In this document: in pieces, positions 1 to 64,000 of the stretch | How positions within the stretch are numbered: the first letter of the stretch is position 1 | How the letters are laid out: each line of letters begins with the position of its first letter | NCBI GenBank assembly: GCA_947184155.2 | Contig: CAMXCT020001506.1 | Coordinates: 29,474-93,473, forward strand | Length of the DNA: 64,000 bases | Source of the DNA: Cladocopium goreaui | Lineage: Eukaryota > Sar > Dinophyceae > Suessiales > Symbiodiniaceae | Direction: 5' to 3' | The notes under the pieces: model-generated | Database searches by the model: none | What the model was told of the DNA's origin: nothing | What the model saw: the letters and a program-made list of their open reading frames with translations, nothing else | Position numbers and translations under genes: made by a program

Positions 1-552
1 CATGCAAAACAGCTGCGGCGTCCAGCGTTCAGAGGTTCACCGGAGAGCACCAAGTGCCGCCAAGTCGCCTGCCACGCAAAACAGCCTCAGCGTCCAGCAT
101 CCATCCAGCGTCCAGAGACTCTACGGAGCACCATTGCTGGGCTCCGGTGCTTTGCCTGGCTCACCATCCTCCTCCTGGAAGTTCTCTTTCAGAGTATAGC
201 CTTAAGATCTTTTGATAGAAAATCCTCAGCAGAATTGTCCGTGGAGTCGGTGTGATGTGCTCAGTTGACTGTTCGACACACCCCTGTAGAATTTCGACAC
301 TTTTGGCGACCTTCTCCACATTCTCAGCCATCCCAATGAGAACTTGTCTTTGGGAGGCATAGTGCTGGAGGGCCGCGACAACCACTCCCAGGAGAATGCT
401 TTCATACTCTGCTTGATCTCACCAACAATGGCTTTGCATTGACTGCTGTAAAAGCCGATAACAACATCCAAAAACTAAAATGACGTCAAGAATTCTGCCA
501 TTTGACCATCCTGTTGCTGTTGGCCCTGTCTCAAAGCAAGACCTAGCTAGGT
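1..552. other. No gene seen; intergenic
   Basis: Short open frames on both strands show no recognisable motif. The first 170 bases repeat the phrase 'gcgtccag' several times (about positions 17, 89 and 107), a weak local repetition. Nothing else is supported. Confidence 0.5.
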
Positions 553-736
553 CTTGGCTGAAGGAAGTTTGTTTTTTTTGTGGCCGGCGCCATTGTCTTT
601 CGACTGGTCACCACACTTGAGGCTTACCTGCGCATCAGCGGGGAATCGAACCACCACCGGTAGTCTGTCCGCGTCGTCAAGAACGACGCCCTACCAACTA
701 CTCCACAGGGACGCCTTCTTGGTTGAAGGAAGTTTG
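553..736 (-). mobile_element. tRNA-derived SINE with target-site duplication
   Basis: On the minus strand this reads as a tRNA-like head followed by a tail and a poly-A run. The B box (GGTTCGATTCC) lies at about 642-652 and the A-box-like stretch (GTAGTTGGTAGGG) near 690-702. The tail ends in the T-run at 572-579, which is poly-A on the minus strand. The unit at 572-717 is flanked by a 19-bp direct repeat with one mismatch (CTTGGcTGAAGGAAGTTTG at 553-571, CTTGGtTGAAGGAAGTTTG at 718-736), the mark of LINE-type target-primed insertion. The second copy at 1704-1841 shares both head and tail. Confidence 0.85.
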
Positions 737-793
737 GAAGTCAAGCTTCCGACAATATGAACAGATGAAAAAGCACAGGGAAGAGGTGAGTCA

Positions 794-850
794 GAAAAGA
801 GGAGAAGAGAAGAGAAGAGAAGAGAAGAACAGAGAAGAGCAGAGAAGAAC
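794..850. repeat. GA-rich microsatellite (AGAAG)n
   Basis: Imperfect tandem runs of AGAAG/GAGAA, purine-only for nearly 60 bases. The open frames across it are low-complexity Lys/Glu/Arg and are not taken as genes. Confidence 0.85.
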
Positions 851-1703
851 TGCGAGAGCCTTCAACCCAAAGTATGATCTCAAGAACCAACACCTGCAAT
901 ACTGCACGACGACAACAAAGCAAGATGTCAGTTCATGTAGCTGTACTGTGATTTATCTCTTGTTTGACTCACACTCCTTGAGAGTGAAATGCGCAGTGGA
1001 AACTCGATTCCTGGTCTAAACAATTCCTGAGGAAATCAAAACCTACATGCCGACAAAAGTTCTTTGGACAAAAGTCACAAAATAAGTGACGTCCAAACTG
1101 TTTGGTTTCAGGTTCACAAATCCCTAGATCTACAAACCCTACAAATTAATTTGTCCATCGAGATAGGTCATTAATTCCCCTTAAAGGTGGGTTTTCCTCC
1201 CATCAGTCGCCGTCTCAATTCTCAACACAAGTCTCAACGGACCTTTCCGTCAAGTGATGGCTTCAGACATCACTTGGGAGAAAGCCCAACAAATTTTGGG
1301 TCCAAACCTTAAGACCTATCGAACAGATGCACAAGTTCAAACTGTCACGTTCAAAACCTTTCGAAACAATCTCAAACGTAGGCTCTTACTGAAAACATCA
1401 ACTTCATCCCGATTGGAATGTCTTTCGCGTATTAGGCTCCCTAAACGGTTGAATGAAGGTTTTCACGGCGTTCCAAGACAGCAAGTCGGTTTGAAACCTC
1501 AGATTGAAAGCTTGACATCGTCTGCATCATCTGGTTCATCTGAGCCATTCTGACATTCATAGGTTCCATGTTACCAACAGGCATTTGTTGTTGTTGAAAT
1601 AATGACCTCTGCACAAACGGCACAGACATCACAGGATCAACACGTTTTCTGAGTAGGATGAATTTGTTTGAAACCGTTTTGGAAACGTTTGAGATTGTTT
1701 CGA
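851..1703. other. No confident gene; possible inverted gag scrap
   Basis: A minus-strand open frame at 1441-1690 encodes a Met/Gln-rich stretch (for example 'QMNQMMQTMSS') that could be the N-terminal part of a retroelement gag in inverted orientation to element E downstream. A plus-strand frame at 1257-1553 is also open. Neither has a recognisable motif. No LTR matching the far side of element E was found here. Confidence 0.3.
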
Positions 1704-1841
1704 TTTTTTTTTGTCGGCGCCCGTTGCCTTTCGGCGGGTCGCACTTGAGACTCCCGAGTGGACCAGCAGGGATTCGAACCACCACCGGCAGTCTGTCAGC
1801 GCTGGCAAGACCAACGCCATACCAACTGAGCCATCGGGTCG
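1704..1841 (-). mobile_element. tRNA-derived SINE, second copy
   Basis: The minus strand carries an A box (TGGCTCAGTTGGTA, about 1819-1832) and a B box (GGTTCGAATCC, about 1770-1780), then a tail matching the copy at 572-717, ending in poly-A (T-run 1704-1712). The head resembles a whole tRNA body, but there is no matching 3' acceptor stem, so it is not a tRNA gene. No clear target-site duplication was found. It lies directly upstream of, and partly in frame with, the broken gag of element E. Confidence 0.82.
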
Positions 1842-1843
1842 CT

Positions 1844-2967
1844 TGGACAACAAGGGAACAGGAGATTGAGGGATTTTACTCATATATCCAAGCTTTGAGG
1901 TCTTGGAGTATGCTTGCATCTGAACGTCTCGCCAATGAGATTAGCCAAGCGATGAGTTGGCCTGAGAAGATTATCACTTCGACTTTGACTCCAGGACAAC
2001 AGGCTCGAAGTGCGAAGCTCTTTGCACTACTTCGAACTGCATTTGCAGCGCATCCACGTGTGGATGCTCTCATTCGAGCTTTTGAGGCGGGAGCCCTAAT
2101 ACATAATTCCCCAATGAAACCTTTCGGTTCATGTGGATTTGAATTGTTGCGAGTCTTGGGACTAGAATTTTCATTGCGAACCCGCACAGAAGCCATTTGT
2201 TTGCGGTCTGAGGTTATGAAGAAAGACTTTCGTATAGATGCTAGGGGTACCCATGTGGTGAGTGATCTTCTTCGTGCAATGGCTGTTGAAACATCCAGGT
2301 ATGACAAGTTGATCAGTACTCTTCCTACTGTATCTAGAACTGACCTCTTGCTGAATGAATCAGATCAGGCTTTGATCCTGATTAGGAATTTGCCAGCTGA
2401 TGCTCGCCAGTACGTGCTGCTGCATGCCCAGGATGATGGCTTAACTGCCTTACGGGAAGCAGGGTTGAAGTATGAACGTCAACAACGGCTGTATAGTGAA
2501 TTGGGTGCTGTTGCTGGTAAACTTAGGCAGGTGCAGGAAGGTGAGTCGGGTGCTGAATCTGACGATGAGGGTGCTGTGGATGCCATTGGAACGGGTGACA
2601 GGTCCAAATGTGGGAAACGTCATGAAACAAGTAAGTGTAAAACTGACATGACGAACATTACTTGTTTCAAATGCGGAAAAAGAAAGGCCACATTGGTGCC
2701 AACTGTAAGGTGAAATCAGCAAAAGGTTCTGATGGAAGGTCGTCCAAGGATTCTGGAAGGAGTTCTGGTAAGGTTTCGCAAGACGGAAAACCATCTTCAA
2801 AGGGTTCTGGAAAGGGTAAGAAAGGAAAAATTTTTGAAGTCACTGAAGGTGATGGAGGAATCTTTGAGAACTCTTGGAACGGTTTTTGCAGTTTTCATGC
2901 ATGTCATCGCATGTTTCATGTTTTGTTGCGGTATCCAAATGGTTTTCAGGGATGTTGCAGTCGATAG
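1844..2967 (+). pseudogene. Gag of element E, frameshifted in the zinc knuckle
   Basis: The frame runs open from the SINE edge to 2713; a likely internal Met is at 1910. It encodes a helical gag-like region, then a basic tail. The nucleocapsid zinc knuckle is split: the first half (C-F-K-C-G-K, about 2667-2684) is in one frame and the second half (G-H-I-G-A-N-C) continues in the -1 frame, which then runs through a Ser/Lys/Gly-rich tail to a stop at 2967. The break lies in an A-rich run (GGAAAAAGAAAGG). A programmed -1 shift is conceivable, but the second frame does not reach pol, so decay is the simpler reading. The 5' end is cut off by or fused to the SINE. Confidence 0.65.
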
Positions 2968-3191
2968 AAAACAGCTGTGTTGCGGTCGTCTGATCCATGG
3001 ATGGGTTTTAGAAGTAAGACTCATTGGACGGACCTGCATGGCATGTTGTTGGTGGATTGCACCCTTGATGAGACATGGCATGAGACTCCAGTGAAGTTGG
3101 GGTACTGTAAATCTCCGTTGAAGGCGAAAAGATTGTTGTCTGAGGTGCCAAGCAGTGATGTTTGCATGTGTGTGCATGCTTCTGACCGAGT

Positions 3192-3424
3192 GTGTGCAGT
3201 GGATTGCGTTGCAGACCTCTTGTCACATGACATGGTTGGGATTGGATCGTGTTGCAGCTGTGTAGTGTGCAGTGGATTGCGGTGCAGACCTCTTGCCACA
3301 TAGCATAGCTAGGTGCACCTGTGATGAGATGCGCGGTTGTGGAGTGTGTGCAGAGAATTGCATTGCAGATCTCTTGCCACATGATACGACTAGATGTGCC
3401 TGTGATGAGAATGTTGCTGAGGTG
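3192..3424 (+). repeat. Three imperfect ~73-81 bp tandem repeats
   Basis: Units begin at 3192, 3265 and 3346, each opening with GTGTGCAG or a close variant and containing '(g/c)ATTGC(g/a)(t/g)TGCAGA(c/t)CTCTTG(t/c)CACAT'. They fill the gap between broken gag and pol and supply the first ~50 codons of the pol frame (repeated 'ADLLPH'). Confidence 0.75.
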
Positions 3425-6400
3425 CATAACCGTCACTGCTTGGTAAGCGATCCGTTGTCGCCGCTTTTGAATTCTACCCTCCAAGAAGAAACTGATTGGT
3501 GGTTGATAGATAGTGGGGCTTCGGTTAGTGTTATCTCTGAAAGGAATGTGAGAAACTATAAAATCGTCTCGAGGGAACCATATGTTTCATCTGCAGGGTT
3601 CTTTGCTGCGAATGGGAGTCCTGTAAAGATGTCAGAAAGGGTCAAACTTGAAGTGACTTTGCAAACGGTGAGAAACGGTGAAACGCAAAACACCAGGGTT
3701 CTTATTGCATGTTTGGTAGGAGACACCAAAAGTAACATCCTTTCTACGGGTTCCTTGGTTAAGAATGGATGGGCAATTCAAATGAGCTCTGAAGAGTTTT
3801 CCATGAAACATTCCAGTGGACCTGAATGTCAACTGATCGAATGGGGTGGTTGTCCTTGGATTTCATGTAAAGGGGTTTCAGGGGTATCACCAATAAGTAG
3901 TGGGGAACTCAATGTGGTTCGGTATGGACTACAGCCCGATGAGCTTCATCGTGCACGTGGACACATGCCTTACGATCCGAACTGCAAGCATTGCGTTGCT
4001 GCGAAATCTGTTGGTCAACACCGACGGAAGAACCAGGACTCGGAAGGTGGGATCATCATGGAGTTGCATTCAGATTTCTTTTTCATTGGTAAAGAGAAGT
4101 TTTTGGTTGTTGCAGATCTATCTTCACACATGTTTGGAGCGTTGTGGATGTCCCCCAACTCTGATGTGAACCATCGTAACTTGTCCTACTGGTTGAAAGA
4201 GTTTGGATGTATGGATGGAAATCCTCAAGGGGTACTCCATGTGTATACCGATGATGAGGTTGCAGTAGGAGCGGTTTTTCAAGATGCGAAGCTGGACAAA
4301 CCTGTCAAAGTGACTAGAGCTGCGCCTCAGAGCCCAGAGACGAATGGTTTAGCTGAACGTTGTGTAAGGACTCTTAAGGAGACTCTTCTTGTTTTGAGAA
4401 TGGATTTGCAAACTAGTGGACTGGACATCCAAAGGACTGGTGCCGCTTTGCATGAGTTGGTTTTGTACATCTCTCACATGTCAAACATGTATGTTGGAGT
4501 TCATGGAACCACTAAGACTGCTAGAGAGTTTCTTGAGGGTCGCAAACAGCAAACGCCTGTGACTTCGAGTTTTGGTGCGGTTGTTTTGTGCGAACTTCCA
4601 GATTCGGTTAGAGATCAGCGGAAGACTGAACTTCCACGTTTTATGGAAGGTGCGTATTTACATCCTGCGTTTGGGTCAAAAGCTCATGAATGTATCGTTT
4701 CAGTTGATGGTGAATGCAAAAGGATTCGTCCTAAGTCCATTAAACTCGTGATGCCATTGCGCTGGGAGTTTAGTTTGGTTAGAAGCTTGTTTGTGCAAAC
4801 TGGGGAGGTGGTTGAACATGCGAGTGCGAGTCAAGATGACCTAGTTGTGCGAGCGAGCGAGCGACCTCCAGAAACTGAACCAACTTGCCCTAGGAGTGGT
4901 CCCCCAAACAGTTGGTTTGAAGAACATGGTCTGTATACCCCAAACTGTGGAGCGTGCAAGAACCTTGAACTTGGTCTTGGTCGTTCAGGTAAGTCTCATA
5001 GCGCTAGATGCTGTCGTGCGTATGTTGAATGGTTGAAGGAAGAGCGTGCCAAGTTGGGTGTAGGTCAACCCGTTGCAGGTAGAGCCCAGGTTGAGGAGCG
5101 TAGTGGTCCTGTCATTGACAGTCCGGTGCCATCCCCAAGTACCCCTGGTGATGCAGGTGACGTTGAGGATGTTGTGCCTGTTCCTGGAAGTATCTTCAAT
5201 GATGAGGAGGTAGTGACTTCTGAACCTGTGTTTGACGATGCGATGGGTGATGTGGGCCCTTCTGGTTCTGGTGCGCGTGCATCGCGTAAGCGTGGTGTGC
5301 CTGAAACTGAAACCGCGGTAGCTTCTGGTGACACCTCTGTTGGGGCTAGTAGCGACTCTAGAGGGGTTAAACGACCAGCTGAAAACGAAGACATGCCACC
5401 TGTCTTGGAGGATGATTCTGAGAGGCCTAGAGGTGTGAAACGAGGTATTGATGAACCAAACGATGGAATGGAGTGCGTTTTTGATGCTGAAGTTATGGAC
5501 GGACTTTGGACACATGAGGACTTGTGCAGCATTGTGACTTATCCATGTTTGGTTGAAGAGAGTTCTGCAGCAAGTATCATGTTTGGGAGTAATCCTCAAA
5601 GTGAAGTCATTGACTTTTGTGGGGTGAAAGCGAAAGTTTGGGTTCCGAGTGAAGCTGTTGATGATAGCACCATGGGTAGCTTGCCACGGGATAAGACGCT
5701 TGACGGTATGAAGACTGAAATCCGTAATTTGACACGGTGCACAGCTGGTATTCCCCGAAAATATGAGGAAGCTCAAGCGTTTTGCGCGAAACACAACACA
5801 AAAGTATTGACATCGCGATGGGTTACGACCCATAAAATCATTGACGGACAAGATGGAGTGCGATCTAGGATCGTAGTCAAAGACTTTGCATCAACAAAGG
5901 CGAAGAGTAGTGGTGTTTCGTCGCCAACGCCATCTACTGAAGGACTGAAAGCAGTACTCGCCCTTGCGGCGCAAGACAAGATGTTTTTAACAGGATTAGA
6001 TGTCAGCGCCGCGTTCATGCACACTCCTCTACGTTCGCATTGTAAGTACATGGTCAAGATGCCCTTGAGCCTAACTTGGGAGGATGGGTCTCCGATCTAT
6101 CTGGAACTAACACGTGCTCTTAATGGTCTTCGACCAGCGTCAGGGGAGTGGTTACACTATGTAACTTCCATTGTGAAACCTATGAACTTGACTGCTGATG
6201 AGAGGGAACCATGTATCTTAGCTGGGCCTGACGGACTTGTTGTTATTTATGTTGACGACGTTTTGATAGCTAGTCCACATGAGGGTTTTGCCAAGAAGGT
6301 CCATGCTCTGTTGAACTCTGTTGTGCCCACTAAGATAACCGGGAGTGTTCACCCTTCAAAGGGGGGTCAATTGAAGTTTGTGGGTAGAATCATCAAGAGA

Positions 6401-8005
6401 TTGCCTCGTGAACCAAAACTGTTCATTTCGGTTGAACCAACGTATTTGGACAGTTCATTTTCGGATTATCAGATTGGGAGCAATTGGAGAACTAAAACAG
6501 CTGGTGTTGCAGTGCCGAACATTCGAACGACTCTGGAGCAGCCTGGGGAAAGTCCATTGCTGAGCCATGAAGCTCATGCGAAATATCGACGTGCTCTTGG
6601 AAAACTGGCTTGGCTCTCGCAAACTCGAGATGACATTCACATCATGGTATGTATTTTGTCTACAGGTCAAGCAGCTCCAAATGAACGTCATGAAAGGGCT
6701 TTGAGACAGGTACTTCGTTGGTTGTTTCATGATGGCTTGGTTTGTTTAACTTTTCCAAGTGATGGTGAAATAGGTAGTGAAGATTACCTTTTGACTGGGT
6801 ACTGTGATGCTAGTCATGCCCCAATGCGGTCGACTAATCGAAAGGGAATTAGTGGAGCTGCAATCATCTTCTGTAACTGTTTGATCAAGAGCTATGCACG
6901 TCACCAGACAGCTGTGTCGCTGTCAACATGTGAAAGTGAATTGTTCGGGATTCAGGCAGTTATCCAAGAACTTTTGGGTTTACGTCAATTGGTTTTACGT
7001 CTTGTGGAATCATTGGGGGGAATCCAGAGTAAACTTCCAAAGGGGGTGATTGTAAAGACTGATTCGGCTTCAGCTCGCGACCTGTTGGATGCGAGTGATG
7101 TTCCCGGGCGTTCACGCCACACTGAGGTACGAATCTATTGGGTCCGTGAACAATTGGAATCCCAAAGGGTGGTCATTGTTTGGATGAAGGGTAGTGAAAA
7201 TCCTAGTGATATGATGACCAAAGTGTTGGATACCCGGAATTTCAAACGGTATCGTGAATTGTTGGGTTTTGTTGCAGGCGAAGGTATTCTTTCTGTTTCA
7301 AAGTTACCAGCCCAGATGATGTGTGAAACACCTGAGAGTGAGGAATTGGCCGCACTGATGAAACCAGGTGGAACTGATGGGCTGGTAATCATCGAACTTT
7401 GTTGTGATGTTGACTCATCATTACGTACTGTTTGTGAAGAATGGGGGATAACATATTTTGGGGTTTCAGAGAAAGCAGAAGAAGCTTCGACCGTGAAATG
7501 GCTTCGTGAGCAAGTTGACGAAGAGAGGAGGCAGGGATCGAAACATGTCCATATGCACGCAAGTTGTCCATGTACTGCTGGGTCACCCATAAGAAATCTT
7601 AGTGGGAATGGAAAATATGACTTTCGGTTTGCAGAGTTGGAAGAAATCGTGAAACGATTGCCAGAGTATGAGAAGATTGCAGATGGAACGTCATTAGAAT
7701 GGCCAGTGTGCAACAGCTTGTGGAAGTGTGACGGTGTTGAGAAACGTTTGAAAACGATGAAACTCACACACGAGGGTCTTGTTGCACTTTGCAGAGTGGG
7801 ATATGTATCCAGCCAGGGTCTTCCCATAGGGAAACGATTGAAGTTTGTTTCGAATAAACAGGGTTTCGCAAGTTACATGGCACAATTCAAAGACTGCTTT
7901 TGTGCTTCACATGCTCCTTTCAATACAGTTGATTGGACTCAGACTGGACTGTATAATCGGACCTTAGCCACTAAGATCCTTAAGGGAATTTTGGCTTCAA
8001 GGTAG
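3272..8005 (+). CDS. Copia polyprotein (PR-INT-RT-RH) with methyltransferase-like C-terminus
   Basis: Open frame of 1577 codons; the true start is uncertain because the first codons lie in tandem repeats. Aspartic protease: 'LIDSGAS', D80. Pre-integrase His/Cys cluster: 'HRARGH...CKHC' near 230. Integrase core: acidic residues in 'ELHSDFF', 'VYTDDE' and 'GLAERC' (about 264-370). RT: catalytic Asp in 'GLDVSAAF' (about 910) and 'YVDDVLIA' (about 993). RNase H: 'GYCDASHAP' (about 1177) and 'STCESELFG'. After RNase H, about 210 residues (from about 1370) carry 'IELCC', 'HASCPCTAGSP' and 'SLEWPVCNSLW', which line up with the methyltransferase-like domains of elements A, B and C. It would replicate element E through an RNA intermediate. 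No internal stop was seen. Confidence 0.88.
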   Translation: MDCGADLLPHSIARCTCDEMRGCGVCAENCIADLLPHDTTRCACDENVAEVHNRHCLVSDPLSPLLNSTLQEETDWWLIDSGASVSVISERNVRNYKIVSREPYVSSAGFFAANGSPVKMSERVKLEVTLQTVRNGETQNTRVLIACLVGDTKSNILSTGSLVKNGWAIQMSSEEFSMKHSSGPECQLIEWGGCPWISCKGVSGVSPISSGELNVVRYGLQPDELHRARGHMPYDPNCKHCVAAKSVGQHRRKNQDSEGGIIMELHSDFFFIGKEKFLVVADLSSHMFGALWMSPNSDVNHRNLSYWLKEFGCMDGNPQGVLHVYTDDEVAVGAVFQDAKLDKPVKVTRAAPQSPETNGLAERCVRTLKETLLVLRMDLQTSGLDIQRTGAALHELVLYISHMSNMYVGVHGTTKTAREFLEGRKQQTPVTSSFGAVVLCELPDSVRDQRKTELPRFMEGAYLHPAFGSKAHECIVSVDGECKRIRPKSIKLVMPLRWEFSLVRSLFVQTGEVVEHASASQDDLVVRASERPPETEPTCPRSGPPNSWFEEHGLYTPNCGACKNLELGLGRSGKSHSARCCRAYVEWLKEERAKLGVGQPVAGRAQVEERSGPVIDSPVPSPSTPGDAGDVEDVVPVPGSIFNDEEVVTSEPVFDDAMGDVGPSGSGARASRKRGVPETETAVASGDTSVGASSDSRGVKRPAENEDMPPVLEDDSERPRGVKRGIDEPNDGMECVFDAEVMDGLWTHEDLCSIVTYPCLVEESSAASIMFGSNPQSEVIDFCGVKAKVWVPSEAVDDSTMGSLPRDKTLDGMKTEIRNLTRCTAGIPRKYEEAQAFCAKHNTKVLTSRWVTTHKIIDGQDGVRSRIVVKDFASTKAKSSGVSSPTPSTEGLKAVLALAAQDKMFLTGLDVSAAFMHTPLRSHCKYMVKMPLSLTWEDGSPIYLELTRALNGLRPASGEWLHYVTSIVKPMNLTADEREPCILAGPDGLVVIYVDDVLIASPHEGFAKKVHALLNSVVPTKITGSVHPSKGGQLKFVGRIIKRLPREPKLFISVEPTYLDSSFSDYQIGSNWRTKTAGVAVPNIRTTLEQPGESPLLSHEAHAKYRRALGKLAWLSQTRDDIHIMVCILSTGQAAPNERHERALRQVLRWLFHDGLVCLTFPSDGEIGSEDYLLTGYCDASHAPMRSTNRKGISGAAIIFCNCLIKSYARHQTAVSLSTCESELFGIQAVIQELLGLRQLVLRLVESLGGIQSKLPKGVIVKTDSASARDLLDASDVPGRSRHTEVRIYWVREQLESQRVVIVWMKGSENPSDMMTKVLDTRNFKRYRELLGFVAGEGILSVSKLPAQMMCETPESEELAALMKPGGTDGLVIIELCCDVDSSLRTVCEEWGITYFGVSEKAEEASTVKWLREQVDEERRQGSKHVHMHASCPCTAGSPIRNLSGNGKYDFRFAELEEIVKRLPEYEKIADGTSLEWPVCNSLWKCDGVEKRLKTMKLTHEGLVALCRVGYVSSQGLPIGKRLKFVSNKQGFASYMAQFKDCFCASHAPFNTVDWTQTGLYNRTLATKILKGILASR

Positions 8006-8030
8006 TTTCACTACGTTGTTGCAGCTAAGT

Positions 8031-8390
8031 ATGAATGCCACTGACTCTGGACTGAGCGAACCTGTAGGGTTTGAGACTGTGGTTGTGTGCGTACTCGTGC
8101 TCACTTTCTTGAGCGGTTTTGTCACCGGTGGTTGCACAGTATGGCTGTGTGGGTCGAAACCTCGAAAGGGGGCTGGTGTAGATCGCTCTGTGATGACCAA
8201 TGATAGCTTACGGGAGGGTCCAAGTTCTTTGGAGTTTGTGATTTTTCCGGCAGCTGGTGAAAAGTATCACACTCAGACTTGTCACCATGTTTTAGCCAGA
8301 GCTAATGCTGTGACTGTTTCACCTGGAACTGTCAGGCATAGAGGTATGAGGTTGATTCGACCATGTGAGGATTGTCAACCGTTACGATAG
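8031..8390 (+). CDS. Small membrane protein with Ada-like zinc module
   Basis: A 120-residue frame begins 25 bases after the pol stop (ATG at 8031; TTG at 8016 is also in frame). Residues about 14-40 form one hydrophobic segment ('VVVCVLVLTFLSGFV'), followed by a basic cytosolic-type stretch. The C-terminus has the pattern K-Y-H-x3-C ... R-P-C-x2-C-Q-P, which resembles the small zinc-binding module known from Ada and from bacterial nuclease/competence proteins. No full-length family is recognised. It may be an envelope-like or accessory product of element E. The recombinase tails of elements A-C have a related Cys-rich pattern. Confidence 0.6.
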   Translation: MNATDSGLSEPVGFETVVVCVLVLTFLSGFVTGGCTVWLCGSKPRKGAGVDRSVMTNDSLREGPSSLEFVIFPAAGEKYHTQTCHHVLARANAVTVSPGTVRHRGMRLIRPCEDCQPLR

Positions 8391-9660
8391 TCTGGACCGT
8401 GGTCCTTAGTCAGCTGTTGTACCTGGACGTTTGTGTGAAACATTCTGTCCTGCTTTGCTTGCCTGCTTGTGTGGGTGTGTAAAGATACTTTTGAGACCAT
8501 TCGCATCCGTGCGAAGCCATGGAATCTTATGGTCTATGTACCTCTGGATACTGAACTGGTAGATGAACCTTCATTAGCTGGAACGGTGTTCTATATGTAA
8601 ATCTAGCTGGATTGTGGTGGGAGACGATTCTTCGACTTCTATGGCAGTCTATGTTGGAGCACTATATCTACTTTCATTCTGGCGTGGCTGCATCTTTGGA
8701 CTTCGTCTATTGGAGCAATCATTCGAGGATGAGTTTGTGAATAATGTGAATACAACTGCTCGTGCTGAGCTATATGAGTCTGGGATTGATCCATCTTCAT
8801 TCATCTCGAAAGGGGGTGCGAATATTCTGGGCTGATATTGACCAATTTGGTGCGAGATGAATTTGTAGTTGTTGCGGTCATCGTTGCAGTCGTGAGACAT
8901 TGACAATGACGTTGCAGTCAATTTGGTGCATTGACAGTGTTGGTGAGATTACCATCAACGATCTGAATTTGTGATTGGAAAGTGTCATAGTTGTTCCAAC
9001 TATGACATTGGACTATGTGCAATTTTGTGATCTCGTGATTCTGTGACATCTGTGCAATTTCGTGATTTTGTGATTTCGTGATCTTGTGACATCATGGTTG
9101 ATAAACCGTGATGATCCGTTTTGATCGGAACATTTGCATGTTTGGAGAATTGTGAATTTGGGATGTCATGGTTTTTACAACCATGACCTCCGAGCAATCT
9201 ACGAGCTTGTGAATTTGGATGTTGTAGTTGAGGAACTACAACGTGGAATCCTAGTTTTATGTTGTTTGAGACCAAACTGGCCGGAATCGATACTTTCCGT
9301 TGCCTTCGTACAGGTAGCAAGTTTTGTCAAAGTAGGTTGGTTTGTACAACGTGAATTTGCTGGAATCAGTTTTTGGCAAACAGAATTCGTGACCTATTTT
9401 GTTTTGACCGAACGAGTTTGAATTCACTATTTTGGTGGAACCAAAATAGTCTGAACGGCAGTGTGAACTGAGTTTGTTGCAGTTTGAGGGTGTCAACGTT
9501 TGTTTCCCGTGACCGTGTGCAGGTGAAGACTTCTCTACTCTATTGGATGTTGTTTGTCTCCTAATGATGACATATGTCACTCAACCAGGTAGCTTCGAGC
9601 TACGTCTTGACTCAACCGTGTTGAGAGAGTGACGTCTGAAGGGGACAAACACATTCATTG
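8391..9660. repeat. Non-coding tract with many perfect short hairpins
   Basis: Perfect inverted repeats, arm/loop/arm: 8394-8405 (GGACC, loop gt); 8500-8515 (TTCGCA, loop tccg), itself inside 8494-8535 (AGACCAT/ATGGTCT); 8983-9007 (TGTCATAGTTG, loop ttc); 9165-9187 (GTCATGGTT); 9221-9242 (GTTGTAGTT, loop gagg); 9426-9450 (ACTATTTTGGT, loop gga); 9589-9603 (GTAGCT); 9611-9625 (CTCAAC); 9636-9660 (CAAACACA). The hairpin 9090-9113 has one G-T pair. Between them, 9020-9085 repeats 'gtgat(t/c)t(t/c)gtg'. No coding evidence is seen. It is probably the 3' region of element E. Confidence 0.7.
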
Positions 9661-10917
9661 AGTGTGTTTGTCTGTCTCTGGTTTGTGGAAGAAGAAATGG
9701 AAAGGAAACAGTTTTTGGAACTAACTCAACCTTTAAACACGTGGCTCAAGGTGAAACCTTGTGAACCTGTGAAGAGTTAGTAAGACACCTCACGTCCTTG
9801 TTTTGGTTTGTGGAGACCGTGTGTAACTGCTGACCTGCTGCTGGACAGACTGTGGAGTGCAAACGGAAAAGGGATCAGACTGAGTGAGGCCATTGGTTTT
9901 TGACACTTCGTGAACCTTGCGTTTTCGTTTTGGTGTTAAGTAACTGCGCGTAAACTTTTGGCGAAATCGGTTTTGATTTTCTACGCTGGAGTGTGATTTG
10001 AAGAAGTGCGGCGTTCAATCAACGCCTTCATTTCGGCCTCGCCTTCCGCAAAGACGTTGCTCTCTCTGCTGGCCCCTGCCCCCCCCCAAAACCCTTCGAA
10101 TCGTGCCTGGTCCGGATTGGCAAAACTCCGGATGTATTTGATGCTATGCATTTTGTTTAGGGAAATCGCGTCCCAGCTCTTCGAAGGACCGCTCGAGCGT
10201 TCTTCCGCTGCAAAGTCAAAGCCAGAATTTATTGCAGCCGCTCCGTCAAGGAGTTTCCAACTCGAACTGGCTGCAGGGTGCCCAACCGCCAGCGCATGCT
10301 TCAGCGACAAGAGAAACAACTGCAACCCTTCAGCGGTGCCATTGGCTTCGGTGTTGGGAACGCTTGTGAGCTTCGTAGTCTGCCGCGGACCGGCTGTTGA
10401 GCAGAGCCAGCGACCGCCGGACGCGCAGCCTAGAAGTGACTATCAGGTCAAAAAAGGATAAAATGAAGGCCTCAGTGTGGGACGTAAACATCTGCTGGGC
10501 GTGGACCAGGCTTTTGCCATAGTAACCCGGATTTTTCAAATTCAGGGTGGAGGCTAGGCGCAGGTGCCCAGGTCGTGCGAAGACGATTGTTCTTGTTCGG
10601 GGCGCGAAAGAAGCTGGCGCAGCATCTTGCTGGAGCCACCTTGCACGCGTTACCCATGGCCCTATGTTTTTTTGGGATTCAGTGACAGAGCTGAATGAAA
10701 AAAAGAGCTGTGTTTATTGAACTTGACTTGACTACGTGTTTGGACTTCTCATGTTGCACAGGTTTCATTCCACTTTCGCTACATTTCTTTCAGACAACTT
10801 TTGGCTCAGTGTTTTGGATGACAAATTGCGCTGAAGATCGCTTCGAGATCGATCCTGTTCCAGCAATGGCAATGGAGGCTATCGTCTTTGGTTGGCTTTG
10901 ACCCCCAAGCAGTTTGA
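9661..10917. other. No confident gene; ambiguous GC-richer block
   Basis: At 10006-10461 (+) and 9981-10660 (-) both strands are open for 60-150 codons, and base composition is richer in G+C than in neighbouring DNA. It includes a run of nine C at about 10080. I recognise no domain on either strand. It may be a decayed gene or an older insertion; strand cannot be decided from the sequence. Confidence 0.35.
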
Positions 10918-11022
10918 AGCGCTTTGGGTTGCGCAAGGATCCAATCGCAGCTGAAACGTGCACAGTACTTCAATGATTGGACACCTGAGGAACCCAAAGA
11001 TGAATTTTGTGCCAAACACTAT
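10918..11022 (+). pseudogene. Upstream half of an unknown frame split by element A
   Basis: The frame is open from 10918 (just after a TGA at 10915) to the left edge of element A, ending in codon TAT (11020-11022). Read straight across the element it continues in the same frame at 19875 (GTG). It encodes about 35 residues including 'DWTPEEPKDEFCAKHY'. The product is unidentified; it could be a host exon or an older retroelement gag. Confidence 0.5.
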
Positions 11023-11405
11023 GGGAATTTCAGCGAGCTGACAGTACTTTCTCTCTAGCCACCCAAACAGGACTATACTAGGTATAGTCCGGTCTGTATA
11101 CCTAATTCTCTCTTCCTCTACCCTTCCTTACGCGTCCTCTACACACGCCTGCGCAAACCTGAAAACCAAACAATGAAACCCAAAACAGTTGAAATCCAAA
11201 CCGTTGAAATCTTTGTTTTTAAGTTTTAATTTGACAACTGCAATCTTTCAGAAAGAATTGCACATGTTGGGTTGTCATGTCAGAGTATCAAAGATATATC
11301 TGAAACTGTTAGATCTGATGACTATTTGTTTCTGTGTAGCCACTCATGTTTAAGGGTGTGGTGGGAGGGTCGTCGTTCATTTCTTTGCTATGGGACTTTT
11401 CCTGT
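11023..11405 (+). repeat. Element A split repeat A1 (left terminus)
   Basis: 383 bp, the same length and by eye identical to A2 at 18871-19253. It contains a perfect hairpin at 11070-11090 (GGACTATAC, loop tag, GTATAGTCC). It is terminal in the element and is the natural place for the promoter, though no motif is recognised. Confidence 0.92.
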
Positions 11406-11587
11406 GGTAGCAGGGGCATTTTCCTGTGACCTGGATCACCGGCACCGTTGTGAGAGCCTGACAGCATTTTGGATTAGCCGAAGTTCATTTTGGACTGTTT
11501 TTCATGCTGGTGGTTTTCATTTGGAGCTGGTTGTGTACTTTTGCATTTCAATTCCAGTGTGCATCTTGTTCTGGACTTGATTCAGCA

Positions 11588-13711
11588 ATGAATTTGGACG
11601 ACGATGAGACTGAGCAGGGATTGCGACCGCTCAGAGGTTTTCGAAGACGTTGGCAGGCACCTCAGCCTTCATCTCCTGCTGATTCAGATGTTGTAGGGCT
11701 GCATGATCTTGAAGAGGGTCCTTATGAAGTAAATTCACCTTTGATGGGAGAGAGCGCTTTTGGTTCAGCAGATGTTGGCATGACTTTGGATGATTGGGAC
11801 TTTCTTGAGTCTTCACCTGTCCACGTTGAACATGTGTCAAACACTATGAAACGTTTGCTGGAGCCTGAGAGTGATTTTGCAAACCAAGAATGTCGTGTTC
11901 GAGTTTTGGACCCAAACAGCAGAGAACCGACGTGGAAAGCAGCTGCAACAGCATCTAATTTCAAGAGGATGAAACGTGACCTTGAGAAGTTGCCCTGGGA
12001 GGTTGAGGGAACTGCCTTTCGTTTACAGGACAAATGGCATGGAACTGCGCTGGCCTCGTTTGACTCCTATTTTTCTCCAACATGCATTGGTGCATTTGAT
12101 GTTTGGGATTCACAGGTTGTTAAGACCAGGCCTGAAGTGACCCGTGTTGCAGTTGATTTGCCAGTGGTGCCTTTCACCCTCAAGAGGGCCAGACGTGAGC
12201 CAGTGGATGAGGATATCAGATGTCAGGCCCTTATGAAATTTCGTGACATCATTCTCCAGGATCCTTTGAGCACTCAGCTTGGGGCCAGTTTGAGGGGACG
12301 TTTGGACCAGGGTACATCTCATGATGACATTGACCAGTCATTCAGAGATTGTTTTCGTATGAAAGCATCATCTACTTTGCAGAAGCGCTCAGCATCTCTG
12401 GCAAAGCTGTCCAAGTTTTTGAGGGCTGCAGGACAGTTATACCCACTGCGGCTGTCTGAACCTCAACTATACGCTGCACTTTGCAGTATGCGTGAAGCTG
12501 GATCGGGTGCAACTTCTGCACAGCATGTCATTGAAGCGTTGCATTTTCTTGACAGCACTGCAAAACTGAAGATTGTGGATTTGTCAGATGTTATTTCTGC
12601 AAGATGCCGTGGAGTGGCAAGGGATATGTATTTGACAAAGAGCCCATTGCAGCAGAAGCAGCCTTTAACTGTTGCACAAGTTTACAAGCTTGAGGGTGCC
12701 ATGCAATCTTCAGGGACGGTCTTGCGTTGCATCTTGGGGCAACTCTTGTTTTGCATACATGCCTGTTGTCGGTGGCGAGATGCACAGCGTTTGAAGTCTA
12801 TTTCGACTGAAACTGGCCAATGTGAATCACTTTTGTATGCCGATGCACTGACTTCCAAAACCGCCTTGACTGCAGAGGCGAAAACGAGATTCCTCCCCTA
12901 TGCCGCGATTGGCACGGGCCTGTCGGCAGAGGACTGGTCAGCCATGTGGCTTGACGCCAGGCGAGAGGAGGGGTTGACTTTTTCAGAGTTTGTGCTGCCC
13001 AGTTTTTCAGAGAAGTATGCTTGCTGGCTGGATACACCGATGAGCGCTTCTGAAGCGACAGTGTGGCTGCGGGAGTTTCTTGAGGGGTCGGAAAATTTCA
13101 GACCTGAGATGCTGGGGTCTCATTCGTGCAAGACCACGCTCCTCACGTGGGCGGGGAGGAGTGTCAGAGTGGTGTTCACTCCATCAGAACGCCGCCTGCT
13201 GGGGCACCATCTTGACCCTAGCATGAAGAGTGTCTTGTGCTACTCGCGTGAAAGCTATACCAGCCTATACTCCAAGGTGCTTGGCATGTTCCGCCTGATC
13301 AGGTCTGGCGACTACAATCCCGACCAATCGGCGATTGACAGAGTGGTGCAGATGGCCGAAGAGTCAGGCGAGGTTTATGCAGAGCCCATTCAAGAGACTG
13401 AGGGTGCAGACATCCACTCGGATTCAGAGTCCAGTGTGGCTTCAATGGAGAGCTTGCGCGTCCCGGAAGAGGGAGATGATGAGAGGAACACCCAATGCAT
13501 TTCACTGTTTCCTGCCTTTCCAGGCGTACCTGAGGCATCCATGTTTGTGCATAGGATCTCGGGTCTTGTGCACGTGGCAAACGAGGACGACGTCTTGATT
13601 TGTGGCCGACCTACATCGCTCCACTTCAAACCTTTTTCGAAGGTAGCTGACCGTGAACATTTGGAAAGCTGCCGTCAGTGCCTCAAGTCCTTTCAAAATA
13701 GGAAGGCTTGA
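11588..13711 (+). CDS. Tyrosine recombinase of element A, with Cys-rich tail
   Basis: 708 residues from ATG 11588; the frame is open further upstream, but the Asp/Glu-rich 'MNLDDDETE' start matches the 'MDDDS' start of element B. Catalytic region: Arg I in 'CCRWRDAQR' (R395); the beta-hairpin Lys in 'LTSKTAL'; box II 'HSCKTTLLTWAGR' (H512, K515), where the usual second Arg is Lys; 'LLGHHL'; and nucleophile Tyr in 'CYSRE' (Y552). After an acidic Ser/Glu linker (about 600-650) comes a C-terminal module with 'LICGR' and 'CRQCLKS'. It should join a circular cDNA to the target through short crossover sites. It lies upstream of gag with a 418-bp gap. Confidence 0.88.
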   Translation: MNLDDDETEQGLRPLRGFRRRWQAPQPSSPADSDVVGLHDLEEGPYEVNSPLMGESAFGSADVGMTLDDWDFLESSPVHVEHVSNTMKRLLEPESDFANQECRVRVLDPNSREPTWKAAATASNFKRMKRDLEKLPWEVEGTAFRLQDKWHGTALASFDSYFSPTCIGAFDVWDSQVVKTRPEVTRVAVDLPVVPFTLKRARREPVDEDIRCQALMKFRDIILQDPLSTQLGASLRGRLDQGTSHDDIDQSFRDCFRMKASSTLQKRSASLAKLSKFLRAAGQLYPLRLSEPQLYAALCSMREAGSGATSAQHVIEALHFLDSTAKLKIVDLSDVISARCRGVARDMYLTKSPLQQKQPLTVAQVYKLEGAMQSSGTVLRCILGQLLFCIHACCRWRDAQRLKSISTETGQCESLLYADALTSKTALTAEAKTRFLPYAAIGTGLSAEDWSAMWLDARREEGLTFSEFVLPSFSEKYACWLDTPMSASEATVWLREFLEGSENFRPEMLGSHSCKTTLLTWAGRSVRVVFTPSERRLLGHHLDPSMKSVLCYSRESYTSLYSKVLGMFRLIRSGDYNPDQSAIDRVVQMAEESGEVYAEPIQETEGADIHSDSESSVASMESLRVPEEGDDERNTQCISLFPAFPGVPEASMFVHRISGLVHVANEDDVLICGRPTSLHFKPFSKVADREHLESCRQCLKSFQNRKA

Positions 13712-14129
13712 TACCAGTGTGCATGCCGCGGTGAAAAACAAAATTCACTGATCAGTTGTTGAGTGAGAAGCTGAAAATCACCATGCAATCATGACCGCAT
13801 GCCAAACCATGTTGTGAGTGCAATCGCATCACCAAATCTGATTGGTGGAAAGCTTGTTGTCCAAACTCCAAGAAACTTCGTCTTGCAGTGGGACAAACCT
13901 CAAGCTCAGCTAACTGCACTTGAACGTTGACACTTGACATTTGAGCAGGTTATGCATGGGCGATCAATTCAAAATCAGCTGATACTCACCCAAAAAGTGT
14001 TTAAACATTGTCTCGGGTTTTTGTTTTTGCATGATTTTTGCACTAAACTCGGATGTGACGGAACTTTCAATAACCACGTGTTTGGTCATGATGAATGGTT
14101 TACGCTGGTTCCCGATAATCGCGGCGTTG
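13712..14129 (+). other. Spacer between recombinase and gag of element A
   Basis: 418 bp. The gag frame stays open upstream to 14031, but the likely start is ATG 14130. No conserved site was recognised; an internal promoter or trans-splice acceptor could lie here. Confidence 0.5.
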
Positions 14130-15344
14130 ATGGCTGCGTCAACTCTGGAATCGGAGGCTGCCTTCAAGGAAAGGGCATTGCAAATCGGAATAGAGGAAAG
14201 ACACGTTGAAAAGTTTGTGGAGAAGAGATTTGCAGCGTTTGGCCGCTATGCTTTTGCAGTGGTTTACTCTCCACACCATACAGATGAGGCACCATTGCGC
14301 CGATTCCTGACGGATTTGTTGGAAGAAGAGCCCAGCTTGGATCAACTGTCATGCATGCGGAGGTTGTTCTTTGAGGCGCACACGATGGCGCTGACAGATG
14401 CGCGCCAAAGGGTAGAGGCATCGCCAGACCCTGGTATGGCGACCAGGAAATTGGCCACAGCCGAACGTGTGGCACGGCAGAAAGAACAGGAGTCGAGGCT
14501 TGGAGGATTAGTCTTCACGCCGGAGACTACTCCTTCAAACCATCTGGTGGACCTCTTTGTTGAGATGTGTGAGACAGGCGTCCTCTCATACATAAAACCA
14601 GAGCAATGTTGCAGCAGGGCCCAAGAAGTCAGTGCAGTACGCAGGGACCCAACAGTGTCCACAGATGCCCTGGGAATGCTGAAGCTGGGGGCCAAAACGA
14701 TGGACCCGACATGTGAGGCCAACACTGAGTTGAAGCTGCGAGCTTGTTGGCAACGCAGAAACCTGGCTATGGATCTGGCTGGATTGGCCAGCTTCGATGT
14801 AGTTGAAGGATGGGTCCAATTCCTCTTCTTGCAGTTGTTGCGGGAGCAATCCCGGGGCTTTGCAAAGATTTCATTGCAGCAGATTTTGGACTGCGATAAA
14901 CAGTTGTTTACCCTGGCCTCGCATCGAACCATGGGGAACTTACAGAAAGGAGCTGATGAGGCAAAACCTTTGGACACCACCATCAACAGCTTGAAGGAGT
15001 CCAGCGAGATTTTGCAGTATCTCATGCCATTACCGGCAACGAGAACCCATGAGGCTCCAGCCCCTTCAGGTAGCCGCCCTGAAAAGTTCCAGAAGACCGA
15101 CAAGGGTGGCAACAAAGGTGGCAACAAGGGGTCTGGAAAGACAGGGAGCAACCCGAAGGTACAACTTCCTGAAGGTTGTACCACCCATGATGATGAGCAC
15201 AAACCTTTGTGCTTTGCATTCCAGAACAACAAATGCAAGTTCAAGGGACCGCCTGGGAAGCGTTGTGCCCGTGGGTTCCATAAGTGTTACAAGAAAGGGT
15301 GCTACAGGCCCAAGCCTTACTACCTGTGCACCCATACAGACTGA
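14130..15344 (+). CDS. Gag-like protein of element A, CCCH-type zinc finger
   Basis: 404 residues. ATG 14130 is chosen because homology to element B's gag begins right after it: the 'FKERALQIG' region matches 'FEERCQKLG'. A mostly helical body (about 1-320) should form the particle shell. A Gly/Lys-rich linker ('GNKGGNKGSGK', about 340-365) leads to a Cys/His cluster, 'LCFAFQNNKC' ... 'RCARGFHKC' ... 'GCYRPKPYYLC', of CCCH style rather than the retroviral CCHC knuckle, presumably binding RNA. The frame ends in TGA at 15342-15344 and the next ORF continues in the same frame. Confidence 0.82.
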   Translation: MAASTLESEAAFKERALQIGIEERHVEKFVEKRFAAFGRYAFAVVYSPHHTDEAPLRRFLTDLLEEEPSLDQLSCMRRLFFEAHTMALTDARQRVEASPDPGMATRKLATAERVARQKEQESRLGGLVFTPETTPSNHLVDLFVEMCETGVLSYIKPEQCCSRAQEVSAVRRDPTVSTDALGMLKLGAKTMDPTCEANTELKLRACWQRRNLAMDLAGLASFDVVEGWVQFLFLQLLREQSRGFAKISLQQILDCDKQLFTLASHRTMGNLQKGADEAKPLDTTINSLKESSEILQYLMPLPATRTHEAPAPSGSRPEKFQKTDKGGNKGGNKGSGKTGSNPKVQLPEGCTTHDDEHKPLCFAFQNNKCKFKGPPGKRCARGFHKCYKKGCYRPKPYYLCTHTD

Positions 15345-15347
15345 CTC
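15342..15347 (+). promoter_or_regulatory. Possible readthrough stop UGA-CUC between gag and pol
   Basis: Gag ends at TGA; the following frame is the pol frame with no shift and stays open from 15345 to 18389. The only ATG-like start before the methyltransferase motif would be a GTG at 15408. Stop-codon readthrough would give a Gag-Pol fusion, as in gammaretroviruses. The context UGA-CUC is close to the known leaky UGA-CUA. Readthrough itself is inference. Confidence 0.5.
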
Positions 15348-18300
15348 ACGGAGGAGACAACAGCAGTTTCACAAGCGACAGTTTCACGAGATTCACCTCC
15401 CCTATTTGTGGAAATCTTTGCAGGACGGGGAGCCTTTTCTAAGGCAGCCATACAAGCTGGGCTGCGAGTTGTGAGTGTTGACCATGAAGTGGTACAACCG
15501 TTTGCACCCATTGTGACGTTGGATCTGACCACTAAAAGTGGGGTTCAGATCATGTGGGCCATTTTGGACTCACCTGGGCTGGCAGCAGTGCATCTAGGCT
15601 TGCCCTGCGGGACAAGTAGCAGGGCTAGGGAGTTACCCTTGCCGAGGGCGTTGAGACTAGCTGGAGTGCCTGAACCTCCACCACTTCGATCGGCAGAGTA
15701 CCCATTAGGGTTACCAAACCTTAGTGCCAAGCACCAAGCCCGAGTTGACAGTGCGAATGCCTTGTACAAGCTTGCAGTTGACATAATACTTTGGTGTTAT
15801 CGGAAAGGTATTGTGATCAGCATAGAGAACCCAGCTAACAGTTGGTTGTGGGCAGTGCTGGTCAAGGTGGCGCGGGAACACTCAGAAGAGGCAGCACACG
15901 CCTTGAATCTTTTGCAGATGATACAGTTTCATGCATGCTGCCATGGATCAGCCAGGAGAAAGCATACAGGCTGGCTTTCGACAGCGGGTGTCTACGCCGC
16001 ATTGGAGGCGACATGTCGTAACGATCACAGCCATGAACCTTGGGGAGTGCGATGGCAGGCTGGCTCTTGGGTTTTCGATACATCTACAGAAGCCCATTAC
16101 CCTGCCTTGCTTGCGCAAAGAGCCACAGAGTGTTTGCTGCGTTTTTGCCATGCTCAAGGGCTGTCGGTGACAAAGCAGTTGAGGTTGCATGACCAGTCGG
16201 TCGCAGTGCAGGGTAAGCAATCGAAAAAGCACCGCCCAATTGTGCCGGAATACCATCGCATTGTCTCTGCAAAAGCTGGTATACCCCAACCTGAGGGGTC
16301 AAAGATTCTTCCTCCTCACTTTGCGGGGGAAGTAGGGCACGAGGAGGAGATTGGGGCTGGCATGGAGAAAGCGAGCAGTGCTGATACAGTCAAGTTTGGT
16401 ATTTATCATACCCCCAAGCAGTTCCTTTCCATGGCCAAGAAGGCGAACCACCCTATGGATTCAGTTGACCATTTGGAGGAGGTGACAAAATATGCACTTG
16501 ATTTCAATTTTCGTTATCCAGAGCATGTTGTCAAGTTGGAGCGGAGGAAAAACCTGCTTCAGGCAAAACTGTTGAGTGTGAAGCTTGCGGACGAAGAAAG
16601 CAGGTTGCATGCGTCTTTGCCGCCTCCACTGCAGAAGGTCCTCGAGGGGAAGAAGTTGCTTGTTTGGCAGGCCTTGCTGGAGAAATTTGGGTATGACGAC
16701 ATGGGAGTCGTACCCTTCATGATGGAAGGGGTGAAACTGGTAGGCCGACATGATGCCCCAGAGTGCTATCCACAGATGTTGAGGCCAGCCACTCTGGTGG
16801 CTGAGGATCTTAGTTCCTCCTCTGTCTGGCGCCGCAAGGCGATTGTTGGCAGGGTAGGCACTTCTGACCCTGCGCATGTGGCTCATTTGGAGGAGACGGC
16901 CTTGGAGGAATTGCAACTGGGTTTTCTTGAAGGGCCGTTTGAGAGTGAGGCCATGGTGACGGCCTACCTGGGGAGAAGCGACTGGTGTGTGGTCCGAAGA
17001 TTTGTGCTTGTTCAAGGTGCAGAGATGAAACTGCGCCCCATCGACGATTGCTTGGAGGCTCAAATCAACCATGCATTCACAGTGTCTTCTTATTTGAAGT
17101 TACAAGACATTGACTACATTGCTGGCTTGGCTCTCCGAATAGCTGAGTGCTTGGCTGGGTCGACAGAGGGCCCAGGAGTTGAGCCTTGGGTTGGAAAATG
17201 CTTGGATCTTAGCAAGGCATACAAGCAGCTTGCGGTCCACCCCAGTGACAGACACCTGGCAGTCATTTTCTATCACGACAGTGACGGCCGCCCCAAGTTC
17301 TATGTGGCCAACTCCCTTATGTTTGGATCAACGGCGGCAGTATACAGTTTCAACAGGGTCTCAAGGAGTTTGTGGTTCCTTTTCAACAAGATGTTGGTCA
17401 TACCCAGCGGGGTCTTTTTCGATGACTTCCCCATGTTTTCTCCCAGTGGCCTGGCGAGTGACGCCGACTTTGCCGCCAGCGAGCTGCTGGATCTGTTGGG
17501 CTGGAAGCATGCCAAGACTGGCACTAAGGCTTTTCCGTTTCAACCAAAGTTTCAAGTGCTGGGCTGCGTGTTGGACCTGGGCAAGGTGGACCAGGGTTAT
17601 TTCTGGCTGGAAAATAAACCAGGACGGATCGACAGGTTGGTTGCGCTTCTTCAACAGATTCGTGCAGACGGCCAGATGACCAGACATCAGGGCCAGGTGA
17701 TCCATGGGCTGATGCGCTATGCCTGTGGGTTCTTCAGTGGAAAGTTTTTGCAGCAGGTCAGCTCAGAAGTGTTGGCCATTAGCGGAGTTGGGGGTCGCAA
17801 AGGCCCGGCTGAAGTTGCGTCGTTTTGCGACTACGCAGTGGCCATGTTACAGGCGGCAAAACCGAGGTGTATCAATGTCAGCTTTGAGAAGACCCCTGTT
17901 TTAATTTTCTCAGATGGCTGCTGGGAAAAGAACTTTGCAGGCATTGGTGCAGTGGTGCTTGATGCCGCCACAGGGCAAGGCTTTGTTTGCCAGGGATGTG
18001 TCCCGGATGTGCTGCTGGACAAGTGGAAAGTGTTGGTGGGGGATCACCTGATATGCCAGATAGAGCTTTACGTGATGGTGTTGATCAGGTGGCAGTTCAG
18101 ATCCCTCCTACACAACAGACGTTCCATCTGGTGGGTTGACAATGACGCAGCGCGTTACTGTACAATCAAGGGCCAAAGTGCGAGCCCCTCCATGAGGGAT
18201 TTGGTGCGAGAGTTCTACGCTGTCGACGCTGACAGCCCGTCCTACAGCTGGATTGAGAGGGTGCCGAGCCTATCCAATATTTCTGATGGGCCATCTCGTC

Positions 18301-18389
18301 ACAATAGTGCTGAAGCCTTGAAAATCCTTGGAATCGATGCGCTAACTGAGTTTCAGCACCCTGAGGAGCTTGTCAGACGTTTGAAATAG
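15345..18389 (+). CDS. Pol of element A: methyltransferase-like, RT, RNase H
   Basis: 1014 codons after the gag stop; residues here are counted from GTG 15408. Residues 1-260: methyltransferase-like fold with motif I 'EIFAGRGAFS', a Pro-Cys loop 'GLPCGTSSRARE' (C67) and 'IENPANSWLW' (E140), resembling the PC and ENV motifs of C5-cytosine methyltransferases. A linker follows, then RT with catalytic Asp in 'DLSKAYKQL' (D600) and 'FFDDFP' (D672-D673, in place of YxDD). RNase H has Asp 'FSDGCW' (D836), Glu 'QIELYV' (E886), 'VDNDAA' (D911) and 'ISDGPSRH' (D959). DIRS elements are known to carry a Dam-like methyltransferase after RNase H; here the domain is a different type and comes first. Whether it is catalytically active cannot be told. 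Confidence 0.88.
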   Translation, partial: LTEETTAVSQATVSRDSPPLFVEIFAGRGAFSKAAIQAGLRVVSVDHEVVQPFAPIVTLDLTTKSGVQIMWAILDSPGLAAVHLGLPCGTSSRARELPLPRALRLAGVPEPPPLRSAEYPLGLPNLSAKHQARVDSANALYKLAVDIILWCYRKGIVISIENPANSWLWAVLVKVAREHSEEAAHALNLLQMIQFHACCHGSARRKHTGWLSTAGVYAALEATCRNDHSHEPWGVRWQAGSWVFDTSTEAHYPALLAQRATECLLRFCHAQGLSVTKQLRLHDQSVAVQGKQSKKHRPIVPEYHRIVSAKAGIPQPEGSKILPPHFAGEVGHEEEIGAGMEKASSADTVKFGIYHTPKQFLSMAKKANHPMDSVDHLEEVTKYALDFNFRYPEHVVKLERRKNLLQAKLLSVKLADEESRLHASLPPPLQKVLEGKKLLVWQALLEKFGYDDMGVVPFMMEGVKLVGRHDAPECYPQMLRPATLVAEDLSSSSVWRRKAIVGRVGTSDPAHVAHLEETALEELQLGFLEGPFESEAMVTAYLGRSDWCVVRRFVLVQGAEMKLRPIDDCLEAQINHAFTVSSYLKLQDIDYIAGLALRIAECLAGSTEGPGVEPWVGKCLDLSKAYKQLAVHPSDRHLAVIFYHDSDGRPKFYVANSLMFGSTAAVYSFNRVSRSLWFLFNKMLVIPSGVFFDDFPMFSPSGLASDADFAASELLDLLGWKHAKTGTKAFPFQPKFQVLGCVLDLGKVDQGYFWLENKPGRIDRLVALLQQIRADGQMTRHQGQVIHGLMRYACGFFSGKFLQQVSSEVLAISGVGGRKGPAEVASFCDYAVAMLQAAKPRCINVSFEKTPVLIFSDGCWEKNFAGIGAVVLDAATGQGFVCQGCVPDVLLDKWKVLVGDHLICQIELYVMVLIRWQFRSLLHNRRSIWWVDNDAARYCTIKGQSASPSMRDLVREFYAVDADSPSYSWIERVPSLSNISDGPSRHNSAEALKILGIDALTEFQHPEELVRRLK

Positions 18390-18406
18390 CTGGCCTGAGT
18401 TGAAAA

Positions 18407-18870
18407 GGGGGTATCTTGCAGTCCAGCTGGAAAACAATCCATACAGCTATCTCAAGATAGCATCAAGTTGCCAGAATGGACTTGAACCTACCCAAGCAGC
18501 TAGCACCCTTGTGCGAACGTGGCTACTTGAAACTTAACCCCGGATCATTCAACGCAAAGGCGTGAAAAAGCGAAGCGACCGAGTGCATCAAATCCACCGT
18601 TTTCCACATGTTCAGTTTTTGTGATTTTTGCAGTGATGTTTTTGATGTTGTTGAAGCCACCTGCAGTGTTCAGACATGTCAGACTCAGTTTTTGGATGTT
18701 CACTGTGGTTTTGGGTTCTTGTTTTTGGTTTGCGTATATGTGAGGGTATGTTTCGTGTTTATATTTTTATATACCCCACGTATGATACGTATGCGCTTGC
18801 GTAGGATCAGGACGCGATAAGGGTTGAGAGGGTTTATTGGGATACAGACTTTGGTTGTGGTATAGGAGAA
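18407..18870 (+). repeat. Element A split repeat B1
   Basis: 464 bp, starting with a G-run (GGGGGTATC) and ending GGTATAGGAGAA directly against A2. It matches B2 (19293-19874), apart from a 118-bp tandem duplication in B2. Confidence 0.92.
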
Positions 18871-19253
18871 GGGAATTTCAGCGAGCTGACAGTACTTTCT
18901 CTCTAGCCACCCAAACAGGACTATACTAGGTATAGTCCGGTCTGTATACCTAATTCTCTCTTCCTCTACCCTTCCTTACGCGTCCTCTACACACGCCTGC
19001 GCAAACCTGAAAACCAAACAATGAAACCCAAAACAGTTGAAATCCAAACCGTTGAAATCTTTGTTTTTAAGTTTTAATTTGACAACTGCAATCTTTCAGA
19101 AAGAATTGCACATGTTGGGTTGTCATGTCAGAGTATCAAAGATATATCTGAAACTGTTAGATCTGATGACTATTTGTTTCTGTGTAGCCACTCATGTTTA
19201 AGGGTGTGGTGGGAGGGTCGTCGTTCATTTCTTTGCTATGGGACTTTTCCTGT
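18871..19253 (+). repeat. Element A split repeat A2
   Basis: 383 bp copy of A1, abutting B1 without a gap, and followed at once by CCCACCC (19254-19260). It carries the same 9-bp hairpin as A1. Confidence 0.92.
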
Positions 19254-19292
19254 CCCACCCTATCAATTCCCACCCGAAAATCCCATATCAAG

Positions 19293-19874
19293 GGGGGTAT
19301 CTTGCAGTCCAGCTGGAAAACAATCCATACAGCTATCTCAAGATAGCATCAAGTTGCCAGAATGGACTTGAACCTACCCAAGCAGCTAGCACCCTTGTGC
19401 GAACGTGGCTACTTGAAACTTGCAGTCCAGCTGGAAAACAATCCATACAGCTATCTCAAGATAGCATCAAGTTGCCAGAATGGACTTGAACCTACCCAAG
19501 CAGCTAGCACCCTTGTGCGAACGTGGCTACTTGAAACTTAACCCCGGATCATTCAACGCAAAGGCGTGAAAAAGCGAAGCGACCGAGTGCATCAAATCCA
19601 CCGTTTTCCACATGTTCAGTTTTTGTGATTTTTGCAGTGATGTTTTTGATGTTGTTGAAGCCACCTGCAGTGTTCAGACATGTCAGACTCAGTTTTTGGA
19701 TGTTCACTGTGGTTTTGGGTTCTTGTTTTTGGTTTGCGTATATGTGAGGGTATGTTTCGTGTTTATATTTTTATATACCCCACGTATGATACGTATGCGC
19801 TTGCGTAGGATCAGGACGCGATAAGGGTTGAGAGGGTTTATTGGGATACAGACTTTGGTTGTGGTATAGGAGAA
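19293..19874 (+). repeat. Element A split repeat B2 (right terminus), internal duplication
   Basis: 582 bp = B1 (464) plus a 118-bp tandem duplication: 19301-19418 repeated at 19419-19536. It ends GGTATAGGAGAA at 19874, exactly as B1 ends. A 39-bp spacer (19254-19292) separates it from A2. Confidence 0.9.
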
Positions 19875-20048
19875 GTGTTGGTTGAGGTCGAAACGACTGC
19901 CATCAGCTATCTCCAGAAGGCCGAGGCAGGCATCCTTTTGAAATCCAAACGCAACGAATATCATGGACAAGGGACCATGAAGGCTCTGGAATTCGAGAAC
20001 GGCAACCTCCGAAACAAGTTCGGATCAGAAGCGATGAAAATTGTTTAA
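19875..20048 (+). pseudogene. Downstream half of the frame split by element A
   Basis: Starting at the first base after the element, the frame GTG TTG GTT is open for 57 codons to TAA at 20046-20048. It is the same frame as 10918-11022 when element A is removed with no bases added or lost. It includes 'YLQKAEAGILLKSKR' and looks helical and soluble. Family unknown. Confidence 0.5.
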
Positions 20049-20298
20049 AAGGGGCATGTGAGATCGAGTTTGAGCAGTTTCTGATGTCAGCTGTCATGAG
20101 TTTTGCACTGGTTTCATTTTTCTGCATGACATGTCTATGGGTTTTATCCGCGGAAACCATTGTGATCTATTTTGTAGTTGTGTGAAGGGTTGTGCATGCA
20201 TTGGTAGTTGAATGTGAGTGGATTTTGCAAGTTAACACAAGTCTGTAATTTGTTTTTTGTCTGAGACATCAGAGTGGAATTGACTGCACATTGCCTGT

Positions 20299-20388
20299 CA
20301 AGATGTGCGGCACGCATCTTGGGGTAATAGTGAGTGTGGTGTGTATGGAAGTGTGAATCATCTATTAAGGTGTGAGGCACGCACCTTA
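20299..20388. repeat. Two related hairpins with a covarying pair
   Basis: 20299-20321 is CAAGATG-tgcggcacg-CATCTTG; 20366-20388 is TAAGGTG-tgaggcacg-CACCTTA. Both are 7-bp stems on a 9-base loop that differs at one base. The stems differ by changes that keep pairing: C-G to T-A at the base and A-T to G-C inside. Confidence 0.7.
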
Positions 20389-20541
20389 GGATGAGAGAAA
20401 GATGTAGTTGGGGTTGGTCTTGGTTGTGGTTGATTGAGTTGGGGTAGTTAGCAGCAATGGGTATTGAGAGTCACTTGGAACTTGAAAAGTCTTGGCAACA
20501 GTATGCCCAAGCTGTTCATCCCACCGGGATTGTAGCAAAGA

Positions 20542-21659
20542 GTGCAAACAGCTCTGATCCGTAGAGTAGAGACCTTCATGGCGGCAGCAAGATCAGAGGC
20601 TTTGACGTCTGGTGCTGTAACTCCCATGGAGATGGCTCCGGGAGGAAATACAGCAATGCCAGGGACGCATGAGGGCTCTGGATCTGAAGCTGGAGAACCC
20701 GGGAACCAAGAGGATCAGACCAAATCTCCAGTGGCTGAAGGCAAAGACAACGAGGAAAGAGGAAGATCAAGGTCGCCACGACCTAGATTTGATGTGAGAG
20801 ATCCGGATGCTGGGAATCCTGTTGAAGTACTTGCGGCATGCTCCTCCTTGGGAGTTGGGATTGTCAGCATGGTTGGTGCTTTGAAGTCCAATGGAGAGAA
20901 GATGGACAGTCAGTCTCATTGGACAAAACCAGGCACTGCAAAGTGATCTTTTGAAGAGCATGGATGTCCTGGCAAAATCCATCAATGGTATGTCACACTC
21001 CATTGAGTCACTCTCTGGAGGTGTTTCATACAATACATGCGCGTAGGCGCACTGACTGGTGAGATCCAGAAAATCCGAAAACACATCGAGTGGAGCCTGA
21101 ATAGGACACTCTCAGATATGCAAAAGGAGAGTCTTGCAAAGAGCAGTGAAGATTCTGGAAGAATTGCGTCTGCTTTGGAGGGACTATACGAAGGCATGGA
21201 CAAGTTCCAAGAGAAGAACCTTCGGGAGATGGCGCGCAAGATGGAGGCAGTGCGTCAGGTTCCAATCACAGAGAAGGGTCCTCGGGAGCTTGAGTTCGGG
21301 CCAGCTATCCCACCCACAGGATTCAGCGGCACACCCAATACACCCAATATGGGTGGTGCGGCGAGCGGTCTGCTTCAACCGCCTTTGGCGCCGCCTCAAC
21401 CTCCGCCGGCTATGCCAGCAGCAACTTTTGTTGGCTGCCGGCACGGGCCGGAGAAGCCCCTATGCTGCACCCGGTCAACATGGAAGTACCCTTTATGAAA
21501 GGCACATCGGTCAAGGTGATTGACGAGGGCACTGGCAGAGTGAGAACCGTTTCCCCAACGCGCCAATTACATCCCAGCACGGGGACGGCAGCTTTTGCCC
21601 CTTTGGGGTATATGTGCCTGAAGGGAACTTCAGATTTCAGGCGTATCTATGCCCTGTAA
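20542..21659 (+). pseudogene. Frameshifted gag-like or unknown coding remnant
   Basis: A likely ATG is at 20578. Three frames in series read like one protein: 20578-20946 (acidic, then 'GRSRSPRPR', then 'AACSSLGVGIVSMVGAL'); about 20920-21030 in the next frame ('DLLKSMDVLAKSING'); 21037 to about 21470 (helical 'RKHIEWSLNRTLSDMQKE', then Pro-rich 'PPLAPPQPPPAMP'); and the end at 21462-21659. At least two frameshifts break it. No family motif was recognised. The helical plus Pro-rich layout suits a retroelement structural protein, but this is a guess. Confidence 0.45.
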
Positions 21660-24600
21660 AGGAAGGATATGCCTGAGATGGAAAAGGGTTTAAGGTTTAA
21701 GGTCCTTTTCCAAGAATTCGAACTGACCCGGATGGGGAGAGAATAGCTTTCGAGCTTGAGGTTAGCTCCTCTTTGGGATTTGCGCTGTAGAGACCTGCGC
21801 ACAGTGCGACTTGGTTCGATTGCGAGTTTAAAAGGGGGCCATGCCTGATGGGACAAGTTGGAGTTTGAAGTGTCTTGGAACGGTGAATTCTGAGATCATT
21901 GCAAAGCTTGCGTTGTTTCTCGAGTGAAAGCGGATGCTTGCCAAACCTGTTTGCATGTTGTGAGGCGTGTGAGATTGTTCAGAGTTTTCATATGTCTCTC
22001 GATGATGATGTAAGGAAATTGCAACGTTCTGAAAGGCATTCAGAAACCGGAGTTGCCAACAAATCTGAGGGAGACATCATGAAGAAAGGTTGAAGTTGTT
22101 TGTGATTGACTTGATTGTGTTGATGGGCATGTCGGAACTAATATGTTCATGGTTTTGAGTTTTTGTTGCATGAGGCACTCAACTTCACTGTCGGGAATGC
22201 GGTCATGAGCACATGGTACAATTGAGTTGTCATGGTGAATGATGAAGACCTGGGAAGAAGCTCAGAAGGAATCTGAGTCTAACTAGTGTGAAAACTTCCA
22301 GGAAATCTGATACCATTGACGTAGAAGTATTGTACTTTCATGTGATGATATGACGCTTACGCAGGAAGGATCAGACGTTGAAAGGGGGACAGCGATTTTT
22401 TGTGTCGATCTTAGCTAGTCTTAACCCTAACTGTGAACGATTTCATTCAGAACATTGAGAATTCATTTTTGCAGTGACTGTGAACGTTACTTTGCAGAAG
22501 TTTTGAATTTAAGATGAGTTGCATGAGGGATACTGACGCATTTGCGTTTTGTTTTCATACGCCTACCTTCTTTACGACGGTGCGGATTAGCTGAAACAGT
22601 TGGCCTTTGTTTTCGCGGTGACTCCAATCGTGCGACGTCTGTCTTCGTCTTGGGTCTCGTGTGTGTGTGTTTGTTCTGTTTTTTGTTGTGTTGTTTTGTT
22701 TGTTGTAGGGTAGGATGACAACAGCACTGTAGATCTATCGTTATTAACGCCATGGTTTATCCGAAGAGCTGGAAGTCGGAAGACAAATCTGGTACGGGAA
22801 AGACTTTGAAGTCTATGGACTGAGTTTGGATTCCTACAGCTGGTTACAAGGATTTGTATTTGCAACATTGTAAGTCATGAAGATCGTCATGACTGGAGTT
22901 ACGTGGAGTTTTACTTTCATCTCTAAACTGAAGAATCCATTTTTTGTTTGGAGCTTACGACATTGAGTACGAGTTAAACGAGATGAGTTTTGGATGATGT
23001 TTCATCATCAATCTTTTGTTTTGGAAGAGCGACGTATTCTTCTTTCACTATTTTTGATCACGGATGTGATCTCGGCCCAGAGATATTTTTTTGAATCCAG
23101 TGTGGACACAGGATTGAACATCCGTACAATGTAGTGAGATGGGATGCCATGTCGAAAGGGGGTGTGAAAGTTGATCACCCTATGGGTGACCTGTAAGGGT
23201 GACCTACAGGTGGCGACATGTCATTCTTCATCGTGAACGTCCTCCACGCGTTCGGTTTTGATACAATTTTGTGCACGGAAGATTGGTGGACAACATTCAG
23301 TATGTTGTTGGAAAGGTCTGTGCATTTGACCTGCAGTTTGGACACGATATTCTATTGTCCTTTGAATCTGCAGTCTTTTATGACACTCAGAATGTCAGTG
23401 ATCGATGTTGAGCTGGAATGTGGCGTATTGATCAGTTCTACATCTTATTTCGGATTCTGCTCGAATCCGGTACAGCCGTAGGCGGACTTAAGCTGAAGGT
23501 ACCTACATTGGTTTGACATTGCGATTTCCGAGCGTGTCTTCGACACTGAGCAGTTTGATCTCTCCAAGTGATGAGAGCATACAGCTGGAAACTCTGGGAG
23601 AAGAGTTTGGATTAGCTGGAAGCATCTGATGGGGAGAACATATCAGACTTTGAGAACATATCAGACTTTGAGTTGTGGACAGCGAGATGCATTGGCGTTG
23701 TGAGGACAATGGCCATATTGGCGCATCTTACTTGTCTGAGATTTTTATGTGATGAGATGCTTCGGTATTGTGAGGACAATACCTACATCATCGTCATCAG
23801 GATCTACAGATCAAACATCTGGTCTTGGGTTATGTGTTTTCTCGTCTTCTGAGACGACTTTGCTTCACATTGTGGATTGGCTATTACAGTGGTCGGAAGA
23901 CTACAGCGATACAACTGTATTTGGCTGACCTGCATTGAGAATGTAGAACAGAATGGCTTATTTCTACATTGAGGTTCGAAGCTGTGAGATGCTATCTCTA
24001 TGTGGAAAACCGATTTAGAGATGGGACTTCGTGTTCCAACTATGTTTTGTATCCAGAAGAAGGTTGTAGAGAATACTTTGTATGAACCACTTCGTTCTTG
24101 AAGAGCTACGCGACTTGTTTAGATGTCTAGTAACGCCTAACAGCGTTAGGTTAGCGCTAGCGAGATGGTTATTCACGTTTGGATGAGAACCAGTTTGTTT
24201 TGAGAACTTTTGGAAGTGTTTCGATGTTTTTGCCACTAGGTGAGTTTGTAAATTTGTAGCAGCTGGAATTGTTTCAACAAACCTTTCTTTGAAGAACCTG
24301 AGGTTTGTTAACTGGAAACCTGGAATCGAGTTTACCAGTTGAGACATCGGCTCAAGGGAGTGGTGTCAGAAGTTCATTTAATGAACAGAGCTGCAGTGTC
24401 ACCTAGTTTAGCATAAGACAGACCGACAGAGGGAACTCTTTGTCTTCTTCCTTTGCCTTTTGTTTTGTTTGTCGTGTTTGTGCTTCCCTGTGACTGATCG
24501 TGTTGCGTCTGGAGCGAAAAGAAGGAGTCCGACGTCAGCATGTGGGAGTCGAGGGTGAAACAAGTTTCTTGACACAGCAGTGTTCTAGTGTAATTAGGTT

Positions 24601-24660
24601 TGCGACTACATGCTCTGCGCTTGTGTTTGACGTTCGCGTTTTTCCCGCGTAGTCCTGTAG
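21660..24660. repeat. Three kb without genes, packed with short perfect hairpins
   Basis: No supported coding sequence. Perfect inverted repeats include 21679-21722 (TGGAAAAGG/CCTTTTCCA), 22873-22894 (AGTCATGA), 22993-23009 (GATGATG), 23056-23071 (GATCAC), 23175-23189 (TCACCC), 23189-23211 (ACCTGTA), 23451-23469 (CGGATTC), 23534-23546 (GTGTC), 23764-23783 (GGTATTGT), 23843-23856 (CGTCT), 23986-23998 (GAGAT) and 24136-24150 (CCTAAC). Loops are mostly 3-6 bases. A tandem 'acatatcagactttgag' lies near 23638-23671. It resembles the tract at 8391-9660 in style, though not in sequence. Confidence 0.6.
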
Positions 24661-24717
24661 AAATTTTGATGAAGCGTTGGATCTGACTTCAGATCTGTGC
24701 ACGGCGCTTTTTCACAG

Positions 24718-24771
24718 GCAGTCTGTCAGCGACACAAGAGTGGCGCCATACCAACTGAGCCACGAGGACGA
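24718..24771 (-). mobile_element. Partial SINE (tRNA-like head only)
   Basis: Matches the heads at 572-717 and 1704-1841: 'ggcagtctgtcagcg' and 'ccataccaactgagcca' (A box on the minus strand). The B box and tail are missing, so it is truncated. It abuts the RNase H fragment that follows. Confidence 0.6.
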
Positions 24772-24779
24772 CTTGTCAC

Positions 24780-25087
24780 TCCTACCATCAGAAGGCATGT
24801 TCCAAAATGATCGGTTGGTTGTGTTCGTGGATCACGATGCAGTGCTGCACATGCTGGTGTCAGGCCGTGGGGGAAATCGCATAGACAATTTGATCTTTCA
24901 GCGAGTATTGTCCTGGGAATGTGACTCCAGCATTCTAGCTTGGTATGAGCGTGTGCCAAGTTCAGTAAATGTGGCTGATGCTCCGTCAAGAGGCGATGTG
25001 TCAAATCTCGATCCATCTCTGGAGATAACCGTAAGTGTTGCGGATGTTCTGGATGACCTCTTTGAAAGCAGTCCCTCTGAAATGTAA
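24780..25087 (+). pseudogene. RNase H C-terminal fragment of a YR retroelement (remnant F)
   Basis: About 100 codons to TAA at 25085-25087. 'VVFVDHDAVLHMLV' matches 'VDNDAA' of element A's RNase H, and 'YERVPSSVNVADAPSRGD' matches 'IERVPSLSNISDGPSRH', so this is the end of a related pol. The RT and everything upstream are missing; the 5' edge meets the SINE fragment. A G-run and the direct repeat 25096-25190 follow directly, as B1 follows pol in the complete elements. Confidence 0.7.
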
Positions 25088-25095
25088 CAGGGGGA

Positions 25096-25190
25096 GGAGC
25101 AGAGCGACAAATCCCCATGTGCAAAAACAATGTGCTGTGCGAGTGTTGTTGTTCACCGTCACTTGAGCTGCAAACATCGCAAGAACAAGA
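25096..25190 (+). repeat. Direct repeat copy 1 (probable B1 of remnant F)
   Basis: About 95 bp, 'GGAGCAGAGCGACAAATCCC' through 'AAGAACAAGA'. It matches 25819-25912 with about three differences by eye. Its place (right after pol, preceded by GGGGGA) matches B1 of elements A and B. Confidence 0.75.
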
Positions 25191-25818
25191 GCTTTCTCCT
25201 GCAGGGATAAAACCTTGTTTGAAAGATGTGCAGAGTGCGCATTCACACATCAGCTCATGTGTCACGTGTACATGTTTGCGTTGATTTGGTTCAAATTTTT
25301 CATATCCAAATCAATTTTTTTCCCTCCCTCCCTCTGCCTTCATGTTTTTTCCCTGACATGTTCGTAACTCCACCAGTCATCTTCCATGTATTTTCTTTCA
25401 CCTCACCATGACGTTAGCACGGCCCGTCGAGCCCATGTCAATTCAACAAACTGTGGCTCCATTATTATCCATTATTGGCTGTAGACGGAAAACTGCAGGA
25501 ACTTGAAAGTATCTTCTACGACCTTCACGATATGATGGACGACTTCACTGACTGGCAAGTCCCAAGTGCTGTGTTGCCCCTACAACAAGCCATTTTCCAA
25601 ATTCGTGTCACGATCATGGAACTCAAAATACACAGATTGAAGACTTTGTGCCAGTTCATCCGTTTTCTGCACCATCATTGGCAGCTGTATGGTCGACCAC
25701 TCTATCTTGATTTGGATTTGGCATAGTAGAATCTTCACACTTTCAAGTGCTGTTTTCTTTATTGCTGGACTTGGGATAGCCCACATCAAGGGATGTTGGT
25801 TGCCTACCCAACCGTCCG
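25191..25818. other. Interval between the repeats of remnant F; no gene
   Basis: 628 bp that would hold A2 plus spacer if the repeats are B1 and B2. It contains 'ccctccctccctctgcc' near 25322 but no exact CCCACCC. An 83-codon frame at 25475-25726 has no recognised motif. Confidence 0.45.
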
Positions 25819-25912
25819 GAGCAGAGCGACAAATCCCCATGTGCAAAAACAATGTGCTGTGCGAGTGTTGTTGTTCACTGTCACTTGAGCTGCAAACATC
25901 ACAAGAACAAAA
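25819..25912 (+). repeat. Direct repeat copy 2 (probable B2 of remnant F)
   Basis: Second copy of 25096-25190. It ends at about the point where a different retroelement's gag reading frame begins, so it may mark the right terminus of remnant F inserted in that gag. Confidence 0.7.
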
Positions 25913-25925
25913 GTACATTCTGGGA

Positions 25926-26484
25926 GACCGTGCGTGCGGGATACAGATTCCGTCAGATTCTGGAGATTCTGCGCAACAAAGGGTCAGACCGGATTGGTCT
26001 ATTGTCTTGGCTTACGAGTTCAAGCTGAGGAAAGAGGCCATGTAAAAGGTGTTAGCTGGGCATACATTGGCAGAGTCCCTGGAAGCTGTCAGTCGTGACC
26101 CTGATCTCAAAGAGGCCTACTTCACAACTCCAACGGCGCTCCATGCATCGATGCCTGAATCTCAGCCGAACAAGTTTGTGCGCCACAATTGAAAAGGGGG
26201 GCTTGGATCCTTCACTGGGAAGCAATCATTTGGCTTTTCAAAGGAGTAAGGGCAAGGGCTCCAAGGGAAAGAACAGGGGCAAGGCTGTGGATTCTAGGCT
26301 GAAAGGCCTGAGCTTGGCTTGGAGGACACCAGGTGGCGGTGAACTTTGTTTTGCATGGAATACAGGTGATTGCGACGGGTCTTGCTAAAGGGTCCATCAG
26401 TGCAGAGTTAAGGAGTGCTACGCAAGCCACAAAGCAGTGAACACGTCAAAGGCCAACAAGCGTCCTGAGAGGACAAAGGTGTAG
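25926..26484 (+). pseudogene. Gag fragment with CCCH finger, another YR element (remnant G)
   Basis: Pieces of coding sequence: 'DWSIVLAYEFKLRKEAM', stop, then 'LAESLEAVSRDPDLKEAYF', then a basic Gly/Lys/Ser linker ('RSKGKGSKGKNRGKAV'), then a finger 'CFAWNTGDCDGSC' broken by TAA, continuing in the same frame as 'HQCRVKECYASHK'. The finger matches 'CFAFQNNKC' of gag A and 'CFAYNTSAGC' of gag B. At least two stops make it dead. Confidence 0.65.
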
Positions 26485-26486
26485 AC

Positions 26487-27391
26487 TTGCCCAGCGGGAC
26501 TACACAGGAGAAAGAACTTCAGGTACTGAAAGTGATGTACCTATTTGCTAGAATGTCACCTGTTGGGGATGAGTCCCAATACGTGGCCCCAGTGCCGAAT
26601 TTTCACAATATGAAATTTCACTTTGTGAGGGTTCCAACAAGGAGGCAGCATGGCCAAACAACTGGACTGCGGAACCTGTGCCATAGTAATGAGTGGCAAA
26701 ACTGCCAACATTAAGGCGGGGTGAAACATATTTCCGCATTTGCAGTTGGGTACATTTGCATGTCAGTCATGTAGTTGTGCACATGTCACGGCACAAATCG
26801 AGTAGTGTACATCAGGATGAATTCTGAGGCGCTTTCGGTTCCAGAAAAGTTCGCAGAATCACTTGGCCCGGGGGCTGGGGTGGGGATCTCGCCTCGCGGT
26901 CTCTTGATTTGCTGCTTCTCCGTTGCCCTGTTGGTTGCCTCCTGCTTGCGTGTTCCTCTCTGTTTGTTGCTTACTTAGATGTTGCAGTGGAGCACTAGAA
27001 GTGATACAGGTTGAATGGTGCGAGGTTCAGCGTCAACTTTAGTTTTGGGTGTTCTTGTTTTGTTTTTGTTGTTGAAAAACAAATTGGGGGTTTCAGCCAT
27101 CTTCGTTTGTTGTTTCATTTATATTAAAGGGAGGGGTAGATAGAAGAAACCGTCGTTGCAGTTGTCAGTTGTCATACATGTCAGTGCGTGTCAAAAAATA
27201 CAAACGAAGAGGGTGTTCAGTGCGGTTATCGTCATGCAAACATGTAAATTCGCAAAAATTAAACTTGAGACAATCTCAATGGTCAGCTTGAGTTGCTCTG
27301 CAATCTCCAGGTGGTTACCCGCTCGGATAATGTTCTGGTTCAAATTCTAAATTTCGTATACCCGCCCTATACCCTTGTGATTCCAGGTGAT
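26487..27391. other. Left flank of element B; no gene seen
   Basis: Short frames only. No repeat shared with other parts of the window was noticed. Confidence 0.5.
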
Positions 27392-27536
27392 GATGCAGCT
27401 CACTTTAGTGATCGAATAGTCTTGCTAGCATGTTCAGGAATTGAGATTCCGGGTCACAACTGTTTGATCCTGTAGCTTTATGTCTCTCAAGGGAGGGCGA
27501 GGTGGGTGCCGCTGTTACTTTTAGAGTTTGAAAGCG
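27392..27536 (+). repeat. Element B split repeat A1 (left terminus)
   Basis: 145 bp, by eye identical to 50932-51076. It begins GATGCAGCTCAC and ends GAGTTTGAAAGCG, 15 bp before the recombinase start codon. Confidence 0.9.
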
Positions 27537-27551
27537 TGTAGGGGGTGTGCC

Positions 27552-29894
27552 ATGGATGATGATTCTAGCAAAGCCTGTGTCGACCTTACTGTACAGGAAG
27601 ATGTTGAAGATTTCAGTGAATGGTTGAGTGCTTCCATGGACGGACTTGCAACTACAACTGTTGATGCTTCTTTTGATTCACAGACTGATTTGCACGATGA
27701 TGTTGCGTTGTTTACATATCAACCCTCCTCTTGTGATTGGCCTGTTGGCCACAGCGGCGAGCTTGAGAGAACAGAAGAGGTTTCAGTGTGTCCAAGCCCA
27801 AGCTTGGCAAATGAACTCAGTGTTGCTGAACCTTTTGCGGAGTCTGGACCTCAGCCTACAGTTGATGCATTTCAATGGCAACTTGGAGGAGCCGCAAACT
27901 TTGCACAGTTTTCACATCAGCCTAATGCTCTATTGTTTCCGTGGGAGACTGGCGTTTTTGGAGAAATCTTTGGGGAATCCAGACTTTTGGAGCTTCCTGC
28001 AACTCACCTGCCAGAGCCAGACTCGGCGCTGATGGAGCACATCATTGCGGCCGCAGAAACGTCAGACAGCAGCGAGCTTAAGCCGTTGGACTCTTGCTTT
28101 GACAAGGTTGTGAGAAACATGCAGGATTTGGAATATTTCGAGAGCAAACACAGACAGTTGGAACTGGCTTGCGGTCAGTGGCTTGAGCTGCTATCTTGCG
28201 ATTGGTACGCAACTGGTGTGGGTGAGCATCTTGCAAGGGACTTGCAACGCGATACAACAGGCACTTCAGCTTTTGAGACTCTTAGGGCTTGTTTCGGCAT
28301 TAAAAGTCCATCCACTCTTTTGAAGAGGGCTTCAAGTTTGAGGAGATACTTTAAGTGGCATTCTGGAGTGCGATCAGATGCAAACGATGTCGAGGTTAGC
28401 CCACTGCCTTTGGCTGAAGCTGATGTTTGGAGTTTCTTTCATTGGCTTGGAGAAGTAAGGTGTGAGAACAACAGAGGTTTTACCAATGCAGCTGCTTTCC
28501 TTGAAACGGTTAGATTCATGAAGTTCACCTTGGAACTACGTGAGGTTGATTCAATCCTTCAGTCTCGAAGGTTGTTGGGCTTCGCTGCAAGCGAGCGCCT
28601 CAAGAAAGGACCGACTCGACAAGCTGCTCCTTTGGAACTGGTGCATGTGCAGAGGCTTCATGAAGTTTTGGAACATGGTACCTGTGTTACTGACAGGTTA
28701 GGTGCAGGTGTAATGCTTGTTTGCATTTATGGCCGGGCAGGATGGTCTGACTTGCGATGCATTCATCACGTGGTGGTTGAAGAAGGCAGGAATGGTTTTC
28801 TGACCCTTTTCACCTCTGAACATAAGACCTCAGCTGTTGGTGCACGGCGAGAACAGTATTTGCCTCTGGTGATACCTTGGATGGGTGTAACTCATGATGA
28901 GTGGGTGCGCACCTTTCTACATGTTTACAAACAATGCGGCCTTGACATCACAAGGGTTCCACTTGGACCTTTACTCCCAGCTCCGAAGTTAGGAGGATCG
29001 TTTGGTGCACGCCCTTTGCGCACACCTGAGGCCGCTGATTGGCTTCGACTCCTTTTGCAGGGCACAGCAGACAGCCATTTGTTTCGGGCCCACTCGTTGA
29101 AAACAACTTTACTTGTTTGGGCTGCAAAAGCAGGGCTTGACAAAGAGGTGCGAGCAGTTCTTGTGCACCACGCTTCAGCTTTGCAAGGATCTGAAGTAGT
29201 TTACAGCAGGCACTTGCAAACCAGAGCGCTGCGAAAACTCAACATGCTGTTGCATAGAGTCCGCATAGGACTTGGGTTGGAAGAGGATGCTTTGGCTCCA
29301 AATCCTTTTGCGACACCTTGCGCAAGAACCCCAAAGCCGTTGGCGACACAGCCAGTTACTCCTCTACCTCCTGTGCCAGTTGCTGACTTGGGCGCAAATG
29401 TGATTGAGAAAGCAGCAGAGGAAGTGAATGACGCAGGAGACTTAGAGAGTGTCAAAGAGGAACAGCTGGACGAGGCGCAGATTTGTGCTGCAGCATCAAA
29501 CATTTCCTTGTTTGATTTGAACATGGTTGAGAACGGAGTTGTTGAGATTGACAGCTCTTCTGGGAGCAGCAGCGATAGTGACAGCTCGTCCTACAGCAGC
29601 GACGAAGGCAATGTCAAAAGACCAGATGTCAATGCTTTCATTGAGCATGTCCCTGAAGGTTTTGAGTTTCACAAGCACAAGAAGAGCGCAATAGTTCACA
29701 AAGTGAAATGTGGCCACAAAGTGGCTTCTTGCGGAGTGCAGCTCTCGGCAAACTTGCAGAAGATGCCACAGGAGTTGAAAGTGCGATGGCCTAAGTGTTT
29801 GAAGTGCTTCCCAAAAGATGGCAGCAGGATTCGAAGCGTTGCTCAGCTCACAGGAGCATTGGACGCTGCCTTAAATAAGGTCAGACGTCGTTGA
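27552..29894 (+). CDS. Tyrosine recombinase of element B, Arg I replaced by Gly
   Basis: 780 residues from ATG 27552, 'MDDDSSKACVD'. Catalytic region: 'YGRAGWSDLRC', where alignment with element A ('CCRWRDAQR') and C ('SGMRFADAQR') puts Gly 397 at the Arg I position; Lys in 'SEHKTSAVG'; box II 'HSLKTTLLVWAAK' (H514, K517); 'LVHHA'; Tyr in 'VVYSRH' (Y551). A Ser/Asp-rich linker (about 675-695, 'SSSGSSSDSDSSSYSS') leads to a Cys-rich module: 'VHKVKCGH' and 'WPKCLKCFP'. If Gly 397 truly sits at Arg I, this copy's recombinase is probably inactive, unless the Arg two residues earlier serves. It would act on the A/B termini. Confidence 0.86.
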   Translation: MDDDSSKACVDLTVQEDVEDFSEWLSASMDGLATTTVDASFDSQTDLHDDVALFTYQPSSCDWPVGHSGELERTEEVSVCPSPSLANELSVAEPFAESGPQPTVDAFQWQLGGAANFAQFSHQPNALLFPWETGVFGEIFGESRLLELPATHLPEPDSALMEHIIAAAETSDSSELKPLDSCFDKVVRNMQDLEYFESKHRQLELACGQWLELLSCDWYATGVGEHLARDLQRDTTGTSAFETLRACFGIKSPSTLLKRASSLRRYFKWHSGVRSDANDVEVSPLPLAEADVWSFFHWLGEVRCENNRGFTNAAAFLETVRFMKFTLELREVDSILQSRRLLGFAASERLKKGPTRQAAPLELVHVQRLHEVLEHGTCVTDRLGAGVMLVCIYGRAGWSDLRCIHHVVVEEGRNGFLTLFTSEHKTSAVGARREQYLPLVIPWMGVTHDEWVRTFLHVYKQCGLDITRVPLGPLLPAPKLGGSFGARPLRTPEAADWLRLLLQGTADSHLFRAHSLKTTLLVWAAKAGLDKEVRAVLVHHASALQGSEVVYSRHLQTRALRKLNMLLHRVRIGLGLEEDALAPNPFATPCARTPKPLATQPVTPLPPVPVADLGANVIEKAAEEVNDAGDLESVKEEQLDEAQICAAASNISLFDLNMVENGVVEIDSSSGSSSDSDSSSYSSDEGNVKRPDVNAFIEHVPEGFEFHKHKKSAIVHKVKCGHKVASCGVQLSANLQKMPQELKVRWPKCLKCFPKDGSRIRSVAQLTGALDAALNKVRRR

Positions 29895-30252
29895 GCTTTT
29901 GCGTTGGAGAAAAAAGTTGATAAGTTGTCTTTGAGCCACAAGTTCAGGGTTGAAAAGTCAACCACACGTACATCACATGCTGCAGAAAGCTGCAGTGGAA
30001 AACATTTGGGCAGAAAGCTGCATGAGTTTGTTTTGCATGTTCATGGCTCAAAGACCAAGGAGAAAGCTCCTCGCGCAGAAAGCTGCAATATGTTAGATAA
30101 CAGAGTTTTAATTGAATTTGGCAGAAAGCTGTCTTTACCAAAGGGTGCTTTTACGTTTAAGAACGAATCAGCTTCGCAGAGATTTTCATTGTGACTCACT
30201 TGTTTGCATGTTTGTTTTCTTTGGAATTTGCTTCACTTGCTGATTTAGGGTC
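29895..30252 (+). other. Spacer between recombinase and gag of element B
   Basis: 358 bp with the phrase 'gcagaaagctgc(a/t)' or 'ggcagaaagctg' repeated five times (about 29980-30130), an irregular direct repeat of 11-12 bases. It might be an RNA or protein binding array; no known motif was recognised. Confidence 0.55.
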
Positions 30253-31237
30253 ATGACTTCGTTGCTGGACAGCTCAGCGCACTTTGAGGAGAGATGTCAA
30301 AAGCTTGGCATGGGAGCGCCGTTTGTCGCAGCCTTGTCAGTTGCACATGTTGACAGTTTGTCGAAGTTGGCATTTGTGATTGGCCAGCCTGGTCAACCAA
30401 TTCAAAATCAAGATGTTACGGACTTCTTGCAGAGAGCCTTGGGACGTGTGCCAACCTTAGCTGAAACAACGGCACTGAAGAGGCTTGGGTTTGAGGCTCA
30501 TACTTTTTTGGTTGCAACCTTGAGACAACAGATCGACCAAAGCGATGACACTCAGCCGCGTAGAGTTGCTTTTGCTGAGAGAAATCAAAGGATGGACAGC
30601 TTGCGTCAGGACCTCAGAGGAATTGAAATTTCTGGTGAGCTTGAGCCTTCACATGGCTTGCTTGATAAGTGCTGTGCGATTTACGACAGCAACAGTATCA
30701 AATGGCTTGAACCCTCTGTTTGCATTTCACGAAGTATGGAAGTTCAGGGCACTCCCAAATCCAGGGAATTGACATTGGAAAAGGGATCGCTTATCCTGAA
30801 GAGCGATGACAAGATGACTTGCGCGACAGACTCAGAGATAAAGCTGCACTATGCTTTCACTAGGCGTGCAGTAAGCCTTGCATTTGCCAGGGTGATGTCA
30901 TTTCAACAACACAGCGCTTGGGTGAATTTTCTGTTTGAGTCTTTGCACCGTGAAGTCCCTCCAGGGTACAGCAAGGCAAACTTGTCGCAGGTGGTAAGCT
31001 GTGATAAGGCTGCTTGGGCAAGGCTTGCAACTTTGAACATCAGCACACGTGAAGCTGCAGATGGTTCTTTTCCACTTGGTGATGCACTGTTGGGTTTGAA
31101 AGGAGACCCATCAATTGCCTTGTACTTGGCACCCTTGGCCAAGCCAGTTCAGAGTTCCAGTGCGGCCCCAAGCAGACCTGCACCATACCATGCTACAGGT
31201 CCAAAGCAGAATACAGGCAAAGGAAAGGGAAAAGCAA
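30253..31237 (+). CDS. Gag of element B, 5' part (interrupted by element C)
   Basis: 328 codons from ATG 30253. The body is homologous to gag A: 'FEERCQKLG', 'LKRLGFEAHTFL' versus 'MRRLFFEAHTMAL', and 'LSQVVSCDKAAWARL' versus 'LQQILDCDKQLFTL'. The basic linker 'NTGKGKGKA' is cut by element C after the first base of the next codon. The native frame resumes exactly at 39966 with no added or lost base. Particle-forming, RNA-binding role is inferred from position and zinc finger. Confidence 0.82.
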
Positions 31238-31325
31238 CTCTTAATGTACTTGTTTCATTAGTGTTTTAATCAATGTAATGCTTCATTACATTTTGGCTCA
31301 AGTAAGCATTCAACTAATTTCAAAA
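31238..31325 (+). repeat. Element C split repeat A1, with spliced-leader match
   Basis: 88 bp, by eye identical to A2 (39049-39136). It contains a perfect hairpin 31272-31292 (AATGTAATG, loop ctt, CATTACATT) and, overlapping its 3' arm, CATTTTGGCTCAAG at 31289-31302. This equals the last 14 bases of the dinoflagellate spliced leader as I know it. Confidence 0.88.
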
Positions 31326-31881
31326 AGCTGGAAACGCATTTTCCGTCACAGCGAGGTTTTTCTCCCTGCAACACTGGGTTCACACTTTAACAGGCTGGTT
31401 ATTATCATTTCAACTCTTTGCTTTCACCTGTGGGTTTTCAGCCCTGTTTTTCCCCGGGGGGGCGTGTTTTTCCCATGTGTTCCCAGAAGTTTGTTCACCA
31501 TGTGTTTCAGCTTTCAACTGGCAGTTTGACTTTTGTGCATGTCTTCCATTTTCCTGGGGTGTCGGTCCGATGGCAGCAGCCTGATCTTGGCGAGACCGCA
31601 CGGGGCACCCACACGTGTGGGAACAGTGCACTTCAGATCGGTTTTCTTTGCACTGGGCCCAGACCGTCGCATCCGTAGCTGCATTTTGATTCATTTAGGT
31701 CAAGTGGACTGGAGACAATTGAGAAACTCAAACGCTCGACTTCTTTTGCTCTTTGAGTATTCATCAGCATCAGCAGTTCAATCTCCTCAAGTGCAGCGCG
31801 TGCGAGCCCCAGGATCTCCAGCAGTGTCAAGTGGTCCATCAATATCTAGTGATTCACCAATTTCAGCCAGTGACAGTTCAG
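31326..31881 (+). other. 5' leader region of element C
   Basis: 556 bp between A1 and the likely recombinase ATG. Frames at 31533-31895 (Ser-rich C-terminus) and from 31753 are open but have no motif. Contains a run of eight G (31457-31464). Confidence 0.4.
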
Positions 31882-33345
31882 ATGACTCCCAGTGATACAG
31901 ACTGGATTTTCATTCCTGCGACTCAGAAATCAGAGCCACTGGCCAGACCGACATTAGGGACTTTGCCCAACCGACCCAAACACAAGGGTCCGCCACTACA
32001 GTTTGGAGGACTGCCTGTCCCTTCAGCCAGGCCCATGCCGAAATCCGTATCACAAGCCAGACCCATGTTAGATTCGGTAGGTCATCAACAGGTGCCATCA
32101 GTTTCACAACCAGCCGTTTCACCTCAGCCGATTCCAATTTTTGGCAAACATGTCAAACCACCTGTTTCCAGAGGAACTGCATGCAAAGCCTCGCAACAAT
32201 CCGAATTTCTGAGAATTCAATACCCATCCAAATCTGCTTGGCTGGTTCAGGAATGGAGAAGCATTTTGCTTCAGCTGGGCCCGGATTCATCAGTTTTCCT
32301 AACACTAGAACAGTCGGACCACCCAGAGGCTCATGCTGCCAGATTGTTGGATCAATTTGCGGCTTCAACATTACTTAGATATTTTGCAGCCTGGCAGAGT
32401 TTCCGCAATACCGTGCATAGCTTGAACCTGTCGATTGCCGACCTGTCGGAAGCTCAACTTGCAGATGTTTTGATTGCCACTTCGCTCAGCAAGAAATCCG
32501 ATTGCAATGCTGGTAGCCACATAACCATCAAGTCTATCAGATGGGTAGCCACTCATGCTGGTGTGCAGGGGTTGAAACTTGCATGGAGCCCATTGATTGA
32601 TAGTTTCCTGCGCAGCAGAATCCCAAAGGAGCTCAAAGAGGCATTGCCATTTTCGCTGTATACAGTTTGGCAACTGGAGAGACGTCTGCTCATGTCAGCT
32701 TGCAGCACAGTGGAAACAGTGATCATTGGAGCCATTCTCGTTTGCATGTGGTCGGGCATGCGTTTCGCTGATGCCCAACGGTGCAGTTATCACTCATTTT
32801 GTTTTGATGGGAAATCCTTGCGAGGCAGCTGCTGGCGGACAAAGACATCCAGCCGCGGACAACCGTGGGGCCTATTGGCATCAGGCTTCATGTCGTTAGG
32901 AACTTTCAACTGGGTTGAGAAATGGTTGACCACTATGGACGACCTTTGGCACCAGGCCAAATCTACCAATTTAGACATGCCGACCCCAGATTTCTTGTTT
33001 CCAAAGTTGGGGACTTCGGGAATTGAAATTCCTTGGACTCCAATGACCTATGCGGATGCTCTTGCATGGTTGCGATATGCCACAGCCCTTCCATGGAAGT
33101 CCAGCACTCAGCAGTCCACTCAATGGACAGCACACTCCATGAAAAGCACTTTGCTTGCATGGGGAGCCCAACTGATCGCAGAAGGGAAGGTGACGCCCGA
33201 AGAACGCATGCTTCAGGGACATCATAGGCAGGGTACCAGCAAGAGCCTTCGCATTTACAGTAGAGACGATGTGCATGGCCAGTTATCTTTTCAGCAGAAG
33301 GTCATTGACTTTGTCAGACGAGGGGGTAGATTCATGACAGCCTAA
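31882..33345 (+). CDS. Tyrosine recombinase of element C
   Basis: 487 residues from ATG 31882 (frame open from 31753). Arg I in 'SGMRFADAQR'; Lys in 'CWRTKTSSRG'; box II 'HSMKSTLLAWG' (H418, K421); 'LQGHHRQ'; Tyr in 'RIYSRDD' (Y459). The same H-x-x-K and Y-S-R signature as elements A and B. The frame stops at TAA 33343-33345 and then stays open for 111 more codons encoding the tail that A and B carry in one piece. It should catalyse element integration; all expected catalytic groups are present if Lys can replace the second Arg. Confidence 0.86.
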   Translation: MTPSDTDWIFIPATQKSEPLARPTLGTLPNRPKHKGPPLQFGGLPVPSARPMPKSVSQARPMLDSVGHQQVPSVSQPAVSPQPIPIFGKHVKPPVSRGTACKASQQSEFLRIQYPSKSAWLVQEWRSILLQLGPDSSVFLTLEQSDHPEAHAARLLDQFAASTLLRYFAAWQSFRNTVHSLNLSIADLSEAQLADVLIATSLSKKSDCNAGSHITIKSIRWVATHAGVQGLKLAWSPLIDSFLRSRIPKELKEALPFSLYTVWQLERRLLMSACSTVETVIIGAILVCMWSGMRFADAQRCSYHSFCFDGKSLRGSCWRTKTSSRGQPWGLLASGFMSLGTFNWVEKWLTTMDDLWHQAKSTNLDMPTPDFLFPKLGTSGIEIPWTPMTYADALAWLRYATALPWKSSTQQSTQWTAHSMKSTLLAWGAQLIAEGKVTPEERMLQGHHRQGTSKSLRIYSRDDVHGQLSFQQKVIDFVRRGGRFMTA

Positions 33346-33681
33346 CATAGAGGGGCCCAACACTCCAGTGATTCTAGCTCCTCGTCATCAGAGGAATCAG
33401 ATGCAGCTGAGACCAAACCTAATTCTAGGAAGAAGCCCAGAACGACAGCCAACGTCGAAGATGCCGATGAAATTCTAATTGCTTTTGTGACCAACGTGCA
33501 ACACGCCATGTTGCCCACTTCGGAAGACTGGAAGCCCTACCATGAGGGCAAGCATTACCAAGCAGCTTGTGGCGCAAGACTGGATTCTGACCGGGTCCAA
33601 TTCTCTCGAGACCTTGAACCAGGTAAATCGCTGTGTCAGCGACCCGCTTGCATGAAAGCTTGGAAAAGCAGCCTTCTGTAG
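33346..33681 (+). pseudogene. Recombinase C-terminal tail of element C, after an in-frame TAA
   Basis: Same frame as the recombinase, open to TAG at 33679-33681. It starts with a Ser/Glu linker ('SSDSSSSSSEESD') and a basic patch ('NSRKKPRT'), then 'HYQAACGARL' and 'CQRPACMKAW', the same order as the tails of A and B. Either a nonsense mutation removed the tail or the stop is read through; the sequence cannot decide. Confidence 0.65.
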
Positions 33682-34255
33682 ATCAGAACTTCGGGCCGCT
33701 TGCCCTGTCCAACCATCGGATGATGGAGCGTCGAGACAAAAAACACTACGTTGGGGCCGGAGGCCATTTCAGCAGTGTCATGGTCATTTACCATGTCAAC
33801 GCGTATCATATGACATTAGCATTTTGATCAGTCATTTTAAACTGAAAGCAGAGGGTCACCTGGAGAGTGAATGGTTTTTCGTTATCAGTTCATGTCAAGT
33901 TTGTTTTCTCGTCACTTATTTCTTTGACAGCAATTTTTCATCAGCTGACAAGTATAGTCAATCTCACTGGAACCATGCAGTTGTTGACAGGGGGTTTTTT
34001 CCTGGCTTGAGGATGCCGGTGCATCCACTGCGCATGGTCCACAGCTGATGGCTCAGCGCGACAGGCAACAGTCAGCTCACTCACCAATCATGCCATGGAT
34101 GTTCATGTACCCAAAAATCCCAAACAAAAAGGGGATTTATTTTAAACCCCCAATTTTTTTCCAAATCCACAACGTAAGGTTTTCTTAACCAGCAATCCTG
34201 TACATTTGCCCCTGTTTTGCTTTCACCTGCCACTTTGGCATTCGGTGCACCGATC
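33682..34255 (+). other. Spacer between recombinase and gag of element C
   Basis: 574 bp with no supported gene. Includes two A/T-rich runs around 34110-34165. Confidence 0.5.
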
Positions 34256-35476
34256 ATGGATGACTCACTGGATACGATTCTGGGCAATGCAGGAGTTGAC
34301 CCAACCCTGGCATCGAATCTGGTTTCAGATGGATGGACAGTTACTTCATTTCGAGAGATTGCAGCTTCGCCCTCAGATTTTACGGATCAAGTATTTGCAG
34401 AACTCTGCCATGACGTTAGTTTGTCCCTGCTTCAGAAGTCCTGCATCAAGGGAGCATGGCGCAGTCTCCAGACATCCCAAATTCAAGAAGCCAACACACC
34501 ATCAGGCACATCATCCGCTGCAGGGATGCAAGCCGCGACAGACAATACATGGTCGGAATCTTTCCCACCAAAGTTGACCAGTTCGACCGTATCCCAATTG
34601 AAAATGAAATTCTGTGCCAATTTTCCGTCGGAGGTTGTCACTCCCGAGACACAGCCAAGTGCACGATTACTTGCACTCGCATTTCAGTTGCACCAGAAGA
34701 AAGAGTACAAATGGCTGCCCTGGAAGTACCGAATGTCAATAGCTCGATCCGAAGAAATGTCTTTGAGTCGCGCTTCGAAGGCACCGAGATTGGAGAACGT
34801 ACAACTGCATCAATTGCTCATAGACGAGATCCCTTCTCTGGAGATTACCAACCAAAACCTGGGATTAAATGCAGTAAATCGCATGTTTGACTTGCACAAC
34901 TATGCATGGGCCATGGTTCAGGCGTGCCACCTACATCGGCTACGCTCCTACAGCCTGAAGTTTATGTCCTTTTTGTCAGTGCGACTGGACGCAGAGAGTG
35001 GGTTGAGAGCACCTTCCATTCTCGAAGCCCAACATGCAGATAAGCACATTTGGCACCTGATTGCGGAGCTGTGCGAGTCACCGGAATGGACCTTAGATGA
35101 TGCCTTGCTTGAGTTCACCCAAAATCGGGGGGATCTGGCTGCTTTACTCCAGCCTCGGCCCAAGTTGATGAAGCCTACACCTCCTCCAAGCAACACACCA
35201 TTCAAAGGTGGCAAAGCAGCTAAATCATCAGGAAAGGGGGGAAAACCCTCCAAAGGATCAGGCAAATCTTCCGTCCGATGGGTTTCAGAGCTCTGGAAAG
35301 GGTCCCAAAAGAAGACCCTTTGTATGAGGTTCCAAACGGGAAAATGTTCCAACAAGGATTGCAGGTATGAACATGCATGTGGATACCCTCGAGCAGACGG
35401 TACGGCATGTGGGGCATCGCACCCCGCCATGGACTTTTGCAGCAAAGTCCTTCCGTGTCACCGCCAAAGACCATGA
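34256..35476 (+). CDS. Gag-like protein of element C, CCCH zinc finger
   Basis: 406 residues from ATG 34256 ('MDDSLDTILGNAG'). It is divergent from gag A and B but keeps the layout: helical body (about 1-300), Pro/Lys/Gly/Ser linker ('KGGKAAKSSGKGGKPSKGSG'), then a clear CCCH finger 'LCMRFQTGKCSNKDCRYEH' followed by 'ACGYP' and 'CGASHPAMDFC'. The stop TGA overlaps the ATG of the next ORF (ATGA at 35473-35476), a layout used for coupled stop-and-restart translation in some retroelements. Confidence 0.8.
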   Translation: MDDSLDTILGNAGVDPTLASNLVSDGWTVTSFREIAASPSDFTDQVFAELCHDVSLSLLQKSCIKGAWRSLQTSQIQEANTPSGTSSAAGMQAATDNTWSESFPPKLTSSTVSQLKMKFCANFPSEVVTPETQPSARLLALAFQLHQKKEYKWLPWKYRMSIARSEEMSLSRASKAPRLENVQLHQLLIDEIPSLEITNQNLGLNAVNRMFDLHNYAWAMVQACHLHRLRSYSLKFMSFLSVRLDAESGLRAPSILEAQHADKHIWHLIAELCESPEWTLDDALLEFTQNRGDLAALLQPRPKLMKPTPPPSNTPFKGGKAAKSSGKGGKPSKGSGKSSVRWVSELWKGSQKKTLCMRFQTGKCSNKDCRYEHACGYPRADGTACGASHPAMDFCSKVLPCHRQRP

Positions 35477-36372
35477 CAGCTCAGTTTAAACTCAGCCATG
35501 CACCTCCTATTGAACACCAACAGGAGGACCAGTCTTTGGGCCTTTCACCAGCGCCGTTTGCGCCAGACATGCCGGCCATTTTGGCCACCTCGCAGCCAGC
35601 ACATCAACAGGATGCCATGGTCGAAGAGATCCCGGACACGGACAATGGCGACACACACATGGAACACCAACCCGCACATCCTTCACATACCACAATCCCA
35701 TCAGATCTACATAATGTGAGTCAAGACCTACTCACTCCATGGAGTTGCAAAGGTACAAAAATTTTTCTGGATATTTGCAGCGGAGCGGATTGCCCTCTTT
35801 CTAAAGCAGTTAGGGCAATGGGACTTCCAGCCCTCTCCATTGACATTTTATTGGATAGCCGCATGGATCTGTTAAACGACCAGTTCTACGAACAACTACT
35901 GAGGTTAGGGAGCTCGGGAGTCATTGGCTATGCAGCCGCCTCACCATCTTGCACAGAGTACAGCTTGCTCAAACTTCGCCCGGGGGGGCCAAGAGCCATC
36001 AGGACACCTGACATGATGCAGGGACTCCCTGACTTATCCCCTGCAGAACAACAGCGCCTTCAAGACAGCGCTACACTGTTGGATCGCTCAGTTAATTCGG
36101 TCCAAAGTACCTATGTAGCTGGCGGTCACGGCCATGTTGAGCAACCTTCTGGCGCTATGAGCTGGCGGGAACCATCCACACGAAATTGGATTCAGATGGC
36201 CAACTGTTGCCTAATACTTTTAGCAGCCTGCGCCTTTGACTGGGACATCATGAAGACATGGCTATTTGCATCATCATTTACACCACTGGCGGACATTGCA
36301 GCAGTTTGTACCCATGCACAAGGATCCCACAAATCCATCGCAGGTACAAAAGATGAACATGGTATTATTTGA
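35473..36372 (+). CDS. Methyltransferase-like N-terminal part of pol, element C (ends at frameshift)
   Basis: 299 codons from ATG 35473. After a low-complexity leader comes 'IFLDICSGADCPLS' (motif I), 'AAASPSCTEYS' (Cys in the place of the PC loop) and 'GHVEQPSGAMSW' (place of ENP). The frame stops at 36370; the expected continuation, 'SRRSAAYPAKLAEAFA', is in another frame from 36369. So pol is broken by a small indel near 36366. The domain is more divergent than in A and B, but E-x-P and the loop Cys are kept. Confidence 0.7.
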   Translation: MTAQFKLSHAPPIEHQQEDQSLGLSPAPFAPDMPAILATSQPAHQQDAMVEEIPDTDNGDTHMEHQPAHPSHTTIPSDLHNVSQDLLTPWSCKGTKIFLDICSGADCPLSKAVRAMGLPALSIDILLDSRMDLLNDQFYEQLLRLGSSGVIGYAAASPSCTEYSLLKLRPGGPRAIRTPDMMQGLPDLSPAEQQRLQDSATLLDRSVNSVQSTYVAGGHGHVEQPSGAMSWREPSTRNWIQMANCCLILLAACAFDWDIMKTWLFASSFTPLADIAAVCTHAQGSHKSIAGTKDEHGII

Positions 36373-38720
36373 GCCGGCGGTCAGCAGCTTACCCAGCGAA
36401 ACTGGCGGAGGCATTTGCACAAAAAATCTCAGTTTTACTTTCCCCCCTCAAAGAAGACATTTCTTGGGACTCAGCCTTTTCGCTCTTTCCCCACAAAGAT
36501 TGGTTCCAAGACCCCAAAAGTTTTGTGGATGGGGGAGGTCTACAATCATCCCCCGACTGGTCCAGACCACCAGCGGACAAAGAAAACATCTTTAGATCAG
36601 TCCGGGATTTTTGAATTCCCAAGATTATAAAACATGATTTGCATAAGTTTATTGTTGGGCATTTTCAGCGGCAACAAGTGGACGCTCCATTTTCAGAAGA
36701 CCTGGTACAACAGTTCCGTGCATCCCTGGACACATTGCTACCTCTTGACCAACCACTGGATTGGCAGGTACGTGCAGATCAACCACTATGTTTGCATGCC
36801 CTTCAAGCCATTAGCCATTATATGAACGACCCAGATCGAAATCTGTTTCCAGCGCTTATTGAAGGAGTCTCCACTGGATTCCAAGACAACATTGCTCCTT
36901 CCAATGTGTTTGCAGCCAAACCACCCACTGAGGAACCAGCAAGACCTGAATTGTCCATCCATTGGACAAACTGGCAGACAGCAGAATCTCAACCGGAACT
37001 CACAGAAGAGCTGGTCCAAGAAGAACTTGCGAAAGGATGGCTTATTTGCTTCCCCGGCAATCTGGAAGAGGCCAAACGTGAATACCCGCTTGGCGTTGCC
37101 GTGGGGAAACTTTCAATTGCCACATCGGACTCTCGTCCACCACGATTAGTGGTTGACTTTACAGTTTCAGGCACCAACCACAATTGTGACATACCTGAAC
37201 ACCAACAACTGCCGTCTGCCAAGGACGTAGTACGTTCCTTCCCTCTTCGTGGTCATAATGAGGAACTGGGGGCACTGGGACTTGACGTCCGAGCAGCCCA
37301 TAAACTTTGTGTCCTTCACCACAGTCATCGCGGCCTAGTAGGCTTTTCGTTCAAGGGGCGTTTGTATTTTTACAAAGTATGTCCTTTCGGAGCCCGATTC
37401 AGTGCGTGGTGGTGGGCCAGACTTGGCTCCTTTTTTACAAGGCTTCTACATCAGTTTATTTATACGGCCCACGCCCTGTTCCTATTTGTTGATGACTACT
37501 TACTGGTTCAACGCTTAGACATTTTACCAATCACAGCAGCCCTAGTGGCTCTACTGCTTCAGGCATTTCGACTTCCCATAAGCTGGCGGAAAGCAGAACT
37601 GCACAAAGAAGTCAATTGGATTGGATGGACATTTAATTTTTCCACGGGTCAGGTTAAATTGCAACAGAGCAAGAGGGAAAAACTGCAACGATTAATCCTT
37701 GAGCTTTTGACTCATCCGAAAACCTCCAAGAAGACAATTGAGAAGTTCATTGGACTGGCTCTTTGGATCACGCAGCTTTTTCCTCTAATGAGAGCTTTCT
37801 TGCACCACTTATATACCGACCTATATAGGGCACCTGGTACTTCATATTCAATTGACCCTGGTTATTGGCTCACAACATTGTCCTGCCTGAGCCCAGACTT
37901 ACAATTCACTTCTCGGCCTATAGGCACAGCCATACCTGAAGGCGGGAAACTATTGTCAGTTCGTCACCAGCCGGTGGCCACCCTGGACGATGTCCGAAAC
38001 TGCAGATTATCCGAAAAACGGATTTGGGTTCGCATCATGGACCCTTTATCCACCAAAAGATCAATCAGCAAAGATTCTCAGAGAATATTGAACATGTTCT
38101 CAACCTGGCTTCAATATTCAAACCCTATAGTTTCAATGAGCCCTAGATTACCTTGGGCAGGTGAAGCTGCAGCAGATGCCTGTGCCGATAAGGATCATTG
38201 TCAGATCGGAGGATTCCTCAGATTTGCCAATGGTGACTTACGCTGGTTCAGCGAAAAATGGATAGCATCCGACTTCCACAACTTGGAAATTCCCGTGTCA
38301 TCCGACATGCAGAAAGATATCAGTAGCTATGAGACGTTAGCCCAAATTTGTCTCTTATATTCCCTTTGTAGCTTGTTGCCATCCCAACGTTTTGCACTCA
38401 CGTTAAAAAGCTTAAGTGATAACACTGCAGCAGAATCCACCTCAAACTCTCTATTCACCACAAAAGCACCCTTGTGTTTCTTTGTCGAAAAGCTTTGCCT
38501 TCTGTCTTCAGCAGTCCATGCCCAACTAGACGTTTCACATATTCCGGGATACGCCAATGAATTCGCAGATATGATTTCCAGAATGAACCTGGAGGAGCCT
38601 TTGCCTCCCAGCCTCCAAGCATCCGACCGCATCCGAATTTCATTAGATCAGATTTGGCACCCGACCAAAGCAGTTTCGATTTTCCCAAAGGGATCATCAG
38701 TTTCTTGGCCACTTCCGTAA
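36369..38720 (+). CDS. RT-RNase H of element C (stop at 36612, then open)
   Basis: The frame resumes at 36369, is cut by TGA 36612-36614, then is open to TAA 38718-38720. RT: 'RLVVDFTVSGTN', catalytic Asp in 'ALGLDVRAAHK' and 'LFVDDYLLV' (FVDD). RNase H-like: 'AAADACADKDHCQIGGF' (Asp), 'SYETLAQI' (Glu), 'LSDNTAAES' (Asp), 'YANEFADMISRMN' (Asp plus Arg). All catalytic acids are present, so the RT body is intact; the upstream stop and frameshift separate it from the methyltransferase-like part. Confidence 0.84.
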
Positions 38721-38810
38721 CATCCCATATTCCATTGCCAGTCCTTACCTCATACTTTTATTAGAGGGGTTTATCGGGGCATTCAGTAAGTCCTGGTTGA
38801 TAGAATTACT

Positions 38811-39048
38811 TGGGTGAAATGCAACCATCAACCATGACATGCTGCTGATGTGGCACAGCCACATGACCAACTGGCAATGGAAAAAGGGAGAAGTGCGTTT
38901 CGATTGGATCATCGGTTCACTCCATTTTTCCATCAACATTTTTGAGGTTTCTTGTTTTGTTTGTTTTGTTGTTGATTTTGGTTTATTTATGTTTGGTGAT
39001 TTGCTCAAGCCTGCTAGGTTGTAGCTAATGAATGCTTACTTGTTAGAA
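38811..39048 (+). repeat. Element C split repeat B1
   Basis: 238 bp, TGGGTGAAATGCAACC through CTTACTTGTTAGAA. It matches B2 (39735-39965, 231 bp) apart from a 9-base difference in a TTTG run and a 2-base G-run difference. Abuts A2. Confidence 0.92.
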
Positions 39049-39136
39049 CTCTTAATGTACTTGTTTCATTAGTGTTTTAATCAATGTAATGCTTCATTAC
39101 ATTTTGGCTCAAGTAAGCATTCAACTAATTTCAAAA
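39049..39136 (+). repeat. Element C split repeat A2
   Basis: 88-bp copy of A1 including the hairpin and the spliced-leader match (39100-39113). Followed at once by CCCACCC (39137-39143). Confidence 0.92.
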
Positions 39137-39734
39137 CCCACCCTCCCTCACCTGGTTATACTCTTTATCTACCAACGGCTCTCCTTTATCTTATTCAACT
39201 GTTGCTTCTCAAATCCAGGTGGGAGATTCTTTTATGACAGGGATTATACACTCTGTGCTACGTTGCCAGCTTTTCAAAAAAAAAACCTCTTTCTCCGGGA
39301 TTTATCCATGGTGATTTCCTAATTCTCACCTTTGTTGTTTACCCTGTTATTTTCAGTTGGTAATGAGGCACACAAGTGTGGTCCCCCTTCGATGTAGTTT
39401 CCCAATTTCACCAACGGAGCGAAGATAACTTGCATCCGACCGTTTCCAACACGGTATCCAAACCACGCAAAAACAACCACTCCAAGTGGCAGCGTTACGA
39501 GGCTATTCGCTTTGCCGAACATCCGTTTGCGATTCCGGGACAATCTGTCCTCCCTGCATCCGTTGCATCCGCACCACGATAGGACATCCATGGGGATCCT
39601 GTTTTTGTATCAGAATGGTCCTCTCACATTTTGGGCTGTTGTTTTCAAAAAAAACAAAATCCGCATGGATTTGACGTTTCGCCCAAATGGCTCCGCGAGA
39701 TCCTTTTCTTTGATCTCCACTACTATGCATGGGA
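39137..39734. other. Spacer between A2 and B2 of element C
   Basis: 598 bp, far longer than in A (39) or B (64). It contains A-runs at 39275-39284 and 39648-39654 and several short frames, none with a motif. It may hold regulatory sequence or an insertion. Confidence 0.5.
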
Positions 39735-39965
39735 TGGGTGAAATGCAACCATCAACCATGACATGCTGCTGATGTGGCACAGCCACATGACCAACTGGCA
39801 ATGGAAAAAGGGAGAAGTGCGTTTCGATTGGATCATCGGTTCACTCCATTTTTCCATCAACATTTTTGAGGTTTCTTGTTTTGTTGTTGATTTTGGTTTA
39901 TTTATGTTTGGGGTGATTTGCTCAAGCCTGCTAGGTTGTAGCTAATGAATGCTTACTTGTTAGAA
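39735..39965 (+). repeat. Element C split repeat B2 (right terminus)
   Basis: 231 bp, ends TTGTTAGAA at 39965 as B1 does. The next base begins the resumed gag frame of element B. Confidence 0.92.
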
Positions 39966-40177
39966 CAGGGAAGGGGAAAGCCCCCCCAATGCCACAAGAA
40001 CTACGTGGAAAGTATCACAAGACAGCTGCAAACGAGCCAATTTGTTTTGCTTACAATACATCTGCAGGCTGCTCACATTCAACGACAGTCAAAGCTGGAG
40101 ATCGTTGTCCAAAGGGCCTACATGTGTGTGCGGAGCCAAAATGTCAGCAACCGCACTCGCTGCAGCAGCATCGATGA
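39966..40177 (+). CDS. Gag of element B, 3' part with CCCH finger
   Basis: Continues the gag frame from 31237 with no shift. A basic 'GKGKAPP' linker continues the repeat-like Gly/Lys tail, then the Cys/His cluster 'CFAYNTSAGCSH' ... 'CPKGLHVCAEPKCQQPH', matching gag A's finger. TGA at 40175-40177 is followed by CTA, and the pol frame follows without a shift. Confidence 0.82.
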
Positions 40178-40180
40178 CTA
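40175..40180 (+). promoter_or_regulatory. Probable readthrough stop UGA-CUA between gag and pol
   Basis: UGA-CUA is the best-known leaky stop context in eukaryotes and viruses. Gag and pol are in one frame here, and the pol frame is open for about 29 codons before its first conserved motif. Element A has UGA-CUC in the same place. Confidence 0.6.
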
Positions 40181-42483
40181 GGAGACTTTGTGAGCGATTG
40201 GAAGGGCCTTCACATAGAGCAGTTATTCATGCTTGAAGTGTTTGCTGGTGGAGCAGTCCTTACCTCAGTAGCAAAGCAATTTGGTCTTGGCGGCATGGCA
40301 ATTGACAAGATCAGAAAACAAAATGCACGGTGCACAATCTATCAGTTAGATTTGTTGCAAGCTGATGACAGAGAGCTCCTCGAAGAGTGGCTATCTTCTC
40401 CACTTTTGTTGTGGGCGCATTTTGCGCCGGTGTGTGGCACTGCAAGTCGAGCCAGGGAAATTCCCAGGCCTGGACTATCAATGGCACCTCGACCACTGAG
40501 ATCTATGGAACATCCTCTGGGCTTACCCGATCTTGGGCCAAACGAGCGAAAGAGGGTTGAGATTGCCAATGAGCTGTTTCGATACACGTGCCAACTTTTT
40601 GCTTTTTGCGTAAAACGAGGTGTGCTTGCGACCATGGAAAACCCTCGTGGCTCATACCTTTGGGTCATTCCTTTCTTGCTGGAGTTACAACGGATTTACT
40701 CGTTGTATGCAACAGATTTTCAAGCTTGCATGTATGGCTCTGAAAGAGACAAGTGGACAAGGATTGTGGCATCCTTCCCGGAGATAACCCAGTTGGATGT
40801 TGCATGCGACCGCAAGCACAAGCACCTTGGATGGGGATTCACTACAGATGCACAGGGCAGAAAGGTTTGGGCCACCTCAGAAGAATCGCAGTATCCACGA
40901 AAGCTCTGCATAGCTTTGGTGCAAGTTATTTTACAAGTGGCATCAGCCAAAGGAGTTCCGCTGAGGCCAAACTGCATTCATGACATTGTCGACCACCCAC
41001 TCTTGTCGACCAAGCACTCCCAACTTGCTGCAGGGGTTCAACCTCGAGGACAAAGAATTCCTCCTCTTGTACCTGATTTTCAACAAACTGCTGTTTTCCT
41101 TGCGAAGGAGCCATCAGATATCCCTTGTGGCTTGTCGGGCAAACTACAACAACCTTTGCAGTTGCGAACGGAAGCTCAACAAGATGTCCAAGTTCCAAAA
41201 TATTCACGTTTTTTGCGTGGTTCTTTTGCTGCAGACTCTACAATGGGGGTTGGTCAGGAGCCTTTGCAAAACAACAATGGTGCGGCAGATGACAACTGGT
41301 GTTACAAGGCTGTTTTTGGCCTTCCTTGGGAGTGTGAGCAGTTTATCCGCAGAGCTGTTGAGGTCCGACATCCCTCAAAAATTGGTTTTGCAGTCCCCAA
41401 GGACTTACAGGTTGCACTGGACAAGCATTTGGAGTGGGATGAACAAACCTTGGTGCAATACAGAATGCATTGGTGCCGCAAGTGGCTTAAGCGTGCAAAA
41501 GAATTGGAGAGCGCTGAACTTGAAGCTGCTAGCGCTAGGCCTGACCATGTCAAGCAGGCGACGGCTGGCAAAAGGCTTTTACTGACCTCTGAAATCCTTG
41601 AGTCAATGGACTATGAGGACATGGAGGTGCTGGAGTTGTTACGAGTTGGATCGCCGCTTGCAGGTGACATCCCGAAGTGCAAGGTCTTTGAGGATTTGTT
41701 TAAGCCATGCATGTTAACTATGAATCAACTGCTGAAAGAGGCGCCGGCTAGGAACAGTGCAATCCTGGCGTCTTGCAAGAGGTCTGGAAATACACAAGTT
41801 GATGAGCAGTTGCTTGCTGAAACCCGTGAGGAAGTTAACAAAGGTTGGGCTGTTGGTCCTTTGGCAACTGTGCCTGATGGATGCGTAATTTCAAGGAGAT
41901 TCCCGCTCATCCAAAGAAACAAAACACGCATGATCGATGACTTCACGATCTCTGGAATCAATGACACTGCTGCCTCACAGAACAAAATTGACTTACATAT
42001 GGTGGATACGTTTGCAGCAATGATCAGAGAATTTTTCATGCGGTGCAATGAGACTGGGATGGCGAGCGATTTGTCGGCGAAGACGTGCGACCTGAAAAGT
42101 GCGTACAGGCAGGTTCCCATTTGTGAAGATCACCTGCGCTTTTCTTTCTTTTGCATTTGCAATTGCGAGCTTGGGAGACCTGAAATTTACCAGTTGCGCA
42201 CCTTACCCTTCGGTGCCACTCACAGTGTGTACAGCTTCCTTCGTCTGGCCAGGATGCTGTACACAATTTGCACGCGGGAATTTTTTCTTCTGACAACAAA
42301 TTTCTATGATGATTACATCTTGGCGTCCTTGCCGAACAGCACTGAATCTTCGAAAAACTCCATGGAGTTGGTCTTCATGCTCACTGGTTGGCGGTTTGAC
42401 ATGGATGGAAAGAAGGCGACAACCTTTGGAACTGTGTGCAAGGCGCTTGGTGTACAATTTGATCTGTCAAGCTCTGGAGAGAA
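40178..42483 (+). CDS. Pol of element B, 5' part: methyltransferase-like and RT
   Basis: Open from the gag stop; residues counted from GTG 40190. Methyltransferase-like domain about 14-270: 'LEVFAGGAVLT', loop 'APVCGTASRARE' (C82) and 'MENPRGSYLW' (E150), close to element A. RT: 'TRMIDDFTISGIND', catalytic Asp in 'TCDLKSAYRQV' (D634), 'FYDDYILA' (D707-D708). Copia element D interrupts it after the RT core at 42484; the RNase H part is at 50029-50830 and the frame is continuous if D and one GAGAA copy are removed. Confidence 0.86.
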
Positions 42484-42662
42484 TGCAGAGAATTTTACAG
42501 CCTACTCATGTCCCAGAGTTGCAAGGATGACACAGCACAAATCGAGATGAAATAGTTGTTATGTGTCACACATGAGCATCATGAAAAGCATGATTGACTC
42601 GCTATTCGTGAGGCCCTTTTGGCTGGAAAACAATTTGCGTGATTTTCGCTCATTGCTTCGCA
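42484..42662 (+). repeat. 5' LTR of copia element D
   Basis: 179 bp, TGCAGAGAATTTT...GCTTCGCA. Short for a copia LTR. No TATA box was recognised. Confidence 0.93.
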
Positions 42663-42674
42663 TGGTAGCGGAGC
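42663..42674 (+). promoter_or_regulatory. Primer-binding site of element D (initiator-Met-tRNA type)
   Basis: TGGTAGCGGAGC begins at the first base after the LTR. It resembles the complement of the 3' end of eukaryotic initiator Met-tRNA, the usual copia primer. The exact dinoflagellate tRNA was not available for comparison. Confidence 0.7.
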
Positions 42675-42942
42675 CCAATACGGGCTTTGCACCTCCTTTG
42701 GCATAACTTTCTGGCACTGACTGCTTACTGAACTTTTGGGGATTCAAACACAGGTTACAAAGACTGGCTTTTTGGACTTAGTACTGGAAGAGTTTAAGGT
42801 TCAATACAGGCGTCTGGAATTTCAGGTGTGGCTTGGTGATTCTTTCATTGGTTTGGTTTAGAGGAGCAGTTACAATTTGCATGTGCAGTTTGCCTAGCAA
42901 GATTTACAAGTGGTGATAGCTTGGGTACAGCTTGTTGGATAG

Positions 42943-45900
42943 ATGGCGGAATCGCCAACTGGAAATCCGTTTCCTGGATCCCCGTCAGGGGCAGAGGCAG
43001 CAGGTGCGATGCAGCTTGATGGAGTGGAGGTGGCCAGACGTATGCTTGCTGCAACAGAGGCAGCAGTGACCGCTGCACAGGCAGCTTCTCGAGCCGCAGA
43101 GGCGGCCAGTAGCAGGCCATCTGATGGAGATGGTAAACAATGGTGGAAGTTACTTCCAAAGCCTCCTCCCTTCGATCATGCTTCACGTGAATCTGAAATT
43201 TCCTCATGGAAAGAATGGTCATGGTTGTTTGAGCAGTACATGGCCTCAGTAGATGCTCGTTTTTCAGAAGATATCCAGCAGGTTAGATCCCGAGTTGAGC
43301 AGCCAGTGGATCCAGTTGATTTTTCAGATGGAGAGCGTCAACGAAACAGCTTTCTATACAGCCTTTTATCCAGTTTGGTGAGGCAACGTGCCCTTTTGGT
43401 TGTGAAGCAGGTCAGCAATTCAAATGGCCTTGAAGCTTACAGGTTGCTGATACAGCAGAACGAGCCCCTCAGTAAGAATCGTTCAATGGGATTGCTGAAT
43501 GTGATCATGAACTGGCCTTCCTTCAATTCGAAGGTATCTTTGATGCAGCAAGTTCTCAAACTTGAGAACGCCTACGCAGAGTATGAGAAATTGGGGTCGA
43601 AGCTCAATGACGACCTCAAGACTGCGATCCTCATGCGCAGTGTGACTGGACAGTTGAAGACGTGGCTTCAGTTACAAGTTAGCGAGAGCACAACATATGC
43701 AAAGGTCAGGGAGATGATTTTACTTTATGATGCTTCGACAACGAGATGGTCAGAGCAGATGGTTTTGGGCACGGATGCAACAGCTGGTGGAGCAGATGGG
43801 CCTACTCCTATGGAGGTGGACCGGGTGCAACCAAAGGGAAAATCAAAAGGTGGAAAAGGCAAGTCAAAGGACAAAGATGGATCCAAAGGAGGAAAATCAA
43901 AAGGAAAGTCCAAAGGCAAGGACAACAAAGGCAAGGGAAAATCCTATGACCAGAAAGGCTACAAAGGAGGTGGAAGCGAACGATCCAAGGGCAAAGGGAA
44001 GAGTGATGTGAAAACATGCTATGTGTGTGGAAAATCCGGGCATTTTGCTCGTGACTGTTGGCAGACTCAAGGGTCACAGGTTAGACAAGTGGGTTCAGAA
44101 GCTGGCCAAGCTTCAACATCAGCTTCTTCGACAGTTGGTGGAATGACAAGTGTTTCTCAACAAGGTCAACAACAGCCTGTGAATCCTACGCCTGCCACTC
44201 AGTACAGAGTTTCAAGAATCTTAGAGATTTCAGAGATTGGAGAAGATGTTCAACAACATGAAGATCTAGTCTTTGACATGCGCGGTTTCAGCCCTGTGAG
44301 TTCCAATGGACGTGTGAATGCGATTTATTTCTACATTGGTGATTCTTCAGATGAGCGTGAAGATGCTTATGATTGCAGCAGTTCAGATGCGTGTGATTTC
44401 AACAGTTTGCATGCTTGTTGTTGTTTGAATGGTGCAGTTAGAACAGTTTCAAATCAGTTTGATGAGCCTTGCAGTGATTGTGAAACTTTCAACATCCTCA
44501 TTGACAGCGGTGCGGATGCATCCATCTTCCCAAGTAGCGTGCTTGGGAAAGGTCTGACTGCTGGGACCTCAATGGGAAAATTGGTTGATGCACAAGGAGT
44601 TGAGATTCCTGTCATGGCAACAAAGGACATTGAAGTTTGCTTCAAGGATGTTTCAGGCCGAACAGTCAGGTTGAAGGAGACCGTGGCGATCTCAGACAAA
44701 GTCTCTCAGCCAATCATGTGCTTTGGTCATTTACTGCAGAGTGGTTGGGGAGTGGATGCACAGGAGCATACATTGTTTCATGCGGCTTCAGGTGTTTCAA
44801 TTCCACTGGAACTGCAACAACAATCAATGATGGTTCATGGAAGTATTCGTGCGATTCATGAGCAACTGTCAGGTGAGCATTCCTCCCACATCAGAGCCAT
44901 TCAGGCAGATGTTGATCCGAGTGTGGTGAACGGTTCAGTTGGTTGGGAGCTTGATATGCGTGGTTGTGGAGTTGGTAGACACTATGCAGAGCGATTTCAA
45001 GATCCATTGCTTGTCAAACCCGACATTTCTGGTGCATTCTACAGGACGACACTTGTGCAGGCTGATGGAAAGTGGTTTGTGCTTGAACTTTGCGAGAAAT
45101 TGGATGAGCTTGTGCAGCTTGACAGTTCTTTTCATGAGATGCAGGGAAAACGAAATGTAATCACCTTCATAACTGACAGTGAAAAAGATCCACAAACTTT
45201 GGGTTTTACTCTGATGGATGAGCAACCGGAAGTTTTTCCAGTGCAAGTTGAAATGGAGGATGATGCAGACGTTCCAGGTGATGACGCTCCAGTGGAAGGG
45301 CGTGAGATTCCTGAAGGTCAGATTGCTGTGAGGCCCATGGATGAAGAGGAGCTGAATGTCAATGGTACGTTGCTCAGAGCCTCAAGCAGTTTGGCAGCAT
45401 TGCGTGCTGGATGTGCATTTTACAATATTTCAAGTTCAGGGTCGAAACAGAAGTGCTTTCAGCGTTTGGTGGATCATGCAAAGAAGTTGGAGTTGGAAAT
45501 GGTGGTTGCAGCTTCAAGGGAGGCACAAAGGCAACAGGAACGACATCCTTTGGCCCCTCTCTCAGCTGAAGTTCCGACGGAATTTGAACAGGCACAACAT
45601 CGCCTGACGCACCTACCATATCAGTCTTGGTGTCCATCATGTGTGAGCCATAGAGCACGTGCAGATCGGCACGAAAGAACAGGTGAATCCCACTCAGGTC
45701 CTGTTCCAACAATAAGTTTCGATTACTTCTACACGAAGTCAGATGGAAAATCAGCACAGGAGGAGGAGCCAGACACAATTACAGCTTTGTTTGTGGTGGA
45801 TAGCCATACTGGTTTCGTGTCTTGCATTCCCCTGGAGAAGAAATCTCAGTTGGACCATGCAAATCGTGAGATCATCAAGTTCATACAAATGCTGGGTTGT

Positions 45901-48900
45901 TCTGAAGTGATTCTGCATTGTGATAACGAACCTGCCATTTTGCAGCTGAAACGTTTGGTGCTTCGTACAAGGCAGGCCATGGGATTGAAGACCCGTGAAA
46001 GCAGTGCAGTGGCATACGACAAAGGGAACTCCCTTGCAGAGAATGCTATAGGCCGTGTGAGGCCACTTGCATGTTCGTTGATGCATCAGGTGAGCGGCAG
46101 ATTGGGTGTCCAGCTTGGTACAAGCAGTGCAATTTGGTCGTGGTCTCTACGCCACGCTGCATGGCTGATTTCGAGGTTCAGTGTGATCCGTGGCGCTACG
46201 CCACATGAACTGGCATTTGGCAGAACTTACTCTGGAGAACTATGTGAGTTTGGAGAGCCTGTTTTTGCTTACATTGTGCCGGTTACGAAGGCCTCAGCAA
46301 AATGGAGGAGGATGATCTTTCTTGGGAAGGCTGATACTCAGAACAGTTACGTTTTGTTTGATGGCCAGGCAATTGTACTTTCGAGAAATGTCAGAAGAAT
46401 CAGCACAGCATGGAGATCACATATGGCTTACTATTTGCATTGCAAGTGTTTTTCATGGCAATACAAAGCTGGATTTGGTGCTCGCATTCTTCCCACCATG
46501 AAGAAACCAATTCCGAAGGCAGTTGAGTTTGACCTTCCACTTGGCCCCATTGAGGATACAAAATTCTATGATAAGGATGCAGATGATGTCATCAAGCATG
46601 CAGAACAGGAAAAGAAGACAGAACAAGAGCAGTTGATGATGTTTGAAAATGATCCTCTAAGGGTTGCCTTGCGTGAGAGATTGGGAGAAGGAGCAGCAGC
46701 TGAAGTTCAGGAGGAGTTTGATGATGGTCCTGCAATGCCGATGTCAAGTGTTCCTTTGCAGGTTGATGCACCGGTTTCTGAGGCGATGCAACAGCAAATG
46801 GATGATCCAGGACTGATGGTGCCAGTTACACCACCCAGAACCTATGAGGTGATCGATAGCCCCAGAATGTCTCCTGCTACTCGTCCTTCAGATGAGGCCA
46901 TTGAGGAATCATCAAAGAAGCAGCGCACTGAGGAAGCCAAGAAACAGAGGATTCATCAATTGAAGATGGAGTATGAACAGAGGCTCAGCGCTGTTCGAGT
47001 GGCCTACAAGGAGTACTTCACCATGGACGATTACTCCACTGATTTGGACGTTGACGGAGATATGGAAGATGATGTTTGGGCTGGTGAGGAGAATATTTGC
47101 CTCACTGGGATTCCAATTGAGCTGTGGTCAGATGCCCCTACAGACCGCCCACCAGAAGAACCAGCACAGTGGGTGGATGACTTGGCCGACAAGGTCGAGA
47201 TTCAGCGTCTCTGCAACATGCAGGTGCTTGTGGCGGCAAAAGATTTCTCAGGTGAAGTAACTGGAAGATTGACAACAAAGTTTGTCCGAGATTGGCGTTT
47301 GAAGGACTTTGGAGAAGGTTCAAATGTCTGCAAGAAATGGATGAGGCGATCACGTTTTGTGGCGCGGGAATTCGCCAACACCCGTCGCCTTGACACTTTC
47401 AGCCCTGCTACAGGAGCCCATACTTCGAACATCTTGCCATTGAAGTATTTGTGGATGAAAAACATGGCCGCTGGTTTGAGAGCTGATGGTGATTATTCAG
47501 TGGTTATGGGTGCTTTGGATGTTCGAGATGCGTTTTTGCAGGTTGAACAGGATGAAAAGGTGTTGGTCCATTTGCAGAATGAGCCCTTCATTATTATGCG
47601 TAATCTTCCTGGGCAACGGTTGGGGGCGAAACAATGGTATTTGCATTTGAGAGAGTTTTTGGAGAAAACCCTGGGATTTGAATTTTGTCCAGAACAACCA
47701 TGCCTTGCTCGCACCAAAGATGCAGCTATCATGATACATGTGGATGATATTTTGTATGTTGGTACAAAGCAGTTTTGGGATGGTTCATTCCTAAAGGAGA
47801 TGAAATCCAAGTTCACGGTGAGCCACGAACAACTTGAAGGTCCAGGCAGTAGCATCAAGTTTCTCAGAAGAAAGATGATTGAGACAACAGATGGACTGGT
47901 GCTCATGCCGGGAACCACAGTGGAGCGAGTTGTCAATGCATTCGAGAGTGTATTTGGCTCAGCGCGTTTACAAAAGGTTCCAAGTGACTCTGGTATCCAG
48001 CTCACAGACACTTCGCCACAACTGAATGACAGAGATTCAAGCATGTTTCGTTCAATCATTGGCCTATGTTTATACATTGGACGTGAGAGACCTGACCTCA
48101 TGTACACGATAAAGGAACTTGCTTCTCACATGTCATGTCCAACGGTTGCAGCATTAGGACGTTTGCGGAAGATGATTGGTTTTATGAAACAGGTTGGAGA
48201 CATTGGAGTGAAACTTTGTTATCCAGAACCAGGAGTTGGCAAAGTCAATACAGCAGCTGAGTGTGAGTGGATTTTAGAGAGTTTCAGCGATGCCGACTGG
48301 AACGCCAACAAGACCACGAGGCATTCAACGTCTTGTGGAGTCCACTTCATTAACAATTGCTTCATGTATGCCAGCAGCCGTAATCAGAAAGTGGTGTCCC
48401 TCAGCAGTTGTGAAAGTGAACTTCATAGCCTTGTAAGTTGTGCATGCGATGGTATTTACATCAGAGCTTGTGCAATGTTCGTGCTGAATGGGGTTGTAGA
48501 ACATTTCCAATATACTGATTCCAGTTCTGCACGTCAAATCGCGTGCCGACAAGGATGTGGCAGGGTGAGGCACGTTTCTGGGAAGTTGCTTTGGGTACAA
48601 GAGAAAACAGCAGACAAATCCTTTTCACTTCACCCTGTGGCCACCCTTCACAATGTGGCAGATATCGGAACCAAGACTCTAGCACGACAAAGGCTCTTTT
48701 ACCTCTTGCATTCATGTGGATTGGTTTATGGAGTTGATTTTTCAGATGTTGGTGAAACAGAATTCTCAGTTGTGAATGAAAGGTACACCAATGCGCAGCA
48801 GCTGAAGAAGATCTCCAAAGCGATCCTACGCATGGGTCTGGCAATGGGAATCACGGAGGGCCTTGAGTCTAGTGGTGCAATGGCTCAACAATGTGGCAAC

Positions 48901-49734
48901 AATGAGATCCAGGTCAACAAATTTCCATGGATGTTTGCATGTGTGGTTTTCCTTATTTGCATGGTGGCGTTTACAGCTTTCTGGCGGAGACTCCAAAGGT
49001 TTTTGAAGGATTGGGATGATCGAATGAAGAGACTGGAAAGCGATGTAGATTCAGCCCAAGTCCAATTGGGAGACCATTATGAATATGCAGCACATCTTTC
49101 AGGTCGCATCGATAGCTTGGATGTGAGGTGTGAAAGTATCGATGAATCTCTAGATGCACAGGCAGCTCAGATTGCAACGCTTGAGGAAGAGATGCTTGAG
49201 TCTTCCCATTCAATGGAGGAATTGATGGACTGCATAAGGTATGGCCTTATGGAGCTGGGAGGATTCGTTAGACATACCTTTCTGAACAGGGAACAGCGAT
49301 CCCATATGTTTGTGCAGGAGAGAGCAAACATGGTACTTTGGAATTTGCGTAACCAGGCAGACACAACAGATGTGGCAGAACAGAGCAATGTTGAAGGAGG
49401 AGAAGAAGAGTTGGGAACAAGTGATCCAGAGATCGAGCCGGAGTCCCACGTCTCCCCTGGACGCATTACAGCCTTGCTGGAGAACGTGAGACGTGATTTG
49501 AACATAGCGCTTCAAGCAGAGAGATGGACAGAAAGCAATCAACTACAAGGTGCAGTGAATATCCTTTTGGATGCTACGAATGGTCCGAATCCTGAAGGTC
49601 TATCAATGAGAGTTGTGAGGGATGTGAGAAATATTTTTCAGAGATTGTTCCGCATTCACAGGAACAGGGGACTTGAAGAGCGCCGTGACCGATTGAGGGT
49701 CTATGTCGAAGACATGAACTCGTTGATGCAGTGA
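42943..49734 (+). CDS. Gag-Pol polyprotein of copia element D with membrane/coiled-coil C-terminus
   Basis: 2263 residues from ATG 42943. Gag (1 to about 400) with a Lys/Gly/Ser tract and CCHC knuckle 'CYVCGKSGHFARDC' (C359). Protease 'LIDSGAD' (D521). Integrase: His/Cys region 'HRLTHLPYQSWCPSC', core acids D927 ('FDYFYT'), D994 ('HCDNEP') and Glu in 'LAENAIGR' (about 1031). RT: 'GALDVRDAFLQ' (about 1525) and 'HVDDILYV' (about 1600). RNase H: 'SFSDADWNAN' (about 1782) and 'SSCESELHS'. After it come about 350 extra residues: a single hydrophobic segment 'FACVVFLICMVAFTAFW' (about 1995-2012), a heptad-rich coiled coil, and an acidic then basic tail. Some plant copia (Sirevirus) elements carry an envelope-like ORF with such features; here it is fused in frame. 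Confidence 0.93.
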   Translation: MAESPTGNPFPGSPSGAEAAGAMQLDGVEVARRMLAATEAAVTAAQAASRAAEAASSRPSDGDGKQWWKLLPKPPPFDHASRESEISSWKEWSWLFEQYMASVDARFSEDIQQVRSRVEQPVDPVDFSDGERQRNSFLYSLLSSLVRQRALLVVKQVSNSNGLEAYRLLIQQNEPLSKNRSMGLLNVIMNWPSFNSKVSLMQQVLKLENAYAEYEKLGSKLNDDLKTAILMRSVTGQLKTWLQLQVSESTTYAKVREMILLYDASTTRWSEQMVLGTDATAGGADGPTPMEVDRVQPKGKSKGGKGKSKDKDGSKGGKSKGKSKGKDNKGKGKSYDQKGYKGGGSERSKGKGKSDVKTCYVCGKSGHFARDCWQTQGSQVRQVGSEAGQASTSASSTVGGMTSVSQQGQQQPVNPTPATQYRVSRILEISEIGEDVQQHEDLVFDMRGFSPVSSNGRVNAIYFYIGDSSDEREDAYDCSSSDACDFNSLHACCCLNGAVRTVSNQFDEPCSDCETFNILIDSGADASIFPSSVLGKGLTAGTSMGKLVDAQGVEIPVMATKDIEVCFKDVSGRTVRLKETVAISDKVSQPIMCFGHLLQSGWGVDAQEHTLFHAASGVSIPLELQQQSMMVHGSIRAIHEQLSGEHSSHIRAIQADVDPSVVNGSVGWELDMRGCGVGRHYAERFQDPLLVKPDISGAFYRTTLVQADGKWFVLELCEKLDELVQLDSSFHEMQGKRNVITFITDSEKDPQTLGFTLMDEQPEVFPVQVEMEDDADVPGDDAPVEGREIPEGQIAVRPMDEEELNVNGTLLRASSSLAALRAGCAFYNISSSGSKQKCFQRLVDHAKKLELEMVVAASREAQRQQERHPLAPLSAEVPTEFEQAQHRLTHLPYQSWCPSCVSHRARADRHERTGESHSGPVPTISFDYFYTKSDGKSAQEEEPDTITALFVVDSHTGFVSCIPLEKKSQLDHANREIIKFIQMLGCSEVILHCDNEPAILQLKRLVLRTRQAMGLKTRESSAVAYDKGNSLAENAIGRVRPLACSLMHQVSGRLGVQLGTSSAIWSWSLRHAAWLISRFSVIRGATPHELAFGRTYSGELCEFGEPVFAYIVPVTKASAKWRRMIFLGKADTQNSYVLFDGQAIVLSRNVRRISTAWRSHMAYYLHCKCFSWQYKAGFGARILPTMKKPIPKAVEFDLPLGPIEDTKFYDKDADDVIKHAEQEKKTEQEQLMMFENDPLRVALRERLGEGAAAEVQEEFDDGPAMPMSSVPLQVDAPVSEAMQQQMDDPGLMVPVTPPRTYEVIDSPRMSPATRPSDEAIEESSKKQRTEEAKKQRIHQLKMEYEQRLSAVRVAYKEYFTMDDYSTDLDVDGDMEDDVWAGEENICLTGIPIELWSDAPTDRPPEEPAQWVDDLADKVEIQRLCNMQVLVAAKDFSGEVTGRLTTKFVRDWRLKDFGEGSNVCKKWMRRSRFVAREFANTRRLDTFSPATGAHTSNILPLKYLWMKNMAAGLRADGDYSVVMGALDVRDAFLQVEQDEKVLVHLQNEPFIIMRNLPGQRLGAKQWYLHLREFLEKTLGFEFCPEQPCLARTKDAAIMIHVDDILYVGTKQFWDGSFLKEMKSKFTVSHEQLEGPGSSIKFLRRKMIETTDGLVLMPGTTVERVVNAFESVFGSARLQKVPSDSGIQLTDTSPQLNDRDSSMFRSIIGLCLYIGRERPDLMYTIKELASHMSCPTVAALGRLRKMIGFMKQVGDIGVKLCYPEPGVGKVNTAAECEWILESFSDADWNANKTTRHSTSCGVHFINNCFMYASSRNQKVVSLSSCESELHSLVSCACDGIYIRACAMFVLNGVVEHFQYTDSSSARQIACRQGCGRVRHVSGKLLWVQEKTADKSFSLHPVATLHNVADIGTKTLARQRLFYLLHSCGLVYGVDFSDVGETEFSVVNERYTNAQQLKKISKAILRMGLAMGITEGLESSGAMAQQCGNNEIQVNKFPWMFACVVFLICMVAFTAFWRRLQRFLKDWDDRMKRLESDVDSAQVQLGDHYEYAAHLSGRIDSLDVRCESIDESLDAQAAQIATLEEEMLESSHSMEELMDCIRYGLMELGGFVRHTFLNREQRSHMFVQERANMVLWNLRNQADTTDVAEQSNVEGGEEELGTSDPEIEPESHVSPGRITALLENVRRDLNIALQAERWTESNQLQGAVNILLDATNGPNPEGLSMRVVRDVRNIFQRLFRIHRNRGLEERRDRLRVYVEDMNSLMQ

Positions 49735-49834
49735 TCGAATGAAAGCTGGGACAGAGAATGCTTGCTCAGCAAAACAGTGCTGAATATGCGTTGGAAAGTT
49801 GAAAGTTGGAATTCGAGTGATGCACTCAAATCCC

Positions 49835-49844
49835 AAAGGAGGAG
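49835..49844 (+). promoter_or_regulatory. Polypurine tract of element D
   Basis: AAAGGAGGAG lies directly against the 3' LTR, the expected plus-strand primer. Confidence 0.8.
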
Positions 49845-50023
49845 TGCAGAGAATTTTACAGCCTACTCATGTCCCAGAGTTGCAAGGATGACACAGCACA
49901 AATCGAGATGAAATAGTTGTTATGTGTCACACATGAGCATCATGAAAAGCATGATTGACTCGTTATTCGTGAGGCCCTTTTGGCTGGAAAACAATTTGCG
50001 TGATTTTCGCTCATTGCTTCGCA
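49845..50023 (+). repeat. 3' LTR of copia element D
   Basis: 179 bp, matching the 5' LTR except for the one noted base. Followed by GAGAA (50024-50028). Confidence 0.93.
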
Positions 50024-50028
50024 GAGAA

Positions 50029-50830
50029 GCTTTTAAAGATTTGCAATACAGAACAGCGTGTTCAAGACCTACTTGCAATGCTCAATGCCACCTTGCAGGC
50101 GGGTGAACTGGGAAAACAAGACGCGCTTATTTTGCGCGGCAAACTGGGCTTTGCAGATTCCTTCTTACATGGAAGGTTGGGCTTGATGGTTTTGAAACAG
50201 CTTTCTGAACATGCACATGGGCGCAGTGCAAAGCTTAGAGAAGAACTTGTAATCGGACTACATGCAATGGTTCAACGCTTGACTTTGTGTGGCCCTCGCG
50301 TCGTCTCTGCAAAGGCGATGCAACAATGGTTTGTGTTTACAGATGCGGCCTATGAACCCGAATTGCATACTGGAGGTTTGGGTGCAGCAGTCGTCGATGA
50401 CAATGGCAAATGCGTTGGCTGGTTTGGCCTTCCGCTTGATGAGTCACAGTGCGAAAAGTTTGGATCACTGGATCGGCAAACTATAATTTATGAACTGGAG
50501 CTTGCAGCAGCCGTTCTGGCACTTGACTTCTGGGCGGACAAAATGAAAGATGGATTGCAAGTGTGTTATGGTGACAATGATGGAGTGCGATTCTCTTTGA
50601 TACGTGGTTCATGCTTGAGCAAACATGCTTCAGCTCTTATGAGATACCATTTGAGCCGAGAAGCTACCAACAACTTGTGCACTTGGTTTGCGAGGGTGCC
50701 TACTGAGGCAAACTTGGGTGACTACCCATCCAGAAATGTTCCACATGCTTTGCTGACGGAAGATATCAATGAATCTACAGCTGCCTCGTTTTGGTTTGAG
50801 CGCTTGGTTCAATCTTTGCAGGCGGCCTAA
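50029..50830 (+). CDS. Pol of element B, 3' part: RNase H
   Basis: Continues the pol frame from 42483 after the GAGAA duplicate, giving 'EKLLKICNTEQRVQ'. A connection region ('ILRGKLGFADSFLHGR') precedes RNase H: Asp in 'VFTDAAYEPE', Glu in 'IYELELAAA', Asp in 'YGDNDGVRF', and 'LGDYPSRN'. Stop TAA at 50828-50830, 17 bp before B1. All four acidic positions match element A. Confidence 0.85.
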
Positions 50831-50847
50831 CTGAAATCAATGGGGGG

Positions 50848-50931
50848 AGCCAGTCAGCATCGGCCCCCATGCAAAAAGAAGTGCTTGTCAGCTTCCTGAG
50901 TTGTTCGTTGTGGCCAACATGCAAGCCAGAC
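50848..50931 (+). repeat. Element B split repeat B1
   Basis: 84 bp, preceded by GGGGGG; by eye identical to 51141-51224; ends GCAAGCCAGAC against A2. Confidence 0.9.
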
Positions 50932-51076
50932 GATGCAGCTCACTTTAGTGATCGAATAGTCTTGCTAGCATGTTCAGGAATTGAGATTCCGGGTCACAAC
51001 TGTTTGATCCTGTAGCTTTATGTCTCTCAAGGGAGGGCGAGGTGGGTGCCGCTGTTACTTTTAGAGTTTGAAAGCG
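50932..51076 (+). repeat. Element B split repeat A2
   Basis: 145-bp copy of A1, followed at once by CCCACCC (51077-51083). Confidence 0.9.
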
Positions 51077-51140
51077 CCCACCCAAAGTTGCACTTTCTCT
51101 TTTCCCAGCCCAGCGCTTTCCTAGGCCAGACCCTAGGCCT

Positions 51141-51224
51141 AGCCAGTCAGCATCGGCCCCCATGCAAAAAGAAGTGCTTGTCAGCTTCCTGAGTTGTTCG
51201 TTGTGGCCAACATGCAAGCCAGAC
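51141..51224 (+). repeat. Element B split repeat B2 (right terminus)
   Basis: 84-bp copy of B1 after a 64-bp spacer (51077-51140) that contains CCTAGGCCAGACCCTAGG. Right flank begins TAGATTGG. Confidence 0.9.
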
Positions 51225-51608
51225 TAGATTGGTATGTGCATTCAACTCGACATCGAGGTCAAATTATTTAGTCAGATTTGCATCGGTCACACCGACATCA
51301 TTTGCGTTGGCTACATCTGGCCATTTGCATATTTGCAGTTTTCTCCTCGGGAGTTTTGTGTTGCTTCTTTTGGGTGTTTAAGTTGGGCTCAAAATGGTGA
51401 AGAACAGTGGAACCGTGGAATCAGCTGTTGGGTTGCAAACCTGGTTTAATTTCACACAGCATGCACGGGATGATTGGGACTTGTTGTGGGCATCAGGCAT
51501 CCTTTTTTTCCAAACACAATCTTGGGGCTGGGGTACGTTATTATTGCATAGCAATCAAATATCATAAAACAAAATTGTTCAACATATTGATTGAAAATTG
51601 AAACACAT

Positions 51609-54600
51609 TTGGGTACTGTCATTGCAGCGTGTGAAAAGACCTGGTGAACACATCATTTTCGCGCAATGGCTTATGGACATTCAGAGTCCATCTTCTTGGA
51701 CATGGTCCAACAAACAAAGGCGAAACCAAACATGTTTCTATGTTGGTTTTCTAGTTGGAACCGTTACCTCATCCATGGGTTGAAACCGTTTGCCATATAC
51801 TTGTGTGCGTGACTGGTTCATGTGCATCTTGTACACTGAGGCAATCGCATCGTTCGGTGAAGAGTTTCACAGGCCATTTGGTGTGTTAGAGTCGGAACAA
51901 TTGGAATAATCCAGCATGTCCATTCTTGTTTGGATGCATATTTTGTATTATTTTGTGACATGTTTGCAGATTTGACATCTAGTATGAATTGAATTTGCAT
52001 TTGGCCATTTCCCATTGGTGTCAGACGCGATTGTGGCATGTGGTCGCCGTGGCCGTTGGGACAGTGTGAAAGTATTGTGTGCTCCTTAGACCTGAAAATT
52101 GGAAAAATTGGATGACCCCATTGACCTTGGTGGTGACTACCTCGCCCTTGGTGAGGCTTCGAGAACTCAAACATGCATCACTCCGCACAGATATCGTTTG
52201 CAACTTAATTTTGAACGAAAAATCTGGATTTTTTGACTTCGATTTTTTCGTCCATTTTGTGTGTGTTGCAAAGGTGATTTATAGCGCTAGTTCCTTGGCT
52301 GCAGAGATTGACATTGGCAGAGGGTTCATCCTCTTGTTTTGATCCTGCAGCGGCAAGGCATTAGTGCAGCTGCACAGGCTGGTTGGTTTGCTAAATTGCC
52401 ACTGCAACTGTATTCCCTCAACTTTGGCAACAGCGAATGGAGGCATGGAAATGGCAACATGCCGTCACACACTTGCAAGAGCTTGAAAATGGAGGCGGGT
52501 TATTCGGTTATTCTTTTTTGCACCTCCCACAGCGTTGTTTTTCTCGCGCACAATTGCATTTCCAACGAATTGTTCGCTTGTCAGGTTTGCAAACAGATGT
52601 GATTGCTTGCAGTGCATCCGCCTCAGTACCACCAAACTTACACTGAGCATACATTGCGGTGTTTCGTTGATGTGCAGCTAAGACCGCAAGGCAGTGATCA
52701 ACGCTTGTGAACGAGTTGGTCTTTGGGCAGGAGCAGTGCTTCTGGTAAGCTCGATGCGTGAGAGGAGAATCGAACCAAATGCAGGGACACTGAGAGATCA
52801 AATCAGACATTTTTTTGTTTTTGAAACAGTTGTGGTTAAAAAGTGGTACACAGAAATATACAGAAACTAGCAACAACATGTTTTTGTTTCCTGTCTCGGA
52901 AGTGTGAAAAACTCTGATTGTGAACAAAATCTGCTGCACCTTGGGAAATCCCAAATCTGATTTGAGGCTGTAACTTGCAACGCTGCTCTCAGTGCTTGTG
53001 AGAAAGGTTTTTGCTGGGTGTCTGGCCAAGTCTCTCTGTTGACTGCTGGATTTCAGCCATGAATGCTTTCATATTTTCAATGTTGGCAGATGTAACGAAC
53101 GGTGCAAGGTTGCTGCAACTTCTCTCCTGCAGTCCATGACGCAGGACCTGTCTGGAAATTGAATCCAACCATTGGCAAACTTGAATGAAATGGTTCCATC
53201 ATCCAGGCCACGTCAAACCCTGACCTCGTGACGTGCTCTGGTTTTGCTGAACCATGCAGAACCATTCCTTGAAACCGAAAATGAATGGTTGTAGGTTGTC
53301 ACAAGGCGAGCCGAGAGAGTTTTTCTTGTATTTAAGGCTTTCTTAAGCATTAGACACATATACTGATACTGTAATATACATGTATATATATATATATCAT
53401 ATATCATATATATATATAGCCAATGGATATTATACATGATATGAATCTGCTGAATATGAATCGACTTGATTCGTCCGAGATTCCTGGATTTGGTTTTCAT
53501 TCGACAGGTACAGTGCTTTGGCAAGCTCTTTGGAGTCCAGAGGTCATTGGCAGTACGAGACCCAGGAAGATCGCAGAGGCTGTGCTATCCAGTCACTGCT
53601 TGGGATGATGATCCCATTTGACTGCATGTATTCAGATGTACATGCATACTGCATACAGTACATATTCATAAATTTGAACACAGTAGATATCAAGAGATAT
53701 AAATAAGCGAAATACCCAGCAAAACCATTCACGGACACTTAAATGACAAACAGACATATTTGCCGGAGAGGCTGGCAGCCCAATCTTCCACAATGCTGAG
53801 ACGAAGGGGTGTTGGTCTCAGGATTTGTTGCCGCTCTACGCTTCTGGAAATAGTATCCATGATGCATATGATGCCATTTCCGGAATGCAGCTCCATGTAA
53901 GAATCTGTAGACAAGACCAAGTGTGGCGAGGTCTGAAGACAGATGTTGTTTATTGCAACGCGGTTATCAGCTCAATGGAAAAAGGCAGTTGGGCTGCTCC
54001 AAACAGATTTCAGCATGAATGGTCTAAACTCCTGGTTTGTGAAGGTTGCCAGTGGCAGATATCCAGTGATATTCTCGAGACAATGTGTCCGGTCCTGATT
54101 ACTGAATGGGGACTGCGCTTTGAAACACTTTGTTTGGTCCGCGGCGACCTCATTGAGGCCAAGACAATCAGCATGTGAGCAGCATCACGCTGAACTCAGT
54201 CATGAGCTCCTACGAGAAGGCTCAGATGGAATGCTGTAAGACGTTTGAGAAGCAGATGCACCAATAATAGATAAGGACAGTATGTGAGATCTACTAATTC
54301 AACATTGTTTTCTGTACATATTCATACCATATCATATCATATCATATCATTGAATATCATGCAATTCTTTGATATCATATCATGCAACTCTTTGTTTCGC
54401 TCTGTTGTTCACTCTTCGTCTGGCAATTCGGAACCCACAAATTCTGCCCGGGAGGGTCTTCGGTGGAGAGAGACTTATGCAATGCTTTGCATGAGACGAT
54501 CGTCGGCAGGAGGACCGATGTGCCCAACGACTGTGAAAACAGAGATTTTCTCCATTTGATGCATGATGGAACAGGCAAACAATGGCCCTCAGGAGCAATG

Positions 54601-56510
54601 ACAAGGAGACTTGACCATTTTGCGAGACTTGATTGCACTGGAGAAGAAAGACAGACAGCACACCAAGTATATGACTTTGGACAACAGGTTATATACAGAT
54701 TGCTCGAAGCATCTCGCATCAAGAGCAAGGCTACTGCGAGACTGGTATAATGGTGCACCTGTTGGTATTCGAAACCATCGTGGCTTAGGTACAACAGCAT
54801 GATGAGCGCATGTGAGAGATGCAGCCTTTGGGAGGAATCTCTCGATACATTGTCCATGTTCCCAAGCTGCAGGGTATCGGTATTACATGGTATTACCATG
54901 TCCTATCGTTTTTTTACACCGCAGGTGTTCTCCATAGTCCGACTAGTCCGACTAGTGTTATGTTCCATGCACTGGGATTTCTTGACATGTCCCGATGGAT
55001 TTGTGACCTGACCTGACTTGGCCTGGCGATGCCTGGCGATTTGTGCCACAAGGGGTGCGACAGCTGGAGATCCTGTGGACAGTGACGTGGTGAGCTTTAC
55101 CTCCGCCATTGGTGCTGTGCAATGGCCAGTGGCCATTGAGCTGATGATCTCCATGGAAGAAAAAGGTGGGCCATAGCCAGCTGGATCCAGCTGGATATGA
55201 GATGTGGGTCAGAATTTTAGTCTATTTTTTTTAGATATTTTTAGTATGAAAATGATTGAGGTACCCGATTTTGACCCATACCCAGCGATTTTTGACAAAA
55301 CAACTGGTATGAACCCATCAGCCACAAGATCTTTCTGAAGGATGGGGCTGTCAGACGGTCAGCATGCTTTCACTTCTCTATGTTCTGATGTCCTGATGTT
55401 GCAACTGTAACTCTGTTTTCCAGGATGATTTTGCAAGTCTCATGAAGGAGTCAAAGAACCAAAACATTCATGTACTCAGCAAAAGTCTTCAAGATTGTCA
55501 TTGAAAAAGTGTTGCCTGCGAAATCTTTTTTTTCCCCACTTTTTTGAAACCTTGCCCCACTTGGTGCTAAAAGTCGCCAGGTATTTTGGCCAACGTGGTG
55601 GCTTTTAGCTCTGTCATCAATTCCTGTGGCGACGCCGACGTCTCCAACGTCTCCGACGTCGACGTCCCGGTGGTGTGGCCCGTGGCGCCCGAGGTGTGGC
55701 CGATGGCGTTGCGGGTTTTGGAGCTGATGGCGAAGGCCAAAGTCACTCCCAACGATGTCAGTGCCCCAACTGCAGGCCGTGGGCGGTTTAGTGGCCATTA
55801 AAAACATTGACAGATATTGAGAAATTGTACTGAAAAGAATCTGGATGGGATTTTTAATAATTTTAATGTTTCGAGATATTCACATGGAAAAACAGGTGTT
55901 GAGGCAGGGGTGCATTTGTGGAACTGAAGCTTTTGTGAAGGACAGTGCTCAGGTTGCAATAGCGCCATCATTGCATGTGGTCGTGGCGGCCAATGGGAAG
56001 TTGCCCTGTGTTTACTTTCGACGATGCTTTCACGTCTCTGTGCAGTTGATCTCTACACAGGATATTCTACGGTATGGGCGTGTGAGACTGCTGGCGAGTG
56101 GGAAGTGGCGCTGAAAGTCCTGAAACTGATTCCGGAGACACGGGTTTGGGGTCCCAGGACACTTCAATTTTTTTTCGTTTCGCATGTCTCCTGTGAATGA
56201 GGAATTGTTGGGGACATGTATGGAGTGTTTTGCGGGCTTGCATGTGCTGAGGCAAAGCCTAACGTCTTCGGATGTGCTTCTGATGTGAACATTTGCTATC
56301 GCCAGGGACGCTGGCAGTTGGGTCTCCACTTGATCAACATTTTGTCCGAGGCAAGATGTCAAGCATGAAATGTTCCATGGATCATCATGAATTCTCGTTG
56401 AATGCTTAGAAAATCTACGATTTGTTTGCCAATTTTGCTTATTTTGCTTCCAGAAATGGGAAGATTTTGGAGGGGCTGTCAGGTTGCTATGCTTCGAATT
56501 TGACCTGGCA
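51609..56510 (+). CDS. Pentatricopeptide-repeat (PPR) gene in many short exons
   Basis: PPR-type repeats, which bind organelle RNA in known families, recur on the + strand in separate short open blocks. They are 51609-51644 ('LGTVIAACEKTW'), about 52430-52498 ('AWKWQHAVTHLQELEN'), 52585-52626 ('GLQTDVIACSASASV'), 52688-52747 ('AVINACERVGLWAGA'), about 53920-54020 ('GLKTDVVYCNAVISSMEKGS'), 54184-54260 ('LNSVMSSYEKAQ'), 54787-54852 ('YNSMMSACERCSLWEESL'), 55045-55166 ('DVVSFTSAIGAVQWPVAIEL'), about 55586-55760 ('VVAFSSVINSC', 'MALRVLELMAKAKVTPN'), 56061-56160 ('TVWACETAGEWEVALKVL'), 56279-56360 ('CYRQGRWQLGLHLI') and about 56450-56510 ('KWEDFGGAVRLL'). Several blocks follow AG|G acceptors. Exon edges, start and stop are not defined; stops between blocks are read as intronic. 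Some blocks are worn, so a pseudogene is possible. Confidence 0.6.
53372..53420. repeat. AT-rich microsatellite
   Basis: (TA)n and 'atatca' runs, partly self-complementary; probably intronic in the PPR gene. Confidence 0.85.
54328..54386. repeat. (CATAT)n microsatellite
   Basis: Repeated 'catatcatat' with a second small cluster 'gatatcatatcatgcaa', also within the PPR gene span. Confidence 0.85.
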
Positions 56511-56615
56511 AAAAGTTCACACCAAGCCGATCGTTCCTCGAAGCGATACATCTCCGACCGCAGAATGCACTGCGCCTCAGCTGTTTAGAGATTTTGAAGT
56601 ACCTGGAGTGTGAAA

Positions 56616-56852
56616 ATGGCGCTGTGCGACGACAAACCAAGCCAAGTCGCCAAGTCGAAAGTGAAAAATCAAGAAGCCAAAAGGAAGCTATCTGAGAGAC
56701 TCCAGTCTAGCCATCCTTTCGGAACTAGCTTACAAGCCATGCAGCTCCAAGTCGCTTTGGCTCGAAAGTCTAAGAGTCGAACAGATTCACAACCAGCGGC
56801 CTCATCTTTGGAGTACAAAGCTTGCTCCTATGGGGAATGGTCCTTTGTCTGA
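56616..56852 (+). CDS. Short basic open frame, possible last exon
   Basis: About 79 codons to TGA at 56850-56852. Lys/Ser/Gln-rich ('KSKVKNQEAKRKLSERLQ'), no domain. It could be a terminal exon of the PPR gene or chance. Confidence 0.3.
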   Translation: MALCDDKPSQVAKSKVKNQEAKRKLSERLQSSHPFGTSLQAMQLQVALARKSKSRTDSQPAASSLEYKACSYGEWSFV

Positions 56853-57930
56853 AGATTTCAGATTCAAAAGGTCTTAATTTGTGAACAAGCCAGATTTATG
56901 GATGCAAGTGGTTAAAAAATGTTTCCGAGACTCACTCGGTCAGACTTGTGGTTTCACTGGCACATGTTATGCTGCTGATAGGTGTCCCTTCTGTGACAGA
57001 GTTTCATTCGAACTTTGTCCTAATGCAGTATCTCCAGTCTTCCTGTTTTCCTGTTGAATTTTTCTACTAAACTATCTAAACTGGTCAACATTTTGATTTA
57101 TGGCTCATGGAATCTCACGAAGCTTTAAATTCACAGAGCTTTCACGTGGTACATTTTTTCATGGCACAACAGTGCAGCCATGTCTTTGAGGTAACATAAC
57201 CATGAATCGTCGGGGCGATTTCCTGGAGATATCTGATGATGACGGCCAACTCAAGAGAGTTCTCAGGGAGACTGGTGCCTTGTTTTCACCATGATTTCCT
57301 TTTATTGGAGCTTCAAAAACAACCGATTTGAAACCACAAACTCTTGGATAGTGTGACATATTATGACATTTTTTTTGAGATGGGTTCATACATTGCTTTT
57401 GACTCTGAGGAATTTCATCATTCATCCCAACCCAAACTCTTGTTCGGCTCAACCCCAAGCAGATCCAGCACAATGCACGAACGTCCACGCAAGGTGACAG
57501 AGTGCCAGTCAAGAAGTTATTTATCAAACTATCTGATGCACTTTGCCTGCAAGAGTTGACAAACGTGACAGACAGGGGCCATGGAAGGAGTCTACTACAC
57601 CCTCTCAGGCCGATATGATTTGAGCCATCTTCAGCCGATGTCTTTTTGGAGTTATTCCTTTTTTGGCAACAGAGGTTCAATACCGCCATAACGCAATGGG
57701 GATGTTCTTAAGTAATGAGGAGTGATTAGAATGAGACTGTCACTTTTGAGGTTTGCTCTGTGGCATTAAAGCGGACGAGAGACTTGCTTGCACATCCTCA
57801 GCCGGAACGAGATTGTGTATTCTGCAGTCCAACTTGGGGAGAACATACACCTTTGTTTCGTTGATTCCAACCAACAGTCACTAGCAGTCTTAGAAGGAGA
57901 ATGACCGATTTGATCAGATTTGTACGTTTT
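56853..57930. other. No supported gene
   Basis: Open frames on both strands (for example 57159-57689 minus) show no motif. Likely introns or intergenic sequence. Confidence 0.4.
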
Positions 57931-60051
57931 CTCGGATTTCGCAATCTGAATGCAGCGTCCCGTGCAACCATGCTTGTTTCAGACCCAGGAATGACATCAT
58001 GTTTACCCTGGAAAATGGTGTGGAGTACCTGCTAGATGGCTTGGTGACTTGGCCTTTGAAACCGCCAGATCCTACAGAATTGCGGCTGAACAACTGCTGA
58101 GGAGGATCCTGAAGCCACCTATTCTCAGTTCGCGACCTCAGGGAACCAATATTCATCAAAACATATCAGGTGTGATAGGACAGGTAGGACAGGTACTGAG
58201 ATCAACTGAGTGAGAAACTGAGGTTTGTGGATTTCGTTGCTGATGGGTGAAATCCCACTGCCTTTAGCCCATAGAGTCATAGAGTTTGACAGAGACTTCG
58301 TCGCCTAGACATCGCAGAAATGACGGGGTCTAGAATCATGGACCATGTTGGACCGAACGACTATTCCATAGTGCGAGACTTGGAGAACCTGGAGAAACCA
58401 AAAAAAAAGATGCAGAGAGGTCTGCAGGCAAAGCCCTCTGCGGAAGTATCTTTGATTTGCCCAAAACTGTGGCAGAAGTCTCCAGTGGTGAATGAGTTGC
58501 TAGCAATGCACCATGTATTTCCGGGTCGAACAATCCAGGAAGTGATTTGTGTTAGCTTGGGCTCAAAGGATGAGAACGATGCCCACTTATGAGCAGAATG
58601 TCAAATCATATCAAACTAACTTTGAACAACCTCAGTCAGTGACTTCAGTCGTTTGAAGACGATTTGCTACAAGTTCCTGAGTTTTCCTGAACTAGCCTTT
58701 ACCCCACAGATCTTGCACCCGCTTTGTTTTGACTCCCCCTTGCCAATCTTCTGGCATGGGCTTGGAGCGACCTCGGAAGGATCGAACATAATTTGAACAA
58801 GCCGGACAAGCATTTGCATTCAAGTGCTTAAAGATCATCATGCCAAGTAGATATTTATCTCGTCAGGCGCATGGACCAGCGCCAGGTCATTCAAAAAGAT
58901 CCTGCACAGGCAAGGCCACACGCCCCTCATAGACTCATACATACCTACGTGCCAAGATGCTTCGCATTTTGGCAAGGTGTTTGCAGTTCAGCTTTAGCTA
59001 CCCTTGTCTTTCACCTGCTTCATTCTTAAGGGTCGTTGAGAATGATTTTCTCCAAACAGGAGAGGATTCCGTGCATACACATTATTTGAGTCTGTTTGTC
59101 TGGGTGGTTAGCTTTCCACTGGGCCCTGCCATATCTTGATTCTTAAAGAGTTTCAGATACAGTAGGCTCTTTGGTCGTTTGCTGTCAACCCAGCATTGGG
59201 AAATCAGACGGAAATGCATTGGACATAGAGGGTACAATTCACAATGGATTTTCATTCTCACGCAGGAGAAAATTGATCCTTCAATTCTCAGTTGATTCTT
59301 AGCAGGACCAACGAAACAAGCGCATGTTAGTATAGGAATAATAGACCACCGTATATTTTGATGGTTTGCCACCCCGCTACATCTGGGGCTTCCCTTTTTT
59401 TAACTCCCGCGCCAGGTGAAATCCATCAATGATTTCACCAGCTCATTGGCCAAAACATTGGTGGAGGCTGAGGGCATGCCATCCAAGGAAGCCACAGATC
59501 GCCACGTAGTGATGTTTTTTAGCTGACACTGACAGTGTCGACCCAAGGGCCACAGATTGGACCATTGGAGGAGTTAACCCGAGAGCTGCTGGCTGATGGT
59601 TTGAGACGGGCCCTGGACATGTTGGGCGAGACGCCTAAGAAGCAGTTCCTGGACTGAGCACCGTGCACCACTTTGCAGAGCCTGTTCTTGCAAAACGCAC
59701 CCTAGGAAAATACATAGTTCAATTTGTGAACAAGATGCAACCTGTGAAAAAGACAAGATCTGAGCTACTGGGCACTGGACATTTGAGTCTAAGTTTATGA
59801 AACATGAGCGCGTTAACAGCTTGCTTGTCAACTGCTCAGACCGCTATTCGAGTGGCAGGAGATTCTCGCAGCCAACATTCACAAGTTTGCTTTGCAGGTG
59901 CGGCTGATGAAAGGTGAATTCGTGCTTGATATCGAAACAACCAATTCCAAGTGCAGTTTTGCAGAGGAGCAATACTCTCTGTCCCGGGTTTATCCTGTGG
60001 AGATCAGCAGGGTGCTGAGGCATGTGGAATTTGGGCGATGCAAGGAGTAGA
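57931..60051 (+). CDS. Exons of an unidentified gene
   Basis: Several open blocks on the + strand have gene-like composition: about 58025-58170 ('LAFETARSYRIAAEQLLRRI', 'RPQGTNIHQNISG'); 58320-58592 ('IVRDLENLEKPKKKMQRGL'); 59416-59505 after CCAG|G and before a GT ('VKSINDFTSSLAKTLVEAEG'); about 59548-59658 ('LEELTRELLADGLRRALDML'); and about 59848-60051 ('WQEILAANIHKFALQVRLMK', 'ISRVLRHVEFGRCKE', stop TAG). Whether they belong to one gene is unknown, and phases between blocks were not resolved. No family is recognised; the blocks are helical and soluble. Confidence 0.4.
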
Positions 60052-60774
60052 AGACACGTCTGAACCAGTCTGAACCAGTTTGACGGTCTCCGAGTGCCAA
60101 GGTTCGGAGTATAAAAACCTGCAGTCCTTCTTCAGCGAAGCTGCGCCAGAGGAAGCAACAGGCCCACTCAGTTCCTGAACCTTTCACCATCTTTCACTCG
60201 AATATCCTTTTGATTCCTGCCACTGGGGCCATGAGGTCAATGAGGTCCCAGGAAGACTAGTGAGGATCAACGGACAGTGGGGACAGTTGCCTCTGGCGCG
60301 ACGTTAGGTGAGGATCGAGTTGGAGACCCGGGGCATCGGGGCATATTTCGAGGGGAAAGCTTTGCAGTTTCGTTTCCGATATGAACGAACCGAGCAATTT
60401 GGTTTGAGATTTTCATGGGAATCGACATCACTGTTTTGTAAAGATTAAAGCCTCACTGGCCTCGCTCCATTTGCTACAGCCTATAATTACTACAGCTGCA
60501 TTCAAAGTGAGAGAGGGAGAGAGAGAGCATTTTGCCTTGGCTCGACGTGAATCTGCGTGACTTGGACTCCGGAAACTGCAGCGTAAAGGGCTCAGCATGT
60601 GGAGAAACAAGGAAACAACCATCAATGAAAGTCCAACTTTTCCAAGCAGCCTCCGCCCAAAGGTATGGCAGAGTATTGCAAATTTTCGAAAAAGTAAGCA
60701 CTTATGCACTACATCCATACTGCATACTACTTCCATGTTCACATCAATTTACATCTGTTTGAATCGCCATCGCC
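60052..60774. other. Interval upstream of the kinesin; GA microsatellite
   Basis: No gene seen. 60509-60529 is a run of GAGAGAGGGAGAGAGAGAGA type. The interval should hold the 5' end and trans-splice acceptor of the kinesin; several CAG or TTTCAG-like sites are present but none can be chosen. Confidence 0.45.
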
Positions 60775-63700
60775 ATGCAGCCAACAAGGCCAGCTGATGA
60801 GCGACCCAATCTCTTGCGGCCCTTGCGCTTGAAACCGGTGCAGCGTGAGGCACCTCGCTTTGCCTCTGGAGATGTGGAAGATGACGCTGCAGATGCCCCT
60901 GACGAATCGTCCCAGGGTGAGATCCTCGAGAGGCCTTTGGTGTATGTCCGCGTTCGACCAGATGGCGCAGACAATGCAAAGTCTGAAGGGGGCATCAAGG
61001 TGGATGGCACCAATGTCACATACCCGGTGCCCAAGAAAGATAGAAAGAACACCATCTCGGTGGAACATGTCTTCGAAGAGACAGCATCACAAGAGGATGT
61101 CTTTCAGAAAGTTGTGCGTGAGCAGGTGATGACCTACATCCTTCAAGGATTTAGAGCGTGCATTTTTGCCTTTGGCATCACCGGTTCTGGAAAGAGCTAC
61201 ACCATCCTTGGGAACGGAGAGCAGGTTGAGTCGCAAGGTTTGCTCCAGCGGACCATTCAGGATTTGTTCGCACAAGACCTGGACAACTTCTCCATGTCGA
61301 TGCAAGCCATCCAGCTTCACCGTCATAGATTTGAAGATTTGGGTGTGGCGCAGAAAGAGCTTGTCAAGGCACACTGTTTTGTCGTTTCATAGAGTGCGTG
61401 CAGGGGCTGGCACAAGGACTTGTTCGGACCTCCCCAAATTGTTTCTGTTCTTCGCTCTAATTTTGTCACAGTTTGGAACCATTTCGGAGCCATTTTGGAC
61501 ACATCGATCTCATTCGAGCTCTCTCCAGCCCAGCCACCCCAGCCACCCCAGCCACCCAGGTGAACAGCACGATGCACGTGGACAAAACCGACTGCTCGGA
61601 GCATAAGTTCGACTCAGCAGCTCCGGCGCTGGAGTGGCTGGATGGGGCCTTAACTCGTCGGAATGTGAAAGCTACAGGAGACAGCTAGGGCCGCTAGGGC
61701 TGGGATCAGATGAAGAGATGACGGTTGGTTTTGAATGGTTCTTCCGAGGTATTCCAGTGTTCTTCCAGTTTTTACATGTTTTTACATCTTCAAAACAGTA
61801 AGGTGACAGTTGGTGATTTTGACATACTTGAGACATACTTGACTTTTCTTAATTTGATTTTCCATGGCTTCTCCAGTACCTTGCCAGGAGGGAACAAGGT
61901 GTCTTCACGCAGCCACCTGGTGGTGCGGGTGAAGCTGCAATTCACTTTGGATGGCGAAGGGCGAAATGCGGTCTTGGATGTGGTGGATTTGGCCGGCAGC
62001 GAACGAATTCGCACTGATTTGGATGAAGAAACGTCTAAAGACCACATTGCCATTCAAGCAGGACGCTATAGAAAGTTTCGGATCCTGTTTGGGTGGTAGA
62101 AAATTTTCATGGTAGGGCTACCAGTGGTTTGCACATGAATGGCCTACATGGGTGGATGCATGAGTAGACAAAAAAATGAAATTTGCGGATGGAGAGATCT
62201 CAGTATCTTTACGTTGTTGAATGGAGATATGTCCTTTCCAAACTTGTGAAACTCTTCTTGAGGACTGTCTTGCCTGCAGAATTGCATCGAGAGCAAAATC
62301 CACAATGTGAAGTTGCCTCAAAATCAACAACGCTTGGTGCCCTTCACTCACTTTCCTCTGACGAAATTGTTGGCTCCTGACTTCACAGGTGATGCCATTG
62401 TGGCCATGATCTTGACCTTTTCAACGAAGCTGGACCGAGCTGCAGAGGTTGCGGAGACACTGCATTTCACCAGTCGGATGTTAGGCTTCCGGATTGCTGC
62501 AAAGAAACAAGGCGTCACGGTGCAGGCTCAGAAGTTTGAGGATTTGATGGCCCGTGCTTTGCCTCGTCCTTCCGAGTCCCAAAAGCCTGAATTGCCAATG
62601 ACCAAAGCTGTGAGTGTCAAAGCGCAAAAACTACACGAGTTGGAAAAACAGCAAAATGAGGAGTTGAGAGAAGAGGTGAGAAGGCTCCGACTGCAGCTGG
62701 AACAGTTGGAGAAAGAAGTTGTGTCACCTCTTGGTGCTTTGGCTTCGGAGTTGAAAGAGCTTGCAAAAGCATCAGAAACTCAGCCAGCATCAGCTGACTT
62801 GATATCTCGAGCTCGCAAAGTTATGCAAGATATGCAGGAGAAGTATCCGCAAGATGTGAAAATGATTTGGGCAAATTGGTCTGAGGACCTCCAACCAGGT
62901 AAGATCAAAGGGGATCTCAAGGAGTTTGCTCAGCATTTCCGACAGCTGGAGCACCGGGTGGTGCAGCATGAGAAGGATATTTGCTCTCTGATGGAGCGTC
63001 GAGCCGCTCTCCAGACCATGGCCAAAAATGGTGAAGCGGGAGAGTTGCATCGACGTCAATTGGAGGCTGATGCCTGAAATCAGGTCGTTGTGAACTTGTG
63101 TATGGTTTGGTATGACCCTTTTTTTGGCAGTTTATCAGTGTGAAGAACATCATGACCCATGAGATGTTGGAAATCCATTCTCTCCTTGTTAGAAGTTCTG
63201 AAAGCTTCAAACTTGTCATTTTTTTCACCAAATTTTCCGCCAGGTTCTGGATGCTCTCTTGGCCGAAGCCACTGAAGGACGGCCATCGCTGCGTGAGTTC
63301 TTGAGTTCTTGGGAGCAGCAATGGAGAGACCTCCTGGAGAAACGGCAAGAGCTGCGTGACTTGGAGGCTGCTGCAGCAAGCTCCATGGAGAATTCCGAAG
63401 CAAGGCACATGCCGTTGGCAGAGACGTTGGATGCAGATTGGGCTCAATGGTCCAACGGAGGAGTTAGTGAGATCGAGCGACTCATTGAGGAGTTCCTTGG
63501 TGATGCCATTTGGATAGGAAACATGCAGCTGTATAAAGAGAATGATCCTCTACCAGAATCTAATGCCGCAGCGTTCTCGTACTGTACATTTCATTATGCA
63601 AGGGTTTTCCCATGTTGATAGTTCCTTCGGTTCTGCGCTACCCCTCTCTCTCTCTCTCTTTTCAGCAAATCCCGTGCAGGATCCATCTCCTTATCCCTGC

Positions 63701-64000
63701 CTCTGAAAGCGGAAATCACATGCCTGGGGCCAGTGGTCTTAAACACCGTGCTAATTTTGTGCCTTATTTAGGATCTCCAGGTCGGTTTCTGTGAATCTTT
63801 GTAGAGTCTCAAGCGCAAATCTTACGTTCGAACAGATACATACAGTAGCATGTTTCATTTTCACACCGATTTGTAGTAGTTTCAAGGCCATTCCATTTCG
63901 CAAAGTCTCTTTGTTTATCTTTCTTGGAGTTTCGTTGTTGAGAAAAGGACTCTGTCTTCCAAGACTTTCAGTGGCATGTTTTTTGGCAGATCTCCCAGTT
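60775..64000 (+). CDS. Kinesin-like motor protein, several exons, runs off the window
   Basis: ATG 60775. Exon 1 (to about 61342): 'PLVYVRVRPDG' (first strand), P-loop 'FGITGSGKSYTI', then 'SMSMQAIQLHRHRFEDLG' in the place of the usual 'EIYNE..DLL'. Exon at about 61560-61672: 'ALEWLDGALTRRNVKAT'. Exon at about 61890-62070: switch I 'GNKVSSRSHLVV' and switch II 'VVDLAGSERIR'. Exon at about 62279-63077: 'NQQRLVPFTHFPLTKLLA', 'AAEVAETLHFTSR', then a long coiled coil ('EKQQNEELREEVRRLRLQLE'). Exon from 63244 after CGCCAG|G: coiled coil and acidic region to about 63618. A further piece at about 63666-63775 may be another exon. It should hydrolyse ATP and move on microtubules. Exact junctions are not settled; the 62279-63077 block ends in TGA unless an earlier donor (possibly GC) is used. 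Confidence 0.78.
61531..61560. repeat. Small CCAGCCACC tandem repeat at an intron end
   Basis: 'cagccaccccagccaccccagccacccagg' offers several AG acceptors in series just before the kinesin exon at about 61560. Confidence 0.7.

Follow-up and report, generated by a model that had tools for sequence, protein, structure and literature searches.

Recombinase-first retrotransposons with a divergent methyltransferase-like domain in the dinoflagellate Cladocopium goreaui

Introduction

Retroelements of the PAT and Ngaro types usually carry their tyrosine recombinase (YR) downstream. Within a 64,000-nucleotide stretch of the Cladocopium goreaui genome (the window, contig CAMXCT020001506.1), the initial annotation described three separate elements, A, B and C, with the YR at the 5' end and a methyltransferase-like (MT-like) domain in front of the reverse transcriptase (RT), and proposed that they form a distinct lineage. 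Is this layout real and recurrent, do the three elements belong together, and has the family been described before?

Layout and recurrence

All three elements lie on the forward strand and share one order: repeat A1, YR, gag, a pol with MT-like, RT and RNase H domains, and a closing B1-A2-B2 repeat block. The annotated layout is confirmed, with open frames in the claimed order and repeats that are exact or, for B1 and B2 of element C, about 95% identical.

Element A (11023–19875) is complete, judging from its repeats and open frames. The repeat search pairs A1 (11023–11405) with A2 (18871–19253) over 383 nt and B1 (18415–18871) with B2 (19419–19875) over 457 nt, both at 100%. Between the repeats lie a YR ORF of 749 aa with a predicted Cre fold (11462–13711), a gag-like ORF of 453 aa with a Cys/His-rich end (13983–15344), which closes with an in-frame TGA followed by CT, and a pol frame of 1014 aa (15345–18389). 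The frame itself, a structure model and profiles define pol, with the MT-like domain at residues of about 15–270, RT at about 430–790 and RNase H at about 840–1000.

Element B (27392–51224) is broken by element C (31236–39966) and by an LTR element (42484–50022). Its annotated ends hold, with A1 (27392–27536) identical to A2 (50932–51076) over 145 nt and B1 (50848–50931) identical to B2 (51141–51224) over 84 nt. It is not a single 24-kb unit, since the two inserts leave it a length of its own of about 7.6 kb. A YR ORF of 789 aa (27525–29894), recognized by open frame and profile, is followed by a gag-like ORF that element C splits into a 5' part (30244–31235) and a 3' part (39967–40177) closing with TGA-CTA. 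The LTR element likewise splits pol into an MT-like and RT part (40178–42483) and the RT end with RNase H (50023–50830), the latter identified from its ORF and from other copies. The LTR element, with an ORF of 2263 aa, falls outside the A/B/C group, and we read it as copia-like.

Element C (31236–39966) sits inside the gag of B, which corrects the annotated three separate elements. A1 (31236–31325) equals A2 (39047–39136) over 90 nt, and B1 (38811–39049) resembles B2 (39735–39966) at 95%, giving a B1-A2-B2 block at 38811–39966. The YR ORF (540 aa, 31723–33345) was assigned by open frame and profile and the gag-like ORF (432 aa, 34178–35476) by open frame and other copies. Pol consists of an MT-like part (35371–36372) and an RT and RNase H part of 701 aa with a weak RVT_1 match (36615–38720). 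The open frames bear out the annotated break in pol after the MT-like part, and in this copy gag and pol also fail to join in frame; relatives elsewhere in the host genome have an intact pol of 1095 aa. In the one case available, B carrying C against one copy free of C, the insertion left no target duplication.

The same arrangement was found in other copies of A, B and C. Among 45 A-family pol copies in the host genome, 38 have a listed YR upstream on the same strand and none has one downstream. The other seven lack a listed YR; two begin less than 1.2 kb from a contig end, and in one (L054, contig 5990) the DNA itself reveals fragments of a YR upstream. Of 30 C-type loci, 5 lack the spaced B1/B2 pair and another 4 either run into the locus edge or have an ambiguous end. 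Recurrence on this scale upholds the claim that the YR-first order is no one-off rearrangement, and chance repeats are ruled out because the repeats are long and exact and the arrangement recurs in other copies. Profile comparison ties A, B and C together in the MT-like, RT and YR domains, with A and B closest every time. These comparisons suggest three subfamilies of a single YR retrotransposon lineage with split direct repeats, a reading that we hold probable as part of the overall explanation given below.

Recombinase

Pfam gave no convincing match to the YR and gag ORFs of the three elements (the gag of C had only two weak zinc-finger matches) and no match to any of 53 aligned YR sequences. 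The best match of the YR in a PDB sequence profile search was a proteasome subunit (E 0.14). Pfam was similarly unhelpful for the MT-like domain, so fold and profile comparisons were used instead. A fold search with the predicted structure places the recombinase in the Cre fold. Lysine occupies the position expected for the second catalytic arginine in all 53 alignment rows (the query and 52 of 118 YR homologues), which leaves YR activity uncertain. A strict text search for the YR motif in 121 proteins found the lysine form in 62, the arginine form in none and no motif in 59. Many of these 59 proteins are rows of the alignment, with lysine at that position.

Methyltransferase-like domain

RVT_1 matches in pol are weak (E 0.0066 for A, 0.0013 for B and 0.00033 for C, all below the curated cut-off). 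The RT and RNase H assignment is backed by the predicted fold, for which RTs fill the match lists.

The domain ahead of RT, common to A, B and C, is harder to classify. MT-like profiles that include A score 88–91% against a set of C5 methylases; B alone scores 0.09% and C alone 0.6%. Against a Dam set the profiles reach 0.09–3.1%; the 88% match to C5 methylases compares with 2–3% for Dam, which rules out a Dam-type enzyme and agrees with the non-Dam reading in the initial annotation. True C5 and true Dam sets score 17.5% against each other, so common methyltransferase features alone yield some signal.

Motif residues, numbered as in C5 cytosine methyltransferases, are near-invariant in an alignment of 65 rows (the query and 64 of 120 listed pol homologues). 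The motif IV Cys is kept in 64 rows, the motif VI Glu in all 65, the Asp in both motif II and motif III in 64, and the motif I Gly in 52, with 13 gaps. Motif I, the Cys and the Glu stand in C5 order in all three elements; the Pro that usually precedes the Cys is missing in B and C. The domain is under strong purifying selection, as measured by dN/dS over pairs with dS of 0.02–1.5. The pol structure model is confident in this part, with alternating strands and helices; RTs fill the list of fold matches for the whole pol and so hide the MT-like part.

Sequence family searches returned little. The C5 methylase family PF00145 had no match in the pol of A, B or C at E 0.1. Nine MT-like domain sequences matched neither PF00145 at E 1 nor any other Pfam family. 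The PF00145 label was absent among 120 listed of 148 pol homologues and among 120 listed of 158 proteins found with the MT-like domain alignment. PDB sequence profiles gave motif I of a methyltransferase as the best match to pol (E 0.45) and no match to the domain, and a PHROGs search turned up a single family of DNA methyltransferases (E 0.057). A phage tblastn search with the domain, a viral contig search and an Rfam search yielded nothing useful.

This absence of a family match, together with the failure of B and C to match C5 methylases on their own, would fit a domain that has a Rossmann-like core but serves structure or nucleic-acid binding in place of working as a methyltransferase. We consider that unlikely given the near-invariant C5 motif residues shared by all three elements, the strong purifying selection and the profile preference for C5 over Dam. 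The domain is better read as a divergent C5-methyltransferase-like one.

Relation to known elements

The closest published element is SymbioDIRS-Dnmt3 (de Mendoza et al. 2018, PMC5890265), a dinoflagellate DIRS-like element with A-coding-B-A-B repeats, whose Pol ORF includes a C5 DNMT. The available text reports two architectures, which arrange the Pol domains differently and also differ in the order of recombinase and Pol. A/B/C share with it the type of host, the repeats, a separate YR ORF, a methyltransferase in Pol with RT and a shuffled YR/Pol order, so they might be nothing more than copies of one of its architectures, with only the copies being new. This seems improbable on the domain evidence above: as described, the SymbioDIRS DNMT was found with PF00145 and groups inside eukaryotic Dnmt3, whereas the domain in A/B/C is far more divergent and went without a PF00145 match in the pols, in the nine domain sequences and among the listed homologues. 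The main text of PMC5890265 nowhere uses the words gag, readthrough or UGA.

The proposal of a distinct lineage thus stands in part. A, B and C form one group with a stable YR-first layout. Novelty of the layout is not supported in view of the architectures in PMC5890265, and a family already named comes close to covering the three elements. Because PF00145 is unmatched here, A/B/C appear on present evidence to be distinct from SymbioDIRS-Dnmt3 as its published description defines it, and are probably related to it, with a far more divergent MT-like domain. The gene order is not wholly new; what is added is the divergent domain, the gag-TGA-CT-pol arrangement, the lysine in the YR and the clean insertion of C.

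Other elements share some of these features. PAT/Ngaro/VIPER-like elements, in the available text of PMC6681497, have split direct repeats, a gag-like ORF, RT/RNase H and a YR, and A/B/C have all of these, including the A1 ... B1-A2-B2 direct repeats. The insertion of C into B free of target duplication, a single case, also fits this group. A/B/C differ in placing the YR ahead of gag and the MT-like domain before RT, and in the lysine at the second YR arginine position. KnitGypsy-Dnmt3 of Klebsormidium (PMC5890265) also has a C5 methyltransferase in Pol and a DIRS-type repeat arrangement, but the available text gives it Gypsy domains and mentions no YR, which A/B/C have. DIRS1-like elements share the YR, gag, RT/RNase H and a methyltransferase domain. 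According to the available text of PMC3266345, their ORF order is gag, recombinase, pol, so the contrast drawn by the initial annotation with DIRS elements that end in the YR was overstated. Their methyltransferase follows RNase H, whereas that of A/B/C precedes RT and pol ends soon past RNase H. Their terminal repeats are inverted and are accompanied by internal complementary regions. The repeats of A/B/C are direct, and DIRS1-like inverted repeats are ruled out here, with no inverted pair of at least 40 nt in 10500–52000.

Junction of gag and pol

In all 27 long-pol loci, gag and pol lie in one frame and are parted by a single TGA followed by CT; these loci are kin, B contributes one of them and the junction of L058 is not visible. 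The control for TGA-CT was 33 far ends of long ORFs, premature stops among them. A single TGA-CT in a shared frame throughout suggests a readthrough signal.

Pol might instead be made from its own message, for instance by the spliced-leader trans-splicing that the available literature describes in dinoflagellates, or by (re)initiation near the pol start. An early methionine in the pol frame of four of five copies (residue 6 in L002, 18 in L039, 46 in L010 and 42 in L034) makes initiation possible there, and folding of the RNA 3' of the TGA in seven sequences gave no common signal (z lay between −0.41 and 1.30 in six unremarkable sequences and at −2.16 in a single B copy). We regard such a route as rather doubtful, as the shared frame and single TGA-CT recur in 27 of 27 loci across three diverged subfamilies and the window copy of A has no methionine ahead of motif I. 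Readthrough remains our preferred reading. A UGA-CU kept between these two genes would provide a naturally occurring recoding signal, open to tests in cells or extracts.

Proposed cycle and implications

The element RNA would encode, 5' to 3', a Cre-fold YR, a Gag whose end is rich in Cys and His, and Pol, with ribosomes passing one UGA-CU stop to make Gag-Pol. Pol would combine a divergent C5-methyltransferase-like domain with reverse transcriptase and RNase H. The A1 ... B1-A2-B2 repeats may let the RNA become a closed DNA circle with a single B-A junction, and YR crossover at that junction would insert the circle with no target duplication. The MT-like domain most likely methylates cytosines of the new cDNA. 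We think it probable that this cycle, in one lineage, explains the elements. Sequence comparison shows the layout with its repeats, the common descent of the three elements, purifying selection, a TGA-CT in frame with gag and pol, and the insertion of C into B with no duplicated target. Structure prediction supports the YR and RT/RNase H; readthrough, the circle and methylation are steps that we infer.

We give roughly even chances to a broader joint proposal: that a large dinoflagellate YR-first group gained a C5-methyltransferase-like domain in an event separate from, or far earlier than, the gain of the SymbioDIRS Dnmt3; that the domain has diverged past recognition, so that elements taken to be free of a DNMT carry one; and that the group has a conserved UGA-CU readthrough and a lysine-type YR. 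The numerous open-frame copies make selection, transcription and methylation directly testable. Possibly self-methylating retroelements are rare, and those of dinoflagellates were described in PMC5890265, the available text of which also reports that most CG sites are methylated in Symbiodinium. If the domain is active, self-methylation would be older and more widespread than PF00145 searches showed, and would bear on why most CG sites in Symbiodinium are methylated.

Elements in the window

The window carries three tyrosine-recombinase (YR) retroelements, A, B and C, with the layout A1, YR, gag, methyltransferase-like/RT/RNase H pol and B1-A2-B2, where A1/A2 and B1/B2 are split direct repeats; repeats, ORF order and copies elsewhere bear out the initial annotation on both the elements and their order. 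Element A (11023-19875) is complete. Its repeats are 100% identical in both pairs (A1 = A2, 383 nt; B1 = B2, 457 nt), which suggests recent insertion. Between its A2 and B2, the start of the B repeat occurs once more as a partial third copy (19290-19421, 99% over 132 nt). Element B (27392-51224) carries two inserts: element C (31236-39966) within gag and an LTR element (42484-50022) within pol. A separate B-family copy on contig 37 (locus L039) has neither insert and reads YR, gag, pol with terminal repeats (A1/A2 142 nt, 100%; B1/B2 81 nt, 98.8%). At 7979-8666 of L039, the copy adjoins or lies inside a tandem repeat array.

When the flanks of C are joined, they align in register to a C-free B copy, with neither duplication nor gap at the joint (score 163, against 158 with the shared three bases added). 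Ends in other copies differ by a few bases assignable to element or target. This clean insertion fits a recombinase crossover of a presumed circle.

The LTR element has a single 2263-aa ORF, in which Pfam identifies a zinc knuckle (E 1.1e-05) and, at weak scores, integrase; it is copia-like by our reading of the protein, and AGAGAA (6 bp) is the longest among several candidate target duplications. Another copia-type pol ORF lies at 3266-8005 (1579 aa, RVT_2 E 6.4e-17). Outside the elements are a 96-nt direct repeat (25096-25191 and 25818-25913, 97%, spaced 722 nt) and, in two reading frames, parts of a kinesin motor domain (60763-63077, PF00225 E 1.9e-20 and 2.4e-07), probably exons of a host gene.

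Layout in other copies

Further copies were sought in the 1.17 Gb genome, of which the window is part of contig 1506. The A pol gave at least 55 matches, merging into at least 45 copies; C-type and B-type pols gave at least 64 and 62. For the A family, to which the count of recombinase positions applies, at least 38 of the 45 copies have the recombinase upstream on the same strand and, among the matches listed, none has it downstream or on the opposite strand. YR and pol lie 1.4-3.2 kb apart (median 1.9 kb). The other seven have no listed recombinase within 8 kb; one of them, on contig 5990, has YR pieces upstream when its DNA is read. Five more loci (L054-L058, on contigs 5990, 2956, 203, 2411 and 1600) have YR matches before gag matches, and in the three C-type loci among them the methyltransferase-like matches follow gag. 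L057 opens with a fragment of a different pol. In four copies, the A2 sequence of the 3' locus is present at the 5' end as well.

Named relatives occur in Symbiodinium sp. CCMP2592 (P0118) and Durusdinium trenchii (P0241), which makes a host among the Symbiodiniaceae likely. Gene models for YR, methyltransferase-like domain and pol in eukprot are numbered as neighbours (s2882 g10/g11; s704 g29/g28/g27; s171 g29/g30; s290 g14/g13; s464 g30/g29), which, by model names, suggests the same gene order there.

Two pairs of loci on different contigs, L022/L030 and L034/L036, have a right flank in common within each pair, so that each pair may represent one insertion present as alleles or as segmental duplicates. 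A tandem repeat array lies on both sides of one element (L056 180-624, with L038 after B2).

Relationship of the modules

Profile comparisons link the three elements in the methyltransferase-like domain (A-B 100%, A-C 98.3%, B-C 94.2%), RT (100%, 96.7% and 95.7%) and YR (99.95%, 98.4% and 95.1%); six control comparisons, made against unrelated or reversed sets, stayed at 0.09-0.57%. A and B are the closest pair in every domain. By these profile links, the three modules have therefore travelled together, and A, B and C form one group, as the initial annotation held, rather than unrelated parts joined by chance.

The gag/pol junction

Gag and pol share one frame, separated by a single TGA. Of the loci fetched, 27 have a pol frame of at least 1000 aa (8 A-type, 18 C-type, 1 B-type), and in every one CT follows this TGA; because the copies are related, these are not 27 independent events, and three subfamilies is the better count. 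Controls gave 1/33 at the far end of long ORFs and 0/6 at YR ends. Two further C-type copies, in L056 and L057, also have TGA-CT; the copies in L040, L041 and L055 were already part of the count. Both L039 and the B element of the window read TGA-CTAG; UGA-CUA is a known leaky stop context. Seven sequences following the TGA had no common RNA structure (z -2.16 to 1.30). In the A element of the window, the pol frame has no Met before residue 70, which lies beyond motif I. Elsewhere the first Met comes early (residue 6 in L002, 18 in L039, 46 in L010, 42 in L034), so initiation within pol is possible in those four loci.

The methyltransferase-like domain

This domain precedes RT in pol. Against a set of seven C5 methylases, made up of Dcm and six phage enzymes, the combined A+B+C profile scores 88.5%, with the alignment starting at motif I and reaching the Pro-Cys motif IV. 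The score is 2.4% with five Dam-type enzymes and 0.6% with reversed C5; the C5 and Dam sets score 17.5% with each other. Neither B alone (0.09%) nor C alone (0.6%) matches the C5 profile; both match A. Nine aligned A, B and C sequences have in common the Gly and Asp of motifs I-III, a Cys and a Glu. Median dN/dS in the domain is 0.083 for C (nine copies, 35/36 pairs) and 0.026 for A (eight copies, 5/28 pairs). Corresponding values for C and A copies are 0.048 and 0.096 in RT and 0.066 and 0.090 in RNase H; in C, the linker that precedes the domain gives 0.43. The conserved residues and low dN/dS thus indicate a domain that is kept and probably catalytic, and we infer C5 methylation as its activity.

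Comparison with published elements

The initial annotation took the elements for a distinct lineage by their layout, and in part that layout is already published: as described in the main text of de Mendoza et al. (2018; PMC5890265), the dinoflagellate SymbioDIRS-Dnmt3 elements have A-coding-B-A-B repeats, a DNMT in Pol and a separate YR, with two architectures in which YR/Pol order is shuffled. That text does not contain the words gag, readthrough or UGA. It also reports DIRS elements scored as DNMT-less, among which A, B and C could hypothetically belong. Among the titles and abstracts listed for further literature, no other describes such elements. Within this literature, three features of these retroelements appear to be undescribed: their divergent methyltransferase-like domain, the TGA-CT junction and a YR with Lys in place of the second Arg.
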